The notes under the pieces: generated by a model | What the model was told of the DNA's origin: nothing | Seen by the model: only the letters and a program-made list of their open reading frames with translations | Database searches by the model: none | From: Nitzschia sp. pyKryTriq1 | Taxonomy: Eukaryota; Bacillariophyta; Bacillariophyceae; Bacillariales; Bacillariaceae | Assembly: GCA_956465555.1 (NCBI GenBank) | Contig: OY101119.1 | Coordinates: forward strand, 186,001-250,000 | Reading direction: 5' to 3' | Length of the DNA: 64,000 bases | Made by a program: the position numbers and the translations under genes | Shown: positions 1-64,000 of the stretch, in pieces | Layout: every line of letters starts with the position of its first letter | Position numbering within the stretch: position 1 is the stretch's first letter

Positions 1-1164
1 AGATGGGAGATCCTGGAACTTCTCCACATACTTGTCGATAGGCATTCGCAACATCTTCCAGTTTTTCGACTCGTCGAATTCCTTTGCCTCCCCCTCCTTC
101 ACTGGCCTTGATCATGACGGGAAAGCCAATTTGGGCCGCCGCCTCACTGGCTTGAGTCGCCGAGGCAATGGACGCTTGTTCGTACGCTTCTTGGGGCAAG
201 GTTCCGGTCGTTCGGTCATAGGATGCTTCGACGTGTCCTCCATTCCATGCAATACACGGTACCCCCGCCGACTGGGCAATAATCGTACTTCCAATTTTAT
301 CTCCCAACGCCCGCATGGGTGGCCCCGCCGGACCAATGAATTTGATAGGAGTCGGCGTCGACTTGGCCAAGGTATCGGGCAGGACGGGATTTTCGCTGGC
401 ATGTCCCCATCCGGCCCACACTGCCTGCACGCCATGCAATCGGGCCAATTCGACAATCAACGTCACATTGGCATAATTGTGATTGTTACTTCCTCCGGGT
501 ACATCAATGATGACATCTCCCATGCGAATGTATTCCGCGTTGGCACTAAAATAAAGAAGTAGTAATAGATTGATTGATTGAATGAATGAATGAATGATTG
601 AATGAATGGAAAGAGGAAAACGAAATACAAAGAATAGTATAGAAAGATCAGTCAAGGAATCGTGAGACACCAAAAACCAAACATACCATCACTTTCAACA
701 TTCATCCATCTTCACTCTTCTCTCAAGCTCCCAGTCATACATAATACATAATACATAATACATGATACCACGTACCGCAAATCTTCTGGCGTCGCCATGA
801 CGACAAACTGAATCGCTCGTTCATCTCCAAACACTTCATACGCCCATCGTCGAATCGATCGAATGGCCTTGACGGCCGCAACTCCATTATTGGCAATCAG
901 TACCTTGGTAATGACAAAGGATTGACTCCCACCCAAGGCTTGCACGTACGATGCCACACTGGTAAATCGACGATGACTCTTGACATTGACCTTGTTGTTG
1001 CTGGTGGTGGTGGTGCCGGACGACGACGACAAGGCTGATGCGGATGTTAATCCTACTCCGCCGAGAGGAGGAGGAGGCGACATTGGCACCATCCCAACAC
1101 CACCCGCCATACGACTGGTCGATCGCAGATTCGGACTGGCCGGAGTGTCGACGAGTTCTGCCAT
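1..1164 (-). CDS. ACC: Acetyl-CoA carboxylase, N-terminal part (biotin carboxylase), partial
   Basis: Eukaryotic multidomain acetyl-CoA carboxylase, which carboxylates acetyl-CoA to malonyl-CoA for fatty-acid synthesis. Exon 1 is 1164-776 and exon 2 is 545 to the window edge, where the gene is cut. The intron (775-546) has a GTACGT donor and a TTTTAG acceptor, and joins E-D-L-R to A-N-A-E-Y in frame. Signatures of the biotin-carboxylase N-domain are visible: [20 protein letters not shown] in exon 1, and [10 protein letters not shown], the Gly-rich ATP loop [13 protein letters not shown] and [12 protein letters not shown] in exon 2. The roughly 75 residues before the domain are Ser/Thr/Pro-rich with no hydrophobic signal peptide, so I infer the cytosolic isoform rather than the plastid one, with moderate certainty. 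The rest of the gene lies to the left of the window. Confidence 0.95.
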
Positions 1165-1187
1165 CTTTCTATATTTTAGTAGGAGGA

Positions 1188-1220
<33 letters not shown>

Positions 1221-3506
1221 ATGGTATTGTCTCAAAAGATATGGGCCGCCAACACTTTTTTTTGTTGTTCTGTTCTGTTCTGTTCTGGACGATCGCTACT
1301 AGCTAGTAGATAGATCGTTCGCGCTGGAGCGAGGATGTTTCAATAGGAACAATGAGCGGTCGTGGAGAGAGGGGAAGCGCAAGAAGATGATGTGTCGGAT
1401 GCATCGACAACAAAAGATGATGATGATCTGAGGGTTGAAAAGCTCGAGCGTCGGCACCATCATCATCATCATCGCATTGCTCCGATCCAATGAAATAGAT
1501 GCTCGTGTAGACCGGCGTGACACGTCGTTTGGCGGGAAAATCTCGGAAAGTCTTTCCGTCGTAAGTCTTTCCGTCGTACGGAAAGTACGTAAGCTTCTTG
1601 AAGAAATGTATGTACCTACATGCGTATGCTACATAGCTATAGGCCCCAATACGTATTCCGTGCGCCGATGCGGGCGGCGCGCGGGGAAACGAAAACACCA
1701 AACCGCAGATCCGATGATGCGGGGCCGCCTTTGGCATCCGCGTAACCGCCACGAATAAAGAAGGATCGCCATAATGGTCTACCTAGTCTTGGAGAAAATG
1801 CGAGAATATCATCATCATGATCATCGATACTAGCTAGGTACTGTAGACTACCATAACTTTTTCGAGTACTACTGCCACAGGTTCTACCGATCGGCACAAG
1901 TACCGGTACTGTACTTCTTGCTTGTATCCGAGTACAAGTACAAGTACTGTATAAGTACAACAATAATAAGTACTACTTGGTGCGTGGTACAGCAGTCGCC
2001 GTACTAAAAGAAATAGCGCATGATTCTTGAATGCGAACTCACTTCTTGTTGTTCTTGCTTCTGATTGTTCGAGACAACAAATAAATAATAATAATAATTC
2101 GTGTCTCTACTACTACCGGTAGCTAGTAACAAGTACGAGTGGCAGCAATATAATTCTACCGGTACTACAACGTGGTAGAGGTCTGCGACAACAAAAAAGC
2201 ATCAACCATGCATCGACCACACAAGCAAGCAAGCAAGGGCGGCGGAAACGCACCACCACACCGCCGACCGCCACGCGACGACAAACAAGGAGAAATAATT
2301 TCCGATCGATCATAATATATATTATGTACATGCATGCATCCTCGATTATCGATCCTCCGTCCTCTCCCCATTGACACGGAGTTTTGGTAGGACAACGAAT
2401 TGTTCATTGGGCAGCTAGTACTAGCGGGCCATTCTCCTCAAACCACAAAGCCACGTGGAATCGTCGTGTTATTAGAGGCTTGAAGTTTCGATCTACCGTA
2501 CTACTAACAATAATTATTAATGTAGAGTCTTTATATACGAGTATAATTATTATTATCACACACTCATTCGGTTTCGAAACACAAAATAAGCCCGGGACAT
2601 TTCTTTCGGTCGTGCTAAGCATTTATTGAAAGTTCACTACAAATACTGAATACTGCAAATAATAAAGATGTTGTAGCGTTTCCTCGCATATTCTACTGAC
2701 CACTAGTTCTCATATACTGTACCGGTATTATTATGAAGTACTCGTGGTGCACTTCTGCTTCTGCTTCTGGTAGGTATTTTGGACTATGCGCATTTTCGTT
2801 TTCGCAATCTACAAAGGAATTCATCATATTGGGCAATTTTCTCGCACCCCACAGCGACGTCAGTTTGTGCCCCTAAATAGTGTATGTACTGTCGTTGTTG
2901 TTGTTTTTGTCCCAGTCCGAGACATTTTCCGCGTTCGCAAAATACCGGTACATACACGTACAACATGCTACCGGTAGCTGTGTACCAGTACGGATTTGTC
3001 TTCGTGCGTAAAAAACAAGGGCTCGAAAGTACAAGTACTGTACCGGTAGATAGATGCGTCAGTGATGACGCTTTAGACGATGTTTGGGGAGCCGATAAAG
3101 CCGATATTTTTTGTACCGATACTCGTGCGTGTTTGATGGGAAAAGATTTGTCTGGTGGTGCTGGATGGGACGGATCTCTACAGTAGCACCGTACTCTACC
3201 TGTAGTAGAGTAGGAGGTGCGTGAGGTCTTGAAAGAAGCGATCCACCACCACCACACGAACGACTAGTATGTAGTAGAGAATTCAGGCTGATTGGAACTA
3301 TTGTCCATAGACTAGTACTGTAGAAGTAGTAACGTAGATACTATGTTGCTGTTGTTGTTTTAGAATAGCGATAGATGTTATCGAAATTGTGAACTCGAGG
3401 AGATAAAATTGCCAATCTGCGTATGGACAATAATATGATGGGTAGCATAGGCATGAATAGTCGTAGTTCCATTTCTGCGTTGTCGTTTGTTCGTTCCTTC
3501 GTTCTA
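1165..3506. other. Intergenic, no gene seen
   Basis: Open frames here are low-complexity or in random-looking frames, and I accept none. The stretch holds a CTG/ATG repeat (about 1190-1221), a short hairpin of CTTTCCG/CGGAAAG arms (about 1553-1586), an E2F-like site (1528-1540) and many TACCGGTA and GTAC palindromes. Confidence 0.6.
1528..1540 (+). promoter_or_regulatory. Possible E2F/DP binding site
   Basis: The sequence TTTGGCGGGAAAA matches the classical E2F consensus (TTTSSCGC / TTTGGCGGGAAA). It lies about 365 bp upstream of the acetyl-CoA carboxylase start. Diatoms have E2F/DP proteins, but function here is only inferred from the match. Confidence 0.3.
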
Positions 3507-4613
3507 TTACTGCATGTCAGCAACAATGGGTGACGACGTGATTCGAGTTGATGTTCGGCTGGTGCAGTAGCTCATTGGGCTAGCGGATGCTGATGCTGCT
3601 GCTGCCATCATTCTGTGAGATGAGGGAGTGGGGGAGGGAGAGTATCGGAATTGATCCGTAGAAGTGTTGTTGTTGTTGCTGTTGTTATTAGTAGTAGCCT
3701 TTGATTTGAGAAAGTTAGAAGACGAAGAGGTAGTAGCAATGGATGCGGCTTCGTCCAGTTGCATCTCGGTAGTGGAAGTGGGGCTGTTGGTGACACTCGG
3801 TTCGTAGTAAGTGCTGGTGGAGGGTTGTGTGTTGCAGGGAGAAGAGGCCGAGAACATGGCTCGAAGACGATCCCGGGCCGCCGCGATATCTGCGGGATGG
3901 AATCCGCTCACGTGGTGGGATAAAGTGGTCCAGAATTCGTCTCGGCTTCTCGGAGAGAGGCGACTGAGAGGAAGGTCTTCCATAACGTTAATGATGGCAG
4001 CGATGGCCACCGTGGAGGCTGGGTACTTGACAAAGAAAGAGTCACAGACGCTGAGCTCGGCCATGTAAATGGCAACTTCAAAGAGCTCCTTGCGCACCGA
4101 GTGGTGCACGTCGCTGGGAAAGACCATGAGTAGATGAGACACAAAGGCAAACAGCGTCGGTGGGTGCAGCTTCCAGCCGAGAGCATTCATCACGCGCCAC
4201 TCCATCTGTTCAATGTGCTCAGCTCCAAACTGGCCCCTTGAGAGCGAGGCCAGGGTGGAGACTTTGATGTTCTTCTCCGAGTGCACTTTGATGGCAATGT
4301 GGAGCGTTGTCAGGGAAGCCAGCAGGGCCATGTTGCCGCTGCACTGGTTGCCTCGAGTCGCCAGGTAGCGATCAAAGAGATCCAGGGAGATGGCAACGAC
4401 TTCCCGCGGCAGATCAAAGTGGTCCACCACATTGTAGGACCACTGGCAGATCTTTTCTCGCCAGCTCGCGTTGAGTTGAGCCTGAAGCTCCATCTCCTCC
4501 CAGGAGGTGTTGGGGAAGTAAGACTCGTACGCGTAGTGGGTGTCTTCTTGGATGATCATGGCTCGCAGCCGATCCAACACGCAATCCTTCGGTAAACTAT
4601 CCGTAAAGCTCAT
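3507..4613 (-). CDS. Cyclin, diatom-type (dsCYC-like)
   Basis: Single-exon protein of 368 aa with a cyclin N-terminal box at about residues 45-155 and a second helical fold to about 255. Visible features are WREKICQWSYNVVDHF at 51-66 (the equivalent of the MRAILVDW region), the Lys near 109 in the IAIKVHSEK segment, and EWRVMNALGWKLHPPT at 138-153, which is the box-ending helix. The C-terminal third is a disordered Ser/Thr/Asn-rich tail. Cyclins bind and activate cyclin-dependent kinases. This short, divergent type resembles the expanded diatom-specific cyclin set, which responds to nutrients or light in other diatoms. I see no classical destruction box near the N-terminus. An E2F-like site lies about 290 bp upstream. 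Confidence 0.88.
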   Translation of the reverse strand: MSFTDSLPKDCVLDRLRAMIIQEDTHYAYESYFPNTSWEEMELQAQLNASWREKICQWSYNVVDHFDLPREVVAISLDLFDRYLATRGNQCSGNMALLASLTTLHIAIKVHSEKNIKVSTLASLSRGQFGAEHIEQMEWRVMNALGWKLHPPTLFAFVSHLLMVFPSDVHHSVRKELFEVAIYMAELSVCDSFFVKYPASTVAIAAIINVMEDLPLSRLSPRSRDEFWTTLSHHVSGFHPADIAAARDRLRAMFSASSPCNTQPSTSTYYEPSVTNSPTSTTEMQLDEAASIATTSSSSNFLKSKATTNNNSNNNNTSTDQFRYSPSPTPSSHRMMAAAASASASPMSYCTSRTSTRITSSPIVADMQ

Positions 4614-7081
4614 GGTGGAAGAAGTGTAGCTTTTGGTTTGGACGTAGTATTAAAATAAGACAGTAAAACAAATAATAATCACAAATCACACAAATGACAC
4701 GAAACCAAAAAGCCGAGGATCGGATTTATGGGAGTGTCAAACGACAAACGAAGTACTGTGGTAGGAATGGACGGGAAGGAGGGCTGCTGATGGGTGTCTT
4801 CACAACACACAACATGCACACAATGTGTAAAGTTGTCCGATTACGAGACGAATGTTTTGTGAGCGTTTCCTTCTTATTTCTGCCTTTTGTCCTTCGCAAT
4901 AAAATTTGGCGGGCTAATAATGGTCGTAGCCGGCTCCTCCACCGCTCAAAAATCTTGCCGCCAGCCGACCCATACTACTGCTGGCGTTTACAGATGCCAC
5001 ACGTAGAAATAATAGATCTTGAATTGTACCAGTTCCCATGTAGGAGCTGTCGCGCCATTCCACTCCGACCGTTCCAACAAGAGACGACGTGTAGGGCTCT
5101 GAGCTGTTGTATTGGGCGGCCAATGATTGGTTAACCGTCTAGAGGAACTTGAATCGACATCCAATCTCGATAATCAACCCTGCCGTTATTTCATCAAATT
5201 GAAGAAGCATTCTTGCCAATTCGACTCGATGGACTTTCCAATTGCATGAATTGGAGTGGAATCTGTCGGTAACGCGTCCATTTCAATGACATCCAAGACA
5301 TGCATTTATAACAAGAGTACGATAGTGAAATTTGGGCCCTCTCTCCACGTGAGTGTGAAAGATATGGGATATAAAGTTTTATTCATTGTCGAAGATAAAA
5401 GATTGGATCGACGCTCTCTTCCGGCGTGTGCCAACCACATACCACACCACCACTCTGCTCTATTCGTGAAAATACACGAGCTGCGAGGAGCGAGGGGGTG
5501 GACGGAGGCGAAGCAATACGACGGATCTGCTTGTACTTGAAGTACGTACTAGTACGTACTGGCACATAAGGCAACAGGCGAAGCGAAAGTTCCAGCGCGC
5601 GCGAAATCCAGATACTCGCCTCCTTCGCCTCTCGATCTTCGGGACCACTTGACTTTTTCTGACGTATTTGGATCATTGATCCAATAGAAGCTCAAAAAAA
5701 TCACCTACTACGGTACTCTACTACCGGTAGTGGTAGGATCTTATTTATGATTCCTACAGTAGAAAGGGCTTACTCCTTGGAGTATGCCAAAGGGCGGCTG
5801 CCAACGAGGGTGCCAAATAAACGTGAGACACATCATCACTCATCACCACCATGAGAGAGATGATGATGATGATGATCGTCATCATGATGCAAGAACAAAT
5901 AAAAAATAATAATAATCAGAAACCCAAACGCCGATGGAATTCTCCGAGCATCGCGGAGTAGTCAACGGCATACTCGTAGAAGGTAGTCTACCGCAAGTAC
6001 TACCTACTACCGGTAGTAGACAGGTACTCGCCTCTCTCTACTCTCTACTAGTAGAGAGATCATCCACAGTACTACCGCCGGTACCAGTACGCGAACTCTA
6101 ATCGGCTCCCTTCTAACCCTTTGTTCTACTGACGGTGAGAGACGGATGTGATGGCGGGAGCAGTCGTGCTGGTGGTGTCAAGAAGGAGTGTCCTCTGCTG
6201 CATCCGTCGTCCGTTACTACTAGTAGTAGAACGATGATGGATGTCATGGTGCTGGGCGTACGTCGTATCACGAAGTTTCTATCTATCACTAACGGTAGGT
6301 AGGGCTACTGTACTTTGTTCGTCTGGAAGAAGCACCACCACCACGTCGAATGAATGGATCTTGGCCTCGCTCTCGCGTCGATCGTCGGACCCTTGGACTT
6401 GATCGAACTGAGGCATACCGTAGTACCTACTAGTCTAGCCTACGTATTGGTACCGTACTACTGATCTCGACAAGAAGAACGTCGTAGATAGAGTGGAGCA
6501 CTCCTACGGTACGAGTATTACTGGAGCGAAATGATGTCCACATCTGCTCCACTCTAGAGTACTAGTACTCTACTCTAGTTGGGAATGTGATAGATGCTGC
6601 TGTACTATCTACTAGAGGTCGACGACTCGACTACTAGTAGGGTCCCTACTAGATCGTAAAGCAGCGAAAAAGTGCACTGTCTAATTTAGCTGCTACCTTG
6701 ACGGTCGAGAGCAATGAATCTCTCTTGCGCCGGAACGATGTCAGCGACACTAGAGTAGAGTAGAAAAATAATATACAATACAAGTCTTCTTGTTTTTACT
6801 AGTAGCAGTAGCAGGAGTAGTATCCGGTGGTTGGTACAATGCTGCCTGCAACTTCTACTCACGGTACTAGTAGTAGAAACTCAGAACTCCTTTCTCGACT
6901 ACTACTACTACTACTACTACTTCTAGAGAGAGAATATAGAAGCGCCATTGGTCGCAAGTGGCAAGAAATTCCTCATCCGTTCTTGTTGTTTTGTCATAAT
7001 AATAATAATAAAAATATAGTAGTAGTAGTAGCACCCTAATCTTCGCCGCGCCGTCTTCCCATCATCATCCCGTGGTGTGTA
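4614..7081. other. Intergenic, no gene seen
   Basis: About 2.5 kb without an acceptable gene. It is rich in palindromic TACTAGTA, TACCGGTA and GTAC motifs and in ATG/ATC trinucleotide runs (about 5857-5887). Two open frames near 4694-5134 and 5383-5676 lack any recognisable domain and are not supported. Confidence 0.55.
4905..4914 (+). promoter_or_regulatory. Possible E2F/DP site upstream of the cyclin gene
   Basis: TTTGGCGGGC fits the E2F core. It sits about 290 bp upstream of the cyclin start codon, a plausible place for cell-cycle control. This is a motif match only. Confidence 0.3.
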
Positions 7082-8470
7082 TTAGAGTTCGTCTCCACTC
7101 GCCTCCTCGTCGTCGTCTTGTTCTTCTTGTTCTTGTTCTTCTTGTTGTCGTTTGCCCAAAAGTTGTTCGACAAATTTGTAGTTGAATTCTTCCTTGATGG
7201 CATCCAGATTCTTATTAAAATCCTCGACAAGTTGATCGTATTGCTTTTGGATCACGGTCACTTTTCCATCAAACTCGATTTCTTTTTCCTTGACTTTCGA
7301 TTCGACTTGAGCAATGATTCCCTCCAATTCTTCATCCGTCTTGGCCTGCAACGATTGAATCATTTTCTGCTGCTCTGCATTACAATTTTCCATCATTTTG
7401 TTGTAGAGGCTACAAATCGGTTTGCTGACATGTTCTTTGGCCCAAGCCGACAGGGATTCGTAGTCTCGAGCGCCATCGTACGTTTCTGCGCTCATTGGAT
7501 CGCCATAGACCAAGGTAGGAAAGCCCTGGTGTTGCGATGATGATGCAATAATAATATGATATGATACAGAATAAGAAAGAGGAATTATAGTAATAACAAC
7601 ATCCGCCCAACGAGGAAATCATATAAAAAATAAAAAATGAGAATGAATGAATGGGATAATCATCATCATTTACATCATCATCAACAACCGCCCCCACATA
7701 ATACTGTACGTACCGTAATATCAAAATCTTCACAAATCGGTTGCCCTTCATCGGAAGTACAATCCACCTTGCCGATCAGGGCGACAGGATGTCCGGCAAA
7801 ATCGTCGGCGAGCTTGTTCCAATCATCGCTCATGCCTCGACAGTGAGCACACCTATTTGATTGATTCATTTTTAATATGGAATGAAATAAAGGAATGAAA
7901 TAATAATATATTAGTACAATAAGTCAGCAGTCAGTCGTTCACATCATATCTTATCAAATAAAAATGATCTGATAGCAGCACTCACTTACCATGGAGCATA
8001 GAACTAAAATATCAGGAATGAATGAATGAATGGAAACAGAAGAAGAAAAATGAAATGTGCACACACAAAAAACGAAACATCCAATCAATTGTGAGATGAA
8101 GGAAGGAAGGAAGGAAGGAAGGAATGAGCGAATGAAGGAATCAATCAATCAATAACAAACAAACAAATGATGAATGAATGAATGACATTGAAAAAAATAA
8201 TGTCCGTTCTGATCGTGTGCATATTATATACGTTCATAGTATAGTGTAGTATAATATAGTATAGTATATCATGTCACTTGCCTTGATGAACACGCTCTTG
8301 CCGTCCACAAGCGCTTCAAAATTCGAAATGGTCAACTCGACGGCCCCGCCTCCTCCTTCTTTTCCCATCACTCCTCGTACTAGCGAATGATGATGATGTT
8401 GATGATGATGATGGGGTACCAACAGAGCGGCTAGCGCGAGCAGTATAGAAGCTCTTTGTTGTTGCTTCAT
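7082..8470 (-). CDS. ER thioredoxin-domain protein (PDI-like, CAHC active site)
   Basis: Four exons: 8470-8282, 8003-7990 (14 nt), 7852-7714 and 7525-7082, giving 261 aa. Residues 1-18 form a signal peptide (MKQQQRASILLALAALLV), followed by a His-rich stretch. The thioredoxin fold starts near ELTISNFEALVDGKSVFIK and carries the active site APWCAHC at about 66-72. The cis-Pro loop is GFPTL after the third intron. The C-terminal half is a charged, helical, ERp29c-like region, and the protein ends in EASGDEL, a KDEL-like ER retrieval signal. It probably acts as a small protein disulfide isomerase in the ER lumen. The ATG at 8470 was chosen because the signal peptide follows it directly. The first intron uses a GC donor (AAG|GCAAGT), and the active-site Trp codon is split between exons 2 and 3. 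Confidence 0.88.
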
Positions 8471-9041
8471 TACTATTACTACCGGTAGTATTATTACTAT
8501 ATATGATTCTAATAGTGGCAATGGTAATGGTAATGATCGTGGTGGATATACTGTAGGCGATGAGATTGTCATGCGTTGGGTGCCATGCGCGCGGATCATC
8601 GTATATTTATCGCGAGAGAGTTGCTAGAGTACTCGTATACAGTTACATACTTGTAGTGCTTATTGTTGTGGTGCAATCATCCATCGACCGAGCCGACCCG
8701 GGCGACGGCTAGACCCACAGTCGACACCCCGAACTTCCACGTGGCGGATGAAAGTTTGACAGTGAGAAGACCAGCACTGGACGAAGAACGACGACGACGA
8801 CGACGACGACGATCATCGTCGGTATAAATCAAACTTGTTTTGGCCTTGACTTGGCTCTCTAGCTAGCTAGCTAGATTAGTAGCAATTACTATTGGTGTAG
8901 TCTCTAGAGTCTACTGGGTAGTAGAGTAGAGTAGAGGAGTGATCATGATGATGATGATGATGATCCCAGCAGGCATCATCCTTTGTTTCTTCTTTTCCCT
9001 TGACAGTCCGTGCGTACGCAGTACAACCACCACTTTTAGAC
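8471..9041. other. Intergenic with trinucleotide repeats
   Basis: 5' region of the thioredoxin gene and 3' flank of the next gene. It holds a GAC repeat (about 8789-8812), a CTAG repeat (about 8860-8876) and an ATG repeat (about 8945-8963). No gene seen. Confidence 0.5.
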
Positions 9042-11153
9042 TCAATGAGGTGGAAAGGGTTGTTGTTTGATGCGTTTCTCGTCTTTGGTAGTAGAAGACG
9101 GCGACACTTCATTCGTCTTCTCGCCAAAGTTGAGAGCTTGAATCAGCTTGCGTGCATGGCGTGCATGGGACGGCGACGTATTATCAGCATTCGAAGAAGT
9201 ATTATCCTCCTCTTGCTGCTGCTGCTCCTTATGCTGCTGCTGTTCGCCTTCACTATCGTTCTTTCGACCAAACGGAAAGTCGAGTGCTTCAATCACAAAG
9301 TTGAAATCTTGCACAAACGAGTTGGATGGGAAGAAACTGCTGCGGGTACCGCCGCCGCCGTGATTCCCTGCTCTAGTAGTAGGGCTGGCCGATCGCTGCG
9401 AATGCACGGGAGTACTACTCGTAGAGCACGAGCGATTGGTGGAGCTGCCATCTCCGTCTTCCTCGTCCGTAGAATAGTACGACTCGGAGCCTTCTTCCGA
9501 TTCTTCCAGGTCGGATTCATCGTCAGAAGTTTCGAGAATTGCTTCCATGGCATTGATGTTCTCTCTCGAATTAACTCGTAGAAGTGTGGGCTTTGTCTTT
9601 CTCTTTTTTCTTCGCTTGCGATGCTTCTTCAACTTGACCGATTCCCCACCACCACGACGTGGCGGTCTCGGTGGCAACGAGTGTGCTTCCACTGGAAGAT
9701 TAGCACTATCACTCGAGTCCGCCGAAAGGCTCTTCATGGAACCCAAGTCCATAAGAAGCTCTTGTTCATCGTCCGCATAATCTTCACCGGATCGACTGCT
9801 GGACAGAACGGGTTGTGGAGGCTCTAGGTCGAAAGAATCCGCACTGGAACTTGTCGCAAGGATTGTACCGTGATCGCTGGAATAAGAGCCACTGAGTAAA
9901 CTTCTCGACGGAGCTGTAGTTACCGGGCCAGATTCCAAATCTGTCTCGTCGTCTTGTTCCTTGACTGGCACCAGTACTGCTTGTTCTTGATTCGAATGAG
10001 CTCGTCTTCGAAAAACAAAGAGAAATAGCAAGAGAGCCACGGCCGATGCGGCAGAGACAATCGTTCCAATGAACATTACCGAATCATCATCTCCGGCGGT
10101 TATTGCTGCTGCTGGCGTGCTGTCATTGGCATCAATGTTGGAGGGTTGATCACCATCACCACCACCACCACCACCAGCAACCTCGGCACTTCCCTCACCC
10201 GCAGCATATGCTTCCCCGGCGGCCAAATCAAATGTCCCCACATATTTGAGTCCTTCAACATCTCGTACGTATAATTCTTCCGTCCGATCTACCATATTCT
10301 GTTCCAACAAGTCTTTTACATAGTCTTGTACGGATTTTGAATCGGATTCCTCGCCTTGGTATTTGAGTGTTAATACCGTTCGGACCGGTATGCACTCTTG
10401 AGTATCACGATCGGGTTCGAGGTTCAAACACGCTAAAATGATGAAGGCAAGAGAGTAGAAACAAATGAAAAAGATAGACAGTGCTGTGAGCATTGAAGGA
10501 ACACGAAGAATCTCTTTTCACCAACCGTAGTAGGCAGATGAAGCTGGCAACTTACGAATGTCAAATTGAGAAGAAGACTCGAGATCACTCCGAATCGCAT
10601 ACAGCGTAATGGGCAGTGCGAGAGTATCCAAACGTCGTTTCCGCATCCTATTCTTTCGTTGTCCACCACCCCCCACATCCCCTGCAGCATCAGCTGCCTT
10701 GATAGCATCGGCATTGTTGTCCACCTTTCGTTGTTTATCGAAATCACACCTGTCCAACCCGACGTCTTGGACCGCGGCCAGCAATACACGCCATTGCAGC
10801 ATCCGTTCATTCCCTTGTGGATCGGCTAACGATGGAATCAATGCTTCATAGTCGACACTGACTTGTGTTTCCGACAAGGTTCCAGTATAGTCCATAATGT
10901 TATCAAATGCGTCATCGCCATAACCGTCACCACCACCACTATGACCACGACTCCCCATCAAATACTGATCGCACGTATATTCAATCGGTGCCTTCTCATC
11001 ATCGAAGATGACATTGGCATTTGTCAATTGGCATCCGGTGTCTTCCAAATCATCACAATTGGTAACACGAATAGCAGATGAGTCACTCGTCCACTCATCG
11101 GCCAAAGTACGGACTCGAAAGGAGGGTAGTGCTCGTGATGAATCCATAGTCAT
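9042..11153 (-). CDS. Single-pass membrane protein with acidic Ser-rich tail, unknown function
   Basis: Two exons, 11153-10556 and 10432-9042 (phase-1 intron, GTAAGT donor, TTTTAG acceptor), giving 662 aa from this start. The first 330 or so residues are the likely luminal or extracellular part, with scattered Cys (YTCDQY, LDRCDFD, PCLNLEPD, TQEC). One transmembrane helix (SVMFIGTIVSAASAVALLLF) is followed by the basic stop FRRRAHSN. The cytoplasmic tail is long, acidic and Ser-rich, with a lysine/arginine block. It is related to the next gene (12405-13906): Cys spacing, intron phase and position, and overall architecture agree. No signal peptide is seen at the chosen start and an in-frame stop lies close upstream, so a first coding exon may be missing. 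I do not recognise a named family. Confidence 0.72.
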
Positions 11154-12404
11154 AAATGCTTTTGTTGTGTTCAGCTCGTGTACTTGGGATGATGTATCGG
11201 AATGAAATCAACACTCGGAACCTGAACAATGCTCGAACACTGCTACTCGTAGATGATGATAATGCTCCAGTCAAGGTATCGGTACTTCTAGTTCCGAACG
11301 ACAAGAGAAGAATCAATTCTCACTCACTTGATCGATCGATCAATCGATGAAGAATCGGATGATGATGAAGAGGAGAACCGAAGAGGAAATGGATCGTTCC
11401 GCAAGAACTTTCTTCAACGAAATGATCACACAAAAAAAGAGCACAACCAGCACGATTGATTGATTGAAATCGGTGCATGCATCAATCGGTGGTATCTACG
11501 GAAGAGCAGAACCAAAATGTGGATGGCGCCGGCGCGTCGTCTGGTAGAGATTTGAACGCATCCTTGTACGTGTGTCCGTATGTGTAAGCCAAGCATACCC
11601 GCCCAAGTCTGCGGCGGAGTGGCTTTGCTATTGCAACATCCTGAATACTCTTCTATGATTCGTCATCAGGTATTTTGAAAATTTTAGCTTTGGCACACTC
11701 TCTTTTGTTTTATTCAGACATACATACTCGAATGCCTATCATTCCTTCCATCCATTCACAATCTATATTTTCTGGAGTATCGGCTTTTCAAAAACGGTCA
11801 TCAACGGTGTGAAGGATCCCGGTACAATTACTGTACAAGTACCAGGTACCAGGTACCGGTACCTACCGGTGCCGGTAGGTAGAGCCGAGAGCAGGGTGAC
11901 ATCACGTCGAGGAGATCCGAACGTGGCGGCGGGCTCATTGTTATTGTTGCTTGCAGGGCCATGTAGTACTTTCATGTTGTAGTACTGTACTGTACAAGTA
12001 GTCTACGGTAGTAGCGTCTCTACTCTAGTACGGTACTATGATGGATAGAGTGCAACCCTGATGAGACAGGTGTACAATGGTAGTAGTAGTACCTTCAGTG
12101 GTCTCTTGTTCCAAAGTAGAAAACGATGTTATTCTTACATTAGTAGACTACCTCTAGTGTTTTCTTTATTGTACGTACAAAAAGTCGTGAGTGAGTGAGA
12201 CGTCGGCTGTGCTGTCCTCTCCTCTCTACTAGTACAAGTAGAGACAAGACAATCCCAGTTCGTGTGGATGGAATGGAATGGAATCATCATCAACACCAGC
12301 AATCATCAACACCGGCAAAGATGTATCCGCAGGATGGTATTTCAAGTTTCTTTTTCTTCTTCTTCTTCTCCTCCTCATCCTCGTTCTCCTTACTACTACT
12401 ATTA
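11154..12404. other. Intergenic, palindrome-rich
   Basis: Region between the two related membrane-protein genes. It holds a dense run of overlapping GGTACC and TACCGGTA palindromes at about 11838-11882 and simple ATC/TTC runs near 12280-12375. An upstream exon of the preceding gene could lie here, but I could not identify one. Confidence 0.5.
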
Positions 12405-13906
12405 TTATACTTCTGCGGTAATTGGCTCCAGATTGACATTTTCCAGACTTCCAATGGTTCCATCCGTTTGGGCCCAACTGTCGGCATCACTGACATCCGA
12501 AGCCCCATCGTTACTCAACGCTCCTCGACCATACAAGCGCTCCAACGCGCTACTGGCGCGAAACGATCTCTTGTTGTTGTTGGTACTGTTGTTCATACTG
12601 TTGTTGAGATGATGATTCGAAGATGATGCACCATGAACGCCCATGAGTTGATCCTTGAAGGTGGTTCCCAAATCAATTGTAATCTTTTCTTCACTGGAAA
12701 AGGCTCCCTCCAAAGAAGAATCGCTACTTCGAACGCGGCCTTGTCCATCCAGTTCCAAATGACCACCACCACCACTACCGCCACGACCAGTGTCATTAGC
12801 ACCATGACCTTCCTCGTCTTCATCTCCGCCATATAAATCTTGATGCAATTGATCTTCTCCATAATACTCATCGTCATCGGGATGAGTTGGATGGTTCTTG
12901 TCTTGATCCAGGTCTAGTTGTTGCAACTCTCTTCGTCGTCGAAGCCAATCTTGTCTTCGTCTCCACAATACCAATCCAATTCCAATAAAGGCAATTCCAA
13001 AGGCGGCCACCAAAAGACCACCGACAATCGTAACCGTTTGTCGATCACTGGGTGGAGCTTGAGCAGTTTGGGCTTCGGCCACACTGGAAGGAGCATTCCC
13101 CAGATTATCCCGACTCGTATCTCCCGTCAAAGTCGGATCGAGGACGGGGACACCCAAAAAGGCAACATCAAAGGGAGACGTGTCGGTGGTGCTCTCCGAC
13201 TCGACTATTCCTTGCATAAAGTCCAAGACATCCGTCATTTTGGCTTGGAAACCTGTATCGAGGGAGCTCCCCGTGACGACCGCCTTGTACACATAACATT
13301 CATGAGTCGTAGAATCCGCCTTGAGTTGTCGACATGAATCTACGTACGTACGTACGTACGTACGTAGGTAGTAGAAAGAAGGAAGAAACAGCAATGAATG
13401 AAACAAGAAGTAAAGGAGTAAGAAGGAAGGAAGGATTAGAACACGACCTGACGCCAAGTAGTATTGCTCCGATACAGAGATAGTGAATGAATCAGTCATC
13501 CAATCCATATGCTCTTACCAAATAATGTTTCTCGAGTCCAATCCGTGGTTTGACTGAATATTTGAACGAGCCAGGTGGTACCCGTCAAGGAATAGGTGGG
13601 ATCGTCGCATCGTGTTCCATCACTCACTCCATAGTACGAGGCGACATTCGAAACGAGCTGTTCTTGCAAGTACAGTAGCGCCACATCTTCCGAACCAATC
13701 GGAAAGGAAATATCCAAAAAGAACGCCAAGGGAACGTCGGTCACGGTAGCCCGATTGTCTTGTACTACCTTGGCACATTGAAAGCCATAGGCGATGCCGT
13801 TGTCAATCGATCGTACCACGGATGTCGTATCGGTATTGTTGTTGGCGTAAAAGGGAGTACCGGCCACATCAAAGTCGTCGGCCACTTCGAGATGTCTGTT
13901 CATCAT
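12405..13906 (-). CDS. Single-pass membrane protein, paralogue of the preceding gene
   Basis: Exons 13906-13519 and 13339-12405, joined by a phase-1 intron (donor G|GTAAGA), give 440 aa from the available start. The N-terminal luminal region carries Cys residues (FQCAKV, TRCDDP, DSCRQL, HECYVY) placed much as in the gene at 9042-11153. The transmembrane helix TVTIVGGLLVAAFGIAFIGI is followed by a basic LWRRRQDWLRRRR block and an acidic Gly/Asp/Asn-rich cytoplasmic tail. The 3' splice site is preceded by a (TACG)n repeat instead of a pyrimidine tract. The N-terminus is probably incomplete: no signal peptide, and an AACAG acceptor-like site lies a few codons after the first ATG (near 13897), so an upstream exon is likely. 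Function unknown. Confidence 0.7.
13341..13367. repeat. (TACG)n microsatellite at an intron end
   Basis: About six and a half copies of TACG end exactly at the 3' splice site of the membrane-protein gene at 12405-13906. Confidence 0.85.
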
Positions 13907-14783
13907 GATTATTGATTCTGGTGGATGTAGGTTGTTTGTTTGTGATGATGATGATGATGATGATGATGTGTATTATGATCTGATGAAAGGTTTGGTTGGC
14001 CGGAGCAGTTTACAGTATGTTGTTCGAGCTGCGGTACCTGTAATGCCGAGATCGAAGGTCGTTACAATCCGCAAGAAGGGGAATAGCAAGAACAGCTTTG
14101 CTTTGAGTGTCGTCGGTGTACTGACGGTCTGTACCGGTAGTAGTTACTACTGAAAGTCTGTCTCTTGCTTGCAGAGATTGCTGTTGGTGTTTTGCTCTTC
14201 TTGTTCCACAGCAGTCGTTAGAGGTTGTTGTTGGTTGTCCTTCGGTTTTCCTTCTCTTTGTGTGTGTTGACTTTTTGACTTGCGGATTCCGTTGGTCGGT
14301 CCGATCGTGCCTTTTACACGATAGATCGTACCCACGGGTGTGCTGTCCCGCGCGCACAAAACTGCCATCGAGTGGAAATGTCTATGCCCTTTTGGTTAAT
14401 ATATCTACAATAATGTATATTAAAATATGTGAATCATGCACATTGTCCAACCCGAATATTTGATAATGACCCATCGGTTGCGTAATTAGGGCATGTCGTG
14501 CCAACGAAACATTGTTGGAACGAAGCACCGCATCCATCCGACACCATCGCCCATGATGGCCCGCCCGCATACCCCCCCCCACGCAGCACACAAAAGTACT
14601 TCATTACTGTACAACAACAACAACAACACAACCCCTCAAGTGGAACAATAATACTGCATTATCCCTATACTGCTGCACTGACGGTATAATAGAGAGCCTC
14701 ATTCATTCATCCATTCAGAACAAGAATAAGTACTTATTACGTACAGTACCACGTTCGTACGAATACCGTACAGTAGATACTAT
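13907..14783. other. Intergenic between divergent genes
   Basis: Upstream region shared by the leftward membrane-protein gene and the rightward CX9C gene. It holds an ATG repeat (about 13939-13968) and a C-run followed by CAA repeats (about 14573-14629). No supported ORF, although a missing first exon of the leftward gene may be here. Confidence 0.45.
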
Positions 14784-15161
14784 ATGGCATCTTGTAAAGC
14801 GGATACGCTAGCGTATCGTCAATGCTTGAAAGATTCTCGTACCAGCAGCGGAGGCAATACTGGAAAATGCACCTATTTGGCCCAAGCGCTGGAAGCGTGT
14901 CGGGAGAAGTGGCGTCAACAAAACAATGTCCAGCATGAATTTGATGGGACTCGGATCTTGCCCAATGAAAAATGTCGGCCTCTCAACCAATCGGTCCAAC
15001 ATTGTCTCAAATGGAAAAAGGGAGACGAATCTCAGTGTCAGACGGAAATTCAAGGCTTGAAAGAGTGTTTACGTCAAGAAAAGGGCGTCTTGGCCCAACC
15101 GACCGAGGGAGACAAAATTTGGTCCGACTACAAACAACCAACCGCAAAAAAGGGCAAATAA
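14784..15161 (+). CDS. Twin-CHCH protein with four CX9C motifs, probably mitochondrial intermembrane space
   Basis: Single-exon protein of 125 aa. Four CX9C motifs can be read: CKADTLAYRQC, CTYLAQALEAC, CRPLNQSVQHC and CQTEIQGLKEC. They form two coiled-coil-helix-coiled-coil-helix units. Proteins of this kind are imported into the mitochondrial intermembrane space by the Mia40 disulfide relay and serve as respiratory-complex subunits (the double arrangement recalls NDUFA8) or assembly factors. There is no cleavable presequence, as expected for the class. The C-terminus is Lys-rich. The exact orthologue cannot be fixed by eye. Confidence 0.82.
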   Translation: MASCKADTLAYRQCLKDSRTSSGGNTGKCTYLAQALEACREKWRQQNNVQHEFDGTRILPNEKCRPLNQSVQHCLKWKKGDESQCQTEIQGLKECLRQEKGVLAQPTEGDKIWSDYKQPTAKKGK

Positions 15162-15901
15162 AAAAAAAGCAGTTATGGAATGAAACAACAGGAATGAAAT
15201 CCCACAAACACCCACGAGGCGGGTACGGGTAACCTTCTAGCTACTAGAACGTACCCACCACCTACTACCGGTTCATTCATGGCTACGTACGTACTACCTG
15301 GTACAGTACGGGCGGAGGAATTCCACCGCTACTCTCTCTAGTAGTATGAATTCGAATTATTCATTCCGGAAGAAGAACGCCTATGAAGGACCTGAAGGAC
15401 CCGTGGATCAAAACTATGATTCGTGGGTGCCTTGTACCTCGTATCCCTGATGATTGGTTGGACGGGGTACTGGTACTGTATCAAAATCCAGCAATGAATG
15501 ACCAGCATATTACTATCTACTACTACTAGTAGCTAGAGATACCGCCTTTGAAGACCCGCCCGAAACCAAGGATAATGGGAGACGCAATCATTGTGCTTTT
15601 GTTTGTGCTCGTGAATTCGAGTATAATTAATATATATTATTATGCAATCCTCTGCAGCCGGATGATATCAAGGATCTCAAACCCTTGGTCGAAACGGTGC
15701 CGACGCCCAAAAAATAATTATTTACTCCGAGTATGATAATATTATCGAACCCGACATTATTGCCGCTAGCTAGTACCACTAGATAAAGAGGACACTCTAT
15801 TAGCAAGCTCGCAGCCAACAAGGCGATGATTCGACAGCTAGGTACGTGTAAAGTGTAAGAATTCAGTTGTTTCGTTCATGTTACTGTACTTTTTTAAAAA
15901 T
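15162..15901. other. Intergenic, no gene seen
   Basis: Convergent 3' region between the CX9C gene and the GH72 gene. Only short palindromes (TACTAGTA, GTACGTAC) and AT-rich stretches are visible. Confidence 0.5.
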
Positions 15902-17515
15902 TTAAAACATCACGACGTTGTGCACGATAAAAGGCAATAGCACGCCAATCATCGAGAGGGTCGCCAGGCTTGTGCGTTGCAGTCGGGTTGAACTTGATGA
16001 TGCCGGTGTAGGGGCACCATCCTCTGACGGCATTGCTACTGGCATTGTATTGGGGCGAGGAGATGTCGTTGGTGACATGGTCGGAGAACTAGTGGCAATT
16101 TCATAGCACGGCAGATCTGGTTCGTCATCGACTGGCCAGACAAAGTCTGACAGAGGAGGATAACCGGATGGGCATTGTGGGATGATCTCCCCTCCTGCTG
16201 GCACATAGTTGTCGATATTGGGTGCGAATGATGTATCCACACTGTCGAGCTTTGCTTGGAGGACCTCGAATTCCGGGTACGGGTTGTATTGGCACGGAAT
16301 TGTCGTATGGTCACAGTCCACCGGGCTGTAGTATCCTACACCGTACTGCAATTTCATGAATTCATAGTAAGGCCAAGGTTTGAGGGTGCCCTCCGACTGG
16401 TCGATAATTACTTTTTCAGCCGAGTATTCAAAGACTACGCCGCCAGCAAACTGTTCCGTGTACTCTGGTGAGTACAAGGCATCCACTTGGAGCCAATTTC
16501 GTTGTGCTTCAAACTCTCCTATTGAGGCAAAACGTTCACGACAGCCATACTCCGCAATCACCACAGGAACAGGTAGGTTCAAGCTTTCAAAGTCCTGTCG
16601 TAATTGGATCCATCCAGATAGTTGATCGACTGACGTAGCACTTGGATCACAATGCTGGTATGCATTTAGACCGTACCATGCCGTGTTTTCAAGAGTATCA
16701 CTTGGATCGGTTCGACAGTTGAAATACAAGGCTTGTACCTGCCGTTGGTTGTCCCAATTGACCATACCGATGGGAACCTGACGAGGGAGGATTGACAACG
16801 GATTTTCACTGCAGGTAGCCACGTAAGATCGCATGTCTCGAAGGAACTTCTTCTGACAAGCCGCATTGATCTCAGGCTGCTGGTCACGCGCATATAATGT
16901 CACTTCATTTCCAGCAGAGAACAGCAACAAATTCGAATACTTGGAGAACTCGTTAATGATCCATTGACCTCGTTGTTTCAGAGCGGTAGGGTAGCAAGAG
17001 GGCGCTTCATTAGGGCCAATTCCACAGTTTTCGCAATCGGCCAACAAGCCGATAATGACATAGATTCCCGCTTCTTGTAGGGCGCACATAAAGTTATCAT
17101 GATTCCGACTGGGGTCGACGGCGTAGATACGAATAGTGTTTACTCCGAGTCGTCGCAAATACTCGATATCGGCTTCCCAAAGATCTCGGTACTCGTCCGT
17201 AAAAAAGTCCACAGAATTGCTTAGTACTGCTAAATCTCCATCGTTAGGGCGAGGATAGTATGCAATGCCTTTGATTGGAAAATATTCTCCAGTGACCGAA
17301 TGGAAGAATCGTTTTCCTTTTTGGATCACCGGATCGAGCGTCACGGTCGGGCACTGCACATAATATTGTGGTTGCTGTTGTGCATATGCAGTTATAATCA
17401 TCTGGTGTTGCGTCGCGAGGAGGAGGAGGGGTAGAGGAGAGGTCAACAACCTCAAAAGTAGTAAAGCGCTGGCAGCAAACGTCGTCCGACCTTTCATGGT
17501 GTCAATGTTGAGCAA
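15902..17515 (-). CDS. GH72-type beta-1,3-glucanosyltransferase, GPI-anchored
   Basis: Single-exon protein of 537 aa. It has an N-terminal signal peptide (hydrophobic 13-44), a GH72 (Gas/Gel/Phr) catalytic domain at about 52-400, a Ser/Thr/Pro-rich stretch and a C-terminal hydrophobic segment ending VLLPFIVHNVVMF that fits a GPI-attachment signal. The acid/base Glu is E204 in FSAGNEV and the nucleophile is E322 in VVIAEYGCRE. KGIAYYPRP and GVNTIRIYAVDP are family-typical strands, and the Cys pattern is preserved. In fungi these enzymes cut and re-ligate beta-1,3-glucan chains in the wall. In a diatom the substrate may be chrysolaminarin-like or cell-surface beta-glucan, which is inference. 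ATG 17515 is the first in frame; the Met six codons later is also possible. Confidence 0.9.
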   Translation of the reverse strand: MLNIDTMKGRTTFAASALLLLRLLTSPLPLLLLATQHQMIITAYAQQQPQYYVQCPTVTLDPVIQKGKRFFHSVTGEYFPIKGIAYYPRPNDGDLAVLSNSVDFFTDEYRDLWEADIEYLRRLGVNTIRIYAVDPSRNHDNFMCALQEAGIYVIIGLLADCENCGIGPNEAPSCYPTALKQRGQWIINEFSKYSNLLLFSAGNEVTLYARDQQPEINAACQKKFLRDMRSYVATCSENPLSILPRQVPIGMVNWDNQRQVQALYFNCRTDPSDTLENTAWYGLNAYQHCDPSATSVDQLSGWIQLRQDFESLNLPVPVVIAEYGCRERFASIGEFEAQRNWLQVDALYSPEYTEQFAGGVVFEYSAEKVIIDQSEGTLKPWPYYEFMKLQYGVGYYSPVDCDHTTIPCQYNPYPEFEVLQAKLDSVDTSFAPNIDNYVPAGGEIIPQCPSGYPPLSDFVWPVDDEPDLPCYEIATSSPTMSPTTSPRPNTMPVAMPSEDGAPTPASSSSTRLQRTSLATLSMIGVLLPFIVHNVVMF

Positions 17516-18195
17516 GCGACTACAAAAGCGACTACTACTTTGTTAGCAGAAAAATAGCCTGCTTTCACAACTCGATCGCACCTCTTGAAAGTTGTTGTCG
17601 TCCGACGACAAGATCAATTTTATTTTTTATAAACGAAATCGTCTAGTAGTATCGTCCGCCTTTCTACTAGCTATCAGTTAGTTTGTGGTGAGAATGATCG
17701 ATGACGTGCGACCGACCCGCATATGTATGCATTCGGAAGACAGCAAAAGGCATAATTATTGGGAACGCTTTCCTGGATCGTGGATTTGCATTTTTACATG
17801 TGGGTCATTGACTCATCGGACCTTTTGATTGGGAAATAATTGACATGTCGGCCAGATGCAACGTCATTCGTCTGTGCGACCTTCCGTCTGTCCGCTCGCA
17901 CACAAGCGCACGCGCACAACGACGAGCTCGCCGCCGCCGCCGCACACGTCAGTTCTTTTTCGTTTCGACCAGCATCACGCGACATCCATCCAACACGCCG
18001 ATGAATATTCTTCTTCTCTTCCCTTTTTTTCGTTAGCCATTATTATATGCGCTTGTCGTTGTCATCAAAAACTGACCGACCATAATTCATTCCCAATAAC
18101 CTGCTTCATCGATGAACAACAAGCGATCCTAACAGAAGCTCCGCTCCTACTATAGCTATACTACTAGTAGTACTCGTCGAGAAAGAAGAAAAATA
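17516..18195. other. Intergenic between divergent genes, no gene seen
   Basis: Shared 5' region of the GH72 gene (left) and the Rdx-like gene (right). Moderately GC-rich with no supported ORF. Confidence 0.5.
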
Positions 18196-18886
18196 ATGAA
18201 ATCCACAAGAACAAGGAATTGCCGGAATTTCGCCCATTGGCGAGCTGCCCCTCTTGGCGCACCCCAGCATGTTCTGCTGCTGCTTCTATTCCTCCTGTCG
18301 ACGGTTGTGGATTATACGAATGCTTTTGGAGTTGTTGTAGGGCGGGCGACAGCACCACCAGCACTGTCAGCATTCTCCAATAAAGAAGTCTTTCTAGGCA
18401 TGATGACGACCGCCGATGGTGGTGGTGGTGGTGGTGATTCCACCACCACCACCTCGTCCAGCATGACGGAAATCATTGCCGAGGCAGTCGATGGAGACAT
18501 TCTCTACACGGACGCCTTTTTGAAAACTGAAATCGATGCTGTAGTGGATGAAACAGACAAGCTTCTTGTAAGTGCAATGATGATGTCCTCCCACAAAATA
18601 AGAAAAACAAAATCACAATCACCATTACAATCATCACCATCACAACCATTGTCCTCAGGCAACAATAATCTGCTGGAACTACTACTAGACGAGTCGGTCT
18701 ATCCTTGCTCCCCACCGTTGACGTTTTCCAAGTACTTGACCATGCAGGTATTCCTTCTTGAATCGGTTGTTGTTGTTGTTGGTGGTGTTGTTGCCTGCGT
18801 GATGAGGATGTTGTTGTTGCTGTTGTTCGTCCTCGTCATCATCCAATCTTGAATTTGACTGACTCCATTCTTTTTTATATTTGGTT

Positions 18887-18918
<32 letters not shown>

Positions 18919-19450
18919 GTCAATTTTGGGCTTGCTTCGACGACTTTGGTTGCTATATATACGTTTACCGTAGAGCAAACGAGTACCCGTCGCAATTCGT
19001 TATTCCGCAGATGCCGGAATGAAACCTTACTTTTTGACAGTCGCCAAGAGATTGAAAGAGAAACATCCGGATGTTATTCTTGACAAGGTCATTTTGCCCA
19101 AAATCGAAGGAGGAGGAATAGGAGGAGATCATGGAGGGGGAGGTTCTCATCAAGGAGGAGCTAATCGAGGAAACAATCCCATCTTTGAAGTCATGGTCGA
19201 TGGAAAAGTGGTAATACCGACCGTCGGGAAAAAGGATCGAGATGGGATGGGGGGGCATATCATCTTTGTCAGTATGCAAGAGCTGGACTTGGCCATTTCG
19301 CGGGCCCGAAGGCGGCGACGACCCTCGACCGTGTACGGAGAAGAAGAAGCCAATGTCCGACTGGAAATCCTCAAAGCCAAAGCGGCGGCCGTCATGGCGG
19401 GTCCTCCAAAAAGTTCTCAAAAGGTCTCGCATAAACATTCCAAGGACTAA
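18196..19450 (+). CDS. Rdx-family (SelW/SelT-like) protein lacking the CXXC redox motif, plastid or secretory targeted
   Basis: Exons 18196-18747 and 18974-19450 (donor CAG|GTATTC, acceptor CCGTAG, phase 0) give 342 aa. Residues 22-42 form a signal peptide followed by TNAFGVV, which resembles the cleavage motif of diatom bipartite plastid presequences. After an acidic linker, the C-terminal domain reads VAIRYS, AKRLKEKHPDV and FEVMVDGKVVI, the pattern of Rdx proteins (selenoprotein W). The position of the redox Cys-x-x-Cys/Sec is Ser-Ala-Asp-Ala, so thiol chemistry looks lost. The domain carries a Gly/His insertion and a basic tail. A second intron-like stretch (18568-18658) has good splice sites, but its removal would break the frame, so I left it in the CDS; this part is uncertain. 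Confidence 0.65.
18884..18918. repeat. (TTTC)n microsatellite
   Basis: Eight or nine TTTC units inside the intron of the Rdx-like gene. Confidence 0.85.
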
Positions 19451-19745
19451 AAGTAGTAGTAGTACTAGTAGTACTAGTTGTTGAGTAGAACAAGACGTTT
19501 AGTGACTACTACTACTACTTCTTCTTCTACTATCGACGTGGGAAAAGGATTATAAGAAACTACTATGATTTAGTTTGAAGAACATTCTACTACTAGTAAG
19601 GATAGTATAGGCACGCGTCCCTATTACTAGTAGTAGATTATGACCTATTATTATTTGTGGAAACCCAAAAGATTTTACGACGTCCTAGGAGTATACCGTA
19701 CAACAGTACAGTACGGTACAGTACAGTACATTAGACTCGTAGTCT

Positions 19746-20267
19746 CTATACTACTGTATGCTTGACAAGTATCGTCTCCCAGTGTCTTCCTCCATGTCCA
19801 TCGTCGATTTCGTGGTGAGCAGCCCAAAGAACCCGCTGCATCTTTTCTGGAACATCGACGTTACCATCTCGGATCAAGTACTCCAGGAAATTGTCCAAAA
19901 AAGCAGAATCGAAAATATACCAGCGTTCCCACAACCCGCCGTCCACTGGAGAACCTCCTTCTGATAGATTGATCTCCTCTACGGACAGCTGCTCTCTGGC
20001 GCATGGAAGTGCAAACAGGCGACGGAACGCCTCCCACATGTCGTCAGTGGTGCATTTGTCGGGCGACATGCAAGAAGCATATACTGGTCCGAAATTGTCG
20101 GGCTCTCGTCCACTTGCTCCAGGAATCAAATGACTCATGTCATACCATGCCTTGATGGGTCCGGTAGTACGACCATTTCGAATCTTTTGTTTCAAACTTT
20201 CCACTTTGTGCGACGAAGTAAGATCCAATCGCAGCACTTCGGTATGACTTTGCCAGCCGCCTGCCAT
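19746..20267 (-). CDS. Unknown protein, tandem paralogue 1
   Basis: Protein of 173 aa when started at the ATG of MAGGWQSHTEV. The frame is open further upstream, but CTAACTACTAACATCTCAG just before this ATG looks like a branch point plus 3' splice site, so the upstream part is probably a 5' UTR intron. The protein is clearly related to the gene at 21271-22086. Shared blocks are WQSHTEVLRLDLTS, CTTDDMWEAFR, ERWYIF, RVLWAAH and a C-terminal HWET-I-VKHTVV. It appears soluble, with no signal peptide or membrane segment. I do not recognise a family; it may be diatom-specific. Confidence 0.72.
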   Translation of the reverse strand: MAGGWQSHTEVLRLDLTSSHKVESLKQKIRNGRTTGPIKAWYDMSHLIPGASGREPDNFGPVYASCMSPDKCTTDDMWEAFRRLFALPCAREQLSVEEINLSEGGSPVDGGLWERWYIFDSAFLDNFLEYLIRDGNVDVPEKMQRVLWAAHHEIDDGHGGRHWETILVKHTVV

Positions 20268-21270
20268 GACTGCTTCTGAGATGTTAGTAGTTAGCACTTC
20301 TTCTTCTTCTTCCTGCTGTTGCTGTTCCTTTATATTCCTCCTTCTGCCTCCAGAATCAGTACCTCGTAATAAGTCAAGTAGTAGTATTATAGTCGTATAA
20401 TAATCCACAATGAAATTGAAAATTATGATACATGCGCTGATGTGGAGAGGAAGCCGTATTATTGGCGGCATGCTGTTTTTGTCGTGATGGTACAAAGTGA
20501 GAACCCTCTGAGCGAGCTGTTGTTATCTGCCACCAAAATAAAGCAGCGTAGTAATAGTTAGTACAACCTACTTTTGGTAATAAAATGTCACTGTTCGCAT
20601 TCATGAATTTTGAGGATGGGATTGATCGCAATAATGCATGCATGGGCAGTCGAGGATAGAATGTTCTTCGTATGAGAAGAACCGCGACGATCGACCGTCC
20701 GTCGATTTATTTTCGGTCAGCGATCCCCCTCTCTGTTCAGCTCATCATCTAATATCATATCTACTTGGACGTGCGCAAACTCAATACAATTTACGCACTT
20801 GCGGTGTGCGAGGATCGATCCTCAGCCAGCTCCTCCTGCTCCTCTGCTATGGTTCCAATATAGTAGTACGTATTACTATTGAATCATCGTTTTGTTGTTG
20901 CCGTCGTCATCATCACAAAGGAACCGGTGCGCTGTATCTTTCTTTCTTTCTTTCTTTCTAGGTGCGATGGAGGAGGACATTCTCTGGTATAGTAGAGGCT
21001 TGACTAATAATGCGAAACCCTCACCGCAGCGCCATGGTCCACAACAAACGTCATTCTTCTTCATATCTCGTTTTGAAGAAGAAATAATGAGAAGCGCATA
21101 AAGGAGAAAGACGTCAGTCCCGTGAGAGGGGGAGTCGTGGCGCGAAACCATAGACTCAGCGACTCATAACCTAAAAATTGGCGCCACAAGGGGAAAAAAT
21201 CCATCATACCTGTGTAGTAGTAGTTGTCTCTACTACTGTACTACTACTACTACTACTGCTACTACAATAG
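20268..21270. other. Intergenic with a possible 5' UTR exon, no separate gene seen
   Basis: Holds the likely 5' UTR intron of the preceding gene (ending near 20277) and a (TTTC)n tract at about 20937-20960. Nothing else is supported. Confidence 0.45.
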
Positions 21271-22086
21271 CTATACCACTGTATGCTTGACAATTATCGT
21301 TTCCCAGTGCCCTCCATGTTCATCGTCATGTTCATGGGCAGCCCAAAGAACACGTTTCATCCCTTCTGGCACATGATCATCCTCCTCGTCGTAGTAGTAG
21401 AGGAGGACGTGGTCCCCCCCATCATTATTCTCCCGCTGTTGCTGTTGCTGTTGTTGTTGCTGATGTAGCAAGTCCTGTAAGAAATGATGCACCAGAGATG
21501 AATTGAAAATGTACCATCGTTCCCACATTCCCCCTTCTGCTGGATGCTGATGACTATGACTATTCGTACCACCACCACCAGCACCACCTAATACTCCTCC
21601 CTTCTCGGATGATGATGATGATAGATCAATCTCTACCAAAGACAGACTTTCCTTGGCGTTGGGAAGGGAAAACAGCTTGCGGAATGCCTCCCACATGTCG
21701 TCCGTCGTGCAGTTGGGGGGCGATACACAACAAGCGTAAAGAGGCCCAAAGTCGTCGTCGTCGTCGTCGCCGTGCGCCGCATCATCATGATCTCGAGGAG
21801 TTTCTTCTTCTTGACTTCGTCTTCTTGTTGTTGTCTGTATGTGGTGGTTCTTTGCTCGTCCTGGTGCTGCAGCAGGATGGTGATGATGATGATTCGACAA
21901 ATCAATCCTCATATCGTGCCACGCTTCTTGTTGTTGCTGCTGGTGGACGATGGGGCCGATATTACGATTTTTTCCTCGAATCTCGGATTTCAAAGTTTCC
22001 ACTTCATGCCACGAAGTGAGATCCAAACGGAGCACTTCGGTATGACTTTGCCAACAATGATGATGATTTCTTCTTGTTTGTTGCAT
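21271..22086 (-). CDS. Unknown protein, tandem paralogue 2, enlarged by low-complexity insertions
   Basis: Single-exon protein of 271 aa, a paralogue of 19746-20267 on the same strand. The conserved blocks WQSHTEVLRLDLTS, CTTDDMWEAFRKLF, ERWYIFNSS, RVLWAAHEHD and HWETIIVKHTVV appear in the same order. The extra 100 or so residues are His, Gln, Asp, Ser and Gly runs inserted between the blocks (for example at 21431-21466 and 21750-21770), where triplet repeats sit in the DNA. The identical C-terminal VKHTVV suggests a constraint on the tail. Function unknown. Confidence 0.72.
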   Translation of the reverse strand: MQQTRRNHHHCWQSHTEVLRLDLTSWHEVETLKSEIRGKNRNIGPIVHQQQQQEAWHDMRIDLSNHHHHHPAAAPGRAKNHHIQTTTRRRSQEEETPRDHDDAAHGDDDDDDFGPLYACCVSPPNCTTDDMWEAFRKLFSLPNAKESLSLVEIDLSSSSSEKGGVLGGAGGGGTNSHSHQHPAEGGMWERWYIFNSSLVHHFLQDLLHQQQQQQQQQRENNDGGDHVLLYYYDEEDDHVPEGMKRVLWAAHEHDDEHGGHWETIIVKHTVV

Positions 22087-24142
<2,056 letters not shown>

Positions 24143-24630
24143 CTCAAGTTGTCATTGCTGTTGATGCTGTTGTTGTTGTTGATGATGATGACGATGATGA
24201 TACTGATGATGATGATGATGATGATGATGGGCAGTACCAGAAAACAAGGGAAGAGAATGATTCCATGAATCATTCATGCATACGAGCTATCACTAAACTA
24301 CTTTACATTCCACCGACGAATAAAAGAAATAATCACGAATACATACATAATCAATTGCTACTACTAGTAGCTAGCTAGCTAGCTAGCTAGAGAGTACAGA
24401 GGACAGTCTTTCTTGCCACTCTGTCAACAAGTTCTTCTTTGTCTTCCTGCCAGGATGATAGTCCGGCACCACCATAATGTTGACATACAAGAGAGGTTTG
24501 CTTTGGAAGATTCTTCGAACCCAATAAACTCCCTACCTCTAGAGTAATTGTATACTACAATTTTCTTGGCTCTAACTCTCTACCTAGAGTGAATATATAC
24601 TACAATTGTATCGCTCTTCTTCAGGCCCTA
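24143..24630. other. Convergent intergenic region, repeats only
   Basis: GTT/GAT trinucleotide repeats (about 24167-24230), a CTAG repeat (about 24369-24391) and two similar blocks (about 24533-24565 and 24574-24607) that each contain CTCTACC-type and ATACTACAATT sequence. No gene seen. Confidence 0.5.
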
Positions 24631-26421
24631 CTAGCTAGCAGCCGTCGCCTGTCGTGCTTGTCTTTGCTGCTGCTGTTGCTGCTGCTGGAGACGTCTTCTT
24701 CGTCTTGCTTGGTTGGCCTTCCACAAATATTGAACGACTCTTGAGGAGGAGGAGGAGGATGATAATTCACCACTACCGTCATGGTGATGTTGACGGTGTC
24801 GACGCACCACTTGTTTATAGAGTGCAGCATACAAGACTCGTTTGTGTTGAGAGAGTCGAGCGGAAATGCCACGACGAAGATGTTCCGTCCAAGCCGTCCA
24901 CATCCACCCAAAGGACAAGAGTGCACCAGTCAAAGGACTAGTAGTACCTCCCGTTGAAAACCTCCCGAAAAATTTCGCAACAGTGGGAGTAGTAGTAGCC
25001 GGTCTGGGGGAGGAAGGCGAAGTACTAAGAGAAGGAGCAAGTTCTGCGGTCGTACTTGTACTAGTCTCGATACAGTTCTTCTTCGTGTAGCTGTTGCTGA
25101 TGTTTTCCGTTTGGATATTAGCAATGCTGTTGCCCTCGTTCCACGAAACAGTATTGGTTTCACCATAAGAATATGGACGAATCTCCATAAGAGGCGGAGC
25201 GAGCACACAATCATTCTCGGCGAGGACGTCGACAACTTGATTTCGTCCCACATCTGTCTTGACGGAAGTCACGGGACTCGTCGTCGTCGAAATGCCACGA
25301 CGAAGAGGTTCCGTCCAGATCGTCCATAATCCAAGGTACAAGAGCGCACTCATGGTACAATCCACACTTCCAGCTCCCATGCTGTGGATGTACTTGGTAC
25401 CCAGTACCGATAACATACCTCCGGCCCAAAAACTCGCCGTGAGTTTGGCAAAGATGGGAAGTTTGTACGCATTCTCAGTATTGCCGCGGGCCATTTGTCC
25501 CAATATGCTTCCAATATCCGATGTCATACCTGACATGTGAGAAGTCCTCAAGAGATTGCCCGAGAGTAAATGACTCGTGAAGGAATTTTGCAATCCCAAT
25601 ACAAACGCCAAGAGACAGAACGTGGTGGGAACAGAAAATGTAGCAGCTGCTGCTGGTCCACCCGTATGGGCCTCCAAGAGAATCATGATACAACCAGCGA
25701 GTAGAAGCGGTGAAGATTGAATCCATGAGAGATGCAGAACATCCATAGGAGCTCCTTCTGGGTTCAATACGCCATTGACGAACGAGCCGAGCATATAGCA
25801 TACGGTAGTGAAAAGAACGGCGAAGAGTGCCGTAGGATCCAAGGTGGATGAAAAGGCCACGGCCGAAGTCGTGTAGGTTCCAGTGACGGCTGCGACGCTA
25901 CTCACTCCGCCCAAAATGCCCGACAACCCCAAGCCGTTCAAAAAGCCGCCGTTCATCGCCAATATACATCCCAGATTGATCACTGCCAAGGGAGGAGCTT
26001 CTGTGGCAGTACTTTTACTGCTGGTCTCGATATTTTTCTTGCTGTCGTTTTCTGCTTTGATAGTGTTGTTGCTGTCGTTCGATGAAACAATGCTGGTGGC
26101 TAATATTGCTGGAGGAGAGTAAGAGGCTATTTGGAGGGTTTCCGCCGCGTCTTTTGTTGCTTCACCATAATACGGACGACTCCTCAACAGGAGGGGAACC
26201 TGGAGATACTCATGCTCGACGTCCACTCTGTTCCGCCTATACTCGGTTTTGACAGAAGTCACAGGACGTGGCGAATAACATCTTGATCCTCCTGCTCTGC
26301 TCGCTTGCTGGTGCTGCTGGTGGAGACCTGTTACGCCAAAAGAAGCGATACCGGAAGAGGCCACCCACAAGACCACCACCAACACCGAAAGGTAATACAG
26401 GTAGCTACTCGATCGTTGCAT
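24631..26421 (-). CDS. DUF1275 (YoaK-like) membrane protein with a remnant second unit
   Basis: Protein of 596 aa from the ATG at 26421; the same MQRSS start occurs in the paralogue at 27690-29159. Residues 7-27 are a signal sequence followed by a Phe motif (IASFGVTG), suggesting plastid or secretory routing. The DUF1275 domain (about 145-375) has several hydrophobic segments and the typical blocks VTGTYTTSAVAF, NPEGAPMDVL, LGLQNSFTSHLLSGN and FWAGGM. These proteins are predicted transporters of unknown substrate. The C-terminal part (about 380-560) repeats pieces of the same protein: TSPVTSVKTD matches the earlier PRPVTSVKTE, ETSTSTTAE matches ETSSKSTATE, and WTAWTEHLRRGISA matches WTIWTEPLRRGIS. 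The central membrane domain of that second unit is missing. The tail is basic and Gln-rich. Confidence 0.82.
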   Translation of the reverse strand: MQRSSSYLYYLSVLVVVLWVASSGIASFGVTGLHQQHQQASRAGGSRCYSPRPVTSVKTEYRRNRVDVEHEYLQVPLLLRSRPYYGEATKDAAETLQIASYSPPAILATSIVSSNDSNNTIKAENDSKKNIETSSKSTATEAPPLAVINLGCILAMNGGFLNGLGLSGILGGVSSVAAVTGTYTTSAVAFSSTLDPTALFAVLFTTVCYMLGSFVNGVLNPEGAPMDVLHLSWIQSSPLLLAGCIMILLEAHTGGPAAAATFSVPTTFCLLAFVLGLQNSFTSHLLSGNLLRTSHMSGMTSDIGSILGQMARGNTENAYKLPIFAKLTASFWAGGMLSVLGTKYIHSMGAGSVDCTMSALLYLGLWTIWTEPLRRGISTTTSPVTSVKTDVGRNQVVDVLAENDCVLAPPLMEIRPYSYGETNTVSWNEGNSIANIQTENISNSYTKKNCIETSTSTTAELAPSLSTSPSSPRPATTTPTVAKFFGRFSTGGTTSPLTGALLSFGWMWTAWTEHLRRGISARLSQHKRVLYAALYKQVVRRHRQHHHDGSGELSSSSSSSRVVQYLWKANQARRRRRLQQQQQQQQRQARQATAAS

Positions 26422-26830
26422 CCTTCTGTTATATTGAAAAGCGATGCGATGATGATTCCGATTTCCGATGCTTTTGTTCAATAACGTATGTACGTGATGC
26501 ATCAATGAAAACTGAAAAAAGTGCGACTTGATCGTGCAATAAGACCCGACAAAAAGGCCCATAAATAAGAACCACGACTTCCTCGCCTCGTTCTCATCAT
26601 TCCTGCGTGGACGGAGTGGCAAAGCGAAGGACAAAGTGCCGTTGGCATTTGCTTCGTCGTAATTCTGCATTTGCAATTTCGAATTTTGGTTGGTTCAAAG
26701 CATTCGCTGAAACGCATTCGACGTCATCTTGTCCGGTTTCGCCGGGCGGGCCGGCGAATACGCACGACGCACGGTATCTTTGACGCGCTTATTGCATTAT
26801 ATCATAGGTCTACAACTACTGTAGAGGTTA
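26422..26830. other. Intergenic between divergent genes
   Basis: 5' region between the DUF1275 gene and the rightward membrane-anchored ORF. The leftward frame stays open to 26676 but lacks conservation with its paralogue, so I treat it as untranslated. Confidence 0.4.
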
Positions 26831-27964
26831 TTGAGGAGTCTAAGAATAATGCGACATGCGACGCCCTTTTTGGTAGATTTGCAGAACCAGATGGGAACGA
26901 TGACGATGAGGAAAACCGTCACGGTTCCCGTGCTACTACTAGTAGCCGCGATCGCCTCCTCCCTCGCATCATGGTACTTCTTGTGCCAATTCTTAGACCG
27001 TCCCATCACCCTAATTATTTGGACCCCTCGAGATCGTTTCTGGAAACACCTCTCCCGCGACCATCTCGGATCCATCCACACGGCCGAGTTGACCCAGATC
27101 GCCGCCTGCTTTGACCCTGCTCGCCACTACATTTTGCATGACCTTCAACCGCCGCCCAGCGCCATCGCTTCGCCCCAGATCATCAACAATATCACCGATC
27201 CTTCCTCGCAGACCGTACTCCTCGTGCAGATCCATTCGGCGCTGTCCCCACTGCAGGCTGCCGCGCTCATCCAAGCCCTCTCCTCCTGTACCTTGCAACA
27301 TTTTCCTGAATTCTACGAACACCGCAGCTTTGACGATGCTGGTGGTGGTAACGATGTCACTTTTCTGTCACCACTTCTGTTGCAGCTGTTCCTACCCGAG
27401 GTCGCTGCCCGCGTTCAACAGATCAACCAGCTAGCGCATTATTCGGCGTCTTGGTCGTCACCCGCGATCGCCGAATGTGGTCTACGAACCTCGGAATACC
27501 TCGAATGTGGTGGTAATTTCCGTTCGTTACTAGTAGTAGAAGGAAACTCTAGTACTAGTAGAGACATTATATTACAAGTGTGTCGGTTCTTGTTTACGCC
27601 CGAGCTGCTGCTGCTGCTGCTGCTACTACTGGAGTCGTCAGTCGTCTTCATTGTCTGGCTTGGGATTGTTCCTTCCAAGAATGATACTACTATTGGAGCA
27701 CTCCCCACGAGGACGACGACGACGACGACGAGGACAAGTAGGAGTGCTGATCCTCAGGGCGGTGGTGGTGTCGGCCACGACGCATGCTGGCTATCACTAC
27801 TTGTGGATACAGCAGGCGTTTCGCGCACAGCAAAAGAGGAGAGGAGATTCGAGCGGAAATGCCACGCCGAAGAGGTTCCGTCCAAGCCGTCCATAATCCA
27901 AAGTACAAGAGCGCACTCAAAGCGCAACCGATCGGTCCAGCGGCTGATGATGCTGCTGCTGTAG
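26831..27964 (+). CDS. Putative membrane-anchored protein, unknown, 3' end uncertain
   Basis: Open frame of 377 codons. An N-terminal signal anchor (VPVLLLVAAIASSLASWYFL) is followed by a globular-looking region with ordinary composition (about residues 45-230, including TPRDRFWKHL, ELTQIAACFDPARHY and LRTSEYLECGG). A second hydrophobic stretch is partly a CTG repeat. The last 275 nt or so lie antisense to the conserved 3' end of the DUF1275 gene at 27690-29159, so the true 3' end is probably earlier, by splicing or a different last exon. I cannot assign a family. A weak resemblance to secreted oxygenase-like diatom proteins is not enough for a call. Confidence 0.4.
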   Translation: MRSLRIMRHATPFLVDLQNQMGTMTMRKTVTVPVLLLVAAIASSLASWYFLCQFLDRPITLIIWTPRDRFWKHLSRDHLGSIHTAELTQIAACFDPARHYILHDLQPPPSAIASPQIINNITDPSSQTVLLVQIHSALSPLQAAALIQALSSCTLQHFPEFYEHRSFDDAGGGNDVTFLSPLLLQLFLPEVAARVQQINQLAHYSASWSSPAIAECGLRTSEYLECGGNFRSLLVVEGNSSTSRDIILQVCRFLFTPELLLLLLLLLESSVVFIVWLGIVPSKNDTTIGALPTRTTTTTTRTSRSADPQGGGGVGHDACWLSLLVDTAGVSRTAKEERRFERKCHAEEVPSKPSIIQSTRAHSKRNRSVQRLMMLLL

Positions 27965-29159
27965 TACCACCACTCATGGTCGACAGGATGTATTTGGTAC
28001 CCGATACCGACAGCATACCTCCGGCCCAAAAGCTCGCCGTGAGTTTGGCAAAGATGGGAAGTTTGTAGGCATTGGCCGTATTGCCACGGACAACTTGTCC
28101 CAATACGCTTCCAATATCGGACGTCATACCCGACATGTGAGTCGTCCTCAAGAGATTGCCCGAGAGTAAATGACTCGTAAAGGAATTTTGTAATCCCAAA
28201 GCAAAAGTCAAGAGACAAAACGTTCTGGAAACCGAAGGAGTAGTAGTAGTAGAAAGAGTATTGGCCAAGAGCACCATGAGACTACCAGCCAGTAGTAGAG
28301 GCGAGGATTGGACCCAAGAGAGATTCATGACATCCATAGGAGCTCCTTCTGGGTTCAATACACCGTTGGTGAACGATCCAAGCATGTAGCACAAGGGAGC
28401 GGAGAGAACGGTCAGGAGTGCCGCTGGGTTCGATGAAAAGGCAACCGCCGAGCTTGTAAATGTTCCCGTGACGGCTGCGACGCTACCTGCCCTGCCCAAA
28501 ATGCCCGACAAACCCAAGCCGTTCAAAAAGCCAGCGTTCATCGCCAAGGCACATCCCAGTTTCATGACTGCCGAAGGAGGAACTTTTGTTGTCGTGCCGC
28601 TGCTGGTGGTGGTGGTGGTGCTGCCGCTGCTGGTGGTGGAGGTAGTAGAAGCTGTTGCTATAGTAGAAGAAAGAGGAACCTCTGTCTTCTCCTTCTTGCT
28701 GTTTTCTGCTTGGATTCTCTGCTTGAAGTCGTCGTTCAAAGAATCAATGGTGGTTAGTAATATCGTGGGAGAATAAGAGATGATTTTGATCGTTTTTGCG
28801 TCTTTGTTGGCATCGAACGGAATCAAAAGAGGAGCGGCTTGGTGAAGAAGATAGTCATCGTGCTCGACCACCACGTCGACTAGTAGTCCAGCACGGTGCT
28901 GGCTTCGCTCCTTATTGTTGAAGCCTGTTTGTTGTTGGACCGGCGAAGCCACGGCACGTGGCGAATAACATCTGGATCGCGAGCTGCTTGTGTAATAGAC
29001 GTTCCGTTGCTGGTTGTTCTTGTTGTTGTTCTTGTTGTTGTGAGAATTGGAGTTGCCGACATGGAGACCTCGTACGCCAAGAGTGTTAATATCAGCGGAG
29101 GCCAGCAGCCACAGGAGCGCCACTAGAAAGGAAAGATAATTTCCACTCGAGCGTTGCAT
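27690..29159 (-). CDS. DUF1275 (YoaK-like) membrane protein
   Basis: Protein of 489 aa, a tandem paralogue of 24631-26421. It starts with a signal sequence (MQRSSGNYLSFLVALLWLL) and a TLGVRGL motif, then a Ser/Thr-rich linker. The DUF1275 domain follows, with AVTGTFTSSAVAF, NPEGAPMDVMNLSW, LGLQNSFTSHLLSGNLLRTT, MSGMTSDIGSVLGQ and KLTASFWAGGML. After WTAWTEPLRRGISARIS comes a basic and then Ser-rich tail. This copy has one complete domain and no second remnant, so it is the simpler form of the pair. Predicted multipass membrane protein, perhaps of the plastid envelope or another endomembrane; substrate unknown. Confidence 0.85.
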   Translation of the reverse strand: MQRSSGNYLSFLVALLWLLASADINTLGVRGLHVGNSNSHNNKNNNKNNQQRNVYYTSSSRSRCYSPRAVASPVQQQTGFNNKERSQHRAGLLVDVVVEHDDYLLHQAAPLLIPFDANKDAKTIKIISYSPTILLTTIDSLNDDFKQRIQAENSKKEKTEVPLSSTIATASTTSTTSSGSTTTTTSSGTTTKVPPSAVMKLGCALAMNAGFLNGLGLSGILGRAGSVAAVTGTFTSSAVAFSSNPAALLTVLSAPLCYMLGSFTNGVLNPEGAPMDVMNLSWVQSSPLLLAGSLMVLLANTLSTTTTPSVSRTFCLLTFALGLQNSFTSHLLSGNLLRTTHMSGMTSDIGSVLGQVVRGNTANAYKLPIFAKLTASFWAGGMLSVSGTKYILSTMSGGTTAAASSAAGPIGCALSALLYFGLWTAWTEPLRRGISARISSPLLLCAKRLLYPQVVIASMRRGRHHHRPEDQHSYLSSSSSSSSSWGVLQ

Positions 29160-30132
29160 CTTGTTTCTGTTATCATTGATTTTGATTTTGATATATATTG
29201 ATTGTGTGGGGATACAAACGATACTTGCTCTCAAAGTGAAAAAAGAAAGAGCAGTAGCAGTAACACAATCGATTGGAAGACCGCGATGGAAAAAAATGAA
29301 AAAGTGGCCGAAATTCACGCACTATTACTCGTAGTCTTATTCTTGTTGAGAGAACCGACCCGGCGAAAAAGAGCCCAAAGCGTTCGTGGAGTCGCACGAA
29401 CGTTGCACCTTCATCACTACTTCGCCAATCTTTACTACCGGCACGTTGCACGTTCAGCAGGTACACACGATACTGTAGTACCGGTAGTTACAGTGCCGGT
29501 AGGTGGCGTTTGGCGCTTCTTCGAATTTCTGCACTTGCGTTTTCCATTTTGGTTGGCTGGTAGAGAAATAATCAACGTCATTGTGGATCCATGTAGCCAA
29601 TCAAAATAGACCATGACATCATCGTCTCTCGCATTTTAGAATTCCGCCATATTCAAATTCTGCCTTATTCAAATTCCACGTGCCATACTATGCTACTAGA
29701 GTGGGCCGCGTGGCGTGGGCTGGTCTGCGTCAGTCCCAAATCATCAATCGTGAGTGAGATCAAATAATGATCCACACGACTGCTTCGACGAAATAGTTTG
29801 GTCTGGCCACCCATCCGCCTCAAAATTCCGTAGAGCTTACAGTACGTCATCAAGCCAAAAGCTCCATCCAACACCGACCGCAACTTATTGCGTCGCTCGA
29901 CTACAGTACTACTAGCTACTAGTAGCAGTAGTAGTAGCTACCGGTAGAGGATAGAGGAGTGAAGTGTGCTTCCTGATTGCTGTTCATCATCGAGTCGTCG
30001 TTTCTTGCATTGCATCCCATAGAATCGCATCCCATAGAATCGAATCCGTGGACAAGAGACAAGAAGTATAGTAGAACCATACGTACGTAGTTAATCCTGC
30101 GTCTCCCCCTGCTGACAGCAGACTACCGCATC
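29160..30132. other. Intergenic between divergent genes, no supported gene
   Basis: 5' regions of the DUF1275 gene and the elongation factor. Includes TTTGGCGC (29509-29516), which fits an E2F core. A leftward frame at 29665-29883 has protein-like composition but no recognisable domain. Confidence 0.4.
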
Positions 30133-32870
30133 ATGTCGAACAATAACAACAACAATAACAACACCACCAACAACAAAAGCAATGCCACAGCCAGCCCTCC
30201 TTCGACCGAAGATGTCTTGAATGTCAATGTGGGAATCTTGGGACATGTCGATAGCGGTGCGTACAATATTACACTACTATTACTGCTTTCGTAGTACACT
30301 ACTATTGTCTCCTCTCAACCATATACCGCACCATATATTCTCATATTCTCATATTCTCATCCTCCTTTCATGTTGTGTTCTATACTACTCTTCTCTTGCA
30401 AACCATATTATAATATGATATGATATGATATAATATGATATGCCATCACCATCACCACCACCTTGCCACCACCACGACCCATTCGCGTTCTTGTACTACT
30501 ACTACTACTACTATTATAACAACAGGCAAAACGTCTTTGGTCAAGACACTCAGTACGTTGTTAAGTACAGCAGCCTTGGACAAATCGAAAGAAAGTCGTC
30601 AACGGGGCATGACGTTAGATTTGGGGTTTTCGTGTTTCTTTTTGGAACTCCCCGAACATTTACAAAAAATCTATCCCGAAAAGAAACAATTGCAAATGAC
30701 ATTGGTCGATTGTCCCGGACATGCCTCACTGATTCGAACCATTATTGGAGGCGCTCAAATTATTGACATGGTATTGTTGGTCGTCGATGCCTACAAGGGA
30801 TGGCAAGCCCAAACGACGGAATGTTTGGTACTGGCCGAATTGACCAGTCCCCATTTAGTCGTCGCATTGAACAAAGTGGACATGTTTCCCGAAAAGGAAC
30901 GAGAAGAACGATTGAAAGAAGCCGAACAAAAAGTGCGCCGTCGATTGGCCAAATCCCGATTTCCCAATGCACTCATGGTCGGTGTCTCGGCTTGTATTGG
31001 AGGAGAAAAGGTGGCAGCGGCTACTAGTAGTAGTAGTAGTACTACTACTACTATTGGATCATCTTTGGCAGCTTCATCCAGCATGGACGGTAGCAATACT
31101 GTCAATCCGACCTATAATATTGACATTTTGGTACAGACCCTTCAGAAATCTCTTCCAGCACCCAAACGACAACCCGGCAATTCTTCTTTTTATTTCGCCA
31201 TTGATCATTGTTTCCCCATCAAGGGCATGGGAACCGTCTTGACGGGAACGTGTTTGAGTGGGTCGGTCAAGGTCAATGATACGATTGAATTCCCGACCTT
31301 GGGTCGTTTGGAACGGAAAATCAAATCCATGCAAATGTTCAAACGTAAAACACAACAAATCCAACAAGGCGATCGAGCGGGAATTTGCGTCTCGTCGTTG
31401 GATTCCAATTTATTGGAACGGGGGATTTGCGCCAAGCCCGGGACGGTGAAACTGCTCAAGGGTGCGATTGCATTGGTGCGCAAAATCCCCTACTTTCCAC
31501 CAGGTCGATTGAAGAATGGTTCCAAATTTCACATCAGTGTGGGCCATACGACTCTCATGGCGACGGTGACCTTTTGGGGAGCCCGAGAATTATTGGAACA
31601 ACAAAAACAAAAACAACAAAAGGAAAAGGAAAATCAAGACAATGCCAATGACAAAGAAGGAGGAGAAGAAGAAGAAGAAGATCGAAATGTCGATGGATCA
31701 GCCTTGGGAGGAGATGCGGATCGAGCAGGATTGCCATATTTGAAATTTGATTGGAATCAAGACTTTTTACAACAAGATCATTTGCTGGAGTCCTTATTGG
31801 ACGCCGATGAAACAGCATCGTCGTCTCCGACCGAAGGAGGAGAGCCAATACCGGCGACGGCTGCTTCGGCTATGCCTTCATCAGCAGCATCTTCCTCCTC
31901 CTCCAGCAACAAGAAAGATTCTTCACTTTTGCATTGGGCAGTGTTGGACTTTCAATCTCCTGTCTATTGTCCATTGAATTCCTTGGTGATTGGATCTCGT
32001 TTGGATCATGCCGTCGAAAACAGTGGCGTTTCAAATGCTGCCACCACTTCTAATACCTCAGATGCTAGTAGTAGTACCACCACGGCATCGTCGTGTCGTT
32101 TAGCCTTTTGTGGTCGATTGGTAACTCCCATGGATCCGACCAAGGACTTTTCACGAATACGTTGGTATTCTCCCAAAGAACGTCGCGGTGTCATTTCTCG
32201 TTTGGGCGATCCTCATCAACGCCAAGACGATGGCAAAATTGTCCGTTACGAAGTCTTTGGAACGGATCTATTTAAAAAGGAAACGCTGTTGAAGCCATTT
32301 TTGGGAATGAAACTGGTCACTCATCCCCAAGGTGATATTGGTGAATTGAAATCGGCCTTTGGTACGTCGGGCAAGTTTCGAATTTACTTTCCGGCCGGAA
32401 CGACGGCCCGGGAAGGAGACGTCTTGATCATGCCCTTTAAACGATTCGTTCATGATGCCGAAAAGAAGATGCGACAAGAAGATTTGATTTTGCCGAAAGC
32501 TCGTCCGGGAAGTCGTGTCGAAACGACCAAGAGCAAAAACAAGAACAACAAGGCAAATGCTAATAGTAGTGGTGGTAACAGTTCCAAAAACAAGCCCGAA
32601 GCGACCGGGCAAATCGAAAAGGTCAAGGGCGACAAGTTGGAGAATGGCAAGTATCCTCAAGCCATCGTGGCGGGGTTTTTCAAACCAGAAGACGATATTC
32701 GAGAACGAGTCGGTCAAGTAGTCAAGATTCCTTCCACGGGAGAGCAAGGTGCGATTGCAGGAGCGTTTGGCAAGGCTGGAAAATGCAAAGTATCCTTTGA
32801 GGAGGGTATTTCGGCCGAACCCGGATCCAAAGCAGAGCTACTACCCAAACAACAACAACAAGAGACGTAG
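30133..32870 (+). CDS. EEFSEC: Selenocysteine-specific elongation factor (EFSec/SelB)
   Basis: Exons 30133-30256 and 30526-32870 (donor GCG|GTGCGT, acceptor AACAG) give 822 aa. The intron splits the P-loop codon of GHVDSGKT (37-44). It is a translational GTPase that carries Sec-tRNA to recoded UGA codons. The G2 loop RGMTLDLGF, G3 DCPGH, G4 NKVD and G5 SAC are all visible. RTIIGGAQIIDMVLLVVDA is typical of EFSec rather than EF-Tu. Beta-barrel domains 2 and 3 follow (FYFAIDHCFPIKGMGTVLTG). The domain 4 motif FGTSGKFRIYFPAG leads to FKRFVHDAEKKM, where animal EFSec ends. Here a further 130 residues or so follow, Lys/Asn-rich, containing a second similar motif (AFGKAGKCKVSFEEG). Low-complexity Ser/Thr/Glu insertions lie near 195-215 and 395-500. 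The 3' end is duplicated at 35962-36150. Confidence 0.93.
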
Positions 32871-32968
32871 CATCATCTCAAGTACGAGTTGAGTAGGAGG
32901 AGTGTTAATACAACAGCCATCCTTATTATTTGCTTTTGCTTTGCTTTGATCTATTATAGGCAGTATGA
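32782..32968 (+). repeat. Direct repeat, left copy (3' end of EEFSEC)
   Basis: About 187 bp covering the last 29 codons and 3' flank of the elongation-factor gene, repeated with a few changes at 35962-36150 on the other side of the coiled-coil Hint gene. Confidence 0.85.
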
Positions 32969-32969
32969 C

Positions 32970-33336
32970 TAGAAGAGAAAACAGCAAGGATTGACCAAAC
33001 TACAAGAACAAAGAGCAGACACTGCTATGGCTTGATGTATGTTGTCGATATTTCTATGCATGTTAATTCTTATTGACGATCTCCTCCTCGATGATGACGG
33101 TGATCATTACTATTTGTTTGCCATCACCGCATTCTTCAGCGGCAGTGGGAGCCAACAGAGCCGCTCGAATGATTGAATCAATCAGTCATTTTTTCTTTCT
33201 CTTTGGTTTCCTTTTCCTTTTTTATTTTTTACTTATTGGGGTGCGACGACAACATTCTTCTTTCCAATGCGGGGTGGTTCAGCAACAGCAGCAGCATTCT
33301 TCTTTCTCCTGGTTCCTGGTTTTTGCTTGCTTGGTT
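32970..33336 (+). repeat. 3' flank of Hint gene, copy A
   Basis: The sequence from AAGAGAAAACAGCAAGG through the TTTTTCTTTCTCTTTGG region is nearly the same as at about 39130-39494 and 48363-48734. It is the conserved 3' flank of all three Hint genes and includes a GCAGCAGCA repeat. No ORF of its own is supported. Confidence 0.8.
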
Positions 33337-35448
33337 TCAGATACCCTTGGCGACGATGTCGATCAGGTTCTTGGTCATTTCCACCTCCTTCTCAAAGAAC
33401 TCGTCGAGATCGTCATGCTCCTGGTAGTCCAAGGTGAAGACGTTGTCCTTGAGCTCGATGAGATGAGCTTCGGTATCCAGATGATACAAGGTCTTGACCG
33501 GGGTTTCCTGGCAAGTGGACCCGTAGTCGGCTTCGACAAAGGCGCCAGCACCAGCACCATCGCTGGAGTACACAAAATACTCATCGCTAACGACAACGTT
33601 CGGCGCAAGGCGACACATGCGATCCTTTTGGCTTCCATCAAACTTGTAGAAGCCGACGACTTTGCCTCCGAGAGAAACAACATCATTGAGCTCAATGTCC
33701 TCAATGGCCTTGAACGAACCATCTTGCATCTTGACGAGAGATTCCCCAGCAAAGTAGTCCTCGTACAAGAACAACGAATCTTGATTGAGGAGCTTGTCCT
33801 GGTGGAGACTTTTCACCTTGGCCAATGCCATTTCCTTCTCGATCTCGAAGAACTCGGGAATGATATCATGTTCGCTAAAGTCAGTGGCTACGATGCCGTT
33901 CTCGAACTCGATCACATGGTTCTTGGTCTCAATGTCGTAGACAAAGTTGGCATGCTCATTGCAAAGCTCCTCTGACTCGACGAGCAAGCTCTTGGCGGGT
34001 ACGAATACACCTGCTTCTTGGTCCAGTACCATGTGCATCCTGGTCACGGCGAATTTGTCATCGATACGGCACAAGCCGGGGGCGGATTCTCCTTGAGCAA
34101 AGGTCACAACGGAGGTGACGAGACCGCCTTTGGCCACGTCATCGCCAATCTCAATGTCGGCAATGGCTTTGAGACTACCATCCGCCATCCGGACGGTTGT
34201 CTCCTCGGTAAAGCACAACTGGCTCCAAGATGGGACCGAGGATGGGACCAAGGATGGGACCGAGGATGGGACCGAGGATGGTTGGCTCGATGGAGCCGAA
34301 GTTGGCAGCTCGGCTTTTTCTTCGAGCAGAGAAACGAGCTTCTTCAATTCCTTGATGCTGGGGCCGTCTGGAAACATTTCACGGAGAACGGCCTCAAAAT
34401 CGCGCTTACTTAGTTCTGGCGTTCCAGCTTCATTCAAGAAGTCTTTCAAGTTTTGCACATCGTCCGTTGTCAAGCCCAATTCCTCCCTGGCAAGTTGGTT
34501 TATCTCTAGCGTGAGAGCTTTTATTCGAGCGTCAATGTTGTGGCGGAGCTTCACTCTCTGTTCAAGGAGATCTTCTTCCAGCTTGGCTTCATCTTTAATC
34601 AGGGATAATAGCTCCATCAAGTCCTCGATATTGGCGTAGGCTGGAACTAATCCTTTGTTTTTCATTTCTTGGATCGCGTCCTCCCCTGGATCGAGTTGAT
34701 CCAAGAGCTCTCCCAAGGCATGACGATACTCCTCCTCCTCAAACGGAAGTTGGGACGCCAAATCCCCGACAAGTTGGGCAATCTTTAGCCGGAGATTTGC
34801 CAATAGAGCCTCAATGATTTCGACGAGCTTCATTCTCTCTTCAAGGAGATCTTCGTTCAGCTTGGCTTCTTCTTCAAAGAAAGATATGATTGTTTTGGAA
34901 AGATTCTTCAAATCATCAATACTTGCATTTTGTGGAAAGAAACCTTTTTGTTGTTGATAGAGAAGATATTCCTCTAGCTCGTCCCGCTTAAGTTCTGCGG
35001 CTGCGTACGAGAACCTTCTCAAGGCGTCAGGATCGTCGGTCGCCACTGCAAAACCACCACCGAAAACGGCGTTCAGTTCTTTCTCGAGATTTGCCAATTT
35101 AGCTTGGAGAAGGGTGTTCATCGTTTTCTCGATATCAGCTAGTTTAGCTTCAATCTTGGCGATGTCGTCCATTCCCTTTTGCAGCTTGTTGTTGGGTGGT
35201 GATTTCAACCCTCTCTCGCCTGACGATCCTCCTCGTCCCAATTGACGCCCTTTTTGAGGAACACCTTCCGTACTATCATACTCCAAAACGCGGGGAAACA
35301 TGGTCGAAGTCTGGTTGGTCAAATGACCGCTCACTGGCTGGCTCAATATAAAGCAGTAGTAGCCAAGCAAGAAGCACATCATCATGCCTACACCACCGCC
35401 AGATGATCGGAGAAAACAAGACGAACAAGAAGAAGACTGCATCGTCAT
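33337..35448 (-). CDS. Secreted coiled-coil protein with two C-terminal Hint domains
   Basis: Single-exon protein of 703 aa. An N-terminal signal or anchor segment (MMMCFLLGYYCFILSQPVSG) leads into about 300 residues of charged helices with internal repeats (EAKLNEDLLEERMKLVEII and EAKLEEDLLEQRVKLRHNI). A linker of PSS-x-PSS repeats follows, then a two-Hint cassette from C412 to the end. Hint 1 begins CFTEETTVRMADGSLKAIAD and has the block-B motif TRMH. It lacks the C-terminal His-Asn of inteins; the region reads ATDFSEHD. Hint 2 begins FAGESLVKMQDGS without a Cys. The cassette is almost identical to that of the oxygenase genes at 48735 and 39495, but the N-terminal part is unrelated. Likely a secreted protein processed by hedgehog-like autoproteolysis; no sterol-binding region is seen. 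The gene sits between direct repeats. Confidence 0.85.
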   Translation of the reverse strand: MTMQSSSCSSCFLRSSGGGVGMMMCFLLGYYCFILSQPVSGHLTNQTSTMFPRVLEYDSTEGVPQKGRQLGRGGSSGERGLKSPPNNKLQKGMDDIAKIEAKLADIEKTMNTLLQAKLANLEKELNAVFGGGFAVATDDPDALRRFSYAAAELKRDELEEYLLYQQQKGFFPQNASIDDLKNLSKTIISFFEEEAKLNEDLLEERMKLVEIIEALLANLRLKIAQLVGDLASQLPFEEEEYRHALGELLDQLDPGEDAIQEMKNKGLVPAYANIEDLMELLSLIKDEAKLEEDLLEQRVKLRHNIDARIKALTLEINQLAREELGLTTDDVQNLKDFLNEAGTPELSKRDFEAVLREMFPDGPSIKELKKLVSLLEEKAELPTSAPSSQPSSVPSSVPSLVPSSVPSWSQLCFTEETTVRMADGSLKAIADIEIGDDVAKGGLVTSVVTFAQGESAPGLCRIDDKFAVTRMHMVLDQEAGVFVPAKSLLVESEELCNEHANFVYDIETKNHVIEFENGIVATDFSEHDIIPEFFEIEKEMALAKVKSLHQDKLLNQDSLFLYEDYFAGESLVKMQDGSFKAIEDIELNDVVSLGGKVVGFYKFDGSQKDRMCRLAPNVVVSDEYFVYSSDGAGAGAFVEADYGSTCQETPVKTLYHLDTEAHLIELKDNVFTLDYQEHDDLDEFFEKEVEMTKNLIDIVAKGI
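34232..34281. repeat. 12-bp tandem repeat encoding the PSSxPS linker
   Basis: About four copies of a GGGACCRAGGAT unit inside the coiled-coil Hint gene. On the coding strand they give the Val-Pro-Ser-Ser type linker between the helices and the Hint cassette. Confidence 0.75.
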
Positions 35449-35961
35449 AGTACTAGAACGAACAAGACAAGAAATGCCAAGGGTATCTTATGCGGAAGGT
35501 AAGCACAGTCAGTAGCAGAGCAACAGCATATCGTGATATCTGATGTTGTTGTGATCACTGCTTGTCTCATACTGGTTCGGTATGGATACGGCTGGTCGTC
35601 GCAGCATCATCTTTACCTTCCGTCTTTCTTGCCGCCCACCGACCTCGCTAACTCATTTTAATTCGATATCTGATGTTGTTGTGATCACTGCTTGTCTCAT
35701 ACTGGTTAGGTATGGATACGGCGGTGTGGATGACGCGGTATGGATACTGGATACACGGTACCTGGTATCTCTGCGGTATTGTACCTGTAGAACTGTTTCA
35801 GCTGTTTTCTTATCGTACTGAAGGAGGGAGGGTTTTTATTTTGGTCCAATGATAGTCTTCCACGTGTTCGGTCAAAAAATGGGATCCTTCGCCTCCAGAG
35901 TGCTCCAGTAATAGTAGCTACTGTACCGGTATTGGAGTACTGGTACTGTACCGTAACTTCG
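35449..35961. repeat. Mosaic intergenic region with copied segments
   Basis: Contains a direct repeat of about 60 bp (35536-35593 and 35669-35725, GATATCTGATGTTGTTGTGA...). A segment at 35596-35655 closely resembles 37383-37442 in the 5' flank of the SWEET gene. No gene seen. Confidence 0.65.
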
Positions 35962-36150
35962 AATGCAAAGTATCCTTTGAGGAGAGTATTTCGGCCGAAC
36001 CCGGAGCCAAAGCGGAGTTACTACCCAAACAACAACAACAAGAGCCGTAGCATCATCTCAAGTACGAGTAGAGTAGGAGGAGTATTAATACAACAGCCAT
36101 CCTTATTATTTGCTTTTGCTTTGATCTGTATTATAGCAGATAGTATGATG
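35962..36150 (+). pseudogene. Duplicated 3' end of EEFSEC
   Basis: Starts at GAATGCAAAGTATCC and still encodes the last 28 or so residues of the elongation factor (KVSFEESISAEPGAKAELL...) with stop and 3' flank. It differs from 32782-32968 by about ten changes. It has no promoter or upstream exons and ends beside the stop codon of the SWEET gene. It forms the right direct repeat around the coiled-coil Hint gene. Confidence 0.85.
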
Positions 36151-36151
36151 A

Positions 36152-37231
36152 CTACGGTTCCAGTGGAAGGGTCGCCGCTGAGGATCCATCCGTACTCGAG
36201 GCGTTGGGCATTCCTCCTTCCTCGTCATCCGATAGTACTACATCTGATTTGTCAAGTGGAATTGTCGTTGTCAGTGGCAGGGGAGCCATTTCCTCTGTTA
36301 TTTCGTCTACTGCAGCACTACTTGCCACTGCTGCTGCTGCTGCTGCATTTCTGGGATACCAGACAATCAACAAGACTTGAATGACACCCAGCAGGGCTCC
36401 TAATCCATTGGGGACATAGACAAATGGATCCAGGACGGCCAATCCGTAGGCCATCCAAAAGGTCCCATTCAACGTATTGGTGACCATGGTCCGAATATGA
36501 ATACTGGCGGAATGCTTTTGCGTCATGACCGTCACAATGGTCGAAAGAGGCGCGCCATAGAAAAAGACGAGATTCAAATTGACCAAACTTCCTACCAGGA
36601 TTTGTCGTGTGATCGATGTAAAGGAGGTCAGAGTAAAGCCCAATATCGATATACATATCGTCCATATCGTGACAATGCACAAGACCAGAGTTTCATGGGG
36701 AGCCGGCGCCGGAGTCGTTTGAGACGTCACATTCCATACGATGGTCGCCCAATCTTTCGCTGTTGTAGTAGCAGCAGTAGTAGCAGCAGTCGAAGCCATG
36801 TGCATTGGTGGTTCGGATATTCTTATTCTCATACTCGTCGTCGACTCTACTTCGAGATCTCGTTTGGATTGTTCTTGCTTGGTTTCTTCCTCTTCCTGCA
36901 AAAATGCCACGAAGGATTTTCTCATTTCGGTAGCATGATGTCGTTGATATAACAATTTGACGGCACCCAAATTCAAATAGACACTGAGCAAAAATCCGGG
37001 CGCATTGGCCCAAAAGATGAATAAATTTTGTGTCAAGATCCCGTACGTTACCCAGCCAAAGCAATTCCCGAGCATGAACGCCCAGGGCGTTGGATTCAAA
37101 TCTCCCATTTCGCCTCGTCGTACGGCGTCCTGCAAGTCACGGTAGGGAGCCGAAAACATGAATTGGCAAATCAAAACGCCCAAGCCGGGGCAGACATATT
37201 CCAGAATAATAGTCGAAGCGGATAGCACCAT
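36152..37231 (-). CDS. SWEET: SWEET (MtN3/saliva) sugar transporter
   Basis: Single-exon protein of 359 aa from the ATG at 37231 (MVLSASTIILEY), chosen because the first membrane helix follows directly. Two MtN3 triple-helix bundles are visible: GLGVLICQFMFSAPYRDLQ to GFLLSVYLNLGAVKLLYQRH, and GSLVNLNLVFFYGAPLSTIV to VPNGLGALLGVIQVLLIVWY. They are joined by a linker helix (TLVLCIVTIWTICISILGFT). Conserved features are the Pro of SAPY and GAPL and the Asn of MLGNCFGW and TNTLNGTFWM. SWEETs are bidirectional facilitators of mono- or disaccharides in plasma or endomembranes. The cytoplasmic loop after bundle 1 is long and Thr/Ala-rich, and the C-terminal tail is acidic. The stop lies two bases from the duplicated EEFSEC fragment. 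Confidence 0.9.
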   Translation of the reverse strand: MVLSASTIILEYVCPGLGVLICQFMFSAPYRDLQDAVRRGEMGDLNPTPWAFMLGNCFGWVTYGILTQNLFIFWANAPGFLLSVYLNLGAVKLLYQRHHATEMRKSFVAFLQEEEETKQEQSKRDLEVESTTSMRIRISEPPMHMASTAATTAATTTAKDWATIVWNVTSQTTPAPAPHETLVLCIVTIWTICISILGFTLTSFTSITRQILVGSLVNLNLVFFYGAPLSTIVTVMTQKHSASIHIRTMVTNTLNGTFWMAYGLAVLDPFVYVPNGLGALLGVIQVLLIVWYPRNAAAAAAVASSAAVDEITEEMAPLPLTTTIPLDKSDVVLSDDEEGGMPNASSTDGSSAATLPLEP

Positions 37232-37895
37232 ATTGTTTTGGTTTGGATTGGTTTGGATGCTATCATATGTTGTGTTGTTGTTCGTGTTGTGATGGTTATG
37301 TGCATGTTCTTCGAGTACCGCAATGGTACAATAAGTACTGGAACGGCAGACTACCATCTCACATCTCACCAGCAGCATGATGGTCGTCGCAGCATATCAT
37401 CTTTACCTTCCGGCTTTCTGTCGCCGCCCCGCGCCTCGCTCACTCATTTTCGGTTTGGTGACGTCGACAGTCGACAACAACAACTTGCTCAGACGATGAT
37501 ACGCCGAACCGGTGGCGAACTGGCGAAGACATTAAAGAGATTATGGCGCGCATGAAAAGAACTGCGATGGTCAGCACATGTTCTTTGTCCCACTACCGTC
37601 CGTCCGTCAGTCCGTACGTGAGTTCGTCCGTGTATGCGTGCGTGAGTGCGTTCGTGCGTGCTGAATTGTTGTATGCACGATCGCACGATCTTTTTTGGAT
37701 ATCCAACAAGAAACAAGACACAACATACACAACACAACATATTTACTATCGGTCGTTTCTCTCCCATTATCCCTTCAACCGGTACGTGAATGTTGTTTCA
37801 ACTCAATCCATTGTGTTCACACTTGCATTAACAATACCTCTCTATCATTACATTACAGTAAAGTAAAGTCAGTACGATATAGTAGTATCCTCATC
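37232..37895. other. Intergenic between divergent genes, no gene seen
   Basis: 5' regions of SWEET (left) and the secreted protein gene (right). The segment 37383-37442 is the likely source of a copied piece at 35596-35655. Confidence 0.5.
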
Positions 37896-38996
37896 ATGAT
37901 GATCATGAAGTTCTCCTCTTTCGCCTTGTCGTCGTCTCTCTTCTTGGTGCTGTTGTCGCAATCCGGCTTATCCGATGCTCAAGCAGCACCCGAGTGTTAC
38001 AACACCACTACGTCCATTCTCCTGGCCCAACTAGCGAATCCTCCCATCAAAGACTTTATCATTTGCCCCGACACTACGATTCAAATTGGATTGCCGGTCA
38101 ATGCCGAGTTTTCCGAGTTTGCTGGCGGCGATGTCCCCTTGGGAGTCTTCCATGATGATGTCACGATTCAATGTGGCGCCGATGGAGATCCTTCGAACAA
38201 TTGTGTCTTGACGGGCGGCTACGTTCAATTGGTAACCGTCTCGAACAATCCATTCTTGGCCGATAAAAAAATCTCCACCAACAATCTCAAGATCATGGGC
38301 ATTACCTTTTCGGGTGAATTGACCAGTCTTCCTGGTCTGGCTAGTCGCTCGATCATTCTATCGGCACCCGGTACCGATATGATGTTTTCGAATTGCGTCT
38401 TCAAAGATCTAAAGACCGACACAGTTGTGGCTAATGGAAGGGCCGTTTTGGTTCCAGACGAGGCGGATTATCCTCCCTTTTCTTCCAGTGCGACCCTTGA
38501 AAATCCCGTCTTTAGTGGTGTGACGTATGGGGAAGGTCTCATTAAGAATGATGTTCAAAGCATGACTCTCACCAACGGTATGTTTTCCGATATTACCTAT
38601 GAAGATTGTGGATGTGACGGTGTCATTTCCTTGATTCGCAATTTGGAAGGCATTTTTACCTTGACCGACACGGAATTCGGTACCGACACCATGGTCCAAA
38701 CTACCGTGGCGTATTGGTTACCCTCTCCATCGAATGCGACTACCGCCAGTGCCTTTACCTATTCCGGCAATGTGAACAGTGGTGCCGTCATTGAAGATGA
38801 GAACGAACCTCATTGCGACGGTGGACTATTGAAAGGGGCGGATGTCTCTACTGGAGAGTGTTTGGATCTCTTTGTTCCTGCGACCGATGATGATTCGGCG
38901 GCTCCTCCTGGTGTTCTTCTTGGTGCTGCCTCCACCAGCATCATCTTCATGATGATCATGATGATGTCGTCCATTACTATCCTTGCCATGTTGTAG
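37896..38996 (+). CDS. Secreted surface protein, right-handed beta-helix-like, C-terminal anchor
   Basis: Single-exon protein of 366 aa. A signal peptide (KFSSFALSSSLFLVLLSQSG) is followed by a region rich in short hydrophobic strands of beta-helix character (VTIQCG, NLKIMGITFSG, DMMFSNCVFKDL, SMTLTNGMFSDITYEDCG). This is the style of pectin-lyase-like secreted proteins common in diatoms. The C-terminus ends in a hydrophobic Met-rich segment (ASTSIIFMMIMMMSSITILA) preceded by Pro/Ala spacers, consistent with a GPI signal or membrane anchor. The first in-frame Met of the MMIMKF cluster was taken as start. The last 100 or so codons are duplicated as a fragment at 47932-48235. Catalytic function cannot be claimed. 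Confidence 0.75.
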   Translation: MMIMKFSSFALSSSLFLVLLSQSGLSDAQAAPECYNTTTSILLAQLANPPIKDFIICPDTTIQIGLPVNAEFSEFAGGDVPLGVFHDDVTIQCGADGDPSNNCVLTGGYVQLVTVSNNPFLADKKISTNNLKIMGITFSGELTSLPGLASRSIILSAPGTDMMFSNCVFKDLKTDTVVANGRAVLVPDEADYPPFSSSATLENPVFSGVTYGEGLIKNDVQSMTLTNGMFSDITYEDCGCDGVISLIRNLEGIFTLTDTEFGTDTMVQTTVAYWLPSPSNATTASAFTYSGNVNSGAVIEDENEPHCDGGLLKGADVSTGECLDLFVPATDDDSAAPPGVLLGAASTSIIFMMIMMMSSITILAML

Positions 38997-39494
38997 ACTA
39001 CAAGTACTAGTACTACGTCTGGTAAATCTTGTAAGCCATAAGTTATTTGTAAATAATCGTACTAGTTCTCTACTACTACTATACCGTCTCTGCGGACGAT
39101 AGTGGATGCTGCCACCAACAAAGGCAAGAAGAGAAAACAGCAAGGATTGAACAAAGTACAAGAACAAAGAGCAGACACTGCTATGGCTTGATGTATGTTG
39201 TCGATATTTCTATGCATGTTAATTCTTATTGACGATCTCCTCCTCTGATGACGATGATCATTACTATTTGCTTGCCATCACCGCATTCTTCAGCGGCAGT
39301 GGGAGCCAACATCGCCGCTTTAATGATTGAATCAATCAGTCATTTTTCTTTCTCTTTGGTTTCCTTTTCCATCTTTATTTTTTACTTATTGGGGTGCGAC
39401 GACAACATTCTTCTTTCCAATGCGGGGTGGTTCAGCAGCAGCAGCAGCAGCATTCTTCTTTCTCCTGGTTGCTGCTGGTTTTTGCTTGCTTGGT
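38997..39494. other. Convergent intergenic region, duplicated
   Basis: 3' flank of the secreted protein and 3' flank of Hint copy B. Nearly the same sequence recurs at 48230-48734, and the part from 39127 also recurs at 32970-33336. No gene seen. Confidence 0.7.
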
Positions 39495-41191
39495 TTAGAT
39501 ACTCTTGGCGATGTCGACCAGGTTCTTGGTCATTTCCACCTCCTTCTCAAAGAACTCGTCGAGATTGTCATGCTCGGAATAGTCCAAGGTGAAGACGTTG
39601 TCCTTGAGCTCGATGAGATGAGCTTCGGTATCCAGATGATACAAGGTCTTGACAGGGCCTTCCCGGCAAGTGGACTCGTAGTCGGCTTCCACAAAGGCGC
39701 CAGCACTAGCACCATCGGTGGAGTACACAAATATTCATTGCTGACGACAACGTTCGGCACAAGGCGACACATGCGAGCATTTTGGCTTCCATCAAACTTG
39801 TAGAAGCCGACGACTTTGCCTCCGAGGGAAACAACATCATTGAGCTCAATGTCTTGAATTGCCTTGAAAGAGCCATCTTGCATCTTGACGAGAGATTCCC
39901 CAGCAAAATATTCGTTATACAAGAACAACGAATCTTGATTGAGGAGCTTGTCCTGGTGGAGACTCTTCATCTTGGCCAATGCCATTTCCTTCTCGATCTC
40001 GAAGAAATCGGGAATGATATCATGTTCGCTAAAGTCAGTGGCCACGATGCCGTTCTCGAACTCGATCACATGGTTCTTGGTCTCAATGTCGTAGACAAAG
40101 TCGGCATGCTCATTGCATAGATCGTCAGACTCGAGCATGTTCTTGGCGGGTACGAATACTCCTCCTTCTTGGTCCAGTACCATGTGCATCCTGGTAACGA
40201 CAAGGTTCTCGTCGATACGGCACAAGCCGGGGGCTGATTCTTCCTGCGCAAAGGTCACTACGGCAGTGACAATACCGCCTTTGGCCACGTCATCACCAAT
40301 CTCAATGTCGGCAATTGCCTTGAGACTACCATCCGCCATTCGCACGGTTGTCTCCTCGGTGAAGCATTTGATGGGTGGGGGGGAGGGGCCCCGACGGAGT
40401 GTACTTCTGCGTTGGCAGTAGTGGGTCCCAAAAACTTGACGGGTTCTGCCCCAACATCACCACTACGCCCCGCAGCAGCAACCTCGGTATGGTGGACGTA
40501 TCCTCCGTGAAAGGTCACCTTGGTTCCACACATGGCCGGGACACGCTCGTCACCATAGACGAATACAGCATCAGGATTGTCATTCAAGTACATGAGCACC
40601 ACGGGCTCGTTGACGAGTTGACCCAGTTTCTCGCGATGAGCCGAGCGGCCACCAGTGTAGTGATCTTGGTGAGGTACGCTAGTCTCTTCGAGGCGAGTAA
40701 TGGGAAGTGAATAGTCACCAGCAATATCCTCATCTTCTTGAGAGGATCCGGATTGGTGGACAAAACGATTAAAAACATCGCGAGTCACAGTCATGTGGGT
40801 TCGGTAGAGCAGAGACCCGTGTTTATCTTTTCTCTCACAAGCTGTCTTCAGGAGAGTCTTTCAAGATTTGAGCGCACTCTTCGGGGGTCAAGACATTCTC
40901 TTCTACCTTGATGAATCTTGGGCCTAATGTCGCCATGTGGACGCCGTTCTTCTCGGAGAACCACGCGTCTTTGTTCTTCGGGGCCTGCATAGTAGTACTC
41001 TCGGTGATAGCAGCCACCTCCAACACTGTAGTAGGAGGAATCGCACCAACGTCGGCGAACGCCAAGACAACGCCATGTGCTTCCGAGGACGTTCATTTGG
41101 TGGTAGCAGCCACGGCAGCAATACCCTCAGTCGAGGTACTAGTACGTCCGAGGGCTACGACGAGAGCAAAAGTAGCAAATGAGAGACGCAT
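39495..41191 (-). pseudogene. Decayed oxygenase-Hint gene (copy B)
   Basis: Clear relative of the intact gene at 48735-50423 along its whole length: signal peptide MRLSFATFALVVALG, the RFIKVE-NVLTPEECAQILKDS segment, the PHQDHY iron-binding motif, VHHTEVAA, and both Hint domains. It is broken in several places. There is an in-frame TGA at 41095-41093 (an AGA-to-TGA change after AATTK). A second TGA follows a 2-nt loss near 40837. There is a frameshift in the G-run at about 40377-40387, before the first Hint Cys, and another near 39725-39737 inside Hint 2. An extra segment near 41000-41050 is absent from copy C. It is most likely not translated as one protein. Confidence 0.85.
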
Positions 41192-41614
41192 GTTGGCTTT
41201 TGTTGGGGAGGAAATGGTAGTGGTAAGGATGTAGAATTGTTTGATTCCTTCCTTTCGCTTATACGATGATGGATACAAACAAATTTATTGTGTCGGCTAA
41301 CTAAACGTGTACCGTAGTGTCGGAAGTCGGAAGCTTTCAGTAGTGTACGCAGTCTGTACACTTCACTAAATTTAGGGAAGCACTACAAGTACTGCGGTCT
41401 TCGGAAGGATAGGAAGGATACTTTTTTAAAATAAAAAAAGATCCATTGAGCGCTCTATTGCGGTCTTCGGAAGGAAGCGAACGATAGAAAAGATACATTA
41501 ATTGAGCGCTCTATTGCGCGTTTTGAAAATAGAACGAATGTGGCAATGCTGGCGCGGAATCGGTCTGTACGGCGTACGTATTGACGACCGATGTCCGGTC
41601 GGTGGATTCCGATG
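41192..41614. repeat. Intergenic with a short tandem duplication
   Basis: A unit of about 60 bp (GCGGTCTTCGGAAGG ... GAGCGCTCTATTGCG) occurs at about 41394-41458 and again at 41459-41517, with changes. No gene seen. Confidence 0.6.
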
Positions 41615-42518
41615 ACTGACGACCGGGAACGGTTCACAAACACACAAAAACGGAATCTGTCACGTCTGTCCGTCGCACACGTTTCTTCATTATAGGCATA
41701 TATATATTCATCTACGACATCATCCGAACACACGACGGATTGCACGCAATGCGAGGTCTGTTGTCCGTCACGAGGTTTGTGACGCGTCGCGAATACATCG
41801 CGACGCGTCGCGACGCGTCGCGACACTTCGAGACACTTCGAGACACGTCGAGGCAAGCGATACCGGTACGATGGACGAGGACTATTAGTACTGTATCATC
41901 GTACTAGTAAAGCATACTACAAAAGCAGCGTATACTAGTACTAGATAGATGACTAATCCATACTGCAGACTCTAGAGAGGCAGTAGTAGTAGTAATAATA
42001 GAGAAAGATACTGTTGTACTAGAAAGAAGAATCAGCAGTCAAAGAACATCAGTTTGTTCCTCACCACCGATTGTTCTGCATAGGGCACCAATCTGTGGAG
42101 GGAGGAGAAGACATCTGCTTCGAATACTGTAGCACTGACTGTGGCTGGAGGGCTGGCTTGCTCACTGGTACTGTTCGTACCGCCGGTACAGGAGTATTCT
42201 GGTACCGGTATTCGACCAGTTCATACATGGTTCATAATGGTGTGGCACATAATCGGACGGTGGCGACGCGTCGCGACGCGTTGCGACGCGTTGCGACGCG
42301 TTGCGACGCGTCGCGATGTATTCGCGATGTATTCGCGATGTATTCGCGACGCGTCACAAACCTCGTGACGGATGCCAGACCTCGCACTGCTTGCAATCCG
42401 TCGTGTGTCCTGATGATGTCGTATCAAATTATATATATGCCTACAATGAAGAAACGTGCGCGACGGACAGACGTGACTGATTCCGTTTTTGTGAGTTTGT
42501 CAACCGTTCCGGGCGGAC
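41615..42518. mobile_element. Large imperfect inverted repeat, possible fold-back or non-autonomous DNA element
   Basis: Left arm about 41620-41835 and right arm about 42300-42518 are inverted copies. Outer parts pair GGGAACGGTT with AACCGTTCC, then AAAAACGGAATC with GATTCCGTTTTT, then CACGAGGTTTGTGACGCGTC with GACGCGTCACAAACCTCGTG. The inner ends are tandem GC-rich palindromic units (CGACGCGTCG and variants, 41797-41823 and 42261-42318). The 460-bp centre has no gene. I found no transposase inside and no clear target-site duplication. Confidence 0.6.
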
Positions 42519-43349
42519 ATGCAATGCTGCTGGTACGCAGACGAGAAATTTAGATAGAGTATTTTACGCAGATGACTTTATTAGAATACAATTAATCAGA
42601 CTCATTGCGCAGACGATATTTTTAGCTGCATGCGAAATTTCCATCCAATGCTTCGGCCATCACGGATTCCCAGCATGCGGCGACCCAATCAAGGTAGTGA
42701 AAGCGCGAAACACGCCTTTCCTGCACCGGCCAATACAAGACGTGCCAATGTTTTGTGGAATGGGTCATCTAAGCTTTTTGCCACACCCCGGATTCGCATT
42801 ACTAGACCGGACCCAATTCAACAAGACCGTAGTGGAGCCACCCCAGTTGCGAGCTTGATGGGACGGACAGACGGAAATTGAATTGTCAGCCGGAGGATCG
42901 GACGCCAGCCACCAGTCATCGCAAATGGCTAACGGCCGATCCACCAAGCATGAAAGCAACAGCCAAGTGAGTGACCATGACGATGGCACTTTCTTGGATC
43001 AAAGGCGGCAAGCAAAGATTCGGATTCGGACCCGAAAACCTCGGATCAAGATCAGTCACATTAGTTGAAAAGCTTGCTCTACGAGTAAGCCAATAGCAAT
43101 TTTAAGGCCACCCACCCACCCGGGCGATCTCTCAGGTCGCTTGGGTCAACCGCGCTCCGGTAACACGGAGCCACGGTCACGCCCAATCAATACTAACAAC
43201 TTTCTGGAGCGGCCGGGAAATCAATGTCTGCGGATTAGAACGCAGGACAGACCACGGAAATTGTCTTGTGAGGCAAGCGCAAAACCAGTAATTCCACGAT
43301 TAAAAAGTGTATCCACGCGGTAAAGCCAATTCCTTGGTATTGTTAGTAC
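42519..43349. other. Repeat-rich intergenic DNA, no supported gene
   Basis: Composition changes here to fewer trinucleotide runs and fewer TACCGGTA palindromes, which fits old mobile-element sequence. Short frames (42630-42881, 42883-43068, 43141-43323) show no recognisable domain. Confidence 0.45.
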
Positions 43350-43416
43350 GATCGCCAAACGTTGCAAATTTTGCAACATTGTTGCAAATCAGATTTGCAA
43401 CATTGTTGCAAAAGCG
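43350..43416. repeat. TTGCAACA-type palindromic repeat, copy 1
   Basis: Interleaved copies of TTGCAACATTGTTGCAA and TTGCAAATTTTGCAA beginning with TCGCCAAACGTTGC. Related to the array at 45245-45387. Confidence 0.7.
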
Positions 43417-43599
43417 CGACCATGAGCGATGGGAAGGGGGAAGGCGCCGCCCCCCCTTCGGTGCTTTGGTTCTCGTGTTGGTGCGCATACGCCGCTCCCT
43501 CGCGACTCGCGATAGATTATCGAAAACCTCGACGCGTAACTGGTAACTGCACCATGCTCGTTGGCGTCCAGCTTGCCGGCATGAGCATCGAAAGGATTG

Positions 43600-43990
43600 G
43601 TACTAACAACAGAAGCGCAAGACACGATGTGTTTAAGGATAAGTATTATTGCTGCCCGAAGACGGTCAAGCAAATCCATAGAGATATTCAAGACCCAGCT
43701 CTGGGGTACAAATGTATCAAGAAACCAGACCCGGTTCATCTACTGAACGCCTTGTAATTTCTGAAAAAATATCCGACGAAACACGAGCTTGCTGGTTTCC
43801 TGGATTCCACGCATAAGACAGCCCTCCAGCGGGCATGGTTATACGTCGAAGCGATTCAAGCGTTGAAAGAGAAAAAGGTGCGTGAGTGATCCTTGTCGTT
43901 ATTCACTTCTGACAGATAATTTGCCATTGCTTCAGATCAAATGGATATTCGACGACAATGACGAACTTGATGAGTTCTTTATGATCAGTG
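43600..43990 (+). pseudogene. Transposase-like remnant
   Basis: A broken frame reads HDVFKDKYYCCPKTVKQIH, then LLNAL, a TAA stop (43754-43756), then FLKKYPTKHELAGF and ALQRAWLYVEAIQALKEKK. A likely intron (43878-43938, GTGCGT to TTCAG) leads to IKWIFDDNDELDEFFMISV. The pattern, a helical N-terminal region leading towards a D-containing strand, recalls the region before the catalytic core of Harbinger/DDE-type transposases found in diatoms. The catalytic part is missing because SET-like sequence begins at about 43988. Identification is by memory of the pattern and is tentative. Confidence 0.4.
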
Positions 43991-44233
43991 TTGCATTTGG
44001 GAGCCACGAACAACTCCGTCAGCCGGTTGGTATTCAATCCCAACTGCATCGCCAAGGTCATTCCGGGACTCCCTCCCAACGAACACTTGAAGCGTGTCAT
44101 TATCATTGCCCAGCGTGCGATCGAGCCACGGGAAGAGTTGACGTACGACTACCAATTTCCACTCGAGTTGGATTTGGCGGCTCGGATTCCTTGCAATTGC
44201 GTGAGCGAGCATTGTCGTGGATTCATGAATTGA
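43988..44233 (+). pseudogene. SET domain fragment, C-terminal half plus post-SET
   Basis: The frame reads NPNCIAKVI, RVIIIAQRAIEPREELTYDYQF, PCNCVSEHCRGFMN and stop. These are the last SET motifs (with the catalytic-type Tyr in EELTYDY) and the Cys-rich post-SET of SET1/MLL-type histone H3K4 methyltransferases. The first half of the domain is not upstream; transposase-like sequence abuts it instead. Confidence 0.75.
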
Positions 44234-44379
44234 GATCTTCCCCAGAAGGGTAGCAATACACAAGTGTTCCGATCTCAAAAGAGAGGCGCCAATATGCAAG
44301 ATCGTATTCGCCGACTGGGCCGGCCGCTCAAGAGCGATCGAGGAGATGATGACGACGATGACGACGAGTAAGACAATGG

Positions 44380-44521
44380 CACAACGGATTTGAATGAAAA
44401 GGCCAAGGCGGCCAATGAAGTCGCCGTGACGGTTCGTGGCAGTGGCATCCATGGATGGGGTATGTTTGTCGATCAGTCCTTCAAGAAGGGAGATGTTGTG
44501 GCCGAATACATTGGCGAGTAG
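44380..44521 (+). pseudogene. SET domain fragment, N-terminal part
   Basis: The frame NEVAVTVRGSGIHGWGMFVD continues to VVAEYIGE and then a TAG stop. This is the start of a SET domain (GWG and the EYIGE strand). It lies after, not before, the C-terminal fragment at 43988-44233, so the domain is permuted. An in-frame stop also lies shortly upstream, after an Asp run. Confidence 0.65.
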
Positions 44522-45244
44522 CGTCTCTTTGTTCCATACAACAAAACAACATGATTTGCCATCTTTTTATTCCATTACACTGGTAATATCTACTACAGTA
44601 CCTGGTACGTACTGTACATATCTTTTCGTTTGGCATCATCATCATCACTCATCATTATCACCATCATCATCGATTGATGAAAGCATCGGCTGTTCCCAAA
44701 ACAAAAAACATATCAATAAATAATAATGATGATAATGTCGTCGCGTAATCACAACAGGAACGTTCACTACTACTTGCGCTGGTGGGGGAATGAGAGGGAG
44801 AACAATTCCGGAATTACAACTGTTGGAGGAATACGCTCTAATAGAATCATCCATGCAAGAGTTCTTGAGAGTGGCGGAAGAAGCCAACGAAATTCCTGTT
44901 CTATCCTCCGAATAAATGATGATGATGAAAATAGCGCTTTCTCTATGATCTCCGTCAGGGTACAGTAGATTTCAAATTGATACACGTACTCGTAGTGCTG
45001 GTGGTACTACAGTCTAGTTCACGATCAACTTGCAGCCAGGTAACGTCATCTATCATCCAACCACCACTATTACAGACAGAGAGTAAAGTAGGATTCATAG
45101 GTCTACCAGAGAGTAGAAGGTACTGGTACTACTTGTACTTCATATGCCAAAGAAAGAAGCTTCTCCCTTGTTTGCGAGAGACAAAATCATTCTCGTGACG
45201 TCACGGGATCACGCGTTTCCCCCATTCCCCCCCCCCCAATTGCT
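44522..45244. other. Intergenic, no gene seen
   Basis: ATC/ATG repeats near 44635-44672 and short frames without domains. No continuation of the SET gene is found. Confidence 0.45.
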
Positions 45245-45387
45245 TATCGCCAAATGTTGCATATTTTGCAACAATGTTGCATATTTTGCAACAATGTTGC
45301 ATATTTTGCAACAATGTTGCATATTTTGCAACAATGTTGCAAATCGTTTTTGCAACAATGTTGCAAGTTGCAACATTTGGCGATGGT
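45245..45387. repeat. TTGCAACA palindromic array with 15-bp terminal inverted repeats
   Basis: Starts with ATCGCCAAATGTTGC and ends with its exact inverse GCAACATTTGGCGAT. Inside are about four tandem 20-bp units (ATGTTGCATATTTTGCAACA) and two variants. Every unit is itself palindromic, so the whole can fold into long hairpins. It resembles a MITE-like or fold-back element. Confidence 0.75.
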
Positions 45388-45970
45388 TTCGCCGTGCCCT
45401 ATGCACAGGAATATCGATCTTGACTAATCAACGTTAACTTGAAATCCCTCTATTTTTTTAGTTCAACAATATAATAAGCCCTCTGGGTCGTCTGTCCGGT
45501 GTACCACCAGTCAACCTGATTTTCCCGGCCGCTCCTGACACACTACAACTGACACACCGTAGCGAAGGGCAGGCGTAAGGGGTTCGAGAACTAGAAACTC
45601 CAAAAAGGATTCGGAGCCTCGCGTCGGAGCCATAGGTTCGTGTGCCCTGATTATTTTATTTTTTAAACAACAACATCCGCGCGGCCGTTTCGGTTTCGCC
45701 CGTGTGTCTTCGTTCCGTAATAAGTTCGTATGGAGGGAGACCACGTAGTAGTACATAGTTGCAAGGTACTACACCGGTAAATAATCCACCACTTTTGCAT
45801 CTCCGCCGCGATATTATTATGGCATCTTCATTCATCATGCCCCCTCTGCCCATATCGCACAACGCACAACAATTGAAACCCGAGAAACCTACTACTAGTA
45901 TTTGTCTTATCTAGTCTAGCTACAGTAGTTGATGCATGCTGCTGCTTTCTGACCGACAGTGCAACGCTGA
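45388..45970. other. Intergenic, no gene seen
   Basis: No supported ORF; it is the 5' region of the next gene. Confidence 0.45.
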
Positions 45971-47659
45971 ATGATGATGCCGTCCTCGTCTCGAGAAGAC
46001 ACCCATCATCATGCGGTTAAGGATGCTCCCGGTAATACGAGACCTACTACTTCTACACCACCACCGCCAGCAGCAGCAGCAGCAGCGGCAAATTTGCATC
46101 ATGATCCATCCCTTGAAAAAATCCAAGAGACTTTTCTAGGTCAACATTTTTTCAAAGAAGAAAACGACGGGACCAAGCGCCCAAACGACAATGACTTTTA
46201 CCTTAGCTCGCTGCTGGCGCAAGAATTCACGAAATTGACTATGAAGGAGCGGGAGAAGTCGTATGAAGAGCTTCATGGTGTCGATGAGTTGATCGAAGAG
46301 ACGCCCGAACTCGTTGCCACCAGCCTCAAGGCTTTAGAGGACGAACTGGATAGGATATTATTGTTCTCATCCAAGAATGATAAGCTTGCCGCCTATTGCA
46401 TTGCCGAGCAACAAAACAAGGACTACGTGACGGATCCAGGCTTACGACTTTGCTTCTTGAGAGCTGATCGATTTGATCCTTGCAAAGCTGCTCGCCGCAT
46501 TGTTGCGTTCTTCGAAGGAAAGCTGCAATACTTTGGAGAAACGCTCCTCACGAAACGGATTCAGTTTGAAGATCTCGACAGCGACGACCAGGCATGTCTA
46601 AAAGAAGGTCACATGCAAGTACTGCCCAGTCGCGACCGAGGTGGGCGGGCTATTTTTTGTGACATTAATATGATCAACGATTCGAGCTACAAGAGACCTA
46701 TCAACAGGCTCAAGGCATTCCTCTATATGATATTGACTTTGGCTCTAGACGACGAGGAGAACCAGAAACGCGGCATCGTTGTTGTTCTAATGCAACTTGG
46801 ACATGTCAATCCAACAGAGGTGAACCGGGAATTGGCCAAAGAAAGTCCTCGAATCCTCAAGTGGGTGCCGATACGTCTCAGTGGGTTGCACTTTTGTATG
46901 GATGATCCATTTCTCTCCATACTTGCTCGAATCAGTTTGGTCGGGTCGCCGCCTGATATTCGTGCCAGGCACCGGCTCCATATCGGGGCCCGCACTGAAA
47001 TCAAATATTCGCTCATGACCTATGGAATTCCTGTCGATCTGCTTCCGTTGAGCGATCAGGGGGATATCATCAAGAAGACGAATCACAACCGCTGGATTGC
47101 CCGGCACAAGTCTAAAGAATCCTCCCTGTACCGAATCGGCAGCAATACGTTCTCGGGTATTGTTATCGACTTGCCCACTCGACAAGACATACTTATAGGA
47201 AAGGGAAAGCCATTTCAAGAACATTTTGGAAATGTCAAGCTTCGAGCACTCGTGGACGACCATTTGGAGGAATACAACACGACGAAGAGGGGTAGCAAGG
47301 GGGACGTGATAAACAAAGTTCTCGATTCGGTCAAGTCATCCGGTAGTCGATTTCTCGGAAAACAGAATCACAATGATAATGATGATGATAATAATAATAA
47401 TAATAATAATGGGTGGTGGTGGGTTGAGGTTTCGGATACCGAGGCGACAGAGAAAGTTGCAAAAACGTTTCTCTCGGCTTGTGCAAAAAGTAAAAGAACC
47501 ACCGCGGACCACAAGGATACCAGTAACAGGAGTACTATTACCTCCTCAACACGTCAGCAGCAGCAGCAGCAGGGTTCGTCGGGGCCATCGTCGTGGGAAG
47601 AGGAACGAAATTCGACGTTTATCTTCCAACCTGAAAAGCGCCGGAAGTTTGATGGATAG
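45971..47659 (+). CDS. CRAL-TRIO/Sec14-like protein with C-terminal DUF6824 domain (paralogue 1)
   Basis: Single-exon protein of 562 aa. After a disordered Ala/Pro-rich start comes a CRAL-TRIO-like region (about 145-380): the N-lobe LRLCFLRADRFDPCKAARRI, then GGRAIFCDIN and RPINRLKAFLYMILTL. The C-terminal DUF6824 domain (about 405-510) starts DILIGKGKPFQEHFGNVKLR and contains VINKVLDSVKSSGSRFL and WWVEVSDTEATEKVAKTF, interrupted by an Asn/Asp run. DUF6824 is common in diatoms and may be a DNA- or protein-binding module. The tail ends EKRRKFDG, a possible nuclear signal. Lipid binding together with a regulatory domain suggests a sensor, but that is inference. A close paralogue lies at 51708-53348. 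Confidence 0.82.
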   Translation: MMMPSSSREDTHHHAVKDAPGNTRPTTSTPPPPAAAAAAANLHHDPSLEKIQETFLGQHFFKEENDGTKRPNDNDFYLSSLLAQEFTKLTMKEREKSYEELHGVDELIEETPELVATSLKALEDELDRILLFSSKNDKLAAYCIAEQQNKDYVTDPGLRLCFLRADRFDPCKAARRIVAFFEGKLQYFGETLLTKRIQFEDLDSDDQACLKEGHMQVLPSRDRGGRAIFCDINMINDSSYKRPINRLKAFLYMILTLALDDEENQKRGIVVVLMQLGHVNPTEVNRELAKESPRILKWVPIRLSGLHFCMDDPFLSILARISLVGSPPDIRARHRLHIGARTEIKYSLMTYGIPVDLLPLSDQGDIIKKTNHNRWIARHKSKESSLYRIGSNTFSGIVIDLPTRQDILIGKGKPFQEHFGNVKLRALVDDHLEEYNTTKRGSKGDVINKVLDSVKSSGSRFLGKQNHNDNDDDNNNNNNNGWWWVEVSDTEATEKVAKTFLSACAKSKRTTADHKDTSNRSTITSSTRQQQQQQGSSGPSSWEEERNSTFIFQPEKRRKFDG

Positions 47660-47931
47660 GAGGATCGTTGTCTTGGCAAGCACTCCAGAGAGCACTTGTG
47701 CAACTAAAATAGTATGGTCAACAACATGGATAGTTGCAACATAGCTAGAATAGCGAAGCCAGAAGACGATACGGTCTACTGTATGTACCTACAAGCTACT
47801 AATCACGACGGTAGGAAATATTTCTACGACGGTGGGAGGAGCCCGAACAACGCCGAAAAGACCACGGCTTCTGAAATGATAATAGCTTGAATGAAAGAAC
47901 CAGTCAGTCAATTTTTCTTTCTCGTTGTTTT
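47660..47931. other. Short intergenic region
   Basis: 3' flank of the CRAL-TRIO gene. The last 60 bp (about 47875-47925) resemble the Hint-gene 3' flank (AATGATTGAATCAATCAGTCA type), suggesting a recombination joint. Confidence 0.45.
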
Positions 47932-48235
47932 CTACCGTGGCTTATTGGCTCCCCTCTCCATCGAATGCGACTACCGTCCATACCTTTACCTATTCCGGCA
48001 ATGTGAACAGTGGTGCTGTGATTGGTGCAGATGAGAATGGTGGACTATTGAAAGGGGCGGATGTCTCTAGTACTACTGATGAGTGTTTGGATTTCTTTGC
48101 TCCTACGACCGACGATGGTTCGGCTGCTCCTCCTGGTGTTCTTGGTGTTGCCTCCACCACAAGCATCATCTTCATGATGACCAAGATTGATGTCGTCCAT
48201 TACTATCCTTGCCATGTTGTAGGCTACAAGTACTA
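47932..48235 (+). pseudogene. Fragment of the secreted beta-helix-like gene
   Basis: Begins abruptly at CTACCGTGGCTTATTGG, matching 38701 onward in the gene at 37896-38996. It still reads AYWLPSPSNATT, TYSGNVNSGAVI, GGLLKGADVS, AAPPGVLG and SIIFMM. The end is altered (a CCAAGATTG change, loss of the hydrophobic anchor). It has no start, signal peptide or 5' half, so it is a truncated copy carried along with Hint copy C. Confidence 0.85.
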
Positions 48236-48734
48236 GACAACGTCTTGTAAATCTTGTAAACAATAAGTTATTTGTAAATAGTCGTACTAGTACTCTACTA
48301 CTACTATACCCGCTCTGCGGACGAAAGTGGGGGATGCTGCCACCAACAAAGGCAAGAACAAGAGAAAACAGCAAGGATTGAACAAACTACAAGAACAAAG
48401 AGCAGACACTGCTATGGCTTGATGTATGTTGTCGATATTTCTATGCATGTTAAATCTTAATGACGATCTCCTCCTCTGATGACGATGATCATTATTACTA
48501 TTCGTTTGCCATCACCGCATTCTTCAGCGGCAGTGGGAGCCAACAGCGCCGCTCGAATGATTGAATCAATCAGTCATTTTTTCTTTCTCTTTGGTTTCCT
48601 TTTCCTTTTTTATTTTTTACTTATTTTATTGGGGTGCGACGACAACATTCTTCTTTCCAATGCGGGGTGGTTCAGCAGCAGCAGCAGCAGCAGCATTCTT
48701 CTTTCTCCTGGTTCCTGGTTTTTGCTTGCTTGGT
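48236..48734. repeat. Duplicated 3' flank of Hint copy C
   Basis: Matches 38997-39494 (copy B) nearly throughout, and from about 48363 also 32970-33336 (copy A). No gene. Confidence 0.8.
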
Positions 48735-50423
48735 TTAGATACTCTTGGCGACGATGTCGACCAGGTTCTTGGTCATTTCCACCTCCTTCTCAAAGAACGC
48801 GTCGAGATCGTCATGCTCCTGGTAGTCCAAGGTGAAGACGTTGTCCTCGAGCTCGATGAGATGAGCTTCGGTATCCAGATGATACAAGGTCTTGACCGGG
48901 GTTTCCTGGCAAGTGGACCCGTAGTCGGCTTCGACAAAGGCGCCAGCACCAGCACCAGCACCATCGTTGGCGTACATTAAAAACTTATTGCTGACGACAA
49001 CGTTCGGCGCAAGGCGACACATGCGATCTTCGTGGCTTCCATCAATCTTATAGACGCCGACGACTTTGCCTCCGAGAGAAACATGCTCATTCAGCTCGAT
49101 GTCCTGAATGGCCTTGAACGAACCATCTTGCATCTTGACGAGAGATTCCCCAGCAAAGTACACATCGTACAAGAACAACGAATCTTGATTGAGGAGCTTG
49201 TCCTGGTGGAGACTTTTAACCTTGGCCAATGCCATTTCCTTCTCGATCTCGAAGAACTCGGGAATGATATCATGTTCGCTAAAGTCAGTGGCCACGATGC
49301 CGTTCTCGAACTCGATCACATGGTTCTTGGTCTCAATGTCGTAGACAAAGTCGGCATGCTCATTGCATAGATCGTCGGACTCAAGCATGTTCATGGCGGG
49401 TACGAATACTCCCCCCGATTCTTGATCGTCCAGTACCATGTGCATCCTGGTAACGACAAGGTTGTCGTCGATACGGCACAAGCCGGGGGCGGATTCTTCT
49501 TGAGCAAAGGTCACGACGGAGGTGACGAGACCGCCTTTGGCCACGTCATCACCAATCTCAATGTCGGCAAAGGCTTTGAGACTACCATCCGCCATCCGGA
49601 CGGTTGTCTCCTCGGTGAAGCATTTGCCGCTGGGGGCGGGGCCGGGGGCTTGGACTCTGTATGCTTGTGGGTTGGCAGTGGTGGGTCCCAAAAACTTGAC
49701 GGGTTGGGCCCCAACATCACCACTACGCCCCGTACTTGCAGCAACCTCTGTATGGTGGACGTATCCTCCGTGAAAGGTCACCTTGGTTCCACACATGGCC
49801 GGGACACGCTCGTCACCATAGACAAATACAGCATCAGGATTGTCATTCAAGTACATGAGCACAACGGGCTCGTTGACGAGTTGACCCAGTTTCTCGCGAT
49901 GAGCCGAGCGGCCACCAGCGTAGTGATCTTGATGAGGTACGCTACTCTCTTCGAGGCGAGTGATGGGAAGTGAATAGTCACCAGCAATATCCTCATCTTC
50001 TTGAGAGGACGATCCGGATTGGTGGTGGACGAAACGATTAAAAATATCGCGAGTCACAGTCATATGGGTTTGGTAGAGCAAAGACCCATCTTTATATTGC
50101 TTCTCAAACAAGCTTTCTTCAGGAGAGTCTTTCAAGATTTGAGCGCACTCTTCGGGGGTCAAGACGTTCGCTTCTACCTTGATGAATCTTGGGCTCAACA
50201 ATGTCTCCATGTGGACGCCTTTCTTCTGGAAGAACGCGTCTTTGTTCTTCGGGGGCTGCATAGTAGTACTTTTGGTGGTGGTACCCACCCCCAAGAACAC
50301 TCCATGTGTTTCCGAGGACGTTCTTTTGGTGGTAGCTGCCGCGACAGTAGTACCTCTGAAGGTACCACTGCCGAGAGCTATCAGCATGGCAAGACGAGCG
50401 AAAGTAGCAAATGAGAGACGCAT
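48735..50423 (-). CDS. Secreted 2OG-Fe(II) oxygenase (P4H-like) fused to two Hint domains, intact copy C
   Basis: Single-exon protein of 562 aa from the ATG at 50423, chosen for its signal peptide (MRLSFATFARLAMLIALGSG). Residues 78-250 form a prolyl-4-hydroxylase-like double-stranded beta-helix domain: RFIKVEANVLTPEECAQIL, H164-x-D166 in PHQDHY, VVLMYLNDNPDAVF, and the distal His in GTKVTFHGGYVHHTEV (223/224), with K243 as a candidate 2OG-binding residue. A Pro/Gly linker leads to Hint 1 (C268 in CFTEETTVRMADGS, T325-x-x-H328 in VTRMHMV) and Hint 2 (about 424-562), in which the Cys is replaced by AGES and the T-x-x-H by SNKF. Hint 1 looks able to do an N-S acyl shift. An enzyme released or modified by self-cleavage is inferred. 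Confidence 0.85.
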   Translation of the reverse strand: MRLSFATFARLAMLIALGSGTFRGTTVAAATTKRTSSETHGVFLGVGTTTKSTTMQPPKNKDAFFQKKGVHMETLLSPRFIKVEANVLTPEECAQILKDSPEESLFEKQYKDGSLLYQTHMTVTRDIFNRFVHHQSGSSSQEDEDIAGDYSLPITRLEESSVPHQDHYAGGRSAHREKLGQLVNEPVVLMYLNDNPDAVFVYGDERVPAMCGTKVTFHGGYVHHTEVAASTGRSGDVGAQPVKFLGPTTANPQAYRVQAPGPAPSGKCFTEETTVRMADGSLKAFADIEIGDDVAKGGLVTSVVTFAQEESAPGLCRIDDNLVVTRMHMVLDDQESGGVFVPAMNMLESDDLCNEHADFVYDIETKNHVIEFENGIVATDFSEHDIIPEFFEIEKEMALAKVKSLHQDKLLNQDSLFLYDVYFAGESLVKMQDGSFKAIQDIELNEHVSLGGKVVGVYKIDGSHEDRMCRLAPNVVVSNKFLMYANDGAGAGAGAFVEADYGSTCQETPVKTLYHLDTEAHLIELEDNVFTLDYQEHDDLDAFFEKEVEMTKNLVDIVAKSI

Positions 50424-50904
50424 GATGTTGGCTGTCGTTGTCGTTGGGGAGGAGGAAACGGTAGTGGTAAGGACAATGTACCGGTACAATTGTTTGATTC
50501 CTTTCGCTTAGTACGATGGATGCAAACAAATTTATTGTGTAGGATGCTTTCAGAACACTTTTCTCAACAAATTCTGAATTCTGAACGTCCGCTTGTAGCA
50601 CGTGTGTTGTTTTCGGAAACTGACACTGCGCGATCTTTGGACTGAAGAGAAAGATACTTTTTGCATGCGATGATTGATGATTCTTCGCCGTCTTCTTCTT
50701 GAAGCATACCGGTAATACATAGAACGCACGCAAGCAACGATTATTGTACTTGCACGAATTCCAGAAGCAACGTTATTCCCTACTTGTGTTTCTTCTTCTT
50801 CCGCCTGTACTGCGTCGGCACCTTCGTAGCTTGCATGATGTGGGCGGTATGTACTTGCTCGCTGTCTAACTCTAAGATAGAGTACAGCGTAGTAGACTGT
50901 ACTC
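50424..50904. other. Intergenic, no gene seen
   Basis: 5' region of the oxygenase-Hint gene. The first 100 bp resemble the 5' flank of copy B (about 41192-41280). Confidence 0.5.
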
Positions 50905-51603
50905 AGTACCGGTACCAGTCAAAAATCGCTTTCGGGACTTATTCCGACACATTCTTTGGAGGGCCGTATCTCCATTGAAACACAAGCTACACCAACGCTT
51001 TTTTAACCCTCTTTGACTACACAAACCAATCTGATTGGTAGGAATCGCTTGGAGAAGTGTCAGATCGGCATTCTGGTCGTCTTCTTGCCCTTGCAAATAC
51101 CTGCATTTTGGTCGTAAGTCCCGAAAGCGGTTGCATCGTAGACATGGTACATTTTTCCACGGCGGCGAAGCGACACATTCTCGACACCCATTTCTTTGCG
51201 CGGTGGTACACGTAGAATGAGGAATGAGGAGATCCAAAAAATTCGCGCGGAGAATTTTGAATATGCCCTTTGCTAAAACAATGATGTGTCCTACTACGAC
51301 AGATTTATGTTCTTCGGTTCCCAAAATTGACGGACGACGGACGGGAATGCGTCGCGACACATTTCATTTTCAAACGAAGCCTCCTTCAACTTCTCCAATG
51401 AATTCTGGCATGAGTTCAAGTTGGAATCGATTGAAGCAAGTTGATTGGTCCATCTGTGCGTTTCTACGAAGGGTTTGACGTGTTGGTCGGAACACCAGGG
51501 TTGATTCTGATGGTTTTCAGGGCCCCGAAACAAATGTGTCGCACGTAAGTCGCGAAAGCGGTGATAAGTCCCGAAAGCGATTTTTGACTGGTACCGGTAC
51601 CCA
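50905..51603. mobile_element. Possible decayed element with inverted ends
   Basis: The left end (about 50909-50945, GTACCGGTACCAGTCAAAAA then TCGCTTTCGGGACTTA) is the inverse of the right end (about 51566-51600). Further copies of the GTAAGTCCCGAAAGCGG motif lie at about 51114-51130 and 51544-51560. Leftward frames inside (50872-51360, 51294-51692) have Cys/Arg-rich, protein-like stretches but are broken, and I recognise no transposase. Confidence 0.45.
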
Positions 51604-51707
51604 TCATCATCATCATCATCATCACCATCATCACTACCATTATATAGTTTCGAGGAGAGACGCATGCCCGCGGCGACAATGGATGATACCAATAATTATA
51701 GAAAATA

Positions 51708-53348
51708 ATGATGATGATGATGAAGAGTGATGACGACGATGATTCCTCTCTGGAGAAGATTCAAGAGAGATATCTAGGTCAGCATTTCCAAAAGTACATC
51801 AGCACCGATGCTGCTGGTGATGGTACTACTAATAGTGATGCTGTTATTGTGCCAAAGGAAAACTACGAGTACGACGGTGCTCCGCAGGTGAACAATTATC
51901 TGGACTCGTTGCTGGTGAAAGAATTTACGAAATTAAGTCTGCAGGAACGGGACAAGTCCTACGAAGAGCTTCATGGGGTGAACGATGTCGATGAAGAAAC
52001 GCCGGAATTTGTGGAACGCAGTCTCCATGCCATGAATCAGGCGCTGGAAGAACGAATAACACTGTTATCTGACCATACTAGTACTACTAGTAGTAGTAAT
52101 ACGGATGCCTACTTGCTGGCCGAAACGCAAGACAAGGAATACGTGACAAATCCCAAGTTTCAACTCATGTTTTTACGGGCCGAGCGCTTTGATCCCATAA
52201 AAGCCGCTCGCCGCCTTGTGGCGTTCTTTGAAGGCAAGCTTCAATATTTTGGGAAATCGCTCTTGACGAAACGGATTCAGTTCAGTGACCTCGACAAGGA
52301 CGACCGGGCGTGCCTGAAAGGGGGGCGGATGCAGATAATGCCCTCTCGCGATCGAGGTGGACGAGCAATTTTTTGCGACATGAATATGGTCCAAGATACG
52401 AGCTATAAGCGGCCCATCAATCGACTCAAAGTCTGGATCTATATCATGCTGACGTTGCTTGAGGAAGAAGAGAATCAGAAACGTGGCGTCGTCATGCTAT
52501 TGATGCAGCTAGGGAGCATCAATCCTGCAAATATAAACCGCGAATTGACCAGAGAGAATCCCCGAATTATGAAGTGGATTCCATTGCGGGTCAGTGGCCT
52601 CCACTATTGCATCGAAGATCCTTTATTTGCCACACTTTGCCGATTGTCCTTGGTGGCATCACCACCGGATATTCGTACCAGACACCGGCTTCATTTCGGA
52701 GCCCATACGGAGCTCATGTATATCATCATGACCTTTGGTATTCCCGTCGATTTGTTTCCAATGAATGCACAGAATATCATCAAAAAGACAAATCACAATC
52801 GTTGGATTGCCCGACGAAAGATAAAAGAATCTGCATTGCAACAAACGGGGAGTTTCTCAGGCATCGACTTGCCGAATCGACAAGATGTTCTTATAGGAAA
52901 GGGAAAGCCCATTCAAGAGCATGTCGGGAATATGAAGTTTCGAGGAATTATAGAAGAACACATGGCGGAATATATTGAGACCAAGAGAGGCGCGAAGGCC
53001 GTCGTGATAAACAAAGTTTTGGATGCCGTGTTGGCATCCTCTGCTCGATTTTTGGCCAAGGATGAGCAGGGATGGTGGAATGAAGTTTCGAGTAAAGAAG
53101 CGAGAGACAAAATTTCGAAAGCGTTTCTCACAGCTGGGACTAGAAGGAACCGGAGTCAGAACGTTGCTGCTTCTGCGGCTGCTGCTGCTGCTGCTGCTAG
53201 CGCCCATGATCAACAGGAGGAGAACGAGGGAGGAGGAGGATCATCATTCGCGTCTATCAGTACCGGTACCGGTACTTATGGTACGAGCAAGTTCTTTCAA
53301 CCAGACAAGCGACGCAAGTTCGAGGCTTGGACAGGCTGCTGTAGATAG
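51708..53348 (+). CDS. CRAL-TRIO/Sec14-like protein with C-terminal DUF6824 domain (paralogue 2)
   Basis: Single-exon protein of 546 aa, closely related over its full length to 45971-47659. Shared blocks include SLEKIQERYLGQHF, FLRAERFDPIKAARRLVAFF, LLTKRIQFSDLDKDDRACLK, PSRDRGGRAIFCDMNM, SPPDIRTRHRLHFGAHTE, KKTNHNRWIARRK, DVLIGKGKPIQEHVGNMKFR and ARFLAKDEQGWWNEV. It differs by a short Met/Asp start, a Ser/Thr insertion near residue 125 and an Ala run near the end. It keeps the basic PDKRRKFEAW tail, a possible nuclear signal. The start is uncertain among five consecutive Met codons. Together the two genes bracket the oxygenase-Hint copy C. Confidence 0.82.
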   Translation: MMMMMKSDDDDDSSLEKIQERYLGQHFQKYISTDAAGDGTTNSDAVIVPKENYEYDGAPQVNNYLDSLLVKEFTKLSLQERDKSYEELHGVNDVDEETPEFVERSLHAMNQALEERITLLSDHTSTTSSSNTDAYLLAETQDKEYVTNPKFQLMFLRAERFDPIKAARRLVAFFEGKLQYFGKSLLTKRIQFSDLDKDDRACLKGGRMQIMPSRDRGGRAIFCDMNMVQDTSYKRPINRLKVWIYIMLTLLEEEENQKRGVVMLLMQLGSINPANINRELTRENPRIMKWIPLRVSGLHYCIEDPLFATLCRLSLVASPPDIRTRHRLHFGAHTELMYIIMTFGIPVDLFPMNAQNIIKKTNHNRWIARRKIKESALQQTGSFSGIDLPNRQDVLIGKGKPIQEHVGNMKFRGIIEEHMAEYIETKRGAKAVVINKVLDAVLASSARFLAKDEQGWWNEVSSKEARDKISKAFLTAGTRRNRSQNVAASAAAAAAAASAHDQQEENEGGGGSSFASISTGTGTYGTSKFFQPDKRRKFEAWTGCCR

Positions 53349-53973
53349 ATGCGAGACTAGTATTTGTTCCAAAGCTAGAGTAGAGCTGCTACTGTACTGG
53401 TAGCTATCAACTACTATCTCTCTACTACTAGCGGTAGTAGTCTAGTAGAGAGAGTCGGAGGAGAGAGAGATGGAAAGTGTCTACCAGCAGTCAAAGCATA
53501 CACCGCAAAAATACTACCGGTAGTCTATACTGATAGCGTAAACCCAAACGGATGCCTCGAATAGATCGGCTCGAATAACTCGACTTATTTCCGACGACTC
53601 CGACGACTTCCTTCCTTCACAGTATGTTGCATTCTCAAAGACGCCGGCAGGCAACCCGAACTCGTCGAAACACCCCTTCGTAAAGATGGCTAAGTTTTTC
53701 GATGAGGAAGGTTTCGCTTCGCATTCCACCGCACAATAAGCAGCTTTGCACATCATCGTCGCATCACACATCAGCACGATCCCTTTCTCATCCATCGCCG
53801 TTATTGTTTTGATTTATTGTGATGCGCGTCTGCCAAAAACAGAGGATGGAGATCATAATAATTAATAATAATTCATTCACCAATAAAAACTATAATCTGA
53901 CGACTCGATATCTACTACTACTGAGCGCAACATATCGGACTACTGAACTCGTACCGTCAGAAGAAGAAGAAGA
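53349..53973. other. Intergenic with one doubtful small ORF
   Basis: Palindromic CTAGTAG/TACCGGTA motifs near 53400-53525. A leftward 93-codon frame at 53514-53795 is listed separately. Confidence 0.4.
53514..53795 (-). CDS. Possible small Cys-rich protein, doubtful
   Basis: A 93-codon frame with six Cys in its first two thirds (LMCDATMMCKAAYCAVECEA, KGCFDE, TYCEGR) and protein-like composition. No signal peptide, no known family, no homologue in the window. Its position between two real genes leaves room for it, but the evidence is composition only. Confidence 0.22.
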   Translation of the reverse strand: MDEKGIVLMCDATMMCKAAYCAVECEAKPSSSKNLAIFTKGCFDEFGLPAGVFENATYCEGRKSSESSEISRVIRADLFEASVWVYAISIDYR

Positions 53974-55813
53974 ATGGTAAAGGCCTTTGTGAAACGAACC
54001 AAGGATTTATTCTCGCGGGCGGGTCGCAACAGTAGTAACAACAACAGCAGCAACGATAAGGAAACAGACCCCGCGGCCGCCGTCACGACGACGATAGTAC
54101 CGATCGCGGAGGAAGAGGATGTCGCTCCGGTCGTGATTGTGGGAGCCGGCATCGTGGGACTCGTATTAGCTTTGGCATTGGAGAAACACTGCGGCATCCG
54201 GCCAGAAATTTATGAACAAGCCCCAGCCTTTCATGACGATGTCGGAGCTGGAATGGGCATGTATCCCAACGGTCTACGAGTGATTCGCGACATTTCTCCC
54301 AAATTACTGCAACAAATTCAAGAAGCAGGTTATCCGTATCTTCTCCGACGATATGAGGTACGTAGTAACGATGGAGGTGACGATGATGATGATGATGATG
54401 ATGGTTCTGTTTTTTCTAGCTAGTAGTTGTTTACTTTGTGCGTCCCTCACCTAATAATGATTTGCAATCATACCTATACTTTTACAGCGCCATGATGGAA
54501 CAGAAGTTGCCACTTCCGAAGAAAAAAAGCTGATGGGTCCAGAGACACACGAAACAGAGACGGAGGATTTACAGCCGATTGGAATTCGTCGGTGGAAACT
54601 TCAAAAGATTTTGTTTCAGGCAGTCCAAGAGGCTGGGATCAAGATCCATTTCGACAAGCGTCTAGAATCCCTGGAGCAGCAGCAGCGACAACAACAACAA
54701 CAAAATGAAGATGAGAGTTATAATATGACTCGATTGACATTCAAGGATGGAACGGTGCGAATGGCACGACTCTTACTTGGAGCCGATGGATCCAAATCGC
54801 AAGTCCGAACGCTTGTTTCGGGTGGAAAGTATGAGCTCAAATATACAGGAACGACCTGTATTATGGGATCCTCGACCGTCCCGAGACAAGTACGCGGACT
54901 CTGTTTGCCTTCCAGTGAGACAACCCGTTGTCATGGAGCCTTCTATCCAACAGGCGAACACGAACAATGCTTTCAATTTCATTTTCCAACAACAGTCGAG
55001 GGCCACGAGAAACACGCCGAGTCGTCATCGTCATCGTCTAGCCCAGAAGTCGATCCAAAGCAATTCTCGTGGGGCGGCCTGACACATGCTGTCGAACAAG
55101 AAGAATGCAACAAGTTGGCGGATAGGCTGCTCGAAGATGGATGGGATGAGAAATTCATTCTACCTCTTCGGAATGTCGATAAAGCACTCAAGATTGGATT
55201 TTCCACGTTGGAACCGCATTTGGAGTCCTATATCTTTGGAGGTGGTACTATTGCGTTGGTCGGAGATAGCGCACATCCACCTGTACCCTATCTGGGTCAA
55301 GGTGCCCAACAAGGCTTGGAAGATGCTGGAACATTGGCCTTGTTGCTTCAACACTTTTGCACTACTACTACTAGTAGTGAGAGCAGCGGCACGTCTTCAT
55401 TTTCCTTTGCCGATTTGGAGGTCGCCCTCAGCCTCTACAATGCAATAAGACTTCCCCGAACCTCCGAAACCTTGAACCGAAGCAAACTCTGGGGGAAGCA
55501 ACAACAGAAGCGTGCCGAGAACCACAAATACAATCAAGTCCGAGAAGAAAACATTCGCCGCGAGGTATTTTACCATGAAACTCTCCCCATTTTACTACCT
55601 GCTGTACGACACGACTATCGTCAGGAAGTACAAACGGCCATCAAGGCTGTGGAAACCAAGAAGCAACAAGCCAAGGACGCCGCCCTACTGGTCCAACATA
55701 ATCATCCCGCGAGTAGTAGTGGTAAGAGTAGTGACGCCGCCAGCACCGACGACCACCATCATCATCTATTGCCCGTGCCAGAAGAAACCATACTCCGTGT
55801 GTTACTAACTTAG
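53974..55813 (+). CDS. FAD-dependent monooxygenase (PHBH / zeaxanthin-epoxidase-like fold)
   Basis: Exons 53974-54357 and 54488-55813 (GTACGT donor, TTTACAG acceptor, phase 0) give 569 aa. The dinucleotide-binding motif VVIVGAGIVGLVLALALE is at 53-70, followed by EIYEQAP. The second FAD motif is LLGADGSKSQVR, and the third is LVGDSAHPPVPYLGQGAQQG with LEDAGTLALLL. These three blocks define class A flavoprotein hydroxylases, which hydroxylate or epoxidise small aromatic or terpenoid substrates with NAD(P)H and O2. A basic Ser/Asn-rich start without a clear signal peptide suggests a cytosolic or mitochondrial place, so a plastid xanthophyll epoxidase is less likely. Ser- and Gln-rich insertions lie around 240 and 345. 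Substrate unknown. Confidence 0.88.
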
Positions 55814-56217
55814 AACAATAATAATTGTTGAGGCAACTATGAACGTCAGTAGAAAGTGTTCGTCGACAAGTAGCTAGCTCTACTACTAGTAGTAGTAGCT
55901 TCTACACTAGTAGCTAGTAGTATTAGTATTAGTACTCGTAGAGGAGAGTAGAGAGTACACTCGGGAGTACTAGTTCCACCCTTTCACCACTTCGTGTGGG
56001 TAACATCCCTGGGTTCTACTCCGTCTGTCTACTAGTTGCGACTATTATTTACTTGTTCCTGCCCATGTTCGATGGTGCCATAATGTAGAGTACGAGTAGA
56101 GAATACCAACTGCTGACTGCGTTTTCTATAACATAGCAGAATCATTATTTCATATGAAAGTCACTTCAATCATGACTTGGGTACCGTGGACTTTTGCCTC
56201 TAGCTAGTAGCTCGAGC
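55814..56217. other. Convergent intergenic region, palindrome-rich
   Basis: Dense TAGTAG/CTACTAG motifs (about 55870-55975). No gene seen. Confidence 0.5.
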
Positions 56218-57558
56218 CTATCTCGCCAGGTTTAGTTGGCGATCATATTGAAAAGCGCTGTGAACATCTGGACCCAGTTGATGAGGGTCGGACAAGATTT
56301 TCAAAATTGGATCCCGCACACCTCCTTCGTGTTGTATTTTCACAATGTTCGGCTGGTTCAAGAAACCTCGCGAATAGACCCAGCTGTGACCATCACCATG
56401 AAGATACAGGAAAGGTACATTGTTTGCCAGATCGTCTCGTACCAAGCGCCGTAAGGGATCGAAAAAGGACGTGTGGTCTTCTGTGGGTTTGGCGTGGGCC
56501 ATGATAATCACACCATCCGCGTTCAAAGGAATGTTCATTTCCACAATAGTTTTGACCCATTCCGCTTGCGCCCTGTGGCGGGTCCTCCATTCGTCAGCAT
56601 CGTGAACACGCCCCCCGACAATGTTCAATCCAAAGACCAGCGTTCGCTTTTGGATGAAGTAAAAGATTTCTGGATAATCCTCCAAGCTGCGGAACACCGG
56701 AATGGTGTGATTCCAGTTTTCCTCCAAACGCGTAAAATGATTAGTCCACCTGTCCCATGCCGCATCGACCATTACATTGTTGCCGCAATCATTCCACTCG
56801 TTGTCTCCAGGAATAATAAAGGCGGGCACCTTGGACTCCAGCATCATGTCCTTAATTTGAATGTATTGTTCGTCATCACAGGGCATTTCTGATCGCATGA
56901 TATCTCCAAGGTGTACCAGGAATTCACAACCTTCCATTTGATCACGTATTTGCGCGGGCAGCGCTTCTGTTTCGTTATCAAAGTACGGAACGTCCGCAAT
57001 GACACAAAAGGTAAGCAATGTTGGGGAAGTGTAGTTGACGGCAGTGATTGGAGGCTGTGAGTTGGGCATCATCGTTGGTTCTGGCGTTAGGTTGGCGGGG
57101 GCCTGAGTGGGTTCATCGCTCGCCAGTTCCGTTGGAGAGCTTGAGGATGAGTTTGTCGCCATGACAGACGGCGTGGCAGACGGCGTGTCAGACGCTTGTT
57201 CGGCGGGCGGGTCCGTGGGGTTGCTCTGGATGGGACTGGGGGTGACCGCTAGTGTTGGTTTGGATGTCCGCGATCCGCCAATGCTAGAAGAGTCGTCACC
57301 CGGGCCTACCTCGCTGAAATCAAAGGCTTCACTGCTGCCTTGGGCAGAAGCATCCTTGAACGACCCACCGAGTACGACCGCAAGCACGCCCACAACGACT
57401 CCTAGAATGATCACACCACAAATCCCGGCAGTCAAGGCGTATCGGTGCTTGTTGGACGCCATTATTTCGGGTGAGATTTCCTTTTCTCCCTCGTGGACCG
57501 CAAACTCACCCGAGTTATTGTCGCTGCTCTCAGCGGTATGACGCAGTTCGATCTTCAT
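56218..57558 (-). CDS. Membrane-anchored calcineurin-like metallophosphoesterase
   Basis: Single-exon protein of 446 aa. A cytosolic acidic start is followed by one transmembrane helix (YALTAGICGVIILGVVVGVL, about 40-64), then a Ser/Thr/Pro-rich stalk and a luminal or extracellular phosphoesterase domain (about 185-430). Metal-binding motifs are visible in order: FCVIADVPYFDN (Asp), VHLGDIMRSE (GD), IIPGDNEWND (GDNE), IIMAHAKP (His) and LHGDGHSWVY (a GDGH variant of the usual GHxH). The type II membrane topology with a mucin-like stalk suggests a cell-surface or vacuolar phosphatase or nucleotidase. Substrate cannot be told. Confidence 0.87.
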   Translation of the reverse strand: MKIELRHTAESSDNNSGEFAVHEGEKEISPEIMASNKHRYALTAGICGVIILGVVVGVLAVVLGGSFKDASAQGSSEAFDFSEVGPGDDSSSIGGSRTSKPTLAVTPSPIQSNPTDPPAEQASDTPSATPSVMATNSSSSSPTELASDEPTQAPANLTPEPTMMPNSQPPITAVNYTSPTLLTFCVIADVPYFDNETEALPAQIRDQMEGCEFLVHLGDIMRSEMPCDDEQYIQIKDMMLESKVPAFIIPGDNEWNDCGNNVMVDAAWDRWTNHFTRLEENWNHTIPVFRSLEDYPEIFYFIQKRTLVFGLNIVGGRVHDADEWRTRHRAQAEWVKTIVEMNIPLNADGVIIMAHAKPTEDHTSFFDPLRRLVRDDLANNVPFLYLHGDGHSWVYSRGFLNQPNIVKIQHEGGVRDPILKILSDPHQLGPDVHSAFQYDRQLNLAR

Positions 57559-58609
57559 AATAATGCGATTAGATTAATGATGCTGATGATCGAAATATTG
57601 TAAGAGTATACTTGTACCGTACTCGTAACTCGTAATGTGGATGTCGGGCAGTCAGCAGTCAGCAGTCAGTCGACGGATTCGCGAGAACCAGGGGTACCAG
57701 GTACCTTGTCGAAAACTCGTGGTGACGAAGACTGCGCGAAGCCATCCACGAGTGTTCGAAATCCTCGAATTGTTTCAAATAATACGGTAGATGACCCTTT
57801 CTGACTTGACTTTTTTAGTCGTATGAATACATACAGGCACTCGGTAGTAGAGTGCGGAATAAATACCGGTACAATACCGGTCCCGTATAGATTTACGTAG
57901 CTACCGTAGCGAAACCGACGTAGATAAAAAATAATATCAACTTATTGGTTCGGCGAACTCGAAACTTCGGCCAATGCTCTGGACGTTGATGTATGTGAGC
58001 GCGTGCCGGTGTTAAGTGTAGTACCTGTACAAGTACTGTACTGTGCTCGTAGTTGCGGCGCAGGTACAGTACTACCGGTAAGTACGTACAGTAGACGTAC
58101 AGTAGACGTACAGTAGTGGTAGTGCATGCTTGGTGTCAAAAATCCTAATACTGTGAATGTAGTCGAAAAATAATCTACCATAAAATCTACTAACAATAAC
58201 ACGGGGTTCTCATCTCCGAAATCGTACAAGTCGGTGCGCTCTCACCCCTTTTGGACGCGAAATGCGTCAAGTCGGTTGGAGAGCCGAAAGCACACGGTGG
58301 GCACGCGGTGTCAACAAGTCGCGAAACACAACAGTAGCTAGTATTATGATGCATCTCGTAGCAGTACTTGTACAACTACTTGTACTTGTACTCGTCTCTA
58401 CTCTAGCTAGAGCTACTAGCTAGTAGTAGAGTAGAGAGCTGAGGTAATTTAGTAACTACTGTCACTCTAGTAGTACTAAGTACTATATCGTAAAGCAGCG
58501 AAGTACTAGTACTACTACACTCTGTGGCTGCTTTACGATATTACAAGTACTGACTAAAATAATTCTAGAGAGTCGCTAGCTTGCTCGCTGATGGCACTAC
58601 ACAGTACTA
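57559..58609. other. Intergenic, no gene seen
   Basis: Includes CAGTCAG repeats (about 57650-57670), GTACAGTAGAC repeats (58085-58114) and TACTAGTA motifs (58380-58435). A near-identical 12-mer ATCGTAAAGCAG/CTGCTTTACGAT occurs inverted at about 58487-58499 and 58529-58541. Confidence 0.5.
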
Positions 58610-59163
58610 CTACTATGTGGCTTGTTTATCCTGCTTGAGACGACGGGCTTCTTCTTTTTGATAGGCATCTTCCTCTGCCATTTGCTTGCTTGATCTCGTA
58701 TTCGGTCAGCAGTGGTAGGTATTCCCTCCGGCGGTACTAGCTGCTCAATGATGGATGAGGCTTCTTTCGTTTTGCTGCTGGTATTGTTCTTCTTCCCCCT
58801 GTTGAAAGCTAGCAGTATTCTTCCTCTGACGATGATGAGAGATTTTTCCTTTTGAGGAATGCTTCTCCTGGAGTAGCTGCAATGCCTGGACTCGGATCGG
58901 GCAGAATGATTTCTTCTTCGTTGTCATCCTCATCATTGTCGTCGTCAATATCATCCTCATTATTCTTCACCACCAGTGCGGCTTCTGGAGGTGGTTGCGC
59001 TGTGTCATTTCCTCTGCTCTCTCGTTGTGCTGCTTCTGCTGATTTGACAGCAACAGGAATGCGCGGTGCTTTCTTTTATGTTTCTTTGGGTGCCATTTGC
59101 TGTTCCTCGAGAAGAAGCTTGGCATGGAATAAAATTCGTGGGGCCGCCGTATGAAGATTCTCA
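58610..59163 (-). pseudogene. Broken frames of a possible Lys/Glu-rich nuclear protein
   Basis: Leftward reading gives protein-like pieces in changing frames: KLLLEEQQMAPKET then stop; VAVKSAEAAQRES to an Asp/Glu-rich EIILPDPSPGIAATPGEAFL piece; EASSIIEQLVPPEGIPTTAD; and MAEEDAYQKEEARRLKQDKQ then stop. No convincing splice sites join them all, so this may be a decaying gene or a multi-exon gene I cannot resolve. No family recognised. Confidence 0.3.
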
Positions 59164-59965
59164 CGTGCTGCTGCTGCTGCTGCTGTTACCGTCGTCCTTT
59201 ATCATGACGAGCATTATTGTTATTGCGTTGGTGTGAATTGTTTTGTCGAAAAATGCGATGAAAACGAGCGACGCGGAGGTCGATTTGCGGCGCACATACA
59301 GTACGGTACAGTAGAATTTTTTTCAACTACACAGTAGTGCGTGAACGTTTTGAGGGGTTGTGAACGTGCGTGTTGTTATCGTGCAGCGTCTGTTCTTTGT
59401 CGGGTAGAATAAAACGTCGCAAAAGGCGACGAAACGAGCGACGCGGCGGTAGATTTATTTTTCAGCTACCGTCCGAAATCTACTTTCTTCAGTCACCGTA
59501 GACCTATTTCTACATACGGGAAATCCGCATCTGGTAGAAAAGTACGACTTCGGTAGATTTTTCAGGGTTATGTACCGGTATGTATGTAAATTCAAAACTT
59601 CCCCATCGATCGACCATGGCGGTGTGGTTCGTCGGCGGCTTCGCAGCTTCTATTAGTCTACAGTACGTGCTTCGCTCGGACAACGAATGTACAGTATCAT
59701 ACCAGTACTTTACCGCGGTACCGTAGCTCTTGCATAATAGCGCGGTTGTGATGATGATTGATTATGGCTAATAACGCACTTGTATGAATACTTCCTACAA
59801 CAACACAATCGGGGTGCGACAAGGACGGTAGGCGAGGACGACGACGACGACGACTCGACGACTCCGCGTGCGGACACGTCGAGTGAAACCAGCAAGAGGG
59901 CAAGACACAAGTAAAAACCCCTCACGCATAGGCAGAGTAGTCTAGCTGCACTATTACTGGAGAGC
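59164..59965. other. Intergenic, no gene seen
   Basis: Two similar stretches (about 59246-59300 and 59407-59460) contain a GCGATGAAAACGAGCGACGCGG-like block followed by a GATTT tract, a short direct duplication. GAC repeat at about 59836-59858. Confidence 0.5.
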
Positions 59966-60700
59966 ATGATCGTTCCAGTGTCGAATGTTCTGGTTTCGCT
60001 TCTTCTTCTTCTTCTTCTCGCCGCACCATTCGCCGCGTCGTTAGCAGCTGTCAATCAACCCGAGCATCAGCAGCAGCGACCTGTTCTCTCAACGGCAAGC
60101 TTTGCATATGAATCGGCCCGGGCAAATGGTATCGATATCTTGGAAACCAAAGATGGAAAGGGCCTCGGGGCGTTTGCGGCTACGGCCATTCTCAGTGGGG
60201 CATGGGTCGGAGAATACGCTGGAGAGATTCTGACCAGAGACCAAGTGGAAGCGCGGTATTGGGAAAAGAGAAAGCCCAAATCCGAAGATCGCAGATGGAA
60301 AAAGTCGAGGATACAGAGAAATCAGGGCCTGTCGGGAGACTACTTGTTTGACATGTACGACGATCTGTACATTGATGGAGAGGATGCCGATGTATCTACA
60401 TGGTGCCGATTTATGAATCATGCTCCAGAAGAATCCAAGGAATGTAATGTTGAAACCCGAAGTACACAGCAGATTTGGGACGGAGAGAAGATCGTACAAC
60501 CGAGGCTGTGGTATGTGGCCTTGCGAGACATCCAACGTGGAGAGGTACGTGCTTGCTTGCTAGCTTGCTTGCTCTTCGAGCTTATTTTGCGAAACCGTGA
60601 TCCTTCTTTTCAACACCAATTCTCACACGTCGTCCATATCCTACATTTTCTTGATATTGATTAGGAGATATGCTACGATTATGGGGAAGAGTATTGGTGA
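59966..60700 (+). CDS. Small SET-domain protein with a signal peptide
   Basis: Exons 59966-60544 and 60665-60700 (GTACGT donor, GATTAG acceptor, phase 0) give 204 aa. The last exon is only 12 codons. Residues 8-28 are a strong signal peptide (VLVSLLLLLLLAAPFAASLA). The SET domain covers about 45-204: KGLGAFAATAI, WVGEYAGEILT, the NH motif CRFMNHAPEE, LWYVALRDIQRGE, and EICYDYGEEYW at the very end, completed by the second exon. No post-SET Cys cluster. SET enzymes methylate lysines. With a signal peptide the target compartment would be the ER, secretory path or, by a diatom bipartite presequence (an ASFAYES stretch follows), the plastid, so a chromatin role is unlikely. Substrate unknown. Confidence 0.83.
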
Positions 60701-61317
60701 ATCGTCATCATCATCATCATCATAATTGGCGTGGTGGTCGCCTTGTTGTCCGCCGTCGTGCCTATACGTACTCTATTAGGAAACTCGACTTCTGCATGCC
60801 ACCGTGTTGCACATCAGCGACCAAGGACAGCAGAATGAAAGAAAGAACGAATGAATGAACGAATCATCCACCTTATTCTGTGCTGTCGCTCCACTTTTGG
60901 CTATGAGCCACAATAAGACGATCGGCAGTGTCGCTTCGGTTGCAGGTATCGTATCGCGCAATAAGTCTAAGACACAGCTCTCCCTCGGTCGGGCTATGGC
61001 CTGGGCCTCCTAGATGCTGTAGACTAACAGTCTACGTACTCTAACGAATTTGAAGTTTTCCGAACTTAGAGTTTGTGAATGATGTAACTACCGGTATTCG
61101 TATTGTATTTTATAGTGCATGTAGTCTAATACGTAATAGTTCGTACTTCGTAGGCTTCTTTTTGGAAATCACATACGTATTGCTAATATAATAAAATAAT
61201 ATAATATAAAAGAGAAGAATGGCAAAGCGGGATCGAGATCGCGTCAGATGTCTTCTTTGTCTCGTACCGTACCGGTACAGTACCGTACATTCTTCTGCTG
61301 TCATCTTGACGAAGAGT
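60701..61317. other. Convergent intergenic region, no gene seen
   Basis: ATC repeat close after the SET stop codon (60706-60724), otherwise ordinary sequence without a supported ORF. Confidence 0.5.
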
Positions 61318-62606
61318 CTATCGTCCGCGTCTGCTGCTGCTAGCACGAGAATTGCCGTTCCTGCTGCTACCACCGTCATGATCATGCACAGCCAGGTCGT
61401 GTTCGGTCGTCACCTGGGTCTGACTTTCTGAAAATTCCGAGGGATCATCATCCTCCGCTTCACTATCACCATTGTTCCCATTCTCCAATTGTCGAGAAAT
61501 ATAACTTGGAGGTGGCTGACTCTCTTCTTCTTCGGACGATTCTTCTTCGTCTTCTACATCTTGTCCTGCCATCAAGTCGTCTTCCTCTAGAGAATAAGTC
61601 TCGGATGGGTCATCGTCTTCGGTCGCCTTGCCATCGACTCCGACAGGCGGCATGACATGAATTTCGTCTGGTTCGTTCGTGCGTCGCACCCACGAGGCGG
61701 GAATATCCGCACAACAGTGCTTCCAAAGAATCATGCCACCCAAACAGCAGCAGAGCAATAACAGGAGAACCAAGACTCCCGTAATGTACAAGCCTTGGAC
61801 CGAGGCCGGTTGATCATTCCAATGATCGACAAAGTTTCCCCGTGCCTCTTTAATCTTTTTCTTGTCAAATCCATCTTCAATGTCAAAAAACATGTTGACA
61901 TTGACAATTCCGGCAAATTCTTGCATTTGACGATGTTCTTGATCTTGATCTTGAGTAGTAGTAGTAGTAGCGGTAGTCCGTAAATGACGTCGTCCACTAC
62001 CGGAATTGTACTGTAGGGCAACAGATCCTACACCTTCCACTTGACCATCTTGATAATAAAAGTTTTCTCGCAACTGTGTTTGAAAGGAACACGGCTGATC
62101 CTTGCCTCCCGGACAATCGAGGACGGAAAGTTCACTGGGCGCTCCCGCATCGACGGCCGCTTGTGTCAAGGTCTTCATTCCATCCCGGGGCATGTAAAAC
62201 TTGAAGTTATTCAATTTGAGGATGGAAACTCCTTGTTGCTCGGTATTCGTATCGGGTTTCAAACAAACTGGTGCGAATGAATAGTAGAAGTAGCAGTAGC
62301 AGTAGTACAGTAAAAAAGAAAAGAACCACAAGAACAGAGTGAGCAACACATTGGTTTCGTCGCTTCGTTCTTCGCACTGTACATGACATGACTGTACATG
62401 ACATGACATTACCTACCTCGAAACTGCGGAGCTCCTTCCAGAGGTTCTTGATTTTTGAGTTCCTTGTACTCGTCATCGCACATGAAGGCTCGTACCGCAA
62501 AGTTTTGCAATTCACGAGGAGCATCATGAGCTTCTCCTGCTGCTGCTGCTGCTGCTTCTGCCGACAGTAGTAGCGCCGAGATTACAAGCACTAGTTGTTG
62601 TTTCAT
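61318..62606 (-). CDS. Type I membrane protein of a common diatom family, unknown function
   Basis: Exons 62606-62417 and 62267-61318 (donor GAG|GTAGGT, acceptor CACCAG, phase 1) give 379 aa. The signal peptide is MKQQLVLVISALLLSAEAAA. The luminal domain has a fixed Cys pattern: FMCDDE, RVCLKPD, VLDCPGG and QPCSFQTQL. The last is followed by FYYQDGQVEGVGSVALQY, a motif order I associate with a large diatom family of secreted or surface proteins. One transmembrane helix (YITGVLVLLLLLCCCLGGMI) precedes an acidic Glu/Asp/Ser-rich cytoplasmic tail. The intron position and phase resemble those in the genes at 9042 and 12405, but direct homology with them is uncertain. Confidence 0.8.
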
Positions 62607-63889
62607 TGTTGTTGTTGTTGTTGTTGTTGTGTTTGTAATCGTGATTGGTTAGTTTGAAGGAGAAAAGAGGGTGCTTGATTGCTGTGCTTTTCCTTATGGA
62701 TGAGTTTTGTTTTGGATGGATTGAACACGGTGAGGATGATGATTGATTGCTGCTGGACTGCATGCGGCGGGACGCAGCGCCAGTTTTCTTTATACTGTCT
62801 GTGTTGTTGTTTTTGTTGTTGTTGTTGTTGATACCGGTACCGCGGTACCGTACCAGGTACCAGTGGTACCGGTACCAGTGGTACTTTTATGGTGGAAAAA
62901 AAAGCAAGCTACAGCTTGGCTACTGTACAGCGCGCACTGCCCAGCACTTTTCAGTACATACAGTACCTGTTTTTAAAATCGGGAACGGGCGGGCGGACGG
63001 AGTAATCGTGGGCTCCGGTCTTTCTCTTAAATCTTTTTCACCAGGGTATTGAGGATGGGGCACTATAATATTTTTGACCTTATTTATGAATTATTGGCAT
63101 TCGTGACTGCTGCGAAGCATAATAGGGGGGCGGGAGGCAACGCCTCCACCGCATCCCGCCCCCGCCCCCGTACAGGCAGGTACCGGTACCTCGTTCTACG
63201 TAACCCCTCGATGTCCACACTCAATCTAGGTAACCTCCTTGTTCTACGTAACCCCTTGATGTCCACACTCAATCTATCTCGTCACCCCCCTTCCATCCAA
63301 TACTAGCCTTGCCGGCACGGTAGGGGGCAAGAACGTTCAAACTACGCTCGCAGCCCCTACCTCCCGGAACACTTATACAGTATTGTACAGTGCATACATT
63401 ACAGTACAGTACCGGTGCCGTACGCCATGGAACCAGACAGTGCCGATGGGGCCAGCCGGTTCTGGGTACAATAAGTACCGTATGTACGCATACAGTACTG
63501 TACCAATACGAGTACCATACCGGAAGAGTAACACGCAGAATTGCGTACGTGCTGTACAGTAACAAACCGTGACGTGTTCTCCCTTTGTAAATAAGGTACC
63601 TGTTACCGGTATTTTATGTGGCGCCCAAAGTCATAAACATGCGCTGTGCGCAGAGCGAAACGCGAAACCAGCGAGTCAAAGTCGTCATCCTTCCGGTACG
63701 AAGTATCATGTATGTACCGGTACAAGAAGAACGCAGGGCACAGAGCACACAGAACATAGAGCATATATCAGTAATTGTACCGGTAATACTCATATTTTTA
63801 TCTCCTCATACTACTGTATCATAATAATAGTCTATCAAACGACTCCTCCCACCATTCCTCATTGACTGACTATTATACTGCCTGCCTGC
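62607..63889. other. Intergenic, palindromes and a direct repeat
   Basis: Overlapping TACCGGTA/GGTACC motifs at 62831-62884, and a 34-bp direct repeat (TTCTACGTAACCCC...) at 63194-63227 and 63242-63275. No supported gene. Confidence 0.55.
63194..63275. repeat. 34-bp direct repeat pair
   Basis: Two copies differing at one base (CTCGATG versus CTTGATG), separated by 14 bp. Confidence 0.9.
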
Positions 63890-64000
63890 ATGAGAATGTT
63901 ATCACCGTCGTCGTCGTCGTCGTCCCAGCACCCTTTTCCTCCTGCCGAGCCGAAGGATAAAAATAATATCACTGATGATGATAATGATGATGATGATGAC
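63890..64000 (+). CDS. Possible 5' end of a gene, cut by the window edge
   Basis: An ATG opens a frame of 37 codons with no stop to the end: a Ser run, then HPFPPAEPKDKNN and an Asp/Asn run. Such disordered starts are common in this window's genes (compare 51708 and 45971). Too short to name. Confidence 0.35.
   Translation, partial: MRMLSPSSSSSSQHPFPPAEPKDKNNITDDDNDDDDD

Follow-up and report, generated by a model that had tools for sequence, protein, structure and literature searches.

Two genes in the window analysed here (a stretch of 64,000 nt from Nitzschia sp. pyKryTriq1), termed A and B, encode proteins whose N-terminal parts are unrelated and whose C-terminal parts are a shared cassette. 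The cassette consists of a Hint domain that retains catalytic residues (Hint1) and a second, homologous Hint domain that does not (Hint2). The explanation that we favour, which we judge slightly better than an even bet, is that A and B are secreted precursors with a Hog-like C-terminal cassette, in which Hint1 would cut before Cys412 or Cys268, respectively, the N-terminal module would be released or modified, and Hint2 would be kept as a platform. The positions and frames given in the first-pass annotation hold: both genes are uninterrupted ORFs that end in a stop codon, and they encode 703 and 562 aa, respectively.

33337..35448, minus strand: gene A, 703 aa, with hydrophobic N-terminus, coiled-coil-like region, PSSxPS linker, Hint1 and pseudo-Hint2 (ORF and Pfam)
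34294..35184, minus strand: A residues ~89-385, E/K/L-rich and helical-looking with an internal repeat (coiled coil by eye)
34216..34293, minus strand: PSSxPS linker of A, residues 386-411 (translation)
34213..34215, minus strand: Cys412 codon of A, where cleavage is predicted and where DNA homology to B and the pseudogene begins exactly (blastn)
33877..34215, minus strand: Hint1 of A, with C412, T469, H472 and motif-J-like IVATDF carrying D523 (Pfam, alignment)
33340..33753, minus strand: pseudo-Hint2 of A, residue 566 onward, lacking Cys and TxxH (alignment, profile comparison)
32973..33336, minus strand: 3' flank of A, common to B and the pseudogene (blastn)
48735..50423, minus strand: gene B, 562 aa, with hydrophobic N-terminus, 2OG-oxygenase-like domain, Hint1 and pseudo-Hint2 (ORF and Pfam)
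49674..50201, minus strand: oxygenase-like domain of B, residues ~75-250, with H164-Q-D166, H223 and K243 (alignments)
49620..49622, minus strand: Cys268 codon of B, where cleavage is predicted (blastn)
49281..49622, minus strand: Hint1 of B, with C268, T325, H328 and IVATDF carrying D380 (Pfam, alignment)
48738..49157, minus strand: pseudo-Hint2 of B, residue 423 onward (alignment)
39495..41191, minus strand: decayed oxygenase-Hint copy (pseudogene), its oxygenase and Hint frames different and internal stops present
38856..41296, minus strand: segmental duplicate of 48081-50543 at 87% identity, bearing the pseudogene (blastn)

Boundary of homology and genomic copies

Alignment of A and B with blastn gives one long block (34215-32973 against 49622-48360, 92.8% identity over 1269 columns) that begins at the first base of the catalytic Cys codon and extends into the 3' flank. 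The pseudogene aligns with A from the same base (34215-32971 against 40366-39127, 92.3%). These values bear out the earlier observation that the last ~290 residues are nearly the same in all three copies; in A the cassette runs from residue 412 to 703, and in B from 268 to 562. Upstream of the Cys codon only short matches between A and B are found, the longest of 31 nt with an E value of 0.007; the N-terminal parts are unrelated, as had been proposed. The homology boundary at the Cys codon supports movement of the cassette as a unit.

A search of the whole genome for carriers, with the A cassette protein as query, returned five matches at four loci, two of the matches falling in the pseudogene and the others in A, B and a truncated copy on contig 11. 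That last locus is frameshifted and has neither the oxygenase nor the beginning of Hint1, which rules it out as a second live oxygenase-Hint gene. A Logan protein, P0003, is intact and has two differences from this locus over 240 compared residues. Neither the B module nor P0009, used as query, found oxygenase copies in the genome beyond B and the pseudogene.

Hint1 and Hint2

Three of the four window proteins scanned match Pfam Hom_end_hint or Vint above the curated cut-off, confirming the Hint assignment made earlier; the 200-aa upstream ORF of the pseudogene has no Pfam match. For Vint (PF14623, cut-off 27) the scores are above threshold in B (27.9), the pseudogene ORF (34.5), P0003 (28.4) and P0005 (33.1), and below it in A (24.2) and P0004 (17.3). 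Scores for PF01079 are below its cut-off of 29.7, at 23.9-27.2 bits in A, B, P0003, P0005 and the pseudogene ORF and 14.4 bits in P0004. The dN/dS ratio of Hint1 is 0.24-0.37 over six pairs. The Pfam scores above cut-off and this coding constraint rule out chance similarity and mis-framed ORFs.

In two of three MAFFT modes, the Cys, T-x-x-H and motif J of Hint1 align with those of Drosophila Hh (1at0) and of two PF01079 Hogs from the same genome, IVATDF lying opposite AASCY, HASTF and LASSY; this placement of motif J is not obtained with G-INS-i. The residue that precedes the catalytic Cys is variable (Leu, Lys, Gly or Arg). To judge from these residues, the cassette plausibly holds one live Hint and one dead one. 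Hint1 and Hint2 are homologous (hhalign 99.8%, E 5.7e-30), and on this evidence Hint2 is a tandem duplicate of Hint1. Alignment finds neither the catalytic Cys nor T-x-x-H in it, which rules out two working Hints. The 'two-Hint' description of the first-pass annotation therefore holds for homology and for the catalytic equipment of Hint1, but not for the active site of Hint2.

The favoured mechanism would begin with an N-S acyl shift by Hint1 at the bond between its first Cys and the preceding residue (Leu411-Cys412 in A and Lys267-Cys268 in B). Water or a small nucleophile, and not a sterol, would then resolve the thioester. The N-terminal module, whether coiled coil or 2OG-oxygenase-like enzyme, would be released, or acquire a new C-terminus, in the secretory pathway. 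Hint2, the duplicate without active site that selection has retained, would stand in place of the sterol-recognition region of hedgehog, probably as a platform for folding, docking or acceptor recognition. Sterol transfer is not predicted because the general-base Asp and the sterol-recognition region are missing. Support for this reading comes from the Pfam matches above cut-off, the aligned and retained residues of Hint1, its low dN/dS, the homology of the two Hints, the constraint on Hint2 against the contig-11 copy and the recombined modules. Counting against it are the short span from Cys to motif-J Asp, the loss of two catalytic residues in P0004, the variable residue before the Cys, the A/B dN/dS of Hint2, the nearly saturated dS against contig 11, the PF01079 scores below cut-off and the weak profile match of Hint1 to the two Hogs.

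A somewhat unlikely alternative is that the whole cassette serves in structure or binding without catalysis, as a docking tail with Hint folds and no autoprocessing. Such a tail would fit the conservation of Hint2 without catalytic residues and the shortness of Hint1, whose Cys lies 108-115 residues from the motif-J Asp (143 from Cys to motif-J Cys in Drosophila Hh). It would also fit P0004, in which the cassette is present although Hint1 has lost its Cys and His, so that neither Hint has either residue. Against it, the other four of five aligned sequences (A, B, P0003 and P0005) keep all three Hint1 residues, Cys, T and H, and the DNA homology begins precisely at the Cys codon.

We consider it very unlikely that the cassette is a true hedgehog-type Hog that places a sterol ester on the N-terminal module as a membrane anchor. 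The CFTxE start of Hint1, its T-x-x-H and motif J, and the hydrophobic N-termini do resemble Hog. However, in the L-INS-i alignment the column of the general-base Asp (FMDRN in Drosophila) is occupied by Q in A and B, H in P0003 and G in P0005. The two PF01079 Hogs of the genome have H and Y there, so that this column fails to distinguish them from the cassette proteins. By eye, no SRR/ARR with motifs K and L is seen in the sequence after Hint1, where a short helix-like stretch and pseudo-Hint2 are found instead. The cassette is also distant from the two Hogs: hhalign with a Hint1 profile built without P0004 gives a weak match (11%, 19 columns, out of register).

Selection on the two domains bears on whether the family is merely decaying, its members relics without present function, which is highly improbable. 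Two of the four genomic loci are broken, and between A and B the dN/dS of Hint2 is 1.02 (bootstrap 0.52-3.12), as relics would show; but both ORFs are open at full length, P0003 is an intact relative, and Hint1 gives 0.26 for the same pair (bootstrap 0.14-0.51). Against the contig-11 copy Hint2 gives 0.13 for B (0.08-0.24) and 0.17 for A (0.09-0.30), with dS at 0.8-1.8, close to saturation. Hint2 is thus under purifying selection over the longer span, against a diverged copy, while the A/B value does not demonstrate recent constraint. Finally, intein or BIL splicing that ligates the N-terminal module to another partner is extremely improbable: Hom_end_hint ranks first among the Pfam families matched by A and B, and there are weak PDB matches to PI-SceI and chains 6tmm and 6y75, but VATDF stands where a C-terminal His-Asn and nucleophile are expected, and the absence of His-Asn and of the +1 nucleophile rules out a splicing intein.

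N-terminal modules

The N-termini of A and B are hydrophobic and signal-like, and their hydropathy suggests secretion. The coiled-coil module of A (residues 98-385) has 43% and 42% identity to two genes on contig 1 that have a Cys-rich C-terminus and no Hint. The oxygenase module is also found without Hint, in a search of proteins of ~110-350 aa that is blind to further fusions. Together with the boundary at the Cys codon, these findings show that modules have been recombined and swapped. The first-pass proposal of a Hint on swappable modules stands as regards the unrelated, signal-like N-termini and the mobility of the unit; it is weakened in that only one Hint has catalytic residues and sterol-attachment features are missing.

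Besides B, nine members of the small oxygenase-like family were found, some of them fragments: P0003, P0007-P0013 and the pseudogene. H98, D100, H157 and K177 are invariant in all seven sequences of alignment A6, which leaves out P0008 and P0013; in alignment A3, H223 and K243 occur in 9/9 sequences and H-x-D in all eight that reach the site. The A6 profile was compared with 20 of the 56 PF13640 matches in the genome and scored 15.4 bits with L030 and 6.3 bits with L034, the remaining 17 matches listed giving at most 2.6 bits and the best of 1000 shuffles 5.4. With hhalign, the comparison with known members reaches 18.8% (score 28.2; at most 16.6 for 20 column shuffles) in 31 columns confined to the N-terminal helix, and a P4H profile scores the family no higher than shuffles. 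No Pfam oxygenase domain was found in the scanned proteins, B included, and sequence comparison with the PDB gave no relevant match. Matches to phrog_61 (E 0.0028-0.97) occur in six of seven scanned members, B being the exception; PHROG 'endonuclease V' matches in four of five oxygenases (E 0.019-0.078) were taken as chance. The motifs and weak profile matches hint at membership of the oxygenase fold. Of the label 'prolyl-4-hydroxylase-like', the H-x-D/H/K motif survives, but there is no Pfam oxygenase match and the profile evidence is faint.

A viral or bacterial origin was set aside, as scans each resting on two short peptide patterns, and so weak negatives, found no relative among 66 pattern matches (whole-protein alignment A1) or 61 (A6) in viral contigs, or among nine (A6) in genome contigs. 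Eight silicon-transporter matches show the genome to be that of a diatom.

Relation to known systems

Cutting by Hint1 would mean that diatoms apply one transferable self-processing tail to both an enzyme and a scaffold, and it would give a testable lead on the maturation of diatom wall or surface proteins. A Hint that selection has retained without catalysis would offer a natural test of the way in which a post-Hint region becomes a substrate-recognition domain, and would bear on the origin of the sterol-recognition region of hedgehog. A broader proposal, decidedly unlikely at present, is a diatom Hint/Hog toolkit that processes or anchors extracellular and biosilica-making proteins. In it the secreted dioxygenase of B and the coiled-coil scaffold of A would carry autocleaving tails, a silaffin-like peptide rich in lysine (contig 1, ~418 kb) would carry a true Hog, and the dead Hint would serve as acceptor-recognition domain.

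Swappable secreted N-termini on Hog and expansions of Hint genes in diatoms have been reported (PMC2362128; PMC12803021). The oxygenase-Hint fusion, the conserved pseudo-Hint and the codon-exact boundary are new; no report of a Hint-oxygenase fusion was found in open-licence PMC full texts. Protist Hog domains occur with many different N-termini, which are secreted where the start is known (Burglin 2008, PMC2362128), and A and B resemble them in their hydrophobic start, variable N-terminal module and C-terminal Hint with Cys, T-x-x-H and motif J. The Asp at the motif-J Cys position is likewise something that moss and red-algal Hog may carry (PMC2362128). Unlike protist Hog, the cassette has a shorter Hint and, in place of a visible SRR/ARR, a catalytically dead tandem Hint, and the N-terminal module of B is oxygenase-like. 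Vint (VWA-Hint) is approached in profile, above cut-off in the four sequences named earlier, but Pfam scans of the cassette proteins show no VWA or Vwaint, the N-terminus is hydrophobic, and the cassette has the motif J that Vint lacks (PMC2362128). The B-type module shares H-x-D, the distal H and K, an L-T/S-x-E-E-C helix and a YLND strand with 2OG-Fe(II)/P4H-like oxygenases, and differs from them in being a small family without Pfam match. Among diatoms, Pleurosigma pacificum has >290 Hint-domain (IPR001767) genes and Seminavis robusta 112 (PMC12803021); the excerpted part of that source gives these counts and no architecture, oxygenase fusion or pseudo-Hint, and what A and B share with these genes is that all are diatom Hints.

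Cassette genes and their surroundings

The genome (40.65 Mb in 20 contigs) contains eight matches to the silicon-transporter family PF03842, seven of the eight at E < 1e-260, and the diatom assignment is therefore correct. The first-pass annotation had placed a C-terminal cassette of two Hint domains behind unrelated N-terminal modules in three genes, and this observation is real and correctly located. Two of the genes are uninterrupted ORFs; the third copy is decayed, as had been proposed, with its oxygenase and Hint parts in different frames and stops inside.

33337-35448, minus strand: gene A, coiled-coil-like module and cassette, uninterrupted ORF of 703 residues
48735-50423, minus strand: gene B, oxygenase-like module and cassette, uninterrupted ORF of 562 residues
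39.5-41.2 kb, minus strand: pseudogene, decayed oxygenase-Hint copy
37734-38996: secreted-looking gene adjoining the pseudogene, LD_SV2 match below cut-off
30429-32870: eEFSec (selenocysteine-specific elongation factor), identified by Pfam
Contig 11, 1333241-1336984: L005, fourth cassette locus, from the cassette search of this genome

Secretion of A and B is predicted from N-terminal hydropathy. Two related DUF6824 genes flank B (45971-47659 and 51702-53348). An inverted repeat at 41623-42513, with 181-nt arms that are 90% complementary and separated by 529 nt, is possibly a transposable element.

Hint1 and pseudo-Hint2

Searching the genome with the A cassette returned five matches that represent four loci (A, B, the pseudogene twice and contig 11). 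Hint1 retains the CFT-x-E start and T-x-x-H in A (T469/H472), B (T325/H328) and the database proteins P0003 and P0005. The description of the cassette as two Hint domains holds in that Hint2 is homologous to Hint1 over its length (hhalign 99.8%, E 5.7e-30), but Hint2 carries Tyr or Asp at the Cys position and lacks T-x-x-H. Only one Hint, intact, is present in P0005, which comes from a metagenome and carries a ricin-type lectin domain (PF14200 at 25.9 bits, cut-off 25.6); the simplest history is therefore one Hint that was later duplicated in tandem, although P0005 may have lost Hint2 secondarily. In P0004, another cassette protein, Cys and His are missing from both Hints. L005 is frameshifted and lacks the oxygenase, its signal-like start adjoining mid-Hint1 sequence. 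P0003 belongs to a different dataset and is intact, with 2 differences from L005 over 240 compared residues; the discrepancy reflects allelic or strain variation, or else an error of assembly.

Constraint on the two domains was estimated as dN/dS by NG86, with ranges from 200 bootstrap replicates. Between A and B, Hint1 gave 0.26 (0.14-0.51). Against contig 11, Hint1 from LCRID onward gave 0.37 (0.23-0.61) for B and 0.24 (0.11-0.47) for A, and Hint2 gave 0.13 (0.08-0.24) and 0.17 (0.09-0.30), respectively; usable replicates in these comparisons numbered 167 and 195 of 200 for the Hint2 pairs and 200 and 195 of 200 for the Hint1 pairs, the remainder presumably having been dropped through dS saturation. 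Because Hint2 in the recent A/B pair gave 1.02 (0.52-3.12), its purifying constraint is an older signal. Oxygenase (104/177 identical residues), Hint1 (89/140) and Hint2 (93/143) are about equally conserved between B and P0003; the region before the oxygenase shares 19/67.

The oxygenase-like module and the origin of gene A

Within this genome the oxygenase module is confined to B and the pseudogene. Full-length B matched P0003-P0005 among the 8000 scored candidates sharing most words. Seven proteins of 150-312 aa in a large database match the module, none with a Hint by Pfam, in a search whose range was limited to proteins of about 110-350 aa and so left longer fusions beyond reach. Four of the seven (P0007, P0008, P0009 and P0012) have lysine- and serine-rich C-terminal tails, and in P0010 the module is followed by a VWD-like region (E 0.001; 19.8 bits, below the cut-off of 22.9).

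The module had been called prolyl-4-hydroxylase-like. In favour, H-x-D, the distal His and Lys are invariant wherever present. The family profile, compared with 20 of the 56 PF13640 matches of the genome, scored 15.4 bits with one (L030) and 6.3 with a second (best of 1000 shuffled sequences, 5.4), the L030 alignment covering the LxxEEC helix and, less strongly, H-x-D; with hhalign, the match was confined to the helix, at 18.8% probability and a score of 28.2, where 20 column shuffles reached no more than 16.6. On the other side, a P4H profile scored 2.8 bits with the family, the same as shuffles, Pfam scans of the module proteins assigned none to an oxygenase family, and searching the PDB by sequence returned nothing relevant. 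The 'P4H-like' label is therefore probable only.

In blastn, A and B align in a single long block of 92.8% identity that starts precisely with the Cys codon (first base, 34215/49622) and extends into the 3′ flank as far as 32973/48360; upstream lie only short matches, the longest 31 nt (E 0.007). Counted from Cys in steps of 100 columns, identity lies at 0.88-0.99 up to column 700 and at 0.92-0.99 further on, and the 3′ flank is thus at least as similar as the coding part. Gene conversion may have occurred. B and the pseudogene form a segmental duplication (50543-48081/41296-38856, 87%) that extends into the neighbouring gene, stretches of the 37734-38996 gene recurring beside B at 47932-48346.

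Two ORFs on contig 1 (643 and 642 aa) carry relatives of A's coiled-coil module, at 43% and 42% identity, and terminate in a Cys-rich repeat rather than a Hint.

Contig 1, about 128 and 87 kb, opposite orientation: L052 and L053, A coiled-coil module with Cys-rich repeat C-terminus, near-identical to each other; L052 also matches DUF7640 weakly

The diverged P0003 likewise pairs oxygenase and cassette; the preferred reading of A is therefore a younger chimera, in which the cassette and its 3′ flank would have been set behind a coiled-coil gene.

Comparison with hedgehog-type Hint proteins

Two Hog genes elsewhere in the genome served for comparison.

Contig 2 region 3017000-3023500, 1956-3953 (C2:3020077): L050, true Hog protein, PF01079 at 99.7 bits
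Contig 1 region 416000-420500, about 1674-2953 (C1:418164): L051, Hog-type gene, PF01079 at 54.9 bits

L050 has TEKH, motif J HASTF and, by eye, one hydrophobic segment on each side of the Hog domain. L051, with one inferred intron, has a short, lysine-rich N-terminal part behind a signal-like start, and GKSSVSKSSKKSSKKSGKG immediately precedes the Hint Cys; this part resembles silaffin or pentalysine peptides. When the cassette was aligned with these two and Drosophila Hint (1at0), Cys, T/S-x-x-H and motif J agreed across all of them in L-INS-i and E-INS-i; motif J was not recovered in G-INS-i.

The cassette is partly explained, as a variation on the Hog/Hint theme. Hog domains with variable, often secreted N-termini are widespread among protists, and S, T or D can replace Cys in motif J (Burglin 2008, PMC2362128). 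Other papers report more than 290 Hint-domain genes in Pleurosigma and 112 in Seminavis robusta (2025 Pleurosigma genome paper, PMC12803021), mention Hint proteins in Seminavis sexual reproduction (2013 paper) and HINT domains among secreted proteins (chromerid paper), report Kelch-Hog proteins for red algae (2026 red-algal paper), treat the Hog genes of Cyanidioschyzon (PMC5405695), state that Hh-related genes are absent from oomycetes (PMC8530017) and name a hint domain and a prolyl 4-hydroxylase as separate transcripts (haptophyte paper). Neither an oxygenase-Hint fusion nor a conserved pseudo-Hint was found described in the accessible parts of the open-licence full-text literature.

Autoprocessing by the cassette is plausible. 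The hedgehog active site, as given in PMC7906309, comprises Cys, Thr, His and an Asp, whereas the L-INS-i alignment places Q, Q, H and G at the Asp column in A, B, P0003 and P0005; the two diatom Hogs have H and Y there, and loss of the Asp is therefore not special to the cassette. According to the same source, a sterol-recognition region makes cholesterol ligation by hedgehog possible, whereas in the cassette pseudo-Hint2 would occupy its place. Hint1 could perform an N-S shift for which a sterol is not the predicted acceptor, the likely outcome being hydrolysis or attack by another nucleophile.
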